In this document: piece by piece, positions 1-64,000 of the stretch
How the letters are laid out: each line of letters opens with the position of its first letter
Numbering within the stretch: the stretch's first letter is position 1
Origin: Artemia franciscana
Lineage: Eukaryota; Arthropoda; Branchiopoda; Anostraca; Artemiidae
Assembly: GCF_032884065.1 (NCBI RefSeq)
Contig: NC_088867.1
Coordinates: forward strand, 58,478,675 to 58,542,674
Direction of reading: 5' to 3'
DNA: 64,000 nt
Translations under genes and position numbers: made by a program
The notes under the pieces: model-generated
Databases searched by the model: none
What the model saw: only the letters and a program-made list of their open reading frames with translations
What the model was told of the DNA's origin: nothing

Positions 1-790
1 ATTGAAAAAACGTTTTCATGTTTATTTTTTCATTGTTTTTTTTTATAGTAATACTAGAAAATCCTGTGCCCTTTTCATTGAATTTTTCTTCCCCCGTGAC
101 ATATTCCTCTAAGGAAAGATCCTCCCACATAGCCCCCTCCCATCAACCCCACCCCCAAACCAAAAAAATCCCCCTGAAAACGTTTGTACACTTCCCAATA
201 ACCATTACTGCATGTAAACACTAGTCAAAGTTTGTAAGTTGCAGCCCCTCCCCCAGGGACTGTGGGGGAGTAAGTCGTTCCTAAAGACATAGTTTGTATG
301 GTGTTCGACTATGAAGAACAAAATGGTTATCTCAAAATTTTGATCTGTTGACTTTTGGAAAAAAATGAGCGTGGGAGGGGGCCTAGGTGCCCTCTAATTT
401 TTTGGTCTCTTAAAAAGGGCACTAGAACTTTTTATTTTCGTTAGAATGAGCCCTCTTGCAACATTCTAGGACCACTTGGTAGATACGATGACCCTTGGGA
501 AAAAAAACAAAAACAAAAAAAAAAACAAACAAACAAACACGCACCTGTGATTTGTCTTCTGGCAAAAAATACGAAATTCCACATTTTGTAGATAGGAGCT
601 TGAAATTTTCTCTATAGGGAAATTTGGAAATTTTCTCTATATATTTTCTCTGATATGCCGAATGCGATGGTGTGATTTTCGTTAAGATTCTATGACTTTT
701 AGAGGGTGTTTCCCCCTATTTTCCAAAATAAGGCAAATTTTCTCAGGCTCTCAACTTTTGATGACAAAGACTAAATTTGATGAAACTTAT
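1..790. repeat. Interspersed repeat family A, copy 1
   Basis: This stretch matches 60236-60880 over most of its length. Both contain a run reading roughly 'ttcccaataaccattact', a 'cagggactgtgggggagt'-like segment, 'acaaaatggttatctcaaa' and 'taaaaagggcactagaac'. A shorter third copy lies at 43060-43245. No coding potential is visible; the small ORF at 18-224 is low-complexity and in repeat DNA. The left edge lies outside the window. It is non-coding mobile DNA of unknown class, and similarity between copies is the only evidence. Confidence 0.7.
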
Positions 791-1190
791 ATATTTAAAA
801 TCAGCATGAAAATTCAATTCTTTTGATGTATCTTTTAGCATCAAAATTCGGTTTTTAGAGTTTCGTTTACTATTGAGCCGGGTCGCTCCTCGAACTGTTA
901 CCACGTACTGTTTGATTTGATTTTGAAGAGCCTTGGAATTTAGTGTTTTTCACAAAACACGATGCATCTTTTTTGTAGCTTGACATTAAATTATAACTGG
1001 AAATAGTTTCAGATTGGAGTTTGTGTTATCAAACTGTTTTCAATGCATACCTAAAAATCAAACATTTCGTGGTAACGAACTGTAGTAAGGCGCGACCCCG
1101 CTCAATAGTAACCAAAACTCTAAAAACCGAAATTTTTATACCAATAGTTATATCAAAAGAATCCTATTTTAATGCGTATTTTAAATGGGT
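790..1190. repeat. Imperfect inverted repeat (fold-back) next to repeat A
   Basis: The left arm (about 800-950) is the reverse complement of the right arm (about 1040-1180). The left arm has 'gagtttcgtttactattgag' followed by 'gttaccacgtactgtttg'; the right arm has 'caaacatttcgtggtaac' followed by 'ctcaatagtaaccaaaactc'. A short related piece lies at 14905-14985. Probably a MITE-like or fold-back element; no transposase is present. Confidence 0.65.
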
Positions 1191-1309
1191 TATGAGGGGG
1201 TTACATGGGAGGATCTTCAAATGGAGGAATTTATCATGAAGGAAGACAATTTCCATGAAGGGGGCGCAGAATTTTCTATTATTATTAAAAAAAAACAATG
1301 AAAAAATAA

Positions 1310-1560
1310 TTTGTTTTCAACTGCAAGTATGGAGCAGCATTAAAACTTAAAACAAACAAAAAATATTACGTATATAAGGTTTTTTGTCTCCCCCACAATA
1401 CCTTGCTCTTAACGCTAAAGTAGTTTTAGTAATTTCAACAATTCATTCTACGGCCTTTGTGATTTAGGGGCCATTCTTAAAGATTTGGGACAAAATTCAA
1501 GCTTTAATGTAAAGAGCCAGGTATTGACGAGGGGGTAAACCCCGTCATATACGAAATAAA
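1310..1560. repeat. Fold-back element family B, degenerate copy
   Basis: The left arm contains 'ccttgctcttaacgctaaag' and the right arm 'ctttaatgtaaagagccagg', which are imperfect reverse complements. The loop includes 'cctttgtgatttaggggcc', which matches the loop of the copy at 59899-60200 in the opposite orientation. The right arm looks cut short after about 1555. Confidence 0.6.
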
Positions 1561-1863
1561 AATACACAAATATAAAAGTTCGTCACATAAGCTAATTCGT
1601 AAGGTACGTATGTTTATTACTAGCAAAACGTTTGAAAAAAAAAATCTATTTGCCTTTTCAAGTAACCAAACATCAGAGGGCAACTAAGCCTCCTCCCCCA
1701 TCCTTCTTTTTTTAGCAAAATTTTCCGATTAAAACTATGAGAAAGCCATTTAGCAAAATTAAATGAAATGCAAATTTTGTTTTATTTATTCATGAGCAGT
1801 GAGCCAAAATCAAAACATGGCTTAGTTAAAAAACGTTCAGAAATTAAATATATAAAAAAGTTC

Positions 1864-2119
1864 TTTTAACTGCAAGTAAGGGGCGACATTATAATTTAAA
1901 TTGAACAGAAATTATTCCGTATATGAAAGGGGTTGTCCCCTTGTCAACAACTCGCTCTTTATGCTAAAGTTTTTTTATTGTTTTAAACAGTAGAGTTGGG
2001 ACAAAGAGTCGAACTTTAGCGTAAAGAGCGGGGCGTTGAGAAGGGGACAACCCCTTTCATATATGGAATAACTTCCGTTCGTTTTAAGTTTTAATGTCGC
2101 TCCTTACATACAGTTAAAA
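1864..2119. repeat. Fold-back element family B, well-preserved hairpin
   Basis: About 107 bp at 1864-1970 pair with 2012-2119. The ends read 'ttttaactg' and 'cagttaaaa', and the inner arms carry 'ggggttgtcccc' and 'ggggacaacccc'. The loop is only about 40 bp. The arms are about 85-90% complementary by eye. This is a palindromic non-autonomous (MITE-like) element without coding capacity. Confidence 0.8.
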
Positions 2120-2990
2120 AAATTGTTTTGTTTTTTTATTTAATCCCTCATAGGATTAGACTTTGGTTGCCTAAAAATCCTTTATAGGATCATGGTTGGA
2201 ATGAACCCTGACCCATAGTAACTGAAAAATTAAAAACTTTAAAAAAAAAAATCTGTCACGTGAAGAAGAATTACCATGTGAAGCTGTTTCAGGAGTGGTA
2301 ACTATTACTTCGAAAAATGTTAAGGGGAAAAGTTTGCTGCTAATAAACGGCTTGAGGAAATTTCAAAAAACGCCCTGAAAACCCCGAAAATGTGGTCACA
2401 TCAAAATAAACACCATTGGAATTATCATAGCCGAAAACCCTATTTAAGAGAATTAAATCCCCCCTCCCATCAGGAGCAGCAAGAAAATCGCTTTTTCGCG
2501 TGGGAAGCAAGTGATGTTTCTCCTTTCTTTCTTTTTTTTTTGTTATTCTAAGAATCAGAATATAGTTACCCCAAATCCTTCTAGGATTAGTTTAAGGATT
2601 AGACAAAGGATGCTTAAATAGCCATTCCACTATACAAAATATAATAATAAAAAAAATTGGAAACTGCAATAGGAATAGATCATCCTATCCGTACTAATTT
2701 AATTCATACTATCCCATCTCTACTAATCTGTGTCATACCATCCCATCACATCTATTCTACATCACCTAAATCACCTTACTAATCTAAATATCACTACTAG
2801 CGGTAATAGCATTCCTTATTTTTTTCGGACCCGATTCTCTTCTTGACAGATTTTTCGGTTAGTCTGTAAGTCTCGTTTCTGTAGATTTGGTTCGTATCAT
2901 GAGATGAAAAGAGTTGTAGCTGGGTTATTCTCCTTTCCTCTATCTAATTCAAGGTGCAAAAAAATTTAACAAAAAGAAAGAAAAGGCCAT
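2120..2990. other. AT-rich non-coding stretch
   Basis: No gene is visible. It contains a patch of cryptic repetition at 2680-2790 built on variants of 'accatcccatc' and 'tactaat', and a piece near 2205-2300 that faintly recalls the fold-back at 790-1190 ('catagtaactgaaa'). Confidence 0.5.
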
Positions 2991-2999
2991 ACTGGAGTA

Positions 3000-5510
3000 T
3001 CAGACTCAGTCTCCGAGCTTTTCAGATTAAAAACAAATTTATTACATCTTCTGTTTTCGGCAGTTCGTTCCTGTATACTTGCATAAGCAACAGCGCCTCA
3101 AACCTCTCCTCAGACGTTGTGCTTCTGAGTGCAGAACACATTATGTCGACCTTGGAGAAAATTGTCTCTACCTCACATGTTGAAACTGGAAGCGTCGCAA
3201 GGATTGTGAGCAATGCAAAGATGTTCAGAAAAATCTGCTCCTGACAGCCGATGAGAGCCGAAATAGCCTTCTTCGGCTACTCCGTTGCTACCTTCGACCA
3301 GTGGCTCTTCCATATCTGGAATTTCATTTTCAAATCACTTCATGCGCAAGTTGAAAGGTCCTTGTACTTCTCGTACTCTTCCTTCAGATCGTCGCAATTC
3401 TTGCGATGGGCAATTGTTGGAAATAGTGATGAAAGTTTAGCCGCATGAGGAAAATGGGAGTTGTATCTTACCGGGAAATGAAGAATGGCTCTAATGGCTG
3501 GGATGAATGCTGCCATCCTGCATTGGCTTTCTGGATCCAGATTCGGTACTCCCGTTCGGTACACAGAGCGCGAGGCTATGCGCGGTTGGAGGACTTTTAT
3601 GGCAACATTGATGTTTTTGCCATGTTCTCGACTTCCGTATAGAGACACTGGAACTCAGTTTTTGCACGGGCTCACATTTCCTCTATTGTTGTCTTGACGC
3701 TGCTTATGGCTTCATTAGAGATGAAAACGAATTCAAGCAGACCAGTCCAATCAACGTATCTGGTTTCTAAATGCAAGAACATAGTAGATGTGCTTTACTG
3801 CTGGCCTCTCGGTCAAGCCAGCCTTCCATCTCACCCAGAAAAGAAATAATAGACGACAAGGAATCCCAGAACCGACTAATTGCCCCATGCCTCTCTATAA
3901 ATCTTGTGGTACAAAGACCAATCAGGGTCTCAGCTCTACAGTTGCCTGACATTAGATGTTTCTTCAGAAGCTTTGTTCGTTTGGCACTCGAGCTGAAATG
4001 ACAAATAGTTTCTTGTACGACATCTTGCACATTCCGTAGAATTGGGACAGAAGCTGTCTTCGAGCACGAAAGATTAGTGGCAGGGCTTACGCAATGAAAT
4101 TAATCTGCAAGTTGGTAACTACGCTTTGTTTCACCCCATTTACCAAGCATGATATGCTAGCGGCTTTGTTATAACCTTGGCCGATGCACTTTGTCATGTA
4201 TAAGCCAAATTTGGTGACTTCACTTAAAAGTAGTGTGCTGAGGCTTTTGCCGTCTAGCCTTTCTTCAAAATTTTGGCTGGTGTTGGTCTTTTCATCTTCA
4301 GAGAGCCCCGCTAAGGTTTGAAAAGCGTCGAATATGGCAACAGGATCTTCTCGGACTACGTAACCCTTTTCTGATTTGTAAACATAACGATACCCTACTA
4401 CCATGACTTCCCTTGTCTGTCTATTTGTGGATTCGTCAGCAATGAGACACCAAACTCTTGCTGTGTTCTCTTTTCTGACTGCTTCGGAGTTTATAAGTTC
4501 TCCACCCGATTAGTTAATTTTGGATCTGCTTACTGGTGAATTTTTTGTTTCCGGGTGTAGTATCTACAACCCTTTGAATCAGCGAATCACCCCCATGAAC
4601 ACGATACCGAAGTAGGTGACGGAAATTACCATCATTTTCTGCTGCGAATAAAATAGGCCCCTGATTATCGAGTTTACCATCGATAATCGGTAGCCATGGA
4701 GGGGTATATTCTGTTCCCCGCAAAGTTTAGTTGTTTCCACAATGCTTGTAAATAGTTCACGGTTCTGGTGTAATTGTTTTATTCTTTCAGAGTCCAAGGC
4801 ATTCCTGATATCTTGATGGTCTTGCTTGAACGAAGCTAAAAGCGCTACAACTCTGCACTGGTGATTCATATGATACTGTGAATTGGCATGTTTTGTAAGT
4901 GCGCCATCTTTTCCAGTTAGATTTGAGTGGTCTTTTTGGGGGGTTTAAAAGACGACCCGACGCATTTTTTGCCCCCCCCCCCACTCCTACCCCCAGACAG
5001 AGCCAACCACCCTCCATTACTATTGGAGATTCTCATTATGACACAAACACTATACCAAAGTCTCTCAATTTCTTGGTAACGGCTCACCACAAGCCAGGAA
5101 AATCGATGGGAAGTCGAAGAGTAAGTTCACCCCCCTTTCGTCTTTGTATTGAAGTCGGAACTTCGGCTTGGTTCTTTGGCTTCCATCTTTCGTTAAGAAA
5201 AAATGCAATATCTCCAGATGTTAGTTGGTTTGTTTCTTTTAGTATCACTGCGAAACCGAAGTCAGAGAAGGGTGTGATGCCAGTGTCAAGCGAGGAGGAT
5301 GTGCTGCTGCTTGGGTGTGTCATCTCCGTCTGCTGCATCTTGAATATTGTGTCATCTCTCGATCCTTCTGTGAGCTGATCAGAATGTTTCACTTTAATGA
5401 GTGTCAGAATTGTGGGAAAAAGTTGGTAGTGACAGCTTGTTGTCCTTGGTGGAGCTGGTAGACAGTGTCTCTGTAGTCGAATCTGTGTGAGAACCAGAGG
5501 CAACGAGTAA
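3000..5510 (-). pseudogene. hAT-superfamily transposase relic (P52/ZMYM1-like, TTF zinc-finger type)
   Basis: Consecutive minus-strand pieces in several frames read as one transposase from about 5510 down to 3020. At 5200-5090 lies an N-terminal part with 'LTSGDIAFFLNERWKP' and 'RLPIDFPGL'. The 4869-4579 piece has 'LLASFKQDHQDIRNALDSER' and 'LCGEQNIPLHGYR'. The 4404-4087 piece has 'KCIGQGYNKAASISCLVNG', matching the GQGYDGAA block of this family. The 4030-3767 piece has 'LCTTRFIERHGAI', matching the family's C-TRW-ERH block. The 3648-3340 piece has 'RIASRSVYRTGVPNLDPES'. The 3213-3022 piece has 'LATLPVSTCEVETIFSKV', the hAT C-terminal dimerisation motif. Several frameshifts and stops separate the pieces, so it is inactive. 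I could not find terminal inverted repeats or a target duplication with confidence. An exapted host gene is possible but unlikely given the frame breaks. Confidence 0.85.
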
Positions 5511-6380
5511 CGGCAAACTTGAAGTTATCGTCAGAGTTTTTGAATTTTTGAGGGGAATTTTTGAAGTAGTTTTTGACGGAAACGACAGATTTAAGGCATC
5601 TGAAAGAAATTTTATTGTTTTTTTTCTTGTTAAAGAAAACTCTTTAAAAATATAATAGTGAAGGTAGGTGACCCAAAATAATTGATATTTTTCTCAACAC
5701 TCGTCGACAATAAATTGACAGTGTCTTGACAAAATTACTTTTCTGAGTTAGCTTTTTTTCTAAACAAATTTATAAGGTTTCGTTAATTCTGTTTGATCAG
5801 TATATTGACCTCAAGCGCTCAATCAAGTCCTAAATGATAAAATCTGAGCATTCCTCTCGTTAGAACCAGTTAGGTCATTTTTCTTTGTAAAATTTCCCGT
5901 TAAGCAGTGAAAAATAAGAAAAACATTCTCAAAAATACACCCTAAGTAGAGATTCAGCGTTTTCTTGATGAAACTGAAAATGGATGGTCTTGGATGTTTT
6001 GCCTCATCTCAGTTTAGGGCGTTTTGCCGAAACACGGTCAAAATACTGTTCAAGCGTGTGTTGAACAGCCAAGACCCCCTTTATAATGTGTCTCCCCTCG
6101 CGTGACCCATCCTTATCATAACCCTATCAATGACTCCCAGAAACCGTACCGTAAATTGATGGGCTCTTAAGAAAGAGAATAAAAAAATCTGCCAAAAACA
6201 GAAAAAACAATCTGAAGATGAAGATCTAGCAAGTTTAATTATATCATTAATTTTTTCTGAAAACGAGGTTTATCTTATAATTTTATGACGAAATGATTCG
6301 TAAACTGATCGTGCAATCGTTTTCATTTCTTCTCTAGCAGATCAAGAGCAAGATCTTGGATAAGGGGGCCACTGGACCAA
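5511..6380. other. AT-rich non-coding stretch
   Basis: No gene or clear repeat seen. A GC-richer patch at 6360-6410 ('ccactggaccaagggcgcc') resembles hAT subterminal sequence and could be the 5' edge of the transposon above, but I found no matching partner near 2.9 kb. Confidence 0.4.
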
Positions 6381-7560
6381 GGGCGCCAATGTGACTCGAG
6401 GTGGGCACCAAATTAAAAATACCAACAACCAAAGGAAATACTACTCTTGATCTGATTTGCACGAATATGCACACTTTCTATAGCTCACCTATTCCTTTGT
6501 CCCCTTTAGGAGGAAGTTACCATTTTTGATCCAGTCAAATGAACCACCTGCAAAGTTTAAAAGGCTCTTTAACAATTTTTTCTCACCCAACGAAATGTTA
6601 GCCCCCTTAGAATTTGCCAGAGGTGGTTCTAGACGTAGGGCTGGGGGGGGGGGAGGGCTGCCGTCCCCCAGTACATCTGAAGTTTGATATTGAATCCTTT
6701 CTTTTCATATTCTACACTCCGGTGGTATATATTGCCCCCCCCCTAAATTATGAGGCCTAAAACCATTACTGCTCCAGGTAGCGACTCTTGAAAGTTTTAA
6801 GCCGGTATGAAAAGTTTTTCTTAGCCCCTTTTGGGCCCCATATTTGGGTTCTGAACCCAGCTAAAAAATGATTTTCAGTCTGTTTTTATACCTATTTTTT
6901 AGGGTCCCAATTTCCTCTTCAGTTGTTTCTTACATTGGGATCTTCGTGGGCCCAGGAATTCAAGGATACAAATTTCAAACCAATTGAAAAAAAATTGTTC
7001 TTTTAGGGTTTCATCCAAGAGGGACCCGTATCTCCCACTAAAAGTTCATTTGTAGATTAGGGCTCTCTTGACCTAATTGGTCTAAAGCGTTGTGAGCCGT
7101 TTCAAACAAAATTTGCTGGTGCTTTTTTTGCCCCTTTGTCATGTTTTATTTTCAGGGTATTCAAATTTCTCTTTGATTTTTAAATCTGTATTTAGGTCCT
7201 CTTAGCCAAATTACTTAAGGACATAAGTTTCGATTCAATAAAAAAAAAAATGGAACTTTTTGCTTCCCATTTTGTGTGGGCCTTTAACCCCATATGACTT
7301 TTGTTCATTATATGCATTTGTCTCTGAAACTTACGGCTGTAAAGTTCAACCTAATCAGTCACAAAAATTTCTTAGACCATTCCCGAAGTCCTAAGGTCCT
7401 CTCACTCCCACAACCAATGGGGTTGCCCTCTTGGCGAAATAACGGTGCCTGAAAGTTTAGATTAGATCGCAAACCCAAGAATGAAACATGTCCCCTTTGT
7501 CAAATGCAAAGCCTGTTTGCAAACAAGTGATGATTTGCATTATTTTGGCTTTTGTCCCCC
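6381..7560. repeat. Faint, highly diverged repeat cluster
   Basis: Several spots share a loose pattern: 'aagtttnaanccaattgaaa'-like text followed by 'ccccttttgggcccc'-like text (about 6795-6840, 6975-7030, 7080-7140, 7225-7275, 7340-7400). Old tandem or interspersed copies are likely, but individual units cannot be delimited by eye. No coding potential. Confidence 0.3.
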
Positions 7561-9320
7561 GAGGTTGTGAGGTTATTTTACGGAGGAATATTTATTGGAC
7601 ATTCGGGTAATTTAGAACGAAATGGCTGTCTTCAAAATTATAACCGGATCTGTTGGAGGTATAGGGGATAAAATATTCTAAAAAACAGAGTTGGTGAAAA
7701 GAACATGAGAGTGGGATGACTGCCCTCCGATCACTTGTGATTCTTATAAAAGATACACCAACTTTCAGTTTGCAATCAAATGCGCCTCCTTCAAAGTTTC
7801 AAAAACCCTCCCTTTCATGCAGAGTGGTCGGAGGTTAAAAGAGTGAAGGAGGAAACAAACAATACACTGAACAAATATGAATCTTTACAATGTTAACACT
7901 ATACCAATGCCTCTGATTGTATTGAGAAAATCAGCCGTTTTCTTGCAGTTTCATTGGGTAATTTGCTTCCCACTTCGTCCGTAAAACACCGAACGTAAAA
8001 GGGGCTGTAGGAGCGCTAAGTCATAGCGCTGAGGCTCTGTTTTCTCCTTCACGTAACTGTCGAGTGTTTATTATCAGACGCTGAAATGGGGTTGCTTCAC
8101 AGTTGTCCCCCTCTGGCTAATAGTCTAAAAACCTAGTCGAATAAAATAAAATTTTAGTTGCCAGTCCATACACACATACTTTAATCCTTATTATTAGAAA
8201 ATCTAGGACATATGACTGTTCTAATTTGTCTGACCAAATTTATAGTTTCAAACCATTTGTTTGCTAAATGGCTAAATTAATGTTTTGCTTAGCAACTTTG
8301 CATGACGTATCTGGTTTAAATTCTCATCAGCTCCTTCGTTCTGTAATATCATACCAGAATCAAGAAATTTAGTTGCAATACTTGTGTGCTAGTAATTTAT
8401 TCTAAAGGTGATTAAAAATTAGCAGAAGGCAATGTTTAAGCACTCGCTTTGTTTTTGGGTTTTCATCTTGTTCGGTAAGCGTTATCTTTAATAAAAGAGC
8501 ATTTCAAATTATATAAAATTTAAATGAAATTTTCATGTGTAGCCCATAAATGAAATTTTTGTATTCTAACCTAATTCAAAATTATTCCATTTTTTGGCGT
8601 ATGCCTCCTTTTTCCTTGACAAAAAAGGAGACAAATCCCAGGTCCCATGTTATAGCTCCATAAGATGATTTTCTTCTGTTATTCGTAATTGCAACAGGAC
8701 CTGACAAACCAGACAAACGCCTCTTATTGGCGTATGTCAATTTTTTTTCTTTTTTCAACGGTACGAGAATTGACAATTCTGACTCTACCATTTGATTCCT
8801 CGTGCTAAGTTGACTCTTGACATATAGACAGCTCATTTTCGACCAAAATGGCATATGTCGTCCTTTTACTAATGCCAGCCAAGCTATCCCAAAATGATGT
8901 CCCGGCAGGCACCTATGTCTTATTTTGTTTTAAGAGGAGGGAACAAAATGGTTAAAATATGTAAGATATATAGTAGATCTAAGAAATTGCAATAAAAGCA
9001 GTTAAGATCTAGAGTCTTTTGGGGAGGGGACTAGAAACCGAAAATGTTGCCTTTCCCTGTGTACGGGCAGTCCCTCGATAATTAAGGAACTTGATTGCGT
9101 TTAGCCAAACATAAGCACAATATTCTTTTGCAATTTTGGGCGACTTTTTTTTGACAAAATTGACCCAATTTTGGGGGAGGTAGTACAGCTCCAATAAAGC
9201 ACCTCTTTCAATTCAAAATCTAGAATTTAAAACCTGAAAAATTCTTTTCTTTTTTTTAAATTTTAGACTTGATTGTAAAAACAAAATTAGGGTGCACCTT
9301 TTTCAGGGAAGAGTTTGATT
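7561..9320. other. Non-coding stretch, nothing recognised
   Basis: Short ORFs such as 8582-8854 (minus) and 9009-9194 (minus) show no family motif and no splice-consistent context. I see no gene, RNA or clear repeat here. Confidence 0.5.
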
Positions 9321-9329
9321 TTTGGATGA

Positions 9330-9720
9330 GTTGTAGGTTAACCTTTAACGTAAAGAGAAAGGGGTGAGGTAAGTGAGAGCCCTTCCCCCACTTCTCCAAA
9401 CGTAGGATTAAATAATATCAATGTTAGGACTTATAACTAAGGATATTATTACTGACCGAAATTCAATTAAAAAATTTAACATTCGACGCATGACAAAATG
9501 AAGAGAATTTCATTCTATATATGAGGAGGGGCCGACGCCCTTCTATTCCCTCTTATTTGTTCTATTGTCTTACTTATACGTTTCAGACTATGATGAGATA
9601 TGTATAACTTGTTGGAACCGAAGTGCAAAGAGCGAGGATAATACCCCTCCTTTACAGGATGGTTTCTATTCGTTAGATTAACACGTTGCTCTTTATATTC
9701 ATTTGTAAAACAACATTTTA
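9330..9720. repeat. Diverged fold-back family B copies
   Basis: Phrases typical of family B recur here: 'taacgtaaagagaaagggg' near 9348, 'gaggaggggccgacgccc' near 9522, 'gcaaagagcgagg' near 9628 and 'gttgctctttatattcat' near 9685. Pairing is weaker than in the copy at 1864-2119, so one or two decayed copies are likely. Confidence 0.45.
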
Positions 9721-11580
9721 AAAATTTATTTTCCCACATCCAAAGAGTTGTGCACTTGAGCAACCCCCCCCCCCAAAGGTTTGAATAGTTGGGGTAGGAC
9801 TTGAGGTACATACTTTTGACTCAGTCTTAGACGTCCAAGAACAAGTGGGATCAATTCTGACCATTTGTATCATTTCTGTCCTTCCGTGCAACACTTCTTA
9901 TCTTACTAAAGAATTAAATTAAAGTACTAAAATTCAAACTTAAAAATGTTCCAAATTAAAAATATAGATAGATTTTAAGTGTTAATATAACTATAACTAA
10001 ATTTGCGTATTTAAACTAAGGAGAAAGCACTTAAATCACCAATGTCATCTGCGAATGCATGAGGATGGTTAACAGCTGATTAGTTTATCGAGAGGTTGAA
10101 GGAGAGTATTTCTTGAGGTTGAAGGAGAGTATCAAATACTTTTTAGAGCCTAATATGCAATTAATATAGGATAATAGGCTAATACGCTCTCTTTTTTTGT
10201 GATTTATTTCTTGTAGACTATGGAAAGCTAAAATTGTGCAGCGCGATTTATTTATTAGTGACTGACAGGTGATTGCGACAACCACTATTGCTTACCGTTT
10301 GATGCATTAATAAATAAATAATTAAATAAAGATTCTGTTATTCCCCTAACAGCAATGACCAAGCAGTAATTAATTAAAATCTTAAAGTAATTAATTAGTT
10401 AAATCGATCATCTCTTCTAGGACTCTGTTTTAAATGGACTCAGATGGTCACGTCGGCAAGTCCGATGCCGACAAGTCCATTTACCCCCGACTACACAAAT
10501 GATGGCAAAAATGTTAAAATGGACCAAGATGAGAAGAAAAGAGAAAAGCCGACATGGGAACTGGAGGTGATTTCATTTCTTATATAACAACCTACCGCTG
10601 CAAAAGAGAAACGGAGGTCATAGCCCTATTTTAAAATGGATTTCACTCATTTATATATATCTAATTATACATACCATTTTTATATGAAGCACTAAGGTGT
10701 ATGTGCACAGGGGAAGGGTATAAATGTCCGTGTCCCTTTTTTATGATGTATACGATTTGTGCTTCAAAGTCCCTTCTTTCCAAGTAATTCAACTATCTTC
10801 AAAAGTTTTTTCGAACCTTTGCTCAATCGAGAATACCAGTCTACCCGAAAAAAAAGTTCAGGCATACTTGGGAGCAAAGTATAATCAATCCAAAGCCTTT
10901 TTTTCTGGTGATGGAAGTAAAACTGGCCTAGCTTTTCATAGATTATTTCCGTTATTTGCAACTATCTTAAAGCTACCTTACTGTTTTTCGTGAAAAGACA
11001 ACTTTTCATGGCAGATGGCAGATGGCAGACTGGAAGTGAATCCAGTCTGCTGGTAGAAAGTGTTTCTAGGGAGTATTTTTTTGTGCTGAATTCAAATTAT
11101 TACCCTCAGAGCTTTAATGAAAATTCTGATTCTAAATTTAACTATTAAGTAGCTTTTTTGGAAACCTTGCAAGACAATGACTGAGATCACTTATTAACAC
11201 AGCTTGGTAAATAAAAATTAATTATAGCAACGGGAGCGTAGTCAATTTTTAAAAAATTTGCTTTTCCACCAGTTACTGCGACTAGCAGTATAAATTGTTT
11301 GAGCCTGTCCTTTTAGCCAGCTAACATTCCTTACAGCTTACATTAGGTCCTGCATCAGCCTTTAGTTTTCATGGACAAACTCTATTTTTTGAACATTATA
11401 GGCGTTTTCGGGCTGAAAAACCTCTTCCTAGCTAATTTATCTACTATGGGTTGCCTCCCCGTAGTAGCATAATATTTGTAGGCATGAATATATAGTGAGA
11501 CGGAGGTAATAGGCTTGGGACTTTCTGTGCAGGATATCGAATCTTGTTGATAGAAGAGCATCACCACGTGCTAAAAATCA
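9721..11580. other. AT-rich non-coding stretch with two small hairpins
   Basis: No gene recognised. Two perfect short hairpins stand out. The first is nested: AAATGGACT (10432-10440) pairs with AGTCCATTT (10474-10482), enclosing GTCGGCA (10452-10458) and TGCCGAC (10466-10472). The second is GCAGACTGGA (11025-11034) pairing with TCCAGTCTGC (11041-11050), preceded by three copies of 'gcagatg'-like sequence. Confidence 0.5.
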
Positions 11581-11778
11581 TGTTGTGACCAAGATGGGCC
11601 CAGGATTGCACAAAGCCTCCAACTTACTGGAGGTCCCAGGGACTTCTTGCTATCCGGTTCTAAGCCAGCTTAAGCGCTTCGGTGTAGACTTGAGAAGATA
11701 TGTTGGTCCCCGTCCTGCACTGATATCCAGGATCATTGCTTTTCCTGAGGCCAAAATAATTTCAAGGATTTAAAGAAC

Positions 11779-12393
11779 ATGAAAATTGGAACTTGGAATG
11801 TTACGACATTAAAAAATGACTATCGCATCGACATTTTGACTGACAAATTCAGACAGTTTGAACTGGATTTAATAGGAGTTTCAGAAACTCATATCCCAGG
11901 GGTAGGAAGCATGAATATAGGTGACATAGAATTTGTTTACTCAGGCAGGAAGGATGGGATACATAAACAGGGATTAGGGCTCATGATGACTAAGGAAGCT
12001 GCTAAGTCTTGTTTAGGCTGGGAAGGTATTAATAATAGAATACTAATTGCTCATTTTATGACTAAAAAGTTCAGGATATCAGTTATAATAGTATATGCCC
12101 CTGTTGAACCAACTGATGGAGATACTAGTGACTCAGATGAATTTTACTTACAGTTACAGGAGAAAATAGACAGGGTACCAGGTAGAAATATGTTGTTTTT
12201 GCTAGGAGATTTTAATGCCCAGATTGGTAGAAATAGGGATAGATGGTATCCTAGCCTAGGTAAATTTGGCGTAGGAAGAGAAAACAGTAATGGCTATAAA
12301 CTTTTGCAATTTCGTAGGCATAACAACCTAGTTATAACCAATAATGTGTTTGGTCACAAAATGGCCCATAAGTTGATATTCACGTCATGGTAA
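11779..12393 (+). pseudogene. LINE APE-type endonuclease domain
   Basis: This open frame of 204 codons covers nearly the whole endonuclease domain of the LINE. Visible blocks are the N-terminal Asn motif (GTWNVTTL), the catalytic Glu (SETHIPG), VYAP and GDFNAQIG. The last blocks, with the Asp-His motif (here KDHH rather than SDH), lie in a different frame after 12393, so the domain is split by a frameshift. It normally nicks target DNA to prime reverse transcription. Confidence 0.85.
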
Positions 12394-13143
12394 GACAGCA
12401 AACCCTATTGATTATGTTATTGTAAACCGAAGACTAGCAGGATCAGTACAAGATACTAGGGTGTATAGGAGTGATGTTATTGATGTTAAAAGTAAAGATC
12501 ACCATCTAGTAGTGTCTAAGGGTAATTTAAAGCTGATATTTCGGAAGGGTAACTACCTCCCAGAAAGTTATGATGTTGGTAGACTCCAGGATGAAAATTT
12601 GAGAAAAAACTTCCACGAACAGTTGAATACTAAACTTGAGAGTTTAAAATTTGACAACGTGGAAGATGGATGGAATAATTTTAGAAAAGCAATCTGTGAA
12701 GTTGCTGACGGAGTCTTAGGTAAGAGTGCTAAAACTGCAACTAGGAATATTAGTGAAAAAGCTATAGGTTTAATAGAGATTAGAAGGGGTTTGTACAAGA
12801 ACTATCTGAGTGATAGGTCGTATGAAAACAAAAAGAATATTAAGAAAGTGGAGAAAGCATTAACATATGAACTAAAGAGATGTGAAGTGGAGGCCATGGA
12901 TAAAATTCCTGAGGATCTGGAAGATGCGGCTAGACAGCATAATAGTAAAATATTATACTGGCATGTTAATAAATTGAAAGGGAGTCGTCAATCCGGACTA
13001 GTCCCAGTTAAAGATAGAAATGGGGCCAAATTAGTGATAAGGAAAATATTAAAGAAAGATGGGTGGAACATTTTGAGAATGTGCTAAACCGAGATACAGT
13101 TGCAGGAAAAGATACAGATGAAAATTAAAAAGTTTGTGATACC

Positions 13144-14670
13144 TTGCATGTGAAGAATGATTTTTTTAGTGAGGAAGAATTAGCGACAGTACTAAAAGGA
13201 TTAAAAAATAATAAGGCTCCAGATCCTGATTGTGTGATAAATGAGTTTCTTAAATATGGTGGCTCTGAGGTTAGGAATACGCTACTGAAGATTATGAACA
13301 TGGTTTATGAAAAGTGGTTTATGAAACCACTGTATAAGAAAGGTGACAAGAGTAAATGTCGTAGTTATCGAGACATTAGTCTGGTCTCTTTAGGTAGCAA
13401 ATTACTGAGTAATATGATACTTTTTAGACTGAGAGATGCTGTAGACAAAGTTTTAAGGGAAGAACAGTGCGGTTTTAGAAAAGGTAGAGAATGTGTCGAC
13501 CAAGTTTTCACTCTTAGGTTAATAATTGAGAAGTCCCTTCGTTGTTAAACACTTTTGGTTCTTAGTTTTATTGATTATGAGCAAACTTTCGATTCTGTTG
13601 ATAGAAGAGCTTTAGCAAAAGTCTTATCCTTATATGGTATATCAGAAAAATACATTCAAGTGATTTGTGCTATTTACGAGAATAATACTGCTTCGGTTAA
13701 GGTAGGAAATGAGGTTAGCAACTGGTTTTGTATTAAATCAGGAGTTAAGCAGGGTTGTGTTCTATACCCCTTTATATGGATCATTTTGATGGACTTCGTC
13801 TTAAGGAGCACAGGAAAGGCAATTGGAGACCACGGAATCAGATGGGGAGGAGAAATGCTCCTTGACTTAGATTATGCTGATGATTTAAGCATATTAGATG
13901 AAAGTGTGAGCAAAATAAATGAATTTTTAGAGGTTTTGCGAGTTCAGGGTGCTAGAGTAGGCTAGAAAATTAATGTGAAGAAGACTAAGTCGCTAAGACT
14001 AGGAATAAGTCAAGATGAAAAGGTGACGTTGGATAACGAAAAGATTGATCAGGTTGGCAAATTCACTTACCTTGGTAGTATTATTAGCGAACACGATGGA
14101 TGCAGTGAAGATGTTAAAAGTAGAATAGCTAAGGCTCGGGGTGTTTTTTCACAGTTAAAAAAAGTTTGGAAGAATAGAAAGATCAGTCTGAAAACAAAGA
14201 TTAGAATATCGGAAGCTAAAGTGATGACAGTGGTCAAATATGGCTCTGAAGCATGGGCACTCCGAAAAGCAGATGAAAATTTACTAGATGTTTTCCAGAG
14301 AAATTGCCTACGGATTGTTCTGGGAACTCGGCTGACTGACCGTATTTAAAACAGTAGGTTGTACGAAAAATGTGGTTCAATCTCGCTTTCTAGGGCTATA
14401 ATGAAAGAAAGGTTGAGATGGCTAGGCCATGTTTTGCGGATGAAGGATGACAGATTGTCGAAGATTTTCCTTTTTGGCCAACCGTCTGGGCCTACACAGA
14501 AAGCAGGTCGTCCTTGTCTGGGTTGGGAGGATGTGATAAATAAAGATTCTATGGAAATGGGAACTTCCTGGGAGATTGTAAAGAGGGGGGCCTTGAATAG
14601 ATTAGGTTGGAGGAGGAGCAAGCGTAGCTGTGTTGGCTTCAGGCGACTTGGTGCTGCAGTGAGTTATTAG
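13144..14670 (+). pseudogene. LINE reverse transcriptase and C-terminal domain
   Basis: The fingers, palm and C-terminal region are read in four adjacent pieces: 13144-13548, 13555-13965, 13975-14349 and 14359-14670. The palm motif is YADD, preceded by the usual Lys/Gly/Gln-rich 'GVKQGC' block. A stop after 'RVQGARVG' near 13963 and another after 'TRLTDRI' near 14348 break the frame. The same C-terminal part recurs at 62672-63160. Confidence 0.85.
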
Positions 14671-14679
14671 TAGTAGTAG

Positions 14680-15380
14680 ATCCTCTTCCCATCTAATGCA
14701 GACCTATTTGAAGAGTTTAGATTTAAGAATGCAATCTTTGAGTTTATTGGCACTGTTCCCTCCAACACTAGCGTTTACTGATTTTTATCTCCTCAACAAC
14801 TCTCGGGCAACTATGTAAAACTAGGCATAAATGAATGAAATTTGAAATGTATTATTTTCTTATAAATTTGGAGTAGTTCTAAGAATTTTTTTTTGGAATT
14901 AGCATAATAACCCAATTCTTTTGATATATCTATTGGTATCAAAATTCCCGTTTTCTAGAGTTTCGGCTACTATTGAGCCGGGATATAAATTTTCAAACTA
15001 AATGAATTTAGCCTGGGTGCTTGACAGCTTGGTTTTTGTTTCGGTTTCAGACCTTCAAAAGCCCAAAGTTTTCATTCTGTTCACTTCATATTTTCATCTG
15101 ATAATTGATAATATTTGATACACGTAGATCGAGGTTTTGTCTCAATTTCGGAAGCTGGAACTGAGTGTGTACGAAAAAGGCGACACTGTGTCTGTTATCT
15201 CGACTGTGGCAAGTGAAATCAAGAGCTAATAAAATCATTTCCTCATAATTCTAACATCATTTCTACATCATTTCTAAAATCAATCATATCTAATCAATTC
15301 TTATAAAAGAATTTTGATGGCATTTTCAGAAAGTTTGCTTCAAGAAAGAGCAAGCAACCCCAAAAACATACAACACCGAA
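14680..15380. other. Non-coding stretch with a fragment of the 790-1190 repeat
   Basis: 14905-14985 matches 812-885 ('ttcttttgatatatctattg', then 'actattgagccgggat'). The rest shows no recognised feature. Confidence 0.5.
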
Positions 15381-15386
15381 CGTAAA

Positions 15387-15530
15387 ATATATAATATAAA
15401 ATATTTTTATATTATAAATAATATAATATAATATATTATATTATATAATATATAATTATATTATATTATATAATATATTATATTAATATAATATATAAGA
15501 TAAAATATAAAATATATAAAATATATAGTA
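15387..15530. repeat. AT-only low-complexity block
   Basis: Almost pure A/T with irregular 'tataat' and 'aatatat' repeats. Confidence 0.8.
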
Positions 15531-16377
15531 GATTTAAGTCTTAGCACTAATTTGGTGATGAGTGACTTTTTTCCAAAAGCATTTTGTTTTATGTCATAAA
15601 TTTGGAGAGTGTAGGCCTAACCACTTTGTACATCCTGGCTATTGTATCCTGGTACATTGTAATATGTTCTTTGGACATGAACAATGTCTAGTACAGTTAA
15701 CTATGTCTGTATAGGACATTAACTATATACTGACAAAATTGGATGTAGCTGAGTAATGGAGAGTGATCAAAAAAAGACTCAAAACTTTGACAAATTTTTG
15801 ATTCACTTTTCGCTTGATAGTGTTTGGGGTTACGTTTTTGAAGTTCTATGTTTCAGTCTTGTGTGAGAACTGGATAGAGAAAACAGTTTCTCTTTCCCTT
15901 AAATACGAATTCATCAGTCCCCTTAATCCCTCCCTGAAAAAATTCTTGATAGTTTCAAATTTCTCCCCCCCCCAACTTCAAAGCAAAATAGGGTACACTT
16001 ATCGGTATACGTAAAAAAATGTCCCTAATAATATTACTTATTGACTTTATACGATCTCTGTAATGAGAAATGCTTATTGGCTTCCAGGGTTAATAAGAGA
16101 AAAATAAATTTGTGCTCTCTTGTGAGAAACGTAAATCTATTTGCAGTAGTGGTTTTAGGCCTCATTATCTGGGAGGGTAAGGTGTAAAATAGTAGTGTAA
16201 AAATATAAATTGAAATGAATTTAATGTCAGATGTATAGAAAACTGGGGGAGGGGTGGGAGAAAGCTTTCCCCATACCCATGTATATTACCATCCTTACGC
16301 ATTTGACGTTTCAGATGACGCTTCCCTACCTATTTGATGTTCCAGAGACGCTTCGTGCGTCTGTTATGTAGCACACC

Positions 16378-16412
<35 letters not shown>

Positions 16413-17237
16413 GATAGCAATTAGCTGCGAGTTATGACACTTAAGTGAGATGTCTCCTCTATTTATTTATTTTTTTTTTAGAAAGAAAAATCTTGGGAAG
16501 ATTCCACTAAATTTCAAAAAAACTTCACTACTGCCCTTGTCCAAATTAATGCTGTCAATGGCTCCCTGTGCCTTTTCTTTATTTTATACTGTTGTTTGAA
16601 GAAAAAGGTAAGAGATCTATGCTTTGGGTTTATTCACACTCTTTAGGTGCAGTATCTGTATAAGATTTTTTCCAAGGGATCAATTCGTAATACACCTATA
16701 CAATTTACAATGCCCAATAAAGTTTCTCTGACCTGCGTTCAATTATTACCTTTGACTTCCTCTAGATTTGTTTTTGTCTGGATGTTTTAAGTTCAAACTT
16801 AGGTCATAAGTCAGATTTTTAAATAGAAAGTCTGTTTCCTTTTGTTTTCAAAAGATTAATTCATACATATACGTTTACAATAGTATATAGCAGAGATTCT
16901 AGTCTGTGCCTTATATATTAACGTGATTAGATTTTATTTAAATACAAATTTGCCTTTCGTATTTCTCTTTGTTTTGTTGCATTTGTGTTTTTTTTTCATG
17001 CGTTGTTTAAGCTTCATATAAAGCTTAACTGAAGTTAGGTTTTTAACCCATTTCTGATATTTGGAACCAAATTTAACCTAATCTAACTTAACCTAAACTA
17101 AACTAACATAATCTAAACTAACTTTAACTTTTATCATCATAGCTTGCATAAGACTGAAAAAGCTGACTCACAAAGATAATTGAATCAAACTATAGAAAAA
17201 GGAATTTCGAACATTCACCGGTGAATGTCGACATTAG
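15531..17237. other. Non-coding stretch
   Basis: No gene is recognised. It contains a 31-base T run at 16380-16410 and a 'taacctaaactaaact'-like patch at 17065-17130. A run of 'gggaggggtgggag' type lies at 16240-16262. Confidence 0.5.
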
Positions 17238-17379
17238 CTAGATTTCAGACATGTTGGTGTGACGCTTCGCGCTACACCAACACCTAGTTGGTGGGGGTGC
17301 TTCGTGCCCCCCCCCACAGACCCCCATGCGCGTAAGTCGTTACGCGCTATATTAGTTACACGCCATTGTAGTTGTGTCC

Positions 17380-17697
<318 letters not shown>

Positions 17698-17699
17698 TC

Positions 17700-17960
17700 C
17701 CCGTCGTCATTTCTATGTCCCCCCAGTGCCCCCCCGGCGTCCCCGTTGTAGTTGTGTCCCTTTCGTCATTTATATTTCCTTTGTCACGGTCGTCATATGT
17801 GTCCCGGTGTCCCAGTCTGTAATTTCTTTTTGAGTGTCCCGGTCATCATTTATATTCCCTGTGTCCCGGTCTGTAATTTATCTTTGAGTGTCCCGGTCTT
17901 CATTTATATTCCCTGTGTCTCGGTCGTAATTTGTGTCCCAGTGACCCAGTCTTTAGCGTC
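17700..17960. repeat. Minisatellite of 'gtgtcccggtc' type
   Basis: Repeated 'gtgtcccggtcgtcatttat' and 'gtgtcccggtctgtaattt' phrases occur at roughly 25-55 bp spacing. The same phrases recur at 18520-18660, 18785-18935 and 19095-19200, and in reverse complement at 24640-25010. Confidence 0.8.
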
Positions 17961-18220
17961 ATCTTATAATGACGTCATGTACAAAGCATAATATACTTAT
18001 AATGACGTCATATGCAAACCCACAAACAAACAAACATGCATATATACAACTTATATATATATACTAGCTGTTGGGGTGGCGCTTCGCGCCACCCCAACAC
18101 CTAGTTGGTGGGGGCGCTTCGCAACCCCCCCAAGCCCCCCCGCGCGCGTAAGTCGTTACGCGCCATAATAGTTACGCGCCATTGTAGTTGTGTCCCTATG
18201 TCCCACCTGTGAATATAGAT

Positions 18221-18312
<92 letters not shown>

Positions 18313-18314
18313 TT

Positions 18315-18517
18315 TTAACTACGTAAAACTTGCGAATATACAACATTCTTTGCTGTCCCATTGTCTTTGCATATAAATAGATTGTCAGGTTTACCGACTC
18401 TTGAACATGCAACATATAATGGTCCATGGGAAAACAATCTGTATTCAGATCTATACCTCATGATTCTAATGATTGCCCTTGAGCTTTGTTGATGGTGATT
18501 GCTAATCGACCATTCCC
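18315..18517 (-). pseudogene. Helitron helicase C-terminus, left copy 2
   Basis: Blocks 'INKAQGQSLES' and '[13 protein letters not shown]' are present in two frames, with an in-frame TGA before 'GIDLNT' and a one-base loss near 'CF(S)HG'. Both lesions are also present in the right-arm copy (25014-25213), which points to a shared, already broken ancestor. Confidence 0.75.
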
Positions 18518-18528
18518 TGTCCCGGTGT

Positions 18529-19050
18529 CCCGGTCGTCATTTATATCCCCCTGTTTCCCCCGGTGTCCCCGTTGTAGTTGTGTCCCTGTGTCCCGGTCGT
18601 CATTTATATTCCCTGTGTCCCGGTCGTCATTTGTATCCCGGTGTCCCGGTCTGTATATACATTCGTTTTTTAGTTTTGTTTTTCTCCTTTATTTTTTTCC
18701 TTTTTTTTTCTTTTTTAGCTTATTTAGATTTTTAGATTTTTTAGTTTTTTTATTAGTTTTTAGTTTTTTTTTCTTTTTAGTTTTTTTGTCCCGGTCGTCA
18801 TTTATATCCCCCTGTTTCCCCCGGTGTCCCCGTTGTAGTTGTGTCCCTGTGTCCCGGTCGTCATTTATATTCCCTGTGTCCCGGTCGTCATTTGTATCCC
18901 GGTGTACCGGTCTGTATATACATTCGTTTTTTAGTTTTGTTTTTCTCCTTTATTTTTTTCCTTTTTTTTTCTTTTTTAGTTTATTTAGATTTTTAGATTT
19001 TTTAGTTTTTTTATTAGTTTTTAGTTTTTTTTTCTTTTTAGTTTTTTTGT
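18529..19050. repeat. Near-identical 261-bp tandem duplication
   Basis: 18529-18789 repeats at 18790-19050 with very few differences (for example 'gtgtcccgg' versus 'gtgtaccgg'). Each unit holds minisatellite plus 'ttttttagttttg' tract. Since 261 is a multiple of three, the unit leaves an ORF open across both copies; this is not a gene. Confidence 0.85.
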
Positions 19051-19717
19051 AGTTTTTACCTTCTTTTTAGTTTTGTTAATTTTTTTTTTTACTTATGTCC
19101 TGGTCGTCATTTATACTCCCTGTGTCACGGTGCTTTGTTGATTGCTAATCGAACATTCCTTTTGTCCTGGTCGCTTTCTCTTTGAGTGTCGTCATTTATT
19201 TTTTTCTTTTTTAGTTTTTTTAGTTTTTACCTTTTTTAGTTTTTTTTAGTTTTTTAGATGAAAATTTTTTTTATTTTTTTTTTTTTATTTTTAGTTTTTT
19301 ATTGGTTTTTACCTTTATTTTAGCTTATTTTTCAGTTTTTTCCTTTTTTTTTAGTTTTTTTTAGTTTTTAGTTTTTTTAGTTTTTTACCTTTTTTTAGTT
19401 TTTTTAGTTTTTTTAGTTTTTTAGCTTTTTTATTTTTTTTATTAGTTTTTAGTTTTTTTTGTAGTTTTTGCCTTTTTTTAGTTTTTTTAGTTTTTTAGCT
19501 TTTTTATTAGTTTTTAGTTTTTTTTGTAGTTTTGGCCTTTTTTTAGTTTTTTTAGTTTTTTAGCTTTTTTATTTTTTTTATTAGTTTTTAGTTTTTTTTT
19601 GTAGTTTTTGCCTTTTTTTAGTTTTTTCAGTTTTGACGTCACCTGATCCAGTTTTTTCAGGTGACGTCACCTGATCCATCCACAGATCCACAGACAACTT
19701 ATTTTTATATATATAGA

Positions 19718-19780
<63 letters not shown>

Positions 19781-20537
19781 AGTTTCTTTTTTAGTTTTTC
19801 TTTTTTAGTTTTTTTCTTTTCTTAGTTTTTTCTTTTTTAGTTTTTCTTTTTTTCTAGTTTCTTCTTTTTATTAATTTGTTCTCTTTTTCAGTTTTTTCTT
19901 CTTTTTTCCTTTTTTTTCTTTTTTAGTTTTTCTGTTTTTTTTTGGTTTTTCTTTTTGTTTTTTTTCGTTTTTAGTTTTTTCTGTTTTTTATTTTTTTCTT
20001 TTTTTTAATTTTTTTTCTTTTTCAGTCTCTTTTTAGTTTTGTAGCTTTATTAGTTTTTTTTAGCTTTTTTTCTTTTTAGTTTTTTACATTATATATTTTT
20101 TTCTATTTTTAGTTTTTTCCTTTTAGGTTTTTCTTTTTTAGTTTTTTTCTTTTTTAGTTTTTCTTATTTTTAGTTTTTTTCTTTTTCTGTTTTTTCTTTT
20201 TTAGTTTTTTTCTTTTTTTTGTTTGTCTTTATTTTTTATTTTTTTAGTTTTTTCTTTATTTTAATTTTTTTCTTTTTTAGTTTTTTTCTTTTTTTAGTTT
20301 TTTAGCTTTTTTAAGTTATTTTAATTTTTTTTCTTTTTAGTTTTTTACTTTTTTTTTCTTTTTTAGTTTTAATTTTCTTCTTTATTTTTCAGACGTCATA
20401 TGCAAACCCTCAAACATACAGAAAAACCAACATGCTTTAGTTTTTTCTATTTTTTAGTTTTGTAGCTTTTTTAGTTTTTTTAGCTTTTTTTCTTCTTAGT
20501 TTTTTACCTTTATTCTTTTTCTTGTTTTTAGTTTTTA
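19051..20537. repeat. T-rich 'ttttttag' simple-sequence tract
   Basis: Long irregular array of 'ttttttagtttttt' variants, broken by a (TA)n array (19719-19791) and a palindromic 'ggtgacgtcacc' at about 19660-19671. A short conserved patch, 'gacgtcatatgcaaaccctc', at 20392-20411 also occurs at 23222-23241. Confidence 0.85.
19719..19791. repeat. (TA)n array with inverted flanks
   Basis: The left flank 'cacagacaacttatttttat' (19688-19707) is the reverse complement of 'ataaaaataagttgtctgtg' just right of the (TA)n array at 23603-23709, marking the inner edges of the large inverted repeat. Confidence 0.85.
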
Positions 20538-23025
20538 TGGCACTTGGTATTAACCAAGTGACATATAGCAATCGCCAATTCTGTCGGTCTGTCTGTCTGT
20601 TGGTCTGTCGGTCACGGTTTTGCTACTTTAGGCACTTCCAGGTAAGCTAGGACGATGAAATTTGGCAAGCGTATTAGGGACCGGACCAGATTAAATTAGA
20701 AATAGTCGTTTTCCCGATTTGACCATCTTGAGGGGAGTGGGGGGCCGGTTAATTCGCAAAAAATAGAAAAAATGAAGTATTTTAAACTTATGAGCGGGTG
20801 ATTGGATCTTAATGAAATTTGATGTTTGGAATGATATTGTGTATCAGAGCTTTTATTCTAAATCCCGACCGGATCTGATGACATTGGGGGGAGTTGGAGG
20901 GGGGAACCTAAAGTCCCGGTTTTGCTACTTTAGGCACTTCCAGGTAAGCTAGGACGATGAAATTTGGCAAGCGTATCAGGGACCGGACCAGATTAAATTG
21001 GAAATAGTTGTTTTCCCTATTTGACCATCTGGGGGGAGTGGGGGGCCGGTTAATTCGGAAAAAATAGAAAAAATGAAGTATTTTTAACTTATAAGCGGGT
21101 GATTGGATCTTAATGAAATTTGATGTTTGGAATGATATTGTGTATCAGAGCTCTTATTTTAAATCCCGAACGGATCTGATGACATTGGGGGGAGTTGGAG
21201 GTGGGAAACCTAAAATCTTGGAAAACACTTGGAGAGGAGGGATCGGGATGAAACATGGTGGGAAAAATAAACACAAGTCCTAGATAGATGATTAACATAA
21301 ACAGAACGGATACGCTCTCTTTGGGGTAGTTGGGGGGGGGGGGGTATTTCTGAAAAATTAAAAAAATTAGGTATTTTTAACTTACGAACTGGTGATCGGA
21401 TCTCAATGAAATTTGATATTTAGAAGGATATCGTGGCTCAGAGCTCTTATTTTAAACCCGACCGGATCTGGTGACATTGGGGGGGGGGGAGTTGGGAGGG
21501 GGAAACCTAAAACTTGGAAACACTTAGAGTGGAGGGATGTGGATGAAACTTGAGTGAAAAAAATAATCACGAGTCCTAGATACATGATTGACATAACCAG
21601 AACGGATCTGCTCTCTTTGGGGTAGTTGGGGGGGGTTAATTCTGAAAAATTAAAAAAAATGAGGTATTTTTAACTTACAAACGGGTGAATGGATCTCCAT
21701 GAAATTTGATATTTAGAAGGATATGGTGTCTCAAAGCTCTTATTTTAATACCTGACCGGATCTGGTGACATTGGGGGAAGTTTGGGGTGGGGATACCTAA
21801 AATGATAGAAAACGCTTAGATTGGAGGGATTGGGATGAAACTTGGTTGGAAAAATAAACAGAAGTCTTCTATACGTGATTTACATAATTGGAACGGATCC
21901 GCTAAATTAAGGGGGGGGGGGGGGTAATTCTGAAAAATAAGAAAAAATGACGTATTTTTAACTTACGAAGGAGTGATCGCATCTTCATGAAACTTCATAT
22001 TTCGAAGGACCTCGTAACTCAGGTATCTTATTTTAAATCTCAACCGGATCAAGCGTAATTGGAGGGGGGCAGTTGGGGGGACCGGAAATCTTAGAAATAC
22101 TTAAAGCGGTGAGATCAGGATGAAACTGGATGGGAAGAATAGAAACCTGTCTAAGATACGTGACTGACATAACTGGACCGGATCTGCTCTCTTTGGTGGA
22201 ATTGGGAGGGGGGTAATTTTGAAAATTGAGGTATTTGTAACTTACGAAAGGGTGACCAGATCTTAATGAAATTTGATATTTAGCAGGATCTTGTGCTTTA
22301 AAGTTCTAATTTCAAATTCCGACCAGATCCTGTGACATTCGGGGGAGTTGGAGAGGGAAACCGGAATTCTTGGAAAAGATGAAAATTGGGGTATTTTTAT
22401 CTTACGAATAGATGATCGGATCGTAATGAAATCTGATTTTTAGAAGGAATTCATGTCTCAGAGCTCTTATTTCAAATCCCGACCAGATCTTTTGACATTG
22501 GAGGGAGTTGGAGGGGGAAATCTTGGAAAAACACTTGGAGTGGAGGAATCGGGATGACGCTTGGTGGATAGAATAAAAAAATGTCTTTGATACGTGATTG
22601 ACAGAATCGTATTGGATTCGCTCTCTTTGGGGGAGTTGGGGGGAGGGGCTCCGTGATTTGGCGAGTTCGGTGCTTCTGGACGTGCTAGGGCGATGAAAAT
22701 TGGTAGGCGTGTCAGGGAGCTGCACAATTTGACTTGATAAAGTCGTTTTCCCAGATTCGACCATCTGGGGGGGGGGGGGCAAAAGGGAGAGGAAAAATTA
22801 GAAAAAATTTGGTATTTATAACTTACGAGTGGGTGATCGGATCTTAATGAATTTTGATATTTAGAAGGATTTTGTGACTCAGAGCTCTTATTTTAAATCT
22901 TGACCGGCATTAAGCCTCTTATTTTCCTTTTTAAATCAATCTATTGATTCATAGAATTTATACCATATAATTCATACCATATGATCTCTTGGCTCTTAGC
23001 TCTTCTCGCCTCGTCACAAGTGCCA
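20538..23025. mobile_element. Non-autonomous TIR element with internal ~300-bp tandem repeats
   Basis: The ends are TGGCACTTG (20538-20546) and CAAGTGCCA (23017-23025), each flanked by TA, which suits a TA target duplication as in Tc1/mariner-type elements. The left end also carries the small palindrome 'cacttggtattaaccaagtg'. The interior repeats a block containing 'ggatcttaatgaaatttgat', then 'cagagctcttattttaaat', then 'gacattggggggagttgg'. Anchors lie at about 20811, 21112, 21405, 21699, 21986, 22265, 22425 and 22846, a 280-300 bp period with one short and one long interval. No transposase is visible; minus-strand ORFs here are repeat-derived. It lies inside the T-rich tract near the centre of the large inverted structure. 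Confidence 0.65.
20811..22900. repeat. Internal tandem repeat array (~8 units, ~280-300 bp)
   Basis: Unit boundaries are inferred from recurrent 'aatgaaatttgatatttag' text. An extra module with 'gcacttccaggtaagctagg' appears at about 20631 and 20936 and, more diverged, at about 22670. Long G runs (8-14 G) in each unit vary in length. Confidence 0.75.
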
Positions 23026-23027
23026 TA

Positions 23028-23711
<684 letters not shown>

Positions 23712-23777
23712 TCTATATATATATAAAAATAAGTTGTCTGTGGATCTGTGGATCTGTGGATCTGTGGATCAGGTGAC

Positions 23778-23803
23778 AGGTCCCAGGTTCAAATCCTGGT
23801 TAG
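23778..23803 (+). other. tRNA 3'-half-like fragment
   Basis: 'ccaggttcaaatcctgg' forms a perfect 5-bp T-stem with a 7-base loop, followed by 'ttaggct', which could be an acceptor strand. No D-arm, anticodon arm or 5' acceptor strand is seen upstream, so this is a fragment or SINE remnant rather than a tRNA gene. Confidence 0.4.
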
Positions 23804-23804
23804 G

Positions 23805-24630
23805 CTAAAAAAGGTAAAAAACTAAAAACTAAAAAAAAAAAACTGAAAAAACTAAAAAAGGCAAAAACTACAAAAAAAACTAAAAACTAATAAAAAAAAT
23901 AAAAAAGCTAAAAAAACTAAAAAAACTAAAAAAACTAAAAAACTAAAAAAACTAAAAACTAAAAACAAAACTTAAAAAAAGGAAAAAACTGAAAAATAGA
24001 AGAGAAAAAGAAAACTAATAAAATTAAGAATAGAATAAAAAAAAATAAAAAAGATAAAAACTAAAAAAAAAAGTAAAAAGAAAAAAACGAAAAAAAACTA
24101 AAAAAGCTAAAAAAAAAGGTAAAAACCAATAAAAAACTAAAAAGAAAAAAAGGAAAAAAAAACTAAAAAAACTAAAAACTAAAAAAAAAAACTTAAAAAA
24201 AAGGAAAAAACTGAAAAATAGAAGAGAAAAAGAAAACTAATAAAATTAAGAATAAAAATAAAAAAAATAAAAAAGATAAAAACTAAAAAAAAAAGTAAAA
24301 AGAAAAAACGAAAAAAACTAAAAAAGCTAAAAAAAAAAGGTAAAAACCAATAAAAAACTAAAAAGAAAAAAAGGAAAAAAACTAAAAAAAAAATTTCATC
24401 TAAAAAACTAAAAAAAACTAAAAAAAGTAAAAACTAAAAGAACTAAAAAAGAAAAAAAAAACTAAAAAAAGGGAAAAAAACTGAAAAATAAAGGAGAAAA
24501 AGAAAACTAAAAAAATATAAATGAAAATAAAAAAACTAAAAAGATAAAAACTTCAAAAAAAACTAAAAAGAAAAAAGAAAAAAACTGAAAAACCTAAAGA
24601 AAGGTCAAAACCAATAAAAAAAAACTAAAA
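23805..24630. repeat. A-rich 'aaaaactaaaa' tract
   Basis: Reverse complement in character of the T-rich tract at 18660-19640. It contains an internal duplication of about 222 bp, seen from 'gaaaaatagaagag' at 23991 and again at 24213. Confidence 0.85.
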
Positions 24631-25013
24631 GGGGAACACTGGGACACAAATGACGACCGGGATACTGGGAATATAAATGACGACCGGGACACAGGGAATG
24701 TTAAATTAGCAATCACCATCAACAAAGCTCAAGGGCAATCATTAGAATCATAAGGTATAGATCTGAATATGGATTTTTTTTCCCATGGACAATTATATGT
24801 TTCATGTTCAAGAGTCGGTAAACCTGACAATCTAAATAAATGACGACACTCAAAGAGAAAGCGACCGGGACAAAAGGAATGTTCGATTAGCAATCAACAA
24901 AGCACCGGGACACAGGGAGTATAAATGACGACGACCGGGACACATGGATATAACTACAAAGGGGACGCCGGGGTGCACAGGGGGATATATAAATGACGAT
25001 GGCGACTCAGGGG

Positions 25014-25213
25014 AATGGTCGATTAGCAATCACCATCAACAAAGCTCAAGGGCAATCATTAGAATCATGAGGTATAGATCTGAATACGGATTGTTTTCCC
25101 ATGGACCATTATATGTTGCATGTTCAAGAGTCGGTAAACCTGACAATCTATTTATATGCACAGACAATGGGACAGCAAACAATGTTGTATATTCGCAAGT
25201 TTTACGTAGTTAA
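25014..25213 (+). pseudogene. Helitron helicase C-terminus, right copy
   Basis: 'LAITINKAQGQSLES' is followed by an in-frame TGA. After a one-base shift comes '[19 protein letters not shown]' to 'YSQVLRS' and the stop ending at 25213. The lesions match those in the left copy at 18315-18517. Confidence 0.75.
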
Positions 25214-25214
25214 A

Positions 25215-25453
<239 letters not shown>

Positions 25454-25611
25454 ATATTCACAGGTGGGACATAGGGACACAACTACAATGGCGCGTAACT
25501 AATATGGCGCGTAACGACTTACGCGCGCGGGGGGGCTTGGGGGGGGGGGGGGCGCGAAGCGCCCCCAACAACTAGGTGTTGGGGTGGCGCGAAGCGCCAC
25601 CCCAACAGCTA

Positions 25612-25965
<354 letters not shown>

Positions 25966-26065
25966 NNNNNNNNNNNNNNNNNNNNNNNNNNNNNNNNNNN
26001 NNNNNNNNNNNNNNNNNNNNNNNNNNNNNNNNNNNNNNNNNNNNNNNNNNNNNNNNNNNNNNNNN
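25966..26065. other. Assembly gap (100 N)
   Basis: Exactly 100 N, the conventional placeholder length for a gap of unknown size. It breaks the Helitron terminal hairpin. Confidence 0.98.
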
Positions 26066-26190
26066 GTACAGTCTGTTTAAATGTCGTGCGACAGTCTTAA
26101 GAAATTTACGTTGTATACTCTCTTGTGAGGATTTACAGCTGATATCGATGTCTTCAAAATCGATATGTCCTAGACTTATTATGCCAATAG
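26066..26190 (-). pseudogene. LINE reverse-transcriptase tail fragment
   Basis: The minus strand reads 'PIGIISLGHIDFEDIDISC' then 'ESIQRKFLKTVARHLNRLY'. The 'IQRKFLK' block resembles the region downstream of the RT in Jockey/CR1-like LINEs. The upstream part is lost at the gap. Short and diverged, so the clade is uncertain. Confidence 0.4.
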
Positions 26191-27815
26191 GTAAACTTAT
26201 TTAAAATATTTGCAATTAATGACCAATGAAAGCCAAGACAATTTTTTTCGCTTTTTAGTACAGGATTTTGCAGTTTGTCCAATTGCCATACAAATTAGAT
26301 ATGATATTTTCTTGTAACAGAAATTTCGCCTGACGTCAAATAGGAGATTTGCTGCAAATACCGTCTAGTCACTTGTTTTATTTATTTGTCTGCTAATAAA
26401 CTGAAACTTTAAATCAACACAGTTAAAAATGTTCGAGATTCTCTTCTTCAATGCCAGACTCCTCTAGGATCATCCCTATATGTAAGCCTTCCTTGTGCCG
26501 AGGGCTAAAGTCCAGGCGAAGCCTGGGCTTCTGGTATTATTATATTAAAAATAATAAAAGCACAGTCTAAATTGGAAGATTAGAAAGTCGTCATGGAGAT
26601 GGAAAGATCTTTTACCAGTCCGCATGGCATTATCAGTTCTTCGAAAAAAATAATAAACAAAAATGTATGTAAATTTTAATAGGGCGGTATTGGCTATTTT
26701 TCCTTGAAACTAGGGAAGTAATCATTTTGGTCATAGATAAATGATAAAAAAAATATTGCCGACAGGCAAAGACGCAAGGGGGCTTTCGTGCACTCCCTTA
26801 AGTTTTTTTCCATTTCCCCTGTCTTTTCCTGTCTTGCATGTAGCTAGCTAATTTTCTCTGGCTTTTTTTAAGCTGCCCTCTCCCTACAACAAAAACACGC
26901 ATTATACAATTGTAGTAAAAATTAGTTTTCTGATAATTTATTTAAATGTTTGCTGTTATTTATCTCTGTTTATCTGATAAGGTCCAATAGATCACGTATT
27001 TTCTTTTGTTTGGAATTTTCACTTATTGGTGAGTAGGCCTACTTCTGCCGCCTGTCGGTATCTGTTGGTACTGTCTGTCCTTGGTGCTGGACAATCTGGT
27101 CAGACTATGCACTAGTTTTACCGTATTTATGTACTTGGCCTTATTAAATTAAACAATTTTTCTTTTTTCTTCTTCCTAAGCAAAATTTTTGGTTATTTTA
27201 ACGATTGGATTTTTTTTCTTCTTTGCTCCTCTTTTACTTTTCTTTTTGTGAAAATTTGACAATTACTTTCTAATTAAGTAAATAAAATGACTAGCGTCAA
27301 TTACTTGGGTTTCCAGCAACACCCTGTTAAAGGATGCAGTTATCATTTTTTTTCTAATTCTGCCTTTTAAAAGTATAAATCAGGAAACAAAAAAAACTAA
27401 ATCGACCAGAAAATCTTATAATAAACAAATATTTTTTAAACACGGCAAAAACTTAACTAAATGTTTCTGAGGCAATTTGTATGTCAAGTGCTTAGTTTAT
27501 GAGATTCAGAAATAAGATTAATTGCTGTATTGACACATAAAACATTTTTAGTCTTTAATGTAAAATTCTTTTTTTATATTTTCGTTTGTGTTGTGGTGGG
27601 GATGGTTATTGGACATAGGGCCGAAAGATTCATTTGAAGTTATAATTCCCCTGCTTGGAAAAAAAGCAGAAACCAAATTTCCCCATTGTTTCTAAGCGTT
27701 GGTTGGTTGGTAAGTCATTGTTGGTGTATTCTCCAATATCTTACTGGAAAAAACCGAATAGTTTTCGATGTTCGCTTAATGCGCTTAAAGGACAGATAAA
27801 GTCTAAACTAAGTTA
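26191..27815. other. Non-coding stretch
   Basis: AT-rich and without recognised genes. A small hairpin, 'ccaggcgaagcctgg', lies at about 26512-26526 and resembles the hairpin ends of repeat elements. Confidence 0.5.
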
Positions 27816-28042
27816 ATAATGGTAGATGGTAATAAGCTTACCGAAGCTATGCATGTCAGGCCTTGAATTTCTTCAAGCGATAATTTCGACAGGACCTGTG
27901 TCTGTCATCACGTTTTATTTTTCTGTTAAGAGATTTGAATCTGAATCTGATGATGACAGGTACAGGTCCCGTCGAAATTATGGTTTGAAGAAGATCAAGA
28001 CCTCACATCCACAGCTTAGGTAAGCTTATTACCATCTACAAT
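27816..28042. repeat. Fold-back element with exon-like right arm
   Basis: 'gtagatggtaataagctta' (27822-27840) is the exact reverse complement of 28021-28039. Further in, 'ataatttcgacaggacctgt' pairs with 'acaggtcccgtcgaaattat', and 'ttcttcaa' with 'ttgaagaa'. Arms are about 90 bp with a loop of about 40 bp. The right arm with loop stays open for 65 codons and is bordered by 'tttctgttaag' and 'gtaagc', like an exon. Its phase does not join exon 30310-30482 directly. Confidence 0.75.
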
Positions 28043-28049
28043 TACTATA

Positions 28050-28424
28050 TATAAGAGTCAGGTTGGCCTCAGAGAATATATTAGAAAGTCCTTCAATAAT
28101 CTTGGAATAGTGTTATTTAACTACCATTATTTTGTATAAGAGTCAGGTTGGCCTCAGAGAATATATTAGAAAGTCCTTCAGTAACCTTCGAATAGTGTTA
28201 TTTAACTACCATTAGTATGTATAAGAGTCAGGTTGGCCTCAGAGAATATATTAGAAAGTCCTTCAATAACCTTGGAATAGTGTTATTTAACTACCATTAT
28301 TATGTATAAGAGTCAGGTTGGCCTCAGAGAATATATTAGAAAGTCCTTCAATAACCTTGGAATAGTGTTATTTAACTACCGTTATTATGTATAAGAGTCA
28401 GGTTGGCCTCAGAGAATATATTAA
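28050..28424. repeat. 85-bp tandem repeat, about 4.4 copies
   Basis: Units start at 28050, 28135, 28220, 28305 and 28390 with 'tataagagtcaggttggcct', spaced exactly 85 bp and differing at only a few bases. The fifth copy is truncated after 'gagaatatatta'. No coding frame is conserved. Confidence 0.95.
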
Positions 28425-28554
28425 ACTAAGTTTTAGAATATACCTATTCAATGTAGCTTCTTATTTTGCGAATAATGGGGAATGACATTTTTTATACGAG
28501 TGCTTAACTTATATCCTAAAGTATATCCTCGTGACTGGTGATTTTGTTTGAAGG

Positions 28555-28690
28555 GGGGAGGGATGTTACAAAAAACTTCAAGAATCGCAGTAAAAAAAAA
28601 TTGTATGCAGTTTTGTTACGTTTTACGAGTAGGACAGAAATTTCAAGGGGGGAGGAAGGGCAAAATTGAGGGGGGTGGGCGGTCCTTAAT
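28555..28690. repeat. G-run interspersed repeat family C fragment
   Basis: 'ttttgttacgttttacgagt' followed by 'aggacag' and long G-rich runs. Related copies are at 35053-35225 and 55965-56160, with short pieces at 41335-41400 and 41785-42040 ('gccgcatccaggac'). Confidence 0.6.
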
Positions 28691-30309
28691 TTTTCATATA
28701 TGCATATATATATACCTCTCTTAGATAGGCTACTTCTGTAGAAAAGTAGATTCTTAAAAACAAATATTTTACTATATTTGGTAATATCTTCCGAACTGAC
28801 AATAATGTTGTTATTTCATTATGGAATGAATGTTTAGTTTAGTCTATGACTAGTCTCTAGGGTTTAGTCTACTGCGGAATTTTTTATTTTATTTTTTTGT
28901 CTTTTCAAAATCTGCCAAATTTGTCAGGAAAATTTCTTTATAAAATCTGATCATGTTGTGAATTATTCTTTTTTGTATTTTGTATTTATGCCTAAACTTT
29001 AGAGTATATATTTATGGAAGTAAATAGTTAAAATTCAACCAAGTCATTTGAGACACTATAACCTCAAAAAAAGAAAAAAAATTGTGCTTTTAATTGCGCC
29101 AAATGATGGCCCTTTAAGTGAATCTTTCTAGGTTACTAGCTGCCGCTGCAACCCGGATATCTTTACTAGGTTGTAGCTTTCATTGTAACCATGATGGTCT
29201 TTTGAGATTGACGAATTAGAAAAATTAAGAGAACCAGGTGGATTTTCAACTAGCTAAAAAAAGGCGAAAAGACTAAAACAGATATTTCGACGAGTGCTCA
29301 AACACAGAGAAAAATTTATTGTTTTTAATCAAATGACATATATTAACAGTGTGGTCTTAGAACATATTTGGTTATGTGATATTAATGCGGTTTTTCTTTA
29401 TGATTTTTTTTTGTGAGCAGAATGCAGCTTATATATTTTGTGTTGATTTTTTAATTTTCTTGTACATTATCACCAAATTTTAGGCTGTATGCAAAATTTA
29501 CAGCCTGTTGAAGGGTGTGAGGAACGTTTGACTCCTCATCAAATAGCAGTGAAACGCTGGTAAAAATTAGAAATCCCAAATTTTTTTTAAGAAGGGACTA
29601 AAAAGAAAGAATAATTTTTATATGATTCTAAAATTATACGAAGCTTGCTCGTGAATTTTTTTTTCTAGCGAAGTTTTTATTTGTTCGCCTACACCTATTT
29701 CGCACCCATAGCAGAAATCCACCTTACATACCACACTTGTTCTCACTTGTTCCAGTGTACTGCGCTTGTTCTAGCATTTTTTTTTTAAATTTGAAGCACT
29801 TCTAGTGTGTGCTTTGCGTAATATTACCTCTAGTTCTTCCAGCGATGCAGTCTTTTTTGGCCTTTGTTCTTCTGTTTGTTACCATTGGCATGACTGAGCT
29901 TCTGTTCTGATGTCATATCCATGTACTTGTGTTTTGTCATGAGTTATGATGAAAACAATACCCTTTCGAGCATATCCGGATCGTTGTTTACGTTAATCAT
30001 CATATCCTGAAATAGACTTGTCTATCAGTCTATCAACATAGACTTGTGAAATTCAAGAGTCAGCATTTCAAATACGCTGGTGCACGTAATTTTATGTTTT
30101 GTGCACCAAGATTTAGCACAGCTTCTTGAATACATTTCTTTTTTTTAGCAAATTTTTTTCTGAAAGTAACCAAGTCAGGCCAAGAGTCTTATTTAATTAT
30201 CCTCTAAGTTACTAATTAATATATAATTTTTAAATAAAGCCAAAAATTTATTTATTTAAATTCATATTTTATACGATTGTTGATGTCATTTAGTTTTATC
30301 TATTTTAAG
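28691..30309. other. Non-coding stretch, presumed intron or 5' flank of the host gene
   Basis: No exon was recognised. The exon at 30310 begins inside a codon, so at least one earlier exon must lie upstream, but I could not identify it here. Confidence 0.5.
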
Positions 30310-30482
30310 ACGTAGAAATCGTGGACCTCGTCGAGAGCGAAACTGAGGATGTAGTCAGTGACGGCGCTTCGATTGTCCCAGGAAGGAGTTCTCTACCCGT
30401 AATGACGGTGAATTCAAATTCTTCTTCATCTTCAGAGTTCAGCCTCTCGGCTGAGCCCTTACCTGACCTCGACTTGTCTCTT
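30310..30482 (+). CDS. Unrecognised host gene, internal exon 1 (acidic, Ser-rich)
   Basis: The acceptor 'tttatctattttaag' ends at 30309 and the donor 'gtaagt' starts at 30483. The exon starts with two bases of a split codon and ends on a codon boundary, matching the start phase of the exon at 48926. The upstream frame closes with a stop at 30306-30308, so the acceptor position is fixed. The peptide begins 'VEIVDLVESETEDVV', contains 'NSNSSSSSEFSLSAEP' and ends 'LPDLDLSL'. It looks like a disordered acidic linker, with no domain seen. It is noticeably richer in GC than its surroundings, as expected for a real exon. Earlier exons are missing from view. Membership in the same gene as the exons from 48926 onward rests on strand, phase and the absence of another gene between, so it is less sure than the exon call itself. 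Confidence 0.7.
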
Positions 30483-30783
30483 GTAAGTTTATTTATTTCA
30501 GTTTTTATGCAGATGTTATGTTGCGCTTCTTTTCTGCCTCTATATGCAAATTTTTACCTCAATACGTTATATTGCACTGTACGTTTTATACAGGTTCAGG
30601 CGGGGGGGGGGACCTGAAGAAAAGACCAGTTTATTCTTTCTCGCTAACAGAAATATGAAAAAGAAGCGGAGCAAATAGTTGGAAAAGAAAGAAACAGAAG
30701 AACTCACAAGGAAAATTATGTATAACAAACAGTTACTACAATTCTCAATTGTGACAGTGTGACAATGTCAGTGTCATAACAAA

Positions 30784-30881
30784 TAGCTGTCACAACAAAT
30801 AGTTATGACAATATGACAAATAGTTGTCACAACAAATAGTTATGACAATATGACAAACAGTTGTCACAACAAATAGAAAAT
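30784..30881. repeat. 37-bp tandem repeat, about 2.6 copies
   Basis: 'tagttgtcacaacaaatagt' followed by 'tatgacaatatgacaaa' recurs at 30784, 30821 and 30858. Each unit contains the palindrome 'gttgtgacaac'-like 'gttgtcacaac'. Confidence 0.9.
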
Positions 30882-33780
30882 GAAACAAATAAAAGAAATT
30901 GTCCAGATTTCTTTCGAAAACATTCTACTCTTGGGCAATCACAGCAGATAGCCGTCAGAAACTCAACATCTTTCTAAAACGAGACTTCTAGAAATATAAC
31001 GGGCAACCTAGCGGGATTTTAAGAATATTTACAAACAGCTAACAGGTGTCCGCGACAGGATAAGTCTAGCGCTAACCAGGTGTCTAGCCCTTGGGATAAG
31101 GGGAATGGGGTCTACCGTTTCCTAGCACAACGGATTTAATGATGAATAATCCCATCGGTTCCCATCGAATGTGCTATCATGTTATCTGCATTATTTGATA
31201 TTTTTTTTTCAGATCACTGAAATTGGCAATCGGTATGCCCGATTTTAGACATCTTTAAAATTCTTAGTTATCGAAATTAGCAAATTGTTGCCCGACTTTC
31301 GATTCACAGAAGGTCATCCTGGGTACCGAAGTGCCAACTTTGGTTATACCGTTTCGTTCGTTAGATATGGAACAAAACTTGATTTTCATCTTTTTTATGT
31401 TGGTATGCTCGTTTTATGGGAGCTAAAAAGTCTTCTATGTAAATTTTCAAATGTTGACTTAAATCAAGTAATATGCATTCACTTTTGAATAATAATACAA
31501 CATAAGTAAATTAGGAAAAAAAGTGATAAAATTTTGTCTTTTAGACTAATGAAAGGAGAGTGGGGGCAGTCATTCTAAAAAAAAATATGATTTTCTTATA
31601 TTTGATTTTAACTTCATGTTGCATGTCATGGAAAAATAACAATTGCATGTAAATGAGGAAACATTTAAAGAAACTAGAAAATGTTTGGGCTTAGGCCGCG
31701 CTTCATCATTTTCAGTCTGAGATAAAGGGGTTTGAAACAAGGAGAAAAACCTTGAAACAATAATCAACTGAATCCAAAACAACCTTAAAAACCTGCCCTA
31801 ATAAATCTGGCTTGCAGCGGTAGCTAGCAACCTAGTAAGAGACGATTGTGTCCCATAGTAAAAAACAAAATAGGCCATAACTCCCAAACCTAGAGTCAGA
31901 TCAAAAAGAAGTACACTATTGGAACTACCTTGTCCAATACTTCTATATAGGAAATTAACTGTCCCTTGGCTTGAATAACCAAGAAAATTTATTGGCTTGA
32001 AAAACAAGAAAAGTGGCTGCATGCACAACATTCTGAGTCGACGGCATTTTTTTTCGTTTTTTTATCGCAGCTAGCGGGGCACTGGAAAACCATAGAGAGC
32101 TATTTAATAGCTCATTTTATGGAAAATTGCTGCATATAGTGCCTTTTGAACTAAAACGAAATAGTTTTTCAAATGTAATCAATTGTTTACAAAAAACTGA
32201 ATTTTTCTATAGCGCCGTAGCAGCAAATATTATTAACATCATATTGCATAGGAAGATCAAAATAGTGTTTTTAACGTTATAAAAAGCATGTAGATATAGT
32301 TATATAAAATTCAGTAATTCTTTTTGGGACTTGACAAAAAAATGATTTGTGAATTAAAACAATAGTAATACCTGAAAAATTTAAATAATCTCTCAGTTCA
32401 AAGTTATAATTGTCTCCTGGAACCAAACTTTTTTTGACTTAGCTCCTAAGGCGCGTATCTTTATAACCGTTGTCTTATATTTCCATTGTAAAAAAAATCT
32501 TTTTTTTATTTTAGTTTTTAGTTTTATATTAGAGAACAAACAATAGCCTGTAGTAATTGAAGTACAAAGCACACCATTACACTAATATGAAGGATGGGTC
32601 TAGGTAATTAAGATGGGAATTATGCAAGTTTAATCGGTGTCAAGGCTGTAGAGATGGCTGAAACCTGGTAAAGAATAAACCATGGGATATTTTGGATTTA
32701 GTTAGCTGCCTGATTCTTTGAAGTTCGTCTCTTACTATTCCAAATAAGAAAATGCCATAGGCTTTTCTTGCTTAAATACATAAAGGATCAATATAATTCG
32801 TCTTAAATGCTGTTAGTCAAGTAGTTTTTAATAGATTATAACAAAGAACAAATACTTGCTCATAGTAACTGGAATATTAATTAATAGTAGTAGTTTTACC
32901 TGTAGTGACATTATCATCATCAGTAAGTTTTCTAGGTTATGGTGCAATATTTGACTTTGCAATATTTGAGTCCGGTTACAGTAAGGAACGAATAGAAAGA
33001 GCCCATGGTAAGATAAAAGAGCCTCCTTCGCCCTATCTATAGTGCTATAGTAAAATGCGAAGGCACTCAGGTTCAACTCAGTAAAACCTGATAGTAAAAT
33101 ATTACCGATTTAACAAAAGCTATTGTAAATTTGGCCTTAAGAAACTTCCCCTTTATCCTTGTTAAATGAAATCCCCCAGGATTGTATTTTTTTTTCTATT
33201 TTGAAAGGCTTCTCAGAAGACCCTTGGGAGCCATCTTTGAGAACTGGCTGAGAATATTTCTTTCTTTATGGGTTTGTGTTGTATTTTTTGTGATCCAGCT
33301 AGTGTGGTCTTGGAAATTTGTAGAGCCACAGCAAGTTTGTGTCCTCTTCTGTACTAATAACAAACATAATATTGTACTGTATATAAGATTGAATTGAGCA
33401 AACAAATCTTCTGCTTTCGTTTTTAAGTAAAGGTTTGTTGTAATTTAAATTGACAAAAGCAGGCAAAAGTGCTAAGCTCTGATATCATCTACGTGAAACA
33501 GAAGAAATCGCTATTTATTAATATTATTTTAAATTTGTTTGTCTTTACAACTTTCTATCGTTCTCAAATTAGGTGGTTAGTCCGTCCTCTAGAAAAACTG
33601 ATAGCCAAAGGATTAAAAAACAATTTCAGCAAGTATTGTAAAAGCAGCTGACATTATTTTTTTAACATTATTTTTCAACATATCCAGGGTTTTACTCGAT
33701 GGTTTGTTGTGAACTATTTGTTCTGATCTGTTCAACTTGGAATTATTGGACAGAGAGGCCTAAGTAACCGAAATCAAAGG
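30882..33780. other. Intronic AT-rich stretch
   Basis: No recognised gene, RNA or repeat. ORFs such as 31285-31488 and 33182-33397 have no motif and lie in AT-rich DNA without splice-consistent conservation. Confidence 0.5.
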
Positions 33781-33789
33781 GTGTTCCTG

Positions 33790-33970
33790 GTGGCATCCAT
33801 TGGGAGGGGGGGATGGAGTTGGAACCCGAAATTTTTGCCCCGCCCACTTAGAATTTGAAAAATACCTTTTGGGGGGGGGGTAATTTCATTGCAAAATGCC
33901 TTTTTTTTATTTTCATCTTATATATTGAAAATAATTGCCCCCCCCAGGATATCGAAAAATACCCTGGGTG
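33790..33970. repeat. G-run/C-run repeat fragment
   Basis: A G run at 33872-33880 and a C run at 33938-33944 flank 'aaaatgcctttttttt'. 'ttgaaaaataccttttgggg' and 'tatcgaaaaataccctggg' are partial repeats. It resembles the B blocks at 54708 and 55478 in layout, though not closely in sequence. Confidence 0.45.
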
Positions 33971-34069
33971 TATCTTGTAGTTCCTTTAAAAAATAGAAAG
34001 TGGGAGAGGTTTCAAGTGGGCCTATTTCCACACAAGAAAGTTGGGAGATCCAGGTTTGTAATGTTATGA

Positions 34070-34265
34070 GGCTCCTATGGCTATGATGGACAAAAGGTTA
34101 AGATGGACAGGTTGTCCATTACGGATGAAAGATCATTGGCGGCCAAAAATCGGCCATCCAGCTGGGGCCAACGAAAACTAAAAAAGTCTTCAAATGGGAT
34201 GAGAGGGGACCATGAGGAAGGATCTAAAAAAAGTTTAATTGGACGGGGTAAAGGGAATGTGACTC
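34070..34265 (+). pseudogene. LINE C-terminal relic
   Basis: Reads 'KRLRWTGCPLRMKDHWRPKI' then 'PAGANEN', and after breaks 'EGTMRKDLKKV', matching the 'RLRWLGHVLRMKDDR..KI' to 'WEDVINKD' region of the LINE at 14400-14560. Strongly decayed. Confidence 0.65.
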
Positions 34266-35052
34266 TTCCTTAATACCATAAAATTACAACACTAGCCTGC
34301 AGGGTTGCGCATTTTATGGGTTAGAGAGCCAGCAGAGAGCCAAGCTCGATGTTGCCACTTAATATACAAGTAACTGAAAAAAGGATAAGGATATGTAATT
34401 CCTCCCTCTATACATGAGACTAGTTCAGAGGGCACCAATGGGAAGTTTTTGGTCTACTCAGAGCAGTTTTTGTAATCTGTACCCCTTGAAAAATTCTTCC
34501 CAGAGGAGGTACATTGTAGAAAACGAACCTTGTTTGATAATTCGGATGCGAAGCACCCGAAAGCTCAAGAAAACCGAAAGTTTCGGGAGGACAACCACCT
34601 CCCTTGTTCAGCGCAATAAAGGAAGGAAAATTATCGGAAAAAAAAAACTAATAAAAACAAACAACGTTGAGAGCAAACAGAAAAAAAAAACACAAAGAAG
34701 AACACATCCAAAGTGGAGAACCGACACAAATAACAAACAAATAAAATCCAATATTAGCAGAATTTAAAAGCAAAAAAAGCTTAATTCCAAGAGCGAACCA
34801 AAAAAGCCCATTCTCGATCTTAATTTTTTTAATTTTGATTTTGTTACGGAAGGTATTGGGTTTACGAAAATATTTTTAAAATCCAAGAATAATATTGTTG
34901 CCACAAAGTGGACTGAAGTCACTTTCTCTTAATCTGAATGAGTGAGTCTTATATACTGTGCTGCGATATAGTAAGCTTCTAGCCTTCTTACATTACTCTT
35001 CTCTTAAAAAAGTAAACAAAATATAGAGCGTAAACGCAATTTTTGTCATATA

Positions 35053-35225
35053 CAGTAGCAGGAGCGTATCCAGAAATTTTGTTTAAAAAAAAAGAATTAA
35101 AACTACATCAAAAAATTTGTTCATATGTCTTTTGTTACGTTTTTACGAGTAGGACAATTTTTTTAGGGGGAGAGAAGGCTCAAACTCAGTAAGCCTTCCC
35201 TTCAGATTACGGCCTTGCACGATAG
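35053..35225. repeat. G-run interspersed repeat family C, fuller copy
   Basis: Starts near 'ggagcgtatccagaaatttt', continues with 'cttttgttacgtttttacga', 'gtaggaca', a G-rich run, and ends near 'cagattacggccttgcac'. Family order is the same as at 28555 and 55965. Confidence 0.65.
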
Positions 35226-36726
<1,501 letters not shown>

Positions 36727-37004
36727 TATATACATTTATCTACATAAGCAAAAATAGATATTTACAATAAAAATTTAACATTGATATATAAAATACTTTA
36801 AAAGATATATATTTAATAAAACAACTTTAACCACATAAAACCAAATCAACAACAAATTAAAGTATACACACAATCATTTCGAAGTTATACGTTCATATTA
36901 GAAAAAAAAGTTTTAGTTGATGCAATGAATATCTAAGTTTGAGCTTTTTTATTATTTATATTGTTCATTATTAGTTTTAAATATTTGACTACAATCTATT
37001 AATA

Positions 37005-37315
37005 AGTCCTGGCTGAGGGGTTGGCGCGCTGGCGTGGGAATTCTTTGTCCAAGGGGCACAGGTTCAATCCCAGTTGTGACCAGTTATTTAGTTTGGGACG
37101 GGGGTCAGTGGCGTGACTCTGTAAGCTCAGCCAGAGTCGACCCAGCTCTAAATGGGTACCTGGAGAAATCTGGGGAAGGTAATCAGGAAGGGTGTGTGAA
37201 AGCATAGGATGGTTGGCCCCAATCCCCCATTGCTCTTCCTGGCTGAAGGGCCATGAAACAGAGATCAGCACCGCCGGTTTGAACCTTAAGGGTCTAGTGC
37301 CGTCTTACTTGCTTA
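37005..37315 (+). mobile_element. tRNA-derived SINE
   Basis: The head holds RNA polymerase III A-box-like 'tggctgaggggttggcgcgc' (37010) and B box 'ggttcaatccc' (37061-37071), about 50 bp apart as in tRNA genes. The body follows for about 230 bp and includes 'gagatcagcaccgccgg' near 37261, which resembles conserved central domains of animal SINEs. The tail is 'tcttacttgcttactatt'. It cannot code for protein and would depend on a LINE for movement. The tRNA part is too diverged and its acceptor pairing too weak to be a functional tRNA. Confidence 0.8.
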
Positions 37316-38092
37316 CTATTTTGCTATTGCCACTATCATTATTGGCCAAAAAGAAATGAGACAAGATTCCTGTCTTAAGTATTTAATTATTTTTATTACA
37401 GTTGAATAAAAGTTAACTCTTTAAAAAGGCTTTGCCGACTGAGATTTCGACGACTGTGGAAGTGTTGTCCTTTTTCTTGAGATATTAAAGCTATTCGCCT
37501 TATTCAGGATATTACTAAAAAATAAAGGATTCTTATTATCCCTATTTAGCAGGGTGTTTAAGAAGTGTATTTATACGCATTTTTAGATACGCACTTGTTT
37601 TTTTTAAAATAATCTTCACATGATTTTAATTGACGAAAGTTGAAAATAATATAGCGGAAATTATTAGTTATACCCGTCATCTAGAATCTCAGCTTCTGTG
37701 TCTTTTGATATCCCAGTTAAGACCTTTTTTTTTCCCCATGACCTTAGGTAGTTACCTTGATGTAAGCAGAGGGGTAAATGTTATATACAGAATCTCAAGG
37801 GGCTCTCCTAGCCTCTCAGCCCAAGTAGTAGCTTTATACGAAAACGCTGTGATTTGATAAACACTGCAGCCGAACGTCCCCTTTGGCTCACAAATGCAGT
37901 TGAACTCCTTTCCTCGTATGTAGCCAATTAATTGAGAAACAGAAAAATCAAGTTTACATTTACGGGTTGGTCAGTTGGAATTTTATCCATGATTTTGGTT
38001 TGAGAATGTGTTGGGAGTTAGCTTACGAGGGATTAAACCATCTGAGAAAAGGGCGCAACTACGAACAAGGTCTTTTAGCCATTTGTCGCATG
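37316..38092. other. Intronic stretch
   Basis: No gene recognised; AT-rich. Confidence 0.5.
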
Positions 38093-38618
38093 TTTACCAC
38101 CACCACGTCACATAGTACTCCCAACTTCGGCGAGATTACCAGACAATTTGGCACGTGCGTTACGTGGAACTCATTGGCCCGTTTGCGAAAGTTTGTTGTT
38201 ATTTTTAGCCAGTTCATGGCCAAGGAACCTAAGCATAGGCCAAAGGAGTCTTGAAAGACGACAAAACCTGAAACTCTGTTAAGTTTGCTCTCAATTAATA
38301 TTGACTTTTTTGTGGTGGGCTACTTTCTCAGCACCATCTTACTTAATGATTTAAAAGGGATTCCCCATCCACCACCACGACACTTAGTACTCCCGACCGA
38401 GGGCATATTGTTTGGGAATTAACGCCTGCACTACGCGGATCACAATTGGTCCGTATGCAAAAGTTAGTTTTCATTTTTAGGCATTGCACGGCCAAAAAAC
38501 CTAAGCGTAGGCGAAGGGAATCCTGATAAAAAGACACATCTTGAACCTATTAAGTATGCTCTCAGTTAATATTAACCTCTTTGTTTCGGGCTACTTTCTC
38601 AACACCATCTTAAGTCTG
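38093..38618. repeat. Tandem duplication, two diverged copies of about 245-265 bp
   Basis: Copy 1 (38093-38340) and copy 2 (38349-38618) share 'ccaccaccacg', 'tagtactcccga', 'ccaagcataggc'-like text, 'tgctctcaattaatattgac' and 'gggctactttctcagcacca'. The ORF across copy 1 is not kept in copy 2. Confidence 0.75.
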
Positions 38619-38969
38619 CGCTATAGCCACGCCTGTCGATAAAGAGCCAATCTTTATGAACTACTCATGCTCTCTGTTGATGATAATGTCAAACTCCCGC
38701 TACTGGACTGTATGATTTTAATGGCTATTATTTAGTTTGAAAAGTAGATGGCAGGGGATGTGAGGACATTTGAGTTGAACTGTGACCTTAATCAATAATA
38801 AGAAAGCATATAACAGTCCAAATTTGTTCACAAGCATTTTTATTTATGTACCTGTATGTACCCTGCGGTGCAATGGTGCACATCTAGGCTGAAAAAAATA
38901 ATTCGTAAAATTCGTGCGGTTAGAATTAGCTAAAATTTAGCTACATAATAGTTTCATATGAGAATCAGT

Positions 38970-39170
38970 TTATTTTGTTCTGTTGGTATTATTATTTGAC
39001 TTTTTTGTCGGCAGTATTAATTTGCACTCTCATTTTCATTATAATACCAATGATACTATAACAGTGTCATGCAAAATGGTAAATGATACTATAATAGCAT
39101 CATTTTGTTTTGTTGGTACTATCATTTGACTTCTTTTTTGTCAGCAGTATTAATTTGCATTCTCGTTACA
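38970..39170. repeat. Short tandem duplication (~120 bp units)
   Basis: 'ttttgttctgttggtattat' to 'gcagtattaatttgcactct' at 38973-39034 recurs at 39099-39164 with a few changes. Confidence 0.75.
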
Positions 39171-40490
39171 CTGTACCGTACAACTAGCTTATAGATGTGT
39201 AATTACGGATTGTTTTTTATAATTTTGGCGTTCTGTAGACAATTAAAATCATTAAATTACGTTCGAAAGTGTTAATTAAAACATATTGAATTGGCCATTT
39301 ACCCGTGCGTCTTAATGTGCTCAACAAAATTTTACGTATAATTATCTATTACAATAAATTAAAAACCTTCCTGTTGGAAACCTTTCTCAAAAGGTGCCAT
39401 TGAGCTAAAAAAAAATTTAATTCCATTTTTTTTATTTAAATTACGTTTTTTATGCAATAGGAACAGCATAGGTGTATAGAGAGGGAAAGCTAGAGCATTA
39501 GACTTTGATCATTCAGTTCGACAAATAGGAATTTTATTCGGACAGCTATATATGGACTTAAATTCCGCACATTAATAATTAAGAAAAATGAATAATTACT
39601 GGATTTTCAATTCAAGTTCAACTTAAATGTAATACAACAGTCTCTTTCTTGAGACAAGTACAACTACATTCCACATCTTAAACTTCTAGAATGGCCGAAC
39701 TGATTGTCCTTCAGAAACTTACTATTTTCTTAAATCTTTATCAAAAATCCTAAAATCAATAAGTGAAGTTCTCAATATCCTTAAATGACTACTCGCTGAC
39801 TCTTCTTGGGGACAAAAGTTCTAAAAAGTCAACTATAATTCGAGGGTAGTCAGAATGGTTGTGACTATGGAGGGTAAAATGCCTGAAGTTGACTGTACTT
39901 CAGCTGAAGTCCAAGGTTCGAACGCACTCTTTGTTTTTATTAACGGGTATGGATCGGACTTAAGTCATCATCGTCACAATACCCAGGGGTAGTTTTGGGG
40001 GATCAGTGGGACTATGTATGTTCATAAACCTACAAGCCTCAAAAGGTTGCAATTCAATCTATGTAATGCAGAAACACTATCGACCCTGAATCGGTGACCT
40101 TCATACGGCTTAATCTCTGTAACATTATTCTTTTGTTAGTCTTAAGAAAAATCATTAGATCTTGATTGAGGAGTTATCTGCTCCTTCTTTGTTACATCTA
40201 ATGTTTGTTTTGTTTTGTGTAACGTGTACCTGATTATAATATGTTCGAAGTTGGTAAACGGAACGCTCCAGTATAAACTATTGTATACAATATCTTTTTC
40301 AGTTTCCTAGGGGAAGTTTCCGCTCAGTGAAGTTTTTAATTTAAGACTTTTGTTTGCTTAATTGTAGTGAGAAAAAATTTGTATTTAACTTATTAAAGTA
40401 CCAAGGACCCCAAAAATAAATTTGGGCATTTGAATTAGTTAATTCGCCGTGAATAACTATACATATTATTAAAAAATTAGGAAAAAAGGA
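39171..40490. other. Intronic stretch
   Basis: No gene or clear repeat recognised. Confidence 0.5.
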
Positions 40491-40499
40491 ATATGTTTT

Positions 40500-41521
40500 T
40501 TAGTGAAAAAAGGCATTCATATTCAGTTATTGGTACTAGCGAGTGCCGAATTAAAAAAAGAAGTGTGAGTAAAAATCAGTAAAAAGTAATCTAAAAACAG
40601 ATGGAAGCACCAAACAGCTTTAGAATGTGTAGCTTTTCTTTGAAAATGCAGTTGTCCTGATGTTCTAAATTTTAGGAACGAAAAGGATTGTCAGACATAA
40701 CTAATTAGTTTTCCTTATTTATTTTCCCAGTCCCACGTTGCTACCGAAGCCTTAAAAACTTCTTAATTTTGAAACAGCCCAAAGAAAAATCTTAGGTAAT
40801 CACGGTTTTTGGGTAGGAATGGACTTTAACTAGGCCCAAAGGGCTAAAATATTTGTATTGTGATAATCTTGTTACTTCAGGTTTGATTAGTCAGGGCTTG
40901 ATTGTAGAAAATGTTTGAAGAGGTGCACCTGCTTTATGAATCCTTACGAAAATTATCCTTTCGTATAAAGTTGATTATAAAATTGAGGTTTTCATTTTTT
41001 TTACTTCCCACTCCTTCTTATCTTCGTTTACCAATTTTGCTTACATTATTCGACGGGTATTAACTCTTGTCATTTCTACTGAAAGTGCAGTTAAAATCTT
41101 TGTATGTTTGTCAAAACAGTTTTTTTTTTATAAATGATTATATGAATAAAATTGTTCTTCTGTTCAAGTTGTGTTTCATATGTAACCAATGTAACCTGTA
41201 ACTTAGATGAAGAAGGGAAACTTTTTTTTATAATGGTAGTGGGTAGTGCTAACCACAGATGAGAATATTTCTGAGTCTGAAATAATCTTGTTAAAACATA
41301 CTTTTCTATAAACTAGCTTACCACGTATTCAAAGCCATATCCAGGACTTTCCTTTTTCTTGGGGGGGGGGGATATCGTATGAATGAACAAGAAGGGGTTT
41401 GCCTTCCGTTAATGAAAAAGGCATTCATGTTCAGCTATTGATATTGGCGAGTGTCGAATTAAAAAAAAAGTGAAAAAAAATGTGAGTGAAAAATCAGTAA
41501 AAGGTAATCTAAAAACAGATA
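40500..41521. repeat. Direct repeat pair D
   Basis: 40505-40612 and 41407-41521 share 'aaaaaggcattcatattcag', 'gcgagtgccgaattaaaaaa' and 'ggtaatctaaaaacagat'. They lie about 905 bp apart. Confidence 0.75.
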
Positions 41522-41800
41522 GCGTGGGGTTTTGACGTTATGGCTATACCATCCGAGGTAAAAGTAAATTTAACTTTTTTCTTTGATTTTGTGGATCTAT
41601 TTGATTATCTCTCCCATATATCATGTCCTGACATTCGGAAGGATGTTGTTTGGACAGGCAAACCCTAAAGGGAAACTTTTTTCATTATATAGCAGTGCTA
41701 CCCACAGATGAGAATATTTCTGAGTCTGAAATAATCTTATTAAAATATACTTTTCCATAAACTAGCTTACCACGTATTCAAAGCCGCATCCAGGACTATC
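41213..41800. repeat. Direct repeat pair E
   Basis: 41213-41370 and 41669-41800 share 'cacagatgagaatatttctg', 'agtctgaaataatctt' and 'aaactagcttaccacgtatt'. They end in a family C-like 'catccaggact' and G run. Interleaved with pair D, so this block arose by nested duplication. Confidence 0.75.
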
Positions 41801-42039
41801 ATTTTTGGGGCAGGAGGATATTATTTGAACGAAGAAGAAGGGGTTTGCCTTCTGTGTTTGGCTGTCTCAAGAAAGGGTTTTGTTTACTTGTATTCTTTAG
41901 ACAAATTTTCAAGTCACAGCTTTTCAGTTTTTTAGGAGAAATAGATTCCACCTGCATTTTCCAGTCTAATTTACGAGTCAGAGGCATATTTCAGGGAGGT
42001 TTCAAGCCGAGTAACCCCTGGATACGGATCTACACGCAT

Positions 42040-42411
42040 TGAAATACAGATGCAGTGCCTTGTCTCATAATAAGCGGATGAAAGAAATTAGGAGGCCTGG
42101 ATTAAAGCTCTTATTCGGTGTCTTTTTTAGACGAAATTTCTCAGATATGCTATTATAACACTTTTGTCAACGATAGGGAGCTTTAAGCTTCTGCTTTTGA
42201 AACCTGCTTTATTATTGGTATGCTTTTCATTTGCTTTTGGTCTCTATAGCTTGAAATGGGTATCATCTCGTTTGGGCAGCCAGGAGCAGAGAAACGCTGC
42301 TGATGCACTAGCAATCCCTACAATTATCTCCGAGTCATAATTGCCATCTTCCGTTAAAACACCGTCAAAATACCAAAATTCTTAAATTTCTAAATGCCAA
42401 CCACGAAATTA
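42040..42411. other. Intronic stretch
   Basis: No feature recognised. Confidence 0.45.
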
Positions 42412-42745
42412 TTAACTATTGAATATGACTTGTTTTCTGGCATTGATATGCAGGCCAGTGGGGATCGCCTTCTCTACCAGGCGATCTATATTTTTCTGCT
42501 TATCTTCTTGCAAAGGCGATAGAAGGGCTACACCATCTATAAAGTCACTGTCGCAGAGCGACCGCTCAGGATGCAGTTCAATTCCTTGCAAAGGTGATAG
42601 AAGGGCTATATCATCTTTAAAACCACTGTCACAGAGCGACCGCTCAGTATGCAGTTCAGTTCCTTGCAAAGGTGATAGAAGGGCTACATCATCTTTAAAA
42701 CCACTGTCACAGAGCGACCGCTCAGGATGCAGTTCAAGTCCTTTA
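42412..42745 (-). pseudogene. LINE reverse-transcriptase fragment with triplicated active-site block
   Basis: The minus strand reads 'EDKQKNIDRLVEKAIPTGLH' and 'INARKQVIFNS', which fit the RT region just after the active site. Before it come in-frame 26-residue repeats of the type 'ELHPERSLCDSDFIDGVALL' and 'SPLQ'. The 'F-DD-ALL' core (FKDDIALL, FKDDVALL, FIDGVALL) corresponds to the YADD active-site motif. The repeat unit is 78 bp with starts at 42508, 42586 and 42664. The Tyr/Phe-x-Asp-Asp box is changed in all copies. Confidence 0.65.
42508..42741. repeat. 78-bp tandem repeat, 3 copies
   Basis: 'ttgcaaaggcgatagaaggg' starts at 42508, 42586 and 42664, exactly 78 bp apart. The copies differ at few positions. 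Confidence 0.95.
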
Positions 42746-43059
42746 TGAGTGTTTGCAATCTTTCAAAGCCATGTAAATGATTATAGCAAAAGGTGTCATG
42801 GATAAGACACATCCCTACCAAACAAGATTTTGACAAAAATCAATTAGTCAAACCGTTTTCAGTTTACACTGCGCACAGCTGTTCCTCGTAGATATTTAAT
42901 CATAAGTAAAATGTCTAAGAGAGTTTCATTATTCAGTAACATTTCTCTCATAGTTCCATGTGGAAAGAGTCGAATTCTTTCAAAAAGCCAAAAGAGTCAA
43001 GCAATACCTGCTTCAAGTCGAAGCAGTAGGTCAGAGCACGACCTAATGTCGTCGATTTC

Positions 43060-43245
43060 CCTGGGCTGTGGGGGGAGGTTCATGTTATACCCAAAGGCAT
43101 CGTTATTGGGCCTTTCAACTATAGTGGACAAAATGGCTATCTCAAAATTTGGATCGGATGGTTTTGGGAAAAAAGTGGCGGGGGCATGTGACCTAATTTC
43201 CGTCTAATTTTTTTGGTTCTTAAAAAGGGCACTCTCATTTTACCA
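43060..43245. repeat. Interspersed repeat family A, fragment
   Basis: 'acaaaatggctatctcaaaa' followed by 'tttggatcgg', 'ttttgggaaaaaa' and 'cttaaaaagggcactc', matching 310-430 and 60505-60610. Confidence 0.7.
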
Positions 43246-43249
43246 TCTA

Positions 43250-43850
43250 AATTTCCAGATTACAGAAAAAAAAATATACCAGCTTTGTAGACCAATCAGT
43301 TATAATTAAGTGCGTTGAAATGATTTCAAAGCTCTAGATTGATGATGTTTTCTTTTAAAATGGGAAAAATTATAGTTACAAAGCAAATTTAATTTCATTT
43401 TATTCAGACAAACTTTTTATATATTTACACCGACATATTATTCTATGCTATCGAATATCGAATTAAATTGTAATCAAAAAAATATTTAGCAAATACACTC
43501 AGTTTTAACAATATTTATTACATTTCCTCCACACAGTTGTACCGACATTCGTAGGAATTATTTTTTTTCAATATTACGACTCTAAACCAATTTTCCCTAA
43601 GTTGCAACCTATCTAGAACGTTTTTTTTTACACCAAAAAATGGTAGCATACCAAATTTGAGAAATAATTATAACAGCGTTCTTAAAAAATACATAAATAA
43701 ATATATACATATATTATATACAATTATTGTTCCCTTAGTGTAAACGCCTAAGATTTTATTCTCCTCTGTTTCTCACCCTCCTTGTGCTCTCCTTGATGCA
43801 GTTTTCTGTCTCCCACAGCCGCCCCACTCCACAGTCTCCCAGCGGGAGGT
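43250..43850. other. AT-rich intronic stretch
   Basis: No feature recognised until the GC-richer patch at 43760-43855. Confidence 0.45.
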
Positions 43851-43857
43851 GCCTTTT

Positions 43858-43900
43858 TATATAAGTAAGTTTTCCTTTGCACCATCTATTCTGTCATTTA
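43858..43900 (+). promoter_or_regulatory. Possible TATA-type promoter, weak
   Basis: A GC-richer patch with 'ctcccagcgggaggt' (palindromic 'cctcccagcgggagg'-like) is followed by TATATAAG at 43858-43865. An initiator-like TCATTT lies at 43894, 36 bases after the TATA start, slightly beyond the usual 25-33. It could serve an alternative start for the exons from 48926 onward, since the flanking 44-48 kb is less repeat-laden. No first exon was identified, so chance is quite possible. Confidence 0.2.
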
Positions 43901-45464
43901 CAGTCAGCTCTTGAGATGGGAGACCAACAAGTAGGCTAATTTTTGATATTTAAAAGTAGTAGGTTGTTAGATTTTTTTTGGCATGTTGGATAAACTTTAA
44001 TTTCCAAGTTAGAGGCAGTACAATCTTGGTTAGTGTTTTTTTTTGTTGTATTTGAATAGATCTGAAGCCTGAAAATGGCTTTTAAAGCTCTAGGCTACCT
44101 CCATCGCCTCACTAGCTTAGGTCTAGGCCTATTCATGAGGCCAAAAAGATTCATGATAGGCTTTTGCAGTTTAGCAATTGTTTGCTCACAAGAAACTATT
44201 AGGACAACACTATTTTTGACTGATTTTCTGGACTGAACACTTTAGGCTAATAGCAACTCAGTGGTAGCTTACCATTTTATTCTCCATTCAGAAAGCCACT
44301 ATTTCCATCAAGGCATAGCCTAACTGCCACTTGGCTATAAAGACTATTGTGTTCTACCACTCCCCCCTCAATAAGGCCAGATGTAGATCTGATCTGTTAA
44401 TGGTAATTCTACAAAAGGATTCTTTCCCTAAACAAAATACTATAGCCTAATGAGAAAATATTAGGCCTAGTTCCCTATTGAGAACTTTTTCCAAAATAAT
44501 ATTCTTTAAATCTTAGTATGGCCTAGAGAGAATCAGTAGACCTTTAGCATTCTCAAAAGAAAAAAAGGTACTTTTAAGTTCTCAAAATGACTTTAAAAAT
44601 TGTAAAATACTTACTTAGCCTTGCTAAGGTATAGCCTACCATTTCTTAAGGTATACCAACAAAATCTACCCTCCTAGGCTATTTGTCAAGTATATAGCCC
44701 AAAAAAGTAAAAACAGGACTTTCCACATACCAAATTCTAGTAAATTTTTCCCCAAGTTCCAGTAGACTTTGAAATAGAGCTGTCTCCTAAAAATTTTCTC
44801 AGCCCTAGGAATAGGCAAAAGGTAGAGATATAAACTTGAAAATAAATTTCCAGGTCATAATTTAGACTTGGAATTCAATCATTAAAGTGGCATTCTCTAA
44901 ACAAATGTTTTAAAAGAGAGTCAAAAGCCTCTCATCTAGAATTTTACTATAAAAAATAAATTGAGTTGCACTTTTCTTCTGGTATTAGAATTATAGCATT
45001 TCCTTTGTATAAGTATCTTGCTTTAGACTTGTTACATTAGTCCTTGCTGATTCTGTTGGTCTGCGCTACTTGTTTACTTATTTTTCATCAGTAGTCAGGG
45101 TACAATACTACTCTAAAAGAACCCAACAAAATCAGAAAAGTTTTATATAGGCCTGAGCTATATTTATCCCCACTAGGGGAGGGGGATTAGATGCAATTTT
45201 CCTGATGACAACCATTACATTTGGAAACATTATTGAACAGAAAATCAAATAATACTCTTCTGTTGTTACTTAAGTATTTAGTTCAGAAGAGGTAAAGTAT
45301 AAAAGTATTATAATTATTGTATAAACTTTGGGAAGGATGGATAATTTTCTATCTAAAAGATAAATATAGGCTATCACATGATTCCCCTTTCAGCCCTATT
45401 TCAAAACATGATAACTGCCAGCCTAACTTTACAATTGAATACCATACCAGTCTCACTTCCTTAT
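43901..45464. other. Intronic stretch with low repeat content
   Basis: No gene or repeat recognised; AT-rich. Confidence 0.5.
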
Positions 45465-46790
45465 CTTTAGATACAGCCATAGTGTATATTCATAACTTTG
45501 CTAATTATGTTGATTTGCATTTTTTTTGTATTTATTCTCATCAATAGTTGGTTCATAATATCATTAAAAAAAAAAAAAAAAAAATGCCTGTAATCCAGGC
45601 ACTATTGGTGTCTTGGCAATCCCCCTAGTGCTGTACTAGGGAGAGTGGGGCTATGATTCTGTTATGACAGTAGTAGTAGTATATTAAAAAAATATATTGA
45701 ATGAGAGATCTTATGATGTGTGTTTATTTTAGCAAGTAACTTAATTACTTTTCAAAAAAATTATGAGTTATCTACATACTGTGGTCTCTTTGTGAAATTT
45801 TTCTGTTTCATCATTCTCATGTGTAGATGACTCAATATACACTCTTAATCTAGTTGTGAAATTTTTTATTCTCATTCTCTAATGTTGAAGGCACAGTAAG
45901 CCCTATTAATTTAGTAGTTCATCATAGTCATGTCTCTAGAGGTTATCTATAGGAAGCTGATTTTTCTAGAAAAGGCCAAGTTTATTGTTGAAGTTAGTGA
46001 GTTAGCTTTTAGTGCTGAATTTACAAAAATAAATCCAATGGTCATCCTACTTAGAGCTTATTTACTAAACTATCTATGAATTAAATGCTTCTCCAGGAGT
46101 GAAGCCAACTACAGATTTGTACTTTTCCAGCTTATGTTAAGAAAAATTTGATGCAAACCTTTTCATTTTGAGCACTAAGCTGGCTACTGTATATTCACAT
46201 GCTCTGTCTTATGAAACTTGGGAGATACCATCTTTAAATGTTGGCACCTGGCCACTTTCTAACCTCTAGATACAGCAATAGTGAATATTCACAACTTTAC
46301 TGATTATGTTGACTTCTATTTTTTTGTATTTCTCATTATTCATTGGTTCATAATGTCATTAAAGTAAAACCAAAAACAAACAAAAAACTTTGCCTGTGAC
46401 CTAGGCACTATTGATGTCTTGGCACTCCCCCTAGTGCTGTACCTGGGGGAGTGGGGCTATGATTCAATTTTGACATTAGTAGTAGTATATTTGAAATTAA
46501 AAAAATATTGAATGAGGAATCTCATGAAATTTTTTTTATTTTAGCAAGTAACTTGATTACTCTTCAAAAAAAAATTGCCAACTTACTAACTTCCAAGATG
46601 TGGTCTCTTTGTGAATTTTTTTAATTTTCATTCTCTAATGTAGAAACCTTAGAAAGCCCTATAATCTAGTAGTTTATTGTAGTCATTTCCCTAGAGGTCA
46701 TTTATAGAAAGCTGATTTTTCTAGAAAAGGACAAATTTATTGTTGAAGTTCTTACGTGAGTTAGTTTTTAGAGCTGAATTTACTAAAGAA
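45465..46790. repeat. Segmental direct duplication, two ~540-bp copies ~795 bp apart
   Basis: 45465-46020 and 46260-46785 share, in order, 'tagatacagc', 'ttggttcataat', 'gcactattg(g/a)tgtcttgg', 'ccccctagtgctgtac', 'gtggggctatgattc', 'ttttagcaagtaactt' and 'aagctgatttttctagaaaa'. Divergence is moderate with several indels. Confidence 0.85.
45585..45690. repeat. Short (TAG)n-tailed repeat, SINE-like
   Basis: About 100 bp from 'gcctgtaatccaggcacta' to 'gacagtagtagtagta', preceded by an A run. The (TAG)n end is the same kind of tail as the LINE at 14679 and 63160. A diverged copy is at 46391-46485, inside the second duplication copy. Confidence 0.45.
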
Positions 46791-48595
46791 TTCTACTTGT
46801 TAACAGTTCAAATGCTCCATAAGTCTGCTCTGGGCTCACTTAGAGCTGCAGTTTTGAAGAATTTTAGGAGTGCACTTTTGAGGTTTCAAGCCTTACACCC
46901 TGAAAGTATTTCAATGCTGAGTCTCTCCATTATTTTCTGCTTTTTAAACCTGTATTTGGTCCCCCTTATCCATGCCTGTACTTGAAGAAGGGTAGCCATA
47001 GTTTTAGTAGTCAATCCTGTTAGGTCATTTTGAATTACTGATGGCCTAAGTCAAGTTAATACTGGCCAAGCCACATTGTGTTTATACTTCCAGTGAAAAT
47101 TACATTTTGTATCTAGCCTAGAATGGCACTTCTATGCTAGAATAGTAGCTACGACACAACAATAGACTATAACACAGGCCTAATTGTTTCCTGGAACCTA
47201 TCATTTTACTAGCAATTCACTGGTGCCCTCTTCAGCTATTGTATCAACATCTTTCACGTTTACTTCTCTTTAAGAGCTCTGTTTTAGAATGATTTTGTTT
47301 TTGTATAATGCTTATGGATTTAAACACAAGTTCCAAAAGGTTTCACATGTAGCATTTTAAGTTCAAAAGTCACTTAGTAACTTACAGTAATTCTATATTC
47401 GGAAACAAGCCTAAACAGTAAGATATCATCAAGTAAAATATTTGTTGAGTACCTTATTTTTTGAGCTAGCTCATGTACCATTCACAAAGTCAATAAAGTT
47501 TCTGTATTTTGAAGCTCCCACGGCGTCATCCAAGTTAATAAAGTTTCTTATGAAATTGTACACCTTAAAGTTTGTCTTACTCACAAAAGAATTTCACCTT
47601 TTTGAATTTATAGAAATTTTTCATAGCAAATAACTGAATTAATTGGACATGGAACAATGCTTAATTGGACAAATGCTTACAGAGGAGAGTAGGTACAAAA
47701 CGGACGATTTTCCCTTACCAGAAAAGTTGAAAAGTGTGGACAAAACCACATTTTTCTACTTTTTATTATGCAACTTTTTAAGAGTGCAACCAGTAGATAA
47801 AAATTCACTAATAGGATCTTTTTTGGTTTCACATTTCGTATTGGCCTTTTCTGTACTAAAGGTTGTTTATTTGGTCCAACAGTGGAGATGCAAAACTTAG
47901 GAGGAAAAATAGAATGCAAATAATGCATAAACTACAAGTAAATAGTCAATAGATTTGTCAATAACTAGTCTCCTAATATTTATGCCTTTTCTCTATGTTG
48001 TATCTAGACAGGTAAATGCTTGTTTATAACCAGTTTCAAAATATACAAATGCAACTTTTACTCTGAGCCACAAAATGCTAAGAAATCCTTGTTTTTTAAG
48101 GGCATATGCCACTCAAATGCCAGAAATTACCACAAAGATTTGTACTGGCGTTAGATGCGGTGATATCTAGTTCTCATATGGTATGAGATTTGTAGCTCCA
48201 TCAAATTTCCCATTGAGCTATGAAAGCACAGCCTTTTTTGGAAATGTTGTCGTGATGTACTGCACCTTTTTCCATTACATCAAATCTGAATTCTTTCAAC
48301 TTTCATTGACACCAGCTTGGAAAAGACAAAGCTTCTGCTTCTTTGTAAAACATGTCAAAGAAAAATGAAAGTTCAGAAGCAAACGTTTTGTATAATTTTA
48401 AATCACGTTTTGGTAGATTTGATAAGAGGTGAGAAGTAGTACAAAAATTCAGCAGATACAAACAATTCAAGCATAATTGCTGATTTTCTGTATCTTAATC
48501 TAGGTACTGGTAGCTATTTGATGAATCAAAAAACCTTGTAAGATTTAACATTTTAAGTAACAATTGGAATTGAGCTACTTTATTTTTATCAACTC
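46791..48595. other. Intronic stretch
   Basis: Short ORFs (46740-46985, 47442-47633, 47643-47900, 48183-48368) show no recognised family. No clear repeat. Confidence 0.5.
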
Positions 48596-48599
48596 TCCT

Positions 48600-48830
48600 T
48601 CAGGCACCGGGTAGTTTTTTTTACATCTTGTGAACTCTAAAGTTGAGGATCCAGGATATAGATCCTCCAGAACCATAAATGGTTCTTAGGGCGTAAAATT
48701 TATTTTTCAATTGCTGGGTCTTTTTACAGCGCCAGGTAGCAAGCCTGTCGCCCAACCTTATAGCAATTGGAATTGAACCCCGAGCCCAGTCCCACCAAGC
48801 AGAAAATTAATCCATTGTTCTTTTGCAGAT
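48600..48830 (-). mobile_element. Possible tRNA-related SINE fragment
   Basis: The minus strand has 'ggggttcaattcc' (48769-48781), close to a polymerase III B box, followed by 'ggttgggcgacaggcttgct'. 'aggatatagatcctccagaa' near 48651 can fold back. No convincing A box was found. Confidence 0.35.
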
Positions 48831-48925
48831 AATTCAAAATTAATCAGTTAGAAAATTTATTTTCGTTTATAGAAAACATAGATGAAAGTCGGTTCAAAAT
48901 ATTCAAAATATTTTTACTTTTTTAG

Positions 48926-49441
48926 GAAGTTATCTGGTATCTGGAAGCTCCTCTTCAGGCTGAAGATTTTTATCAAGGTGCCCAGTATTTCTATCCACCT
49001 AACCTGTACAGAACACAAATTGAACTCCAAGAAGAAGGTCCCATATATAATATTTGTTACAATGGAGTTAATGGACTTTACCTGTCCTTCCCAGCTGTAC
49101 CATCAGCTATGCCAGTCCCTGTGCAACCCGTACCTGATTTGTTCTTCCATTCTACATGTACCTCAATTGGAAATCATCCCTTAGTTTATAATCCTTCAAG
49201 TACTGAATATATTCCCTATATTACTCAAGGCTTTTATTCTTCAAATGACCATTATGTGTCTCCTGTGGATGTACAAGCTTCAATACTGCCTACATATGCT
49301 AGTACATATCCCAGTACAAGTGTGCCATTGCACCAAAACCCGTCTTTCACCACAAGAGGAGGCGCTAATCGACTTGAACTAGGTGACCATGTGTATATGG
49401 ACTTTACTGATGATTTAGGATTCATTTTCGCTAACAATAAG
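48926..49441 (+). CDS. Unrecognised host gene, exon 2 (Tyr/Pro-rich)
   Basis: The acceptor 'tttttacttttttag' ends at 48925 and the donor 'gtaaac' begins at 49442. The exon is 516 bp, 172 whole codons, open throughout. The peptide starts 'EVIWYLEAPLQAEDFYQGAQ', continues with a Pro/Val-rich segment 'PAVPSAMPVPVQPVPDLFF' and a Tyr/Ser/Thr-rich part, and ends 'LELGDHVYMDFTDDLGFIF' plus 'ANNK'. The last 25 residues look like the first beta strands of a domain completed by exon 3; the rest is probably a flexible linker. No signal peptide or membrane segment is seen. Codon-phase fit to exon 3 is exact. I do not recognise the family from this exon alone. Confidence 0.85.
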
Positions 49442-50335
49442 GTAAACAAACCCTATTTTGTTTCCTTGTGAGTTCTTTCGCTTGATAAACTGTTTTTATA
49501 TTCTTTATTTCCTTGTTTTGAGGGGAAGGATAGATCTAAAATAATATATTTTCATGAAATGTAGTGGCTAAGTTACTAGGCACATAAATAAGGGTGGCTA
49601 CCTTTTGTAATCCTCTTACTTTCAGCATGCTCACTCTGGTAAAAAGATTGGGCCTACAACCTTTGCAGATGAAGCCCTTGCTTAATTAATACGCTTATTT
49701 CCAAAGTAGGCCTATATATTTATGTATTTTTTAATATATTTTTTCCTCCGCGTTTTTTTTATAAATACATTTTTTTTAAATCTAAGGCCGAGCCGTAATG
49801 CTACCATGTTTCAAAATTTCAATGCTTGGTGATTCCTTGAACTATGAAATATTGAAGCCGGCCAGTATCTGAACTATAGCCTAAAGCTCAGTGGCAGAAC
49901 TGTTCTCAGAAACAGTGTTTGGGTGGGACAAATTCAGAACAAACTTGCCCACTGAATTTCTTGCAAATCTCAGTACTTTCTACCTATTGGTGAGTTCTCT
50001 GATAAGATACCAAAGGCTACATCACTCAATCTCGGTCAAATCGCTAATACGTGATTGATTTAAATTTTGCTTTGCAATTGAATACCTTGCCTTGCATAAT
50101 ACAGGTGATACCTCTTCAAGCCAAGTGAAATATGCTTATTAACAAACAGTTTATAAATATCATATGATCAAAATATTCAGTCCATTTTTGGCCGCCAGGA
50201 ACTACGACATTGACATTTTAAGCATAATACGATGAGTCGTCACTGCTCCTACTCTCAGGCACGACCTTACTTATCCTTTTCCTATCCTTATCCTACTTAA
50301 AACAAACAAATATCTAATAATAAATACATTCTGTA
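49442..50335. other. Intron 2, first part
   Basis: No gene or repeat recognised. Confidence 0.5.
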
Positions 50336-50339
50336 TTTT

Positions 50340-50600
50340 TAATAAATACAGTCTAATAGATAAATTCCGCATTGTTAGGAACATTGATAATACCACTCCA
50401 ACTCACTTCTTCAACTTTAAAGAATACAGTAGTACCCGTCAACACCAACACAAAATATACCCACCATGTTCACAGAAAAGATTAGGCCAAAACTCTTTTT
50501 CTAGCCGAGTGTGGAAGACATGGAACGCACTTCCATCAGAAACAGTTGCGATTATCATGGTCTAATCTTTCAAAAGTAGTTTAGCCTCTACAGATTTCCG
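50340..50600 (+). pseudogene. CR1/Jockey-like LINE C-terminal relic
   Basis: Reads 'RIVRNIDNTTPTHFFNF', then 'FSSRVWKTWNALPSETV' and 'SFKSSLA'. The 'F--RV---WNALP--V' to 'SFK--L' pattern is typical of the end of many LINE reverse transcriptases. It carries at least one stop and nothing upstream, so it is a 5'-truncated relic of a different LINE family from the one at 11.6 kb. Confidence 0.65.
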
Positions 50601-50731
50601 TATTAGGTCTTATCACGATCCGTTCTGAGAGTAATTTTCATTTTTTGTATTAGCTGTTTTGTGACCTGTATGTTTTCATAGTGTGTTATTTTTCATAGAT
50701 TTGTATGTGTGTATTATGTTGTCAGCGTTGT

Positions 50732-50733
<2 letters not shown>

Positions 50734-50792
<59 letters not shown>
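50734..50792. repeat. Poly-T run, 59 bases
   Basis: Uninterrupted T, possibly the poly-A tail of a minus-strand retrocopy. No retrocopy body was recognised. Confidence 0.9.
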
Positions 50793-50796
<4 letters not shown>

Positions 50797-51303
50797 CCTT
50801 TAGTGCGACAAGCTTGATAAAGCTTACAGCACTTGGAATTAATAAAAAAAATTACCTTCCTGCTCTTGGCCCCAGGGGAAAGCACCCCATAAAAAAAAAC
50901 TAATTAAAGAAACATCAAAATTCATAAAAATCTTATGTTTATACTTAATTCTGTTATATTTGATTTATTCTTAAACTGTTTATTTGCCACACCTTAATTT
51001 AATAGTTTTCACTAAGAAATGATTTTTTATTTTTCTCTTAAATAAAGCACATGTAATATTTGGAGCAAAATCTGACCATACAGTCGGGGTAGTAGGTATG
51101 TATAATTTTGATTGTGATCGGGTATGAAAATTATGCTGGTTGAAGCAGTTCAAATACTGTATTAAATGAATCTGGCAGCTCGCCAGCTCAAAAAAAACTT
51201 CAACATCAAAATCAGGCTTGACAGTCGGTGGAGTGACTCACAGGTGGAGTTTTCGCAGTTCAAAATTGAAGGTCGATTGCCAAATCAATAAAGAATGCTA
51301 TAA

Positions 51304-51600
51304 ATGGGGCTTTATCAGAGCATTGTACAGAAGGACCAGTGTTTTCAGCTGCAAATTGTTGCTCAGTCTTCTTTGTTACTCCAAGATTCCAGAATAGCTC
51401 CACTTCCAATTATTGGGTGTGATGCAGGAATGACAGGTTCTCATCAAGGAGGACTCCCTGGTCTAGCTTTCATCAGTAATTCTGGGAACGTCCGCTTTTG
51501 GAAGGATAATTTATCAAATAGCCTAAGTAAGAGGCTCTATGATAGATGGCCAATTGCTTTTAATACTTTAGGGTATACTCGGTCGGAACCAGAAGACTAA
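51304..51600 (+). other. Open frame of 98 codons, gene-like but unidentified
   Basis: Reads 'GCDAGMTGSHQGGLPGLAFI' then 'SNSGNVRFWKDNLSNSL', with balanced, non-repetitive composition. 'SGNVRFW' is reminiscent of a beta-propeller strand such as those of nucleoporins. Inside it, 'tgttttcag' (ends 51347) and 'gtaaga' (from 51526) could bound an exon of about 178 bp. Being in an intron of another gene on the same strand, it could be a retrocopy piece, an alternative exon or chance. I do not assign a function. Confidence 0.3.
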
Positions 51601-52790
51601 TTGCTTCTAAGATCTCATATGGTCAGCAGAATTTCAAATGGAAAGACAGGTCCGAGTACATTTACTTACAGCAAGCCGGACCAATGTAGTGGGTATCCCA
51701 ACATGGTCTGCTGTTTTTTTGCCAACCTCTGCCAAAAATGACCCTAACGCATTTGTAACGTTCCTTTCTTGTTGCATTCTCGCAATCAGCAAATTCCAAC
51801 TTCCATCAATATTTAAACCTTAATATTCGTGTATCTTTGCGCAAATCTTAATCTATCCTTTCTTCAATGCTCCGAGCCATTGAGATGACTTTAAAAGTGT
51901 TGATTAGTTATCATTTGGTATCTTAAGTACATAGTTGTTTTGACTGCTTTCCCGTCAGCTATGTCTCTGCTTAGCACCATCTGCTTTTCTTTCCTGATAT
52001 TGATTTAATGTTGCACACTTGTTTACGGGCTGAGGAGCAATGATAAATGTGCTTAAGGTACTGCAAATCTCTAGCCACATGGGTATTAAATGGAATGAAA
52101 CAGAATATTTTCTAGCAAATATTGTATCGCATTTCCTACAGAGAAATTCTCCATGGATTTTGAATTTTTAATCCTTTCAGCTATAGAGCAAAGGTCCATC
52201 ATTCTCACATGTTATTTTCTCTGTATCATTCAAGGTGTTCTACTGTAATATTCTACTGTATTTATTCAAACACTAACTGTTAAACAAAAGAGAACATGAA
52301 ACAGAACGTTTAATAATACGATGGGATAAGATATGTGTATATTTGTGTATGTGTATTATATTGTCTGCAGGGGGGGGGGGCATCAACTTTATAAGTAATG
52401 CATTTTATATACCAAATATTTTACAAAGTACCGGATATTCAGAAATTAGAGTTCATATGGTAGAAAAATACCCTTCTCACCAACCCTGAATTGTTAGTTA
52501 TTCAAAATTAATGATAATCTTTTAGTGATATTGATTTTTAATTTATTATCAAAGAATTTGACTAAATATTTAAATTCTGCTTAAACACAAATTGTAAATC
52601 AACATTTTAGTTCTTACGTAGAGCGTCTAAAAAAATACTTTACAACTGTTTTTGCAATTACAAATGTCGATAGTAAAACCATGTTGATCCAACACAAACA
52701 AAAACTAATTTGGAAAAGTAAGGCAATTTTCAAGACTAAGTACTATAAAGCAATACGTACGCAGTCTATGAATATCATGCCCCTCTATTT
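51601..52790. other. Intron 2, middle part
   Basis: No gene recognised. A G run of 10 sits at 52371-52380. Confidence 0.45.
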
Positions 52791-52799
52791 TATTGGCCC

Positions 52800-54010
52800 A
52801 AAGCAACCGTAATTTCCCCTTACGTTTGAAGCCTCTGTGAAAATCAAGCTTGTCCGCCTTTCTGCTGAAAATTTGGTGGTGGGGAAGGGGTTGTGGGACC
52901 CCATACTGCCTGTATGTATTTGATCACACTTATGAAAATTGATTTTATTGCAAACACTGTATTTTATGGCTATTTTTCTGCTAGAAATTTAGCCATGGAT
53001 GGAGAAGATGGGCTTCTGATTCACATCGATTTGCAATATAGTAAATTCTTGCATTCTTCTGGTTCAAATAAGCTGCTATATCCTACATTTCTACTAAAAA
53101 GCTGGTGGGAAGGGGCTTTAGAGAAGTTATGGCTCACATTACTCCTCTAATCTAATCATGTAGATAGAAACTATTTGCATGAATCTTGTTCAAGCAATAT
53201 GGAACATGTCTACTTAGGTGCTAAAAGGCTGCCAGTTATAGAATCAGGGTATTCTTATAGAGGCCGCTGGCTCACTTTGCTTTAATCACACAGATTTAAA
53301 ATCCTTACATAATTCCAAGTAGAATAAGGTGTACTTGCATTATATTATGGGAAAAATAAGGTGGTCCAGGTTGTTGCGGGGGAAACGGGCCTAATCTGTG
53401 CCTCCGATCATGTTGATTGAAAATTGTTTCCTGGCTTCAAGCCAAGCTAAGTGTCATGGGCATATCTTTTGATCAAGAATTTGACAAAGGGGGAGGGGGA
53501 CAGAGGAGATAGGATCTACGTGGGTGTTGCAACCATTCTGATTGAAAATAGTTAAATGACATTTCAGTAGTGTCAGATCAAAAATTATTCTGGTTTGAAT
53601 TTATGTTGCAAAACGCAGCTTGCCTACTTTTCTGCGGAAAAAGTTGGTTGAAAGGGATGACGGTTTTCCAATCACTCAAACTGAAAATACTTTAGAAAAA
53701 AAATTCAATGGCTCTAAAAAGGTGCTATATGCATATATTCTGTTGGTCAGTTAGTGGGAGGTGTGGTGTTGGAAGGACCAAGGACCCACTATAATTCTCA
53801 GTCCTGTAGATTGAAAGTCATTGTGCTTCAAAGAACAATCAACATGCTTCATTTTCTGCTAAAATGTATAATTCTAGGAGGGGAAGTGGCATATGAAGGG
53901 CTATGGGCCCAACTTATGCTTCCAATAGCGAAGATTTAAAATTAAACGTATTTCCGCTTAAAACATGGTACACCATGACAATCTTCCTGGCAAAAATTCG
54001 GTGGTGAGCG
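52800..54010. repeat. Diverged ~125-bp tandem repeat, about 7-9 units
   Basis: The anchor 'aatcatgtagattgaaaat' and its variants lie at about 53154, 53284, 53406, 53531, 53670, 53800 and 53924, spaced 122-139 bp. Each is preceded by 'ggtggg(a)gggg...gggccca'-like text and followed by 'ttcaagcaa...acatg'-like text. Earlier weak units lie near 52820 and 52922. The units are strongly diverged, so the array is old. Confidence 0.7.
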
Positions 54011-54195
54011 TGAGGGAGAGAGAGAAAGATTCATCTACACAAATTTGTTTTTTTAACTTTGTATTGGTTATTCATTCTAATTTATATTCGTTTTGTCTCT
54101 CATTTAGTCGTTCATAGCAGTTTCCTCTCACGTTCAGCTTAATTTATTATGCAACTTTATTTCTACTCAATTTAGAAGCAAAAAGCCTGCTTCGC

Positions 54196-54223
54196 CACAA
54201 AAAGCCTTTGCAGGCTTTTTGTG
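54196..54223. repeat. Perfect 12-bp hairpin
   Basis: CACAAAAAGCCT (54196-54207) pairs with AGGCTTTTTGTG (54212-54223) around a TTGC loop. A second small one, 'ggggacttcggcccc', follows at about 54246-54260. The context with 'tgcttcgcttgct' repeats resembles a mobile element end. Confidence 0.8.
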
Positions 54224-54417
54224 GCCTTGCTTTGTGTGCTTCGCTTGCTACTGGGGACTTCGGCCCCTGTGAGCTTTTTATTATGAGGGTATTTCCTGTG
54301 TAAATAAATGATTGTTACTGTGAGATAATTTTACCCCTTGTTGTTTCAAAATAGTTGTGCTGAGAATGTCTCGTTTCTAACTTAGTAGTTTTGCAGTTTA
54401 CTCTCACCCCGTCAATG

Positions 54418-55691
54418 TCAAATCCACCTCATAGGATCATGCTAGTCTCCCAACCTATAGGGCTTTTGAACCCTACCTGGCATCATATGAACTTTTTTAG
54501 GTCGCCAATAGAATCCAAATGACTGAAAGGTCCGGAAATGTTTTCATTTTTAGATTTATTGAACTGGTTTATTTGAATATTATTGAACTGGTTTCAATAT
54601 TTTTTGAGTTTCAAAAATATTGAAACTCAATATTTTTGAAATATTATTGAACTGGTTTAAACCGCATTATTGAACTGGTCCCTGGTCTGGATTGCTGGAA
54701 TTAAAATTAAGTAATTACCAGAACTTTCATTGGATGTAGTAAACAATATGGCAGATACATTTTTTTTTAGCTAGAAAAGAAATCAAGACGAGAGCAAAAA
54801 TAGCCATCAGGGGTCTTATTTTTTTGGGGGGGGGGGGCAATTGCCGCCCCAGACTTTGGAACATACCGTCCTTATGGCATTTTCATCGAAAAGTACCTTT
54901 TTTTTCATTGAGCGAAATCAAAATTTCATAATCCACCTCATAGGATCCACGAAATCCACCTCATAGGATCATGCTAGTCTTCCACCCTATAGGGCTTTTG
55001 AACCCTACCTGGCATCATATGAACTTTTTTAGGTCGCCAATAGAATCCAAATGACCGAAAGGTCCGGAAATGTTTTCATTTTTAGATTTTCATCATCTCC
55101 ATTAGCTTGATCGTATGCAGTATTCAGTTCAACAACTGTGTGGAGACAATATTTTAAAATTCCCTCATTGACTCACTATCTTTTTTTTTTAAGCTTCAGA
55201 TTTCCGTTTCTGTGGCGGGTCACAGAGGATCGATTGCTGTCTCGCATCCTTTAGGAACATTGTTAAAAAGAGGAAATAGATGTGAGTCTACACTTTTTCA
55301 CGAAGAAGGAGAACATAGGTAAGAAGTTTGCTTGGGTGTTTTTCAATGTAAGAGAGGTAGGGAGGGGATTATATTTATACGTCTAAAATGGAATATGGGA
55401 AAACAGTTTTACGGTTCTGTTGATGTACTTACAGCAATGGATCTCAAGGAACTGCTTTCCTATAGGTCCATTGTGTGGTTAGGTAATTACAGAACTTTCA
55501 TTGGATGAAGTAAACAATATGACAGATACATTTTTTTTTAGCTAGAAAAGAAATCAAGACGAGAGCAAAAATAGGCATCAGGGGTCTTATTTGGGGGGGG
55601 GGGCAATTGCCGCCCCAGACTTTGGAACATACCGTCCTTATGGCATTTTCATTGAAAAATACCTTTTTTTTCATTGAGCGAAATCAAAAAA
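54418..55691. repeat. Interleaved direct repeats around exon 3
   Basis: Block F occurs at 54418-54560 and 54950-55091 ('ccacctcataggatcatgct' to 'aaaggtccggaaatgttttc'). Block G occurs at 54708-54925 and 55478-55691 ('ttcattggatg(t/a)agtaaac' to 'tcattgagcgaaatcaaaa'). Both pairs are about 95% identical by eye. The order is F, G, F, exon 3, G. Confidence 0.85.
55194..55318 (+). CDS. Unrecognised host gene, exon 3
   Basis: The acceptor is the strong polypyrimidine tract 'tctttttttttt' plus 'aag' at 55191-55193; the donor 'gtaaga' starts at 55319. The peptide is '(LQ)ISVSVAGHRGSIAVSHP' then 'LGTLLKRGNRCESTLFHEEG' and 'EH', leaving AG to complete Arg with the first G of exon 4. The alternating hydrophobic pattern suggests beta strands. 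A second in-frame acceptor, 'cttcag', at 55194-55199 would drop only Leu-Gln, so two isoforms are possible. Phase fits both neighbours. The exon sits between highly similar duplicated blocks (54418-55691). Confidence 0.85.
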
Positions 55692-55964
55692 AAGAATAGA
55701 ATTGTCCCCCCCTCCTAGGTTTTTAAAAATACACCGCCTCCCTCCTCTCACACTACATTTTCGCGAATTGGCGTCTCGGATAGGTATTGGTAGTAACTAT
55801 GAAATGCAGAAATTCCTTCACAATGAAGAACAATATTGACTCAACTAACATAAATGTACTGTAACCCCCTTGGGTACAAAACCAGAGAGAGACTACCAGA
55901 ACTGTAATAACTGTGGGAATAATGGAAACAGGGCTAAAGCGTTTCAACAAACAGAAAAATTTTC
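55692..55964. other. Intron 3, first part
   Basis: C-rich start ('ttgtcccccctcctagg'), otherwise nothing recognised. Confidence 0.45.
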
Positions 55965-56160
55965 CAATGCCTATGGCCATATCCAGTATTTTTGTCTTGG
56001 GGGGATTTTTTGGGGGTATGAAACATTTGAAAAAATACATCAAGAATTCTTTTAATATTCATTGTTTTACTTTTTACAAGTTGGACATTTTTTTTGGGGG
56101 GTGTGTGGAGGGGAGGGGGAGTTCAAACCCGATAACCTCCCTGCCCCTTGATACTACCTT
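55965..56160. repeat. G-run interspersed repeat family C, fuller copy
   Basis: 'ggccatatccagtatttttg', G runs, 'ttttacaagttggaca', then 'ttcaaacccgataacctccc'. Same order as at 35053. Confidence 0.65.
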
Positions 56161-56330
56161 GCCAGTAGTTACGAATTATAGATACCTTGGAGATATTTTG
56201 GATTGAGGGTCAAATAGGAAGATAGGTCTGCGACCTAATATTAGAACACTGGAACCCACAGTAATGACAGTTTTTGAGTGTGGTTCTGAAACGTAGGCTC
56301 TTCAAAAGGCTGATGAATATGTAATATCAC
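56155..56330 (+). pseudogene. LINE C-terminal relic
   Basis: Reads 'VTNYRYLGDILD', a stop, then 'RTLEPTVMTVFECGSET' and 'ALQKADEYV', aligning with 'FTYLGSIISE' to 'AKVMTVVKYGSEAWALRKAD' of the LINE at 11.6-14.7 kb. Decayed by stops and a short deletion. Confidence 0.7.
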
Positions 56331-56379
56331 ATATATTATTACTGGCCAGAGTGAGGCAAGGGCCATACTAAAGGGCCGA

Positions 56380-57540
56380 AGACCCAAGCAAGCGGAGGGA
56401 GGTGACCAAAAGCATGCCTAGTCAAAAGACCCACAAAGTGGTCCTTTTTGTCAAGTATATCTAGATTCTAGCAGAAGACCCTGCTTCACCGGCTCCTTTG
56501 TCTGTAAAAAACCGGCTTTGCTGGTTTTGCTGTTTACTTCTGCTCGCATGGGTATTCAACCCTCGGAAATATAGCATGATACTACCTTCCTATAACGACA
56601 GTTGGGAGTCCTGTCCTCGGAAACTCATTATTATGATGGCATATTTCGTTCTCTCTGGGGATGGTCAGGCCTTCAGCACCAGGAAACTTGTTATCATGAT
56701 GTTATATTTATTTATTTATTTATTTTTAGTTGCTATATTTAGAATTTTTGTGTTTTATATGTTTTCTAATTCTAAAATTATTCTGCGTTGGCCTTATTTG
56801 TCATGTGTCTAACTTCATTAGTTCAGCTTATTTTTTAGTGTACATACACACACAAGGATGCTTGATTTATGCATATAGACTGGAAGAAGAGCCAATTTGG
56901 CCGGCTTTTTGTCGTCTTCATTCCCTCGAAACAGCCCAGGCGGCAGTTTCGGTGAGTCTAAAGCCCTCGGCCTATCCCGCTTGTTATCATGATGTTATGT
57001 TTCCCCACTTTACTTTGTTCTTAAAATTCTTCTCATTTTTATTTTCATGGAATTTTTCATATTTTAATAATCTTAAAACATTTCTACATCAATTTTCATA
57101 TATTTAAGTTGATTTGAGGGTGTTTTATAATGCAGCCTATATCTAGCCTTTGGGCTTTAAATGCTTGTTATCGTGACGTCACACTACTGTTTTTTTTTTC
57201 TTTTTTTGTGTTTTCGTTTAAATTCTTTGGATATTTTAATTTTATCCTTACGACTCCAAAACTAATCTGCATCTGTTTTCACAATTCTAAGTCAATTTGT
57301 TTAGACTAGATTTGATATGCGTATTTAGGTATACTAGTAAGGAGTCAGCCTCGGTGGTTATTTCGCTAGTAAGAACCGGTTTTGCCGAATTTTCGTCGTC
57401 CATTTCGGCTCGCTCGAGTATTCGTCCATCGTGAATATGGTCAAATGTTGCCACCCTCAGCTCACTTTCCTCACTGAGGGTGGCAGCTCAGACCTTTGGC
57501 GCTCTACGCTTGTTATCTGCCCATCATACTTGTCTTTTCT
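56380..57540. repeat. Cluster of diverged repeats with 'cttgttatcatgatgttat'
   Basis: 'cttgttatcatgatgttata' occurs near 56688, 'cttgttatcatgatgttatg' near 56981, 'cttgttatcgtgacgtcaca' near 57164 and 'cttgttatctgcccatcata' near 57511. Each is preceded by 'ccctcgg' or 'ggc(t/g)tt' text. 'aaaccggctttgctggtttt' (56509) is a small hairpin recalled by 'gaaccggttttgccgaattt' (57374). The last unit runs up to the acceptor of exon 4. Confidence 0.6.
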
Positions 57541-57564
57541 ATATTTTTTTTTATATCATTCAAG

Positions 57565-57757
57565 GTATGTGAAGTTTTGGCATATGGGCATAAGTTTTGG
57601 CCTTAACAGACAAGGAATAGCGTATCTACTTGACAAAGGAGGAGTCAGAACCAAATTTGATACGTTTAATGCTTTTCGAGACGACATGATTACCAAGGTC
57701 TCAGAGGAAACAAAAATGTTTAGGCAAGATGTATATGCTGGCAAAAATCAAATCCAA
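57565..57757 (+). CDS. Unrecognised host gene, exon 4
   Basis: The acceptor 'ttatatcattcaag' ends at 57564 and the donor 'gtgagt' starts at 57758. The first G completes Arg with exon 3; 64 whole codons follow, so it ends on a codon boundary. The peptide is 'YVKFWHMGISFGLNRQGIAY', 'LLDKGGVRTKFDTFNAFRDD' and 'MITKVSEETKMFRQDV', ending 'KNQIQ'. 'VKFWHMGISF' and 'YLLDKGGVRT' look like the conserved core of the protein. From memory similar text occurs in uncharacterised insect proteins (VKFWH.GISF followed by LVDTAGTR), but this cannot be verified here. Confidence 0.88.
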
Positions 57758-59527
57758 GTGAGTATAAACAATTTTTCATCGCGTGACTGTAAAAAGGGAT
57801 GCTCAACATAAGTATTGGCATTAAGCTCAGACCTTTCTAAACTTTTCAAAAAAAACTAATTTTTCATCAAAATGCTAATCTTGAGGAATCAGATTTTTTT
57901 TTCTTTTTTATCAGCAGTGTATTGTACCATAGAACATTCCCTGAATATTTTGCCGAGAGTATGTTTTAAAATAGGACTAAATGTGCCGCTACAATTATTC
58001 CTAAAATCTAGCCATAAAGTTTTCTCATCACAATACAATACTAAGATATATAATTTTTTCGTAGTTGAAACAGATATTGAATTCAGCAAAATCTATGACA
58101 GTGAAAGCAAGATTTCGTTTTGCATTTGTTGAACTTACCTACAACACTGTCATTTCATAACCTGAACAATTTTTTGCTTTTCTTTTGCTGTCAAAATCAT
58201 TTTCTTCGTATCAAGGCCTCGGCTGATCTTTTTCTTATAAGTAGTCACATCACATAATAATACAAATTGTAATTGTTGCTAGACTTTATTCTTTCTTTAT
58301 AATTTTCTGGGAAAAGTATTTTGGGGTGACCTACGTTGGTAGCTGTCTCGTTCAATCGTTATTGGTATTGCTAACACTACCCCTCGGAGGAAGCTCCTAT
58401 ATCCTTTAAATTCTTCCCTGTGACCTCTTCCTACCCATTCTGAGGATGATTTTTAGCTCTCTAATCCTTTTTTAAGTGCTTTTATTGATGCCTTTTTTAG
58501 CCCTCTGATGGGCCGGTCAAGCAGCATTATCTTTGGAAATATGTCCTTCTTTATGCCTAAAAGATGGCTTAGCCATCTTCTTTCAGTGATTACGTAAATT
58601 AAAAGACCTCGAGAGAGGGAAAGAGCCATTATTATATGAAATCTAGACAAAAGATGACCTCTCTGGTAAAAAGTAAAGAAAACTGGTTGTGTTGCCTCTT
58701 AAGAAAGGATTCACACGCTGTAGAACAAAGGAGAAAATAAAAATATCAAATATCTATTTATTTCCTTTTTTATGACCTGCTGAAAGTCAAACTATCTACC
58801 AAAGAATATGTGAAAACTTGTAATTGGCACTAGTATTGAAAACAAATTCACCAGCGCCATCTACCATAACGACTTTTTGGACCCAAAACCGTTGTATACC
58901 ATATTTTCAGGCACTTTTCGTATTTTCAGGAGGGTAAAGAACAGCACTAAAACTTAAAACTGGCCCTAGGTATCGAAGATCAAATTAAAATCTGCGTTCG
59001 TTGTCGCCATCCTTTGCTCTTATGTATAGATGAATCTGTCATTAGAAGACCTCTGGACAAAGGACTATTTTGATAGTTTTGTATTTTAGAGTCTAAAAAT
59101 CTACGAAAAAAAAAATAAAAAATTCAGTCCAGTTAAATGATCAACTCAGCAATTTTCCTCCTCCCTCTCTCCGAAAGTTGGCGTTTTGTTGTTGTTCTTT
59201 TTTTTATTTAATATAAAGGTAAAAGAATCAGTGAACTTTAACCATATGACTTTTCACGTCCTAACCTTAGGCATTCAAGGTGAAAACGAATTTGATCCCA
59301 TTCCTTGTGTACAATGCTAGCAATGAAAACACAGAATGTGAGCAAAAATAGAATGAAAAAATGCAGTAAAATATAAAATAGAATGCATGCTTGGAGTATG
59401 AAAAAACATAGAATGGGTCGTAAATTGCTCCCGAAGGCCTTTTTTTATTGCTAACATTATTTATTACCAAATAACACACACAAAAAAAGAAATTGATAAA
59501 GATAACCAATTTATTTCTTCTTTCTAG
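57758..59527. other. Intron 4
   Basis: No gene recognised. 'ttagctgccttttttagccctctgatgg'-type text around 58480-58660 faintly recalls LINE-derived sequence on the minus strand ('ITERRWLSHLLGIKKD') but is too short to assign. Confidence 0.4.
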
Positions 59528-59700
59528 TCTGCAATCCAAGAAGAGTCAATAAATATGAAGAGAGAAATGGTTGCCAAAAGTCCTGACGGTCAAATCAGCA
59601 TCCAATCTCATGATTTTGTCTTTTATTTACTCTCAACTGGAGAGCAAGTCTGGTGGACCAAAACTTTAACGATCGTTAAAAGGGAAGGCGGGACACTAGA
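59528..59700 (+). CDS. Unrecognised host gene, exon 5
   Basis: The acceptor 'atttcttctttctag' ends at 59527 and the donor 'gtaagt' begins at 59701. It opens on a codon boundary and ends with GA, completed by A of exon 6 to Glu. The peptide is 'SAIQEESINMKREMVAKSPD', 'GQISIQSHDFVFYLLSTGEQ', 'VWWTKTLTIVKREGGTL'. Alternating beta-strand-like pattern with a charged start. No catalytic motif or zinc ligand set is visible. Confidence 0.88.
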
Positions 59701-59894
59701 GTAAGTTATTAATATATTTGTATGTCTGTTCTATCTGTCATCAGTCTTATACTAAAACTAGCCAATTTTATTGGCCAGAAATTTCTCTCAATTTGTTATG
59801 ATTTTTTCATGTGTTATTGTTATTTGATAACTTGGAAAATTAAAAAAAAACTTTCTTTTTCATTATTCATTATTCTGATAATTAAACAAAAAAA

Positions 59895-60205
59895 AAAGTT
59901 TTTTCCACTGAAAGTAAGGTGCAACATTAAGACTTAAAACAAACAGAAATTAATGCGTATCTGAGGGAGTGGCTCCCTAGTCAATACCTCGCTCTTTATG
60001 CTAAAATTTGAATTTTGCTCCAATTCTTCAAGAATGACCATGAATCACAAAGGTCATTTAATTAGAACAGACAGCTCTTTTGAAAGTACTAAAAAAAAAT
60101 TTTGCGTTAAGACCGATGTTTTGACTTGAGGGGCGGACCCCTATACAAATTAATTTCTGTTCGTTTTAAGTTTTAATGTTGCTCCTCACTTTCAGCTGAT
60201 AAAAC
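59895..60205. repeat. Fold-back element family B, third copy
   Basis: Left arm 'gtaaggtgcaacattaagac' to 'ctcgctctttatgctaaaat', right arm 'ttttgcgttaagaccgatgt' to 'taatgttgctcctcactttc'. The loop includes 'tgaatcacaaaggtcattt', the reverse complement of the 1310-1560 loop. Directly followed by repeat A, an arrangement that may also hold at the left window edge. Confidence 0.7.
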
Positions 60206-60235
60206 TTGCTTTTCTTTATTTAATTACTGATCATT

Positions 60236-60990
60236 TTTTAAAAGATTCTGGGAAATCCGGTGCCCCCATCTTAGAAATGTCCATTCCCCCTTTAAGTCAT
60301 CGTCCATGGGAAGATCCTCCCCCGTAATCCCCGACCCCCCCCCCCACAAGAAAAAATCCCTTCTGAAAACGTCTGCACACTTCCCAATAACCAATACTAA
60401 ATGTAAACAGTAGACAAAGTTCATAAATTGCAGCCCTTTCCCTGGGGACTGTGGGGGATTCAGTCATCCTCAAAGACATAGGTATTGGATTTTTGACTAT
60501 GCTGAACAAAATGACTATCTCAAGATTTTGATCGGGGGACCTTGAGAAAAATAAGCGCGGGAGGGGGCCTAGTTGTCCTCTAATTTTTTGGTCATTTAAA
60601 AAGGGCACTAAAACTTCTAATTTCTGTTTGAATGAGCCCTTTCGCGATATTCTAGGACCACTGGATCAATACAATCATCCCTGAGAAAAAGAAACACGTA
60701 AACACGCATCGGTGATCTTTCGTAAGGCAAAAAATACAAAATTCCATATTTTTGCAGATAGGAGCTGGTAACCTCTAGATTAGGGCTTTCTGATACGCTG
60801 AATTTGATGGTGTGATTTTCATTAAGATTATGTGACTTTTAAGGCGTGTTTTTCCATTTTTTTCGAAAATAAGACATTGACTGACGAAAGAGGCACAGTT
60901 TAGACGTTTTTCGTGACGAAGCTTTCTTAAAATGGGAGGAGGCCTAACCAATTGTAAATATTCAAATATGGACAAAATTTCACCTAAAAG
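60236..60990. repeat. Interspersed repeat family A, copy 2
   Basis: Matches 55-770: 'aaaacgtctgcacacttccc', 'ccctggggactgtggggga', 'acaaaatgactatctcaaga' and 'aatttgatggtgtgattttc'. A C-run at 60336-60345 varies between copies. Non-coding. Confidence 0.75.
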
Positions 60991-62671
60991 AATTTCTAAG
61001 CTGGGGCTACAAATAGAGTTTCCTTTTTTTAAAACTGATTTGGTGGACCTTATAGTATAAATATCAAATGAAAATTAGTGACTCTTTTGCTCACCCTTAG
61101 GCTCCCTGAGTTCACTGTTTTCTTTTTTTTCTCTCTCTCTCATGCCGTGAAGATTACTTGGTAACCTTGTAGCAATATCTGCCTTTTCTTTGCTGACACA
61201 AACTTTTCCTTATATGTTCTTTCATCGTTTTCCTACTTCTTTTCTCCCAGTTTTCCCCTCCCCTAGAAAATCCTCGCTTTAGCTTTAATAAATGCAAATT
61301 GATTTTAGAAGAATGTACCGAAAATAAATAATATCTCTGTGTCGTTTTTAGTGATCAAAATTATTGGTCAGTATCTTAATTTTTTATGATAAATTGAATC
61401 GATTCCAAAGAAAAAATGAATATTTTCAGACCAATTTCAATTGCAGTATTAACTATAATAAGATTAGACCTGGTAAGCAATTAGCCTTTAAAAGCTCTTC
61501 ACTTAAAATAAAAGTTTGAAATGACATTCACTGTCTTATTTTTATTCAGTTACCCTTTCATCGTTACTTAGGAAGGGTCTTCTTCATTTAGTTTCAGTGT
61601 TTGTTTTAAGGTTTGTTTGGTATCAGCATTTCAGTATATGAGCAGTGCATCTGCAGACGATAGTCACTGTATATGAGATCAAAATATTCAAGGTTTTTCA
61701 CTGTATAATAAAAGGATTTATCCCTATTTGAACTGTTATTTGTGCAATATTGTTCTGTGTACTTTTATCTGTATTTTTACTAGTTTATTCTGCACTGAAG
61801 ACGGTCGAGTGGAGGTCTATGGGTCCTTGAAAATGGATCTAAAAAGGTTTTAATGGAAACCTTGATAATAAGTTGCCATATCTAGGGGAATATGGTTCCC
61901 TGACTGGTATGAAAGCTGGTATGAAATGATGATAGATTGTAATTTTTGAGCCTATAAATGTAGCTATTTAATTTCACGCCATTCCGCCATGGTTTGAGTG
62001 CTTGCAACTCTGATAATTTATAATCAAAATTTAAGCTTATTAGTTTTATCCAAGTTTGAGTCAATACTGTGTGGATGCTGGTCCAAATATCAATAATTAT
62101 CTGTTGGAAAATCTTTTCAAAAAGCTGTCCACACCCTCTAAACAAGTAATAAATATTGTCTTCTGAATCAAGACGGAAAAGGACGGTTTTAAAAACAGTA
62201 AGTTCTTCTTCTTTCTTTTTTACTTTTATAGCCATAAGTTGTGCAATGGTTGTCCTTGCGTAGTGCCTGCTTACAGTCTCACATTCCTTCTAAGGTTCTT
62301 TTCAAGGTGTTGACGGCTGAATAAAAGGTGCTGTTTTTTTCTTTTATTCTCACCAGAAGAAGTAAACCAATTTTCAAATAGAAAAACCCTTATACGTCCT
62401 ACCAAATTTTGATGCTTCTGTTATGTAAAAAACCTAACAGGTTTTCGATAAGAATGCTATGATATAGCTTATTGCATAAGATACGTAGGCCTACTCATAT
62501 TGGTAATATGATTTATACATTTGCCTGCACAATGCTTCAACTTAGACCAGTTGGCCTCCATAATTTCTTGAGGCCTATTCTGATGGTCTGTGTGTGCTCA
62601 ACTGTATTAAGGAATATAATGGGTATTTTACCGAAACCTTTGGTTATGAGGCTCATAAACGGTTGTGTAAT
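60991..62671. other. Intron 5, middle part
   Basis: No gene or repeat recognised; the minus-strand ORF at 61882-62235 has no known motif. Confidence 0.45.
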
Positions 62672-63160
62672 GAATATTGGAGGCTAAAGTGATGACATTG
62701 GTCAAATATGGCTCTGAAGCATGGGCGCTCCGAAATGCAGACGAAAATTTACTAGATGTTTTCCAGAGAAATTGCCTATGGATTGTTCTGGGTACCCGGC
62801 TGACTGACCGTATTTCAAACAGTAGATTGTACGTAAAATGTCGTTCAATCTCGTTTTCTAGGACTATAATGAAAGAAAGGTTGAGATGACTAGGCCACGT
62901 TCTGCGGATGAAGGATGACAAATTGCCGAAGATTGTCTATTTGGCCAACCGTCTGGGGCTATACGGAAAGCAGGTCGTCCTCGCCTGGGTTGGGAGGATG
63001 TCATAAATAAAGATTTAAATGAAATGGAAACTTTCTGGGAGGGTGTAAAGAGGGGGCCTTGAATAGATTAGGTTGGAGGAGGAGCTTGCGTAGCTATGTT
63101 GGCCTCAGGCGACTTGGTGCTGCAGTGAGCTATTAGTAGTAGTAGTAGTAGTAGTAGTAG
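62672..63160 (+). mobile_element. 5'-truncated copy of the 11.6-kb LINE, with (TAG)9 tail
   Basis: Begins at 'atattggaggctaaagtg' and reads 'AKVMTLVKYGSEAWALRNAD', 'LLDVFQRNCLWIVLGTRLTD' and 'RTIMKERLR' before a stop, ending in (TAG)9 at 63134-63160. It is over 90% identical by eye to 14212-14679. 'gtaatg' just before it and 'gtaatgg' at the end of the tail could be a short target duplication. Confidence 0.85.
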
Positions 63161-63483
63161 TAATGGAATTAGAAACATTTTTGACATAGTCAAACAACTA
63201 TTCTAGATGGAATAAAGATTTTATGGCTCTTTTTAAAAATGTAAATAGTCTTATAGAATAAAACAAAGTTTTAAAAGGAAATTCTATTGCTTCTTCAACT
63301 CTGTGCTTTTGGAAATTGACTTAGTAAAGGTATCCTGTAGCTCTCACGTAGCTACGGAGTATACTATAGTCTAACTTAAAACCCCTTTTTGTGACACTTC
63401 CAGATGATTCAATATACGATAGTCTGACTAACAATTCCTTTTTTAGAACATGTCCAGATGAATAAACTGTTTTTCATTTTCAG
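63161..63483. other. Intron 5, end
   Basis: 'agtctaacttaaaacccctttttgtgac' near 63370 and 'agtctgactaacaattcctt' near 63420 form a short diverged direct repeat. Nothing else seen. Confidence 0.45.
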
Positions 63484-63742
63484 AATATTTGGTAGAGGAA
63501 GTGATGAAAATGCCAATTTGTATTTGAAATCTTGCGCAAGGACTGCTAGTTTAACTTTACAGATTCCAAACCTTCACCTGACAACGTCGTTGAATTGCAA
63601 CAATCTAAGGAAGCATTTTTATTTTCGGCATAGCCACATAGACACGAAACGAGTTCATTATGATGGTGTCAAAGTAGCTGTTAGACTTAATGGCCAAGAA
63701 GCTTCATTAGATGAAAATGGCCAACTTGAACTTCTACCGTAG
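63484..63742 (+). CDS. Unrecognised host gene, last exon with stop
   Basis: The acceptor 'gtttttcattttcag' ends at 63483. The first A completes Glu with exon 5, then 'IFGRGSDENANLYLKSCART', 'ASLTLQIPNLHLTTSLNCNN', 'LRKHFYFRHSHIDTKRVHYD' and 'GVKVAVRLNGQEASLDENGQ', ending 'LELLP' and TAG at 63740-63742. The C-terminal 'R-H-DG--V-VR--G--A--DE-GQL' pattern resembles, from memory, the end of uncharacterised conserved arthropod proteins. With the previous five exons the visible protein is about 478 residues. Confidence 0.88.
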
Positions 63743-64000
63743 ATTTGTGTCTCCTTAGAGTCTAATTCTACTTGCTGTTTTCTACAATTTTCATATTTTA
63801 CTTCTCGTATTTTATTCCTCATAAGTCTCGTAATTTGTTTTTCGCTTATTTACTATATTTTCTTTACTCCTCTTCTTTCCTATATGCAGTTTTACAAAAT
63901 TTAATACTCACGAATAGGTTTTATGATTTGAATATGGTTACGCTTCTTCTTTTAACTGTTTAATATGTAGATTCAATATTCAAATTGGATATTATGTGTA
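63743..64000 (+). other. Presumed 3' UTR of the host gene
   Basis: T-rich sequence after the stop. No AATAAA signal is visible before the window ends, so the polyadenylation site is probably beyond 64000 or uses a variant signal. Confidence 0.5.

Follow-up and report, generated by a model that had tools for sequence, protein, structure and literature searches.

In the window, i.e. the whole stretch of 64,000 nucleotides of Artemia franciscana DNA that was analysed, we rebuilt six exons on the plus strand from the phases given in a preliminary description of this DNA. Joined together, these exons encode 428 residues followed by a TAG stop at 63740-63742, and the reading frame is kept across all five junctions (phases 0, 0, 2, 0, 2), exactly as that description had claimed. 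The exons, with their splice-site scores, and a candidate exon located further upstream are as follows:

10421..10566, plus strand, candidate 5' exon: 41 codons from the ATG at 10444, end phase 0; donor 3.88, acceptor 3.48
30310..30482, plus strand, exon 1: phase 1 to 0; weak acceptor -0.16, donor CTT/GTAAGT 2.68 (the slash marks the border)
48926..49441, plus strand, exon 2: phase 0 to 0, 172 codons; acceptor 6.23, donor 2.36
55194..55318, plus strand, exon 3: phase 0 to 2; acceptor 4.02, donor 4.75
57565..57757, plus strand, exon 4: phase 2 to 0; acceptor 0.28, donor 5.16
59528..59700, plus strand, exon 5: phase 0 to 2; acceptor 3.99, donor 2.53
63634..63742, plus strand, exon 6, terminal: phase 2 to TAG; acceptor 1.35

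All six exons have open frames and splice sites. The exon borders had been described as consensus, which holds in part only, the acceptors of exons 1 (-0.16), 4 (0.28) and 6 (1.35) being weak. Given that exon 1 is entered in phase 1 and carries no ATG, we concluded that the model covers the 3' part of a gene. Downstream of the stop, the nearest AATAAA is found at 64024, at a distance of 282 bases. Exploring the alternative borders, we found that exon 4 has a second in-frame acceptor at 57610, 45 bases downstream of 57565, with a score of 3.05 vs 0.28, and that the score of the whole exon is 16.9 when it starts at 57610 vs 11.3 when it starts at 57565. Starting at 57610 removes 15 residues including the VKFWH-GISF block, one of two sequence blocks that the earlier reader had likened to uncharacterised arthropod proteins. 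Both blocks are present in this open frame, the second one (R-HYDG---VR) in exon 6; the VKFWH-GISF block, which is part of exon 4 as first drawn (57565) and is positioned between the two competing acceptors, may be intron. Exon 3 also has a second in-frame acceptor, at 55200, the use of which would cost two residues.

Searching 130 kb upstream of exon 1 yielded no convincing chain of 5' exons. The top-scoring exon running from an ATG to a donor in these 130 kb was 10444-10566, contained in the candidate 5' exon 10421-10566, which has an internal-exon score of 23.0 and none of whose 146 bases lie in repeats. Since exon 1 has to be entered in phase 1 and the candidate leaves off in phase 0, the two cannot be joined directly, and one or more linking exons must be missing. 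Between the candidate and exon 1 the assembly has a gap, at 25966-26065. Several other frames listed in the 5' search are derived from transposable elements.

To score the chain against chance, we used our own exon-chaining program, a dynamic programming procedure that combines generic metazoan splice-site weights, set without training on the host species, with an amino-acid-based codon score, and ran it over positions 30001-64000. At a penalty of 14 the program returned the six-exon chain with exon 4 starting at 57610, and at penalties of 10 and 12 it returned the same chain with an additional exon of 10 residues at 43819-43848. At a penalty of 8 four extra exons were inserted, and exon 1 was exchanged for a shorter exon in a different frame. 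The acceptor at 57610 was chosen at all four penalty settings. The whole chain scored 54.4, 40.4 and 26.5 at penalties of 10, 12 and 14, respectively, compared with maxima of 20.5, 13.4 and 7.4 in 100 order-2 Markov sequences and of 22.7, 15.0 and 9.0 in 100 order-4 Markov sequences, indicating that at each of these penalties none of the 200 Markov sequences reached the score of the chain. The minus strand of the same region scored 19.2, 16.5 and 14.5. Analysis of exons 3-6 alone (49442-64000) gave scores of 18.9, 10.9 and 3.4, which were reached by 0, 0 and 9 of 200 order-2 sequences and by 1, 0 and 10 of 200 order-4 sequences, respectively; at a penalty of 14 exon 3 was dropped and the minus strand scored higher (7.7 vs 3.4). 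The result for exons 3-6 alone is less clear, and therefore much of the statistical weight of the chain sits in exons 1 and 2.

As a control with real DNA we scored 31 overlapping tiles of 34 kb, 30 of which were taken from both strands of the rest of a 264-kb stretch of the host chromosome and one of which was the minus strand of the region itself. Three of the 31 tiles scored above the whole chain, all of them on the minus strand and covering 91-92.5 kb. Another coding-like stretch is found near 91-92.5 kb, within all three of these tiles. The tile carrying the downstream dynein exons scored 24.6 vs 40.4 for the chain at a penalty of 12. Taken as a spliced gene, the chain thus has in-frame exons, splice borders, a stop and a score above chance.

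The composition of the exons was examined by codon position. In the joined exons G+C is 0.52, 0.385 and 0.336 at the first, second and third positions, with 0.528, 0.406 and 0.336 in exons 1-2 and 0.51, 0.36 and 0.325 in exons 3-6, while the five introns have a G+C content of 0.346; the pattern looks coding-like in both halves of the chain. Repeats, defined by self-comparison within the 264 kb, cover 17,638 of the 64,000 bases of the window, and none of the 1289 exon bases lies inside them, which bears out the earlier view of a spliced gene set among repeats. When the C-terminal 228 residues, encoded by the last part of exon 2 and by exons 3-6, were searched against the genome of 1.27 Gb, all five matches were the gene's own exons (best 8 candidates scored); this search placed the window at positions 58478675-58542674 of its contig.

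Scanning the neighbourhood, we found an exon of a dynein heavy chain at 145407-145871 (window coordinates; DHC_N2, E 7.2e-56), about 82 kb downstream of the gene and on the same, plus strand; exons at 137-138 kb presumably resemble this neighbouring exon. Pfam scans of eight plus-strand translations, in which X took the place of stops and which comprised every frame of 1-14999 and of 15000-29999 and two of the three frames of 49001-63999, found a non-LTR element at ~11.8-14.2 kb as their sole feature, and Rfam gave no match at the gathering threshold. For the open reading frame at 51304-51600, an assignment as enterovirus capsid VP4 was rejected, its best match in the PDB (E 0.04) being taken as chance, and the idea of a nucleoporin found no support either.

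That the host is an arthropod is supported by its arginine kinase, exons of which, taken from the same genome, show up to 88% identity to a shrimp arginine kinase. Three exon pieces, once joined, matched arginine kinases in the PDB. Apart from 4rf6, an entry matched in two stretches (417.9 bits in total), the highest scores were about 357 bits, e.g. for 4bhl, 5zhq and 8yx0, followed by 348 for 4am1 (all four from decapod crustaceans), 346 for 5u8e (a spider) and 343 for 1bg0 (Limulus). With such small differences, the scores point to an arthropod that is perhaps closest to crustaceans.

The product of exon 1 is acidic and serine-rich and is probably disordered, and that of exon 2 is a linker rich in Tyr, Pro and Ser followed by the onset of the C-terminal domain. 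The C-terminal part had been put at about 300 residues; we treated 228 residues as one domain instead. A crude propensity count of these residues gave 65 beta-prone and 45 helix-prone ones, which is compatible with, though not proof of, a beta-rich fold in the C-terminal part. Searches of Pfam yielded sub-threshold matches only, the best of them to Ntox27 with an E value of 0.065, far below the cut-off of that family, and a variant shorter by two residues gave no match. NCBIfam likewise gave no match and the matches in the PDB were at chance level (best E 0.15). Hence the statement that the C-terminal part belongs to no nameable family holds for Pfam, NCBIfam and the PDB, where no match was significant. 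Pattern searches found no match in viral contigs and 225 matches in prokaryote genomes, none of which was confirmed as a relative.

We are confident that a real, previously unnamed protein-coding gene exists here and that the six exons make up its 3' part. It is improbable that they represent a chance chain of open frames or the remnant of a decayed gene, as might be argued from the fact that three of the six acceptors are weak, that no start exon could be joined and that exons 3-6 on their own are borderline at one of the three penalties; this is countered by the whole-chain score, which 0 of 200 shuffles reached, by the open frames and splice sites of all six exons and by the coding-like codon positions in both halves. 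That the exons stem from the coding sequence of a transposable element or from a captured repeat is extremely improbable: repeats shared within the 264 kb do occupy 17,638 bases of the window, yet they include no exon base, the C-terminal part matched its own locus only among the best 8 candidates scored in the 1.27 Gb, and the Pfam search revealed no transposase or reverse transcriptase domain.

Two further explanations place the gene in a known family. According to one, the product is a divergent protein of the polo-box type related to C5orf34, acting as a phospho- or partner-binding scaffold. Local alignment to human C5orf34 gave a score of 56 that was reached by 1 of 300 and by 6 of 2000 shuffles, over a stretch of ~40 residues (LKRGNRCESTLF...VKF-WHMGISFGLNRQ) which partly overlaps the start of Polo_box_4. 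This shared stretch is better than most shuffles, and by eye the small beta hairpins with DG turns look alike in both proteins, but the order of domains in C5orf34 (C5orf34-like_N, C5orf34_2nd, Polo_box_4, C5orf34_C) is unmatched in this protein. Moreover, C5orf34 was chosen post hoc, after the resemblance had been noticed, and reversed C5orf34 also scored high (45, reached by 11 of 500 shuffles). The PB4 segment of C5orf34 alone was weak, with 99 of 1000 shuffles reaching its score, as was C5orf34 outside the single stretch (307 of 1000 shuffles), and much of the aligned part of exon 4 is possibly intron. PF22834, PF22833, PF15016 and PF15025 gave no match at E values up to 10, at which the HMMER filters drop very weak matches, while human C5orf34, used as control, matched all four Pfam models. 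Given the post hoc choice, the high score of the reversed sequence and the restriction to one stretch, we did not accept C5orf34 as the family and consider a relation to it unlikely.

According to the other, the exons encode part of a divergent SPAG17/PF6, an axoneme protein of the central pair, in the vicinity of a gene for a dynein heavy chain. The dynein heavy chain exon downstream on the same strand would fit such a setting, and a style of hairpins with Asp/Asn-Gly turns is shared by eye; this likeness is accompanied by no convincing similarity of sequence. Under BLOSUM45, one of four scoring schemes, 13 of 300 shuffles reached the score of the SPAG17 alignment, but this alignment passes through linkers, and under the other three schemes the score was reached by 54, 252 and 278 of 300 shuffles. 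In addition, neither SPAG17 (9ijj) nor PF6 was matched in the PDB at E values up to 10, and full-length SPAG17, which is presumably far longer than this protein, gave no significant stretch against the 264 kb (best E 6.1). With scores at the level of shuffles except under BLOSUM45, SPAG17 was rejected as the family, and we regard this explanation as highly improbable.

Most likely, then, the six exons belong to an ordinary gene that is unannotated and whose function is unassigned, and we infer that it is expressed. Transposons and simple repeats would have filled the introns of this gene. Towards the N terminus its product would be acidic and of low complexity, and the C-terminal domain, ~230 residues long, would contain numerous beta-prone segments as well as turns of the Asp/Asn-Gly kind. 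In such a protein the C-terminal domain might bind a partner protein, which the flexible N-terminal half would tether. We tentatively suggest that the protein works as a non-enzymatic adaptor, a guess more apt to fail than to hold; it follows from the lack of a match to an enzyme or transmembrane family, from the low-complexity N-terminal half and from the possibly beta-rich C-terminal domain, and so builds on the absence of other signals. It is possible, but rather doubtful, that the C-terminal 230 residues represent a beta-rich domain family that is conserved across arthropods and absent from Pfam, perhaps one that binds a partner through a fold resembling the polo box yet distinct from the families known so far.

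Annotation easily misses or breaks up genes such as this one, whose short exons are scattered in repeat-rich introns. If no orthologues exist, the gene would be restricted to its lineage; if orthologues do exist, the six exons would supply the model of a gene whose domain found no match in our searches of Pfam, NCBIfam and the PDB.

The repeats, open frames and protein-coding matches around the six-exon gene are listed below, with one arginine kinase locus from elsewhere in the genome; window coordinates above 64000 continue the same numbering into the downstream chromosome.

Window 3022-5524, minus strand: series of open frames
Window 11749-14670, plus strand: non-LTR retrotransposon (endonuclease and reverse transcriptase)
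Window 17-26 kb: densely packed AT microsatellites, together with T-rich tandem arrays and tandem units of ~293 bp
Window 25966-26065: assembly gap, 100 N
Window 51304-51600, plus strand: open frame of 98 codons
Window coordinates 91861-92522, minus strand: long coding-like stretch (L018)
Window coordinates 145407-145871, downstream of the gene on the same strand: dynein heavy chain exon (L024; DHC_N2, E 7.2e-56)
G000:C9:44354570-44355537, on another contig: arginine kinase copy (L027 and L031)

The frame of the non-LTR retrotransposon is interrupted by stops, and its reverse transcriptase matches RVT_1 with E 6e-26. The minus-strand open frames at 3022-5524 resemble a hAT/ZMYM-type transposase, and the fragments adjoining the tandem repeats resemble a Helitron helicase. 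Searching the 98-codon open frame revealed no Pfam family, and its top PDB match reached only E 0.04. L018, which may be either a gene or a mobile element, gave a sub-threshold Pfam match to the Iml1 N-terminal domain (E 0.00086).

The arginine kinase copy on C9 is almost contiguous, carries several stops and looks like a processed pseudogene; on C18 the first exon of arginine kinase is present twice, at 16815211 and 16875081. Downstream of the gene, a second locus (L023, window coordinates 137209-137986) is perhaps also dynein heavy chain. Should the host prove to be a crustacean whose sperm lack flagella, the dynein heavy chain exon would merit attention.
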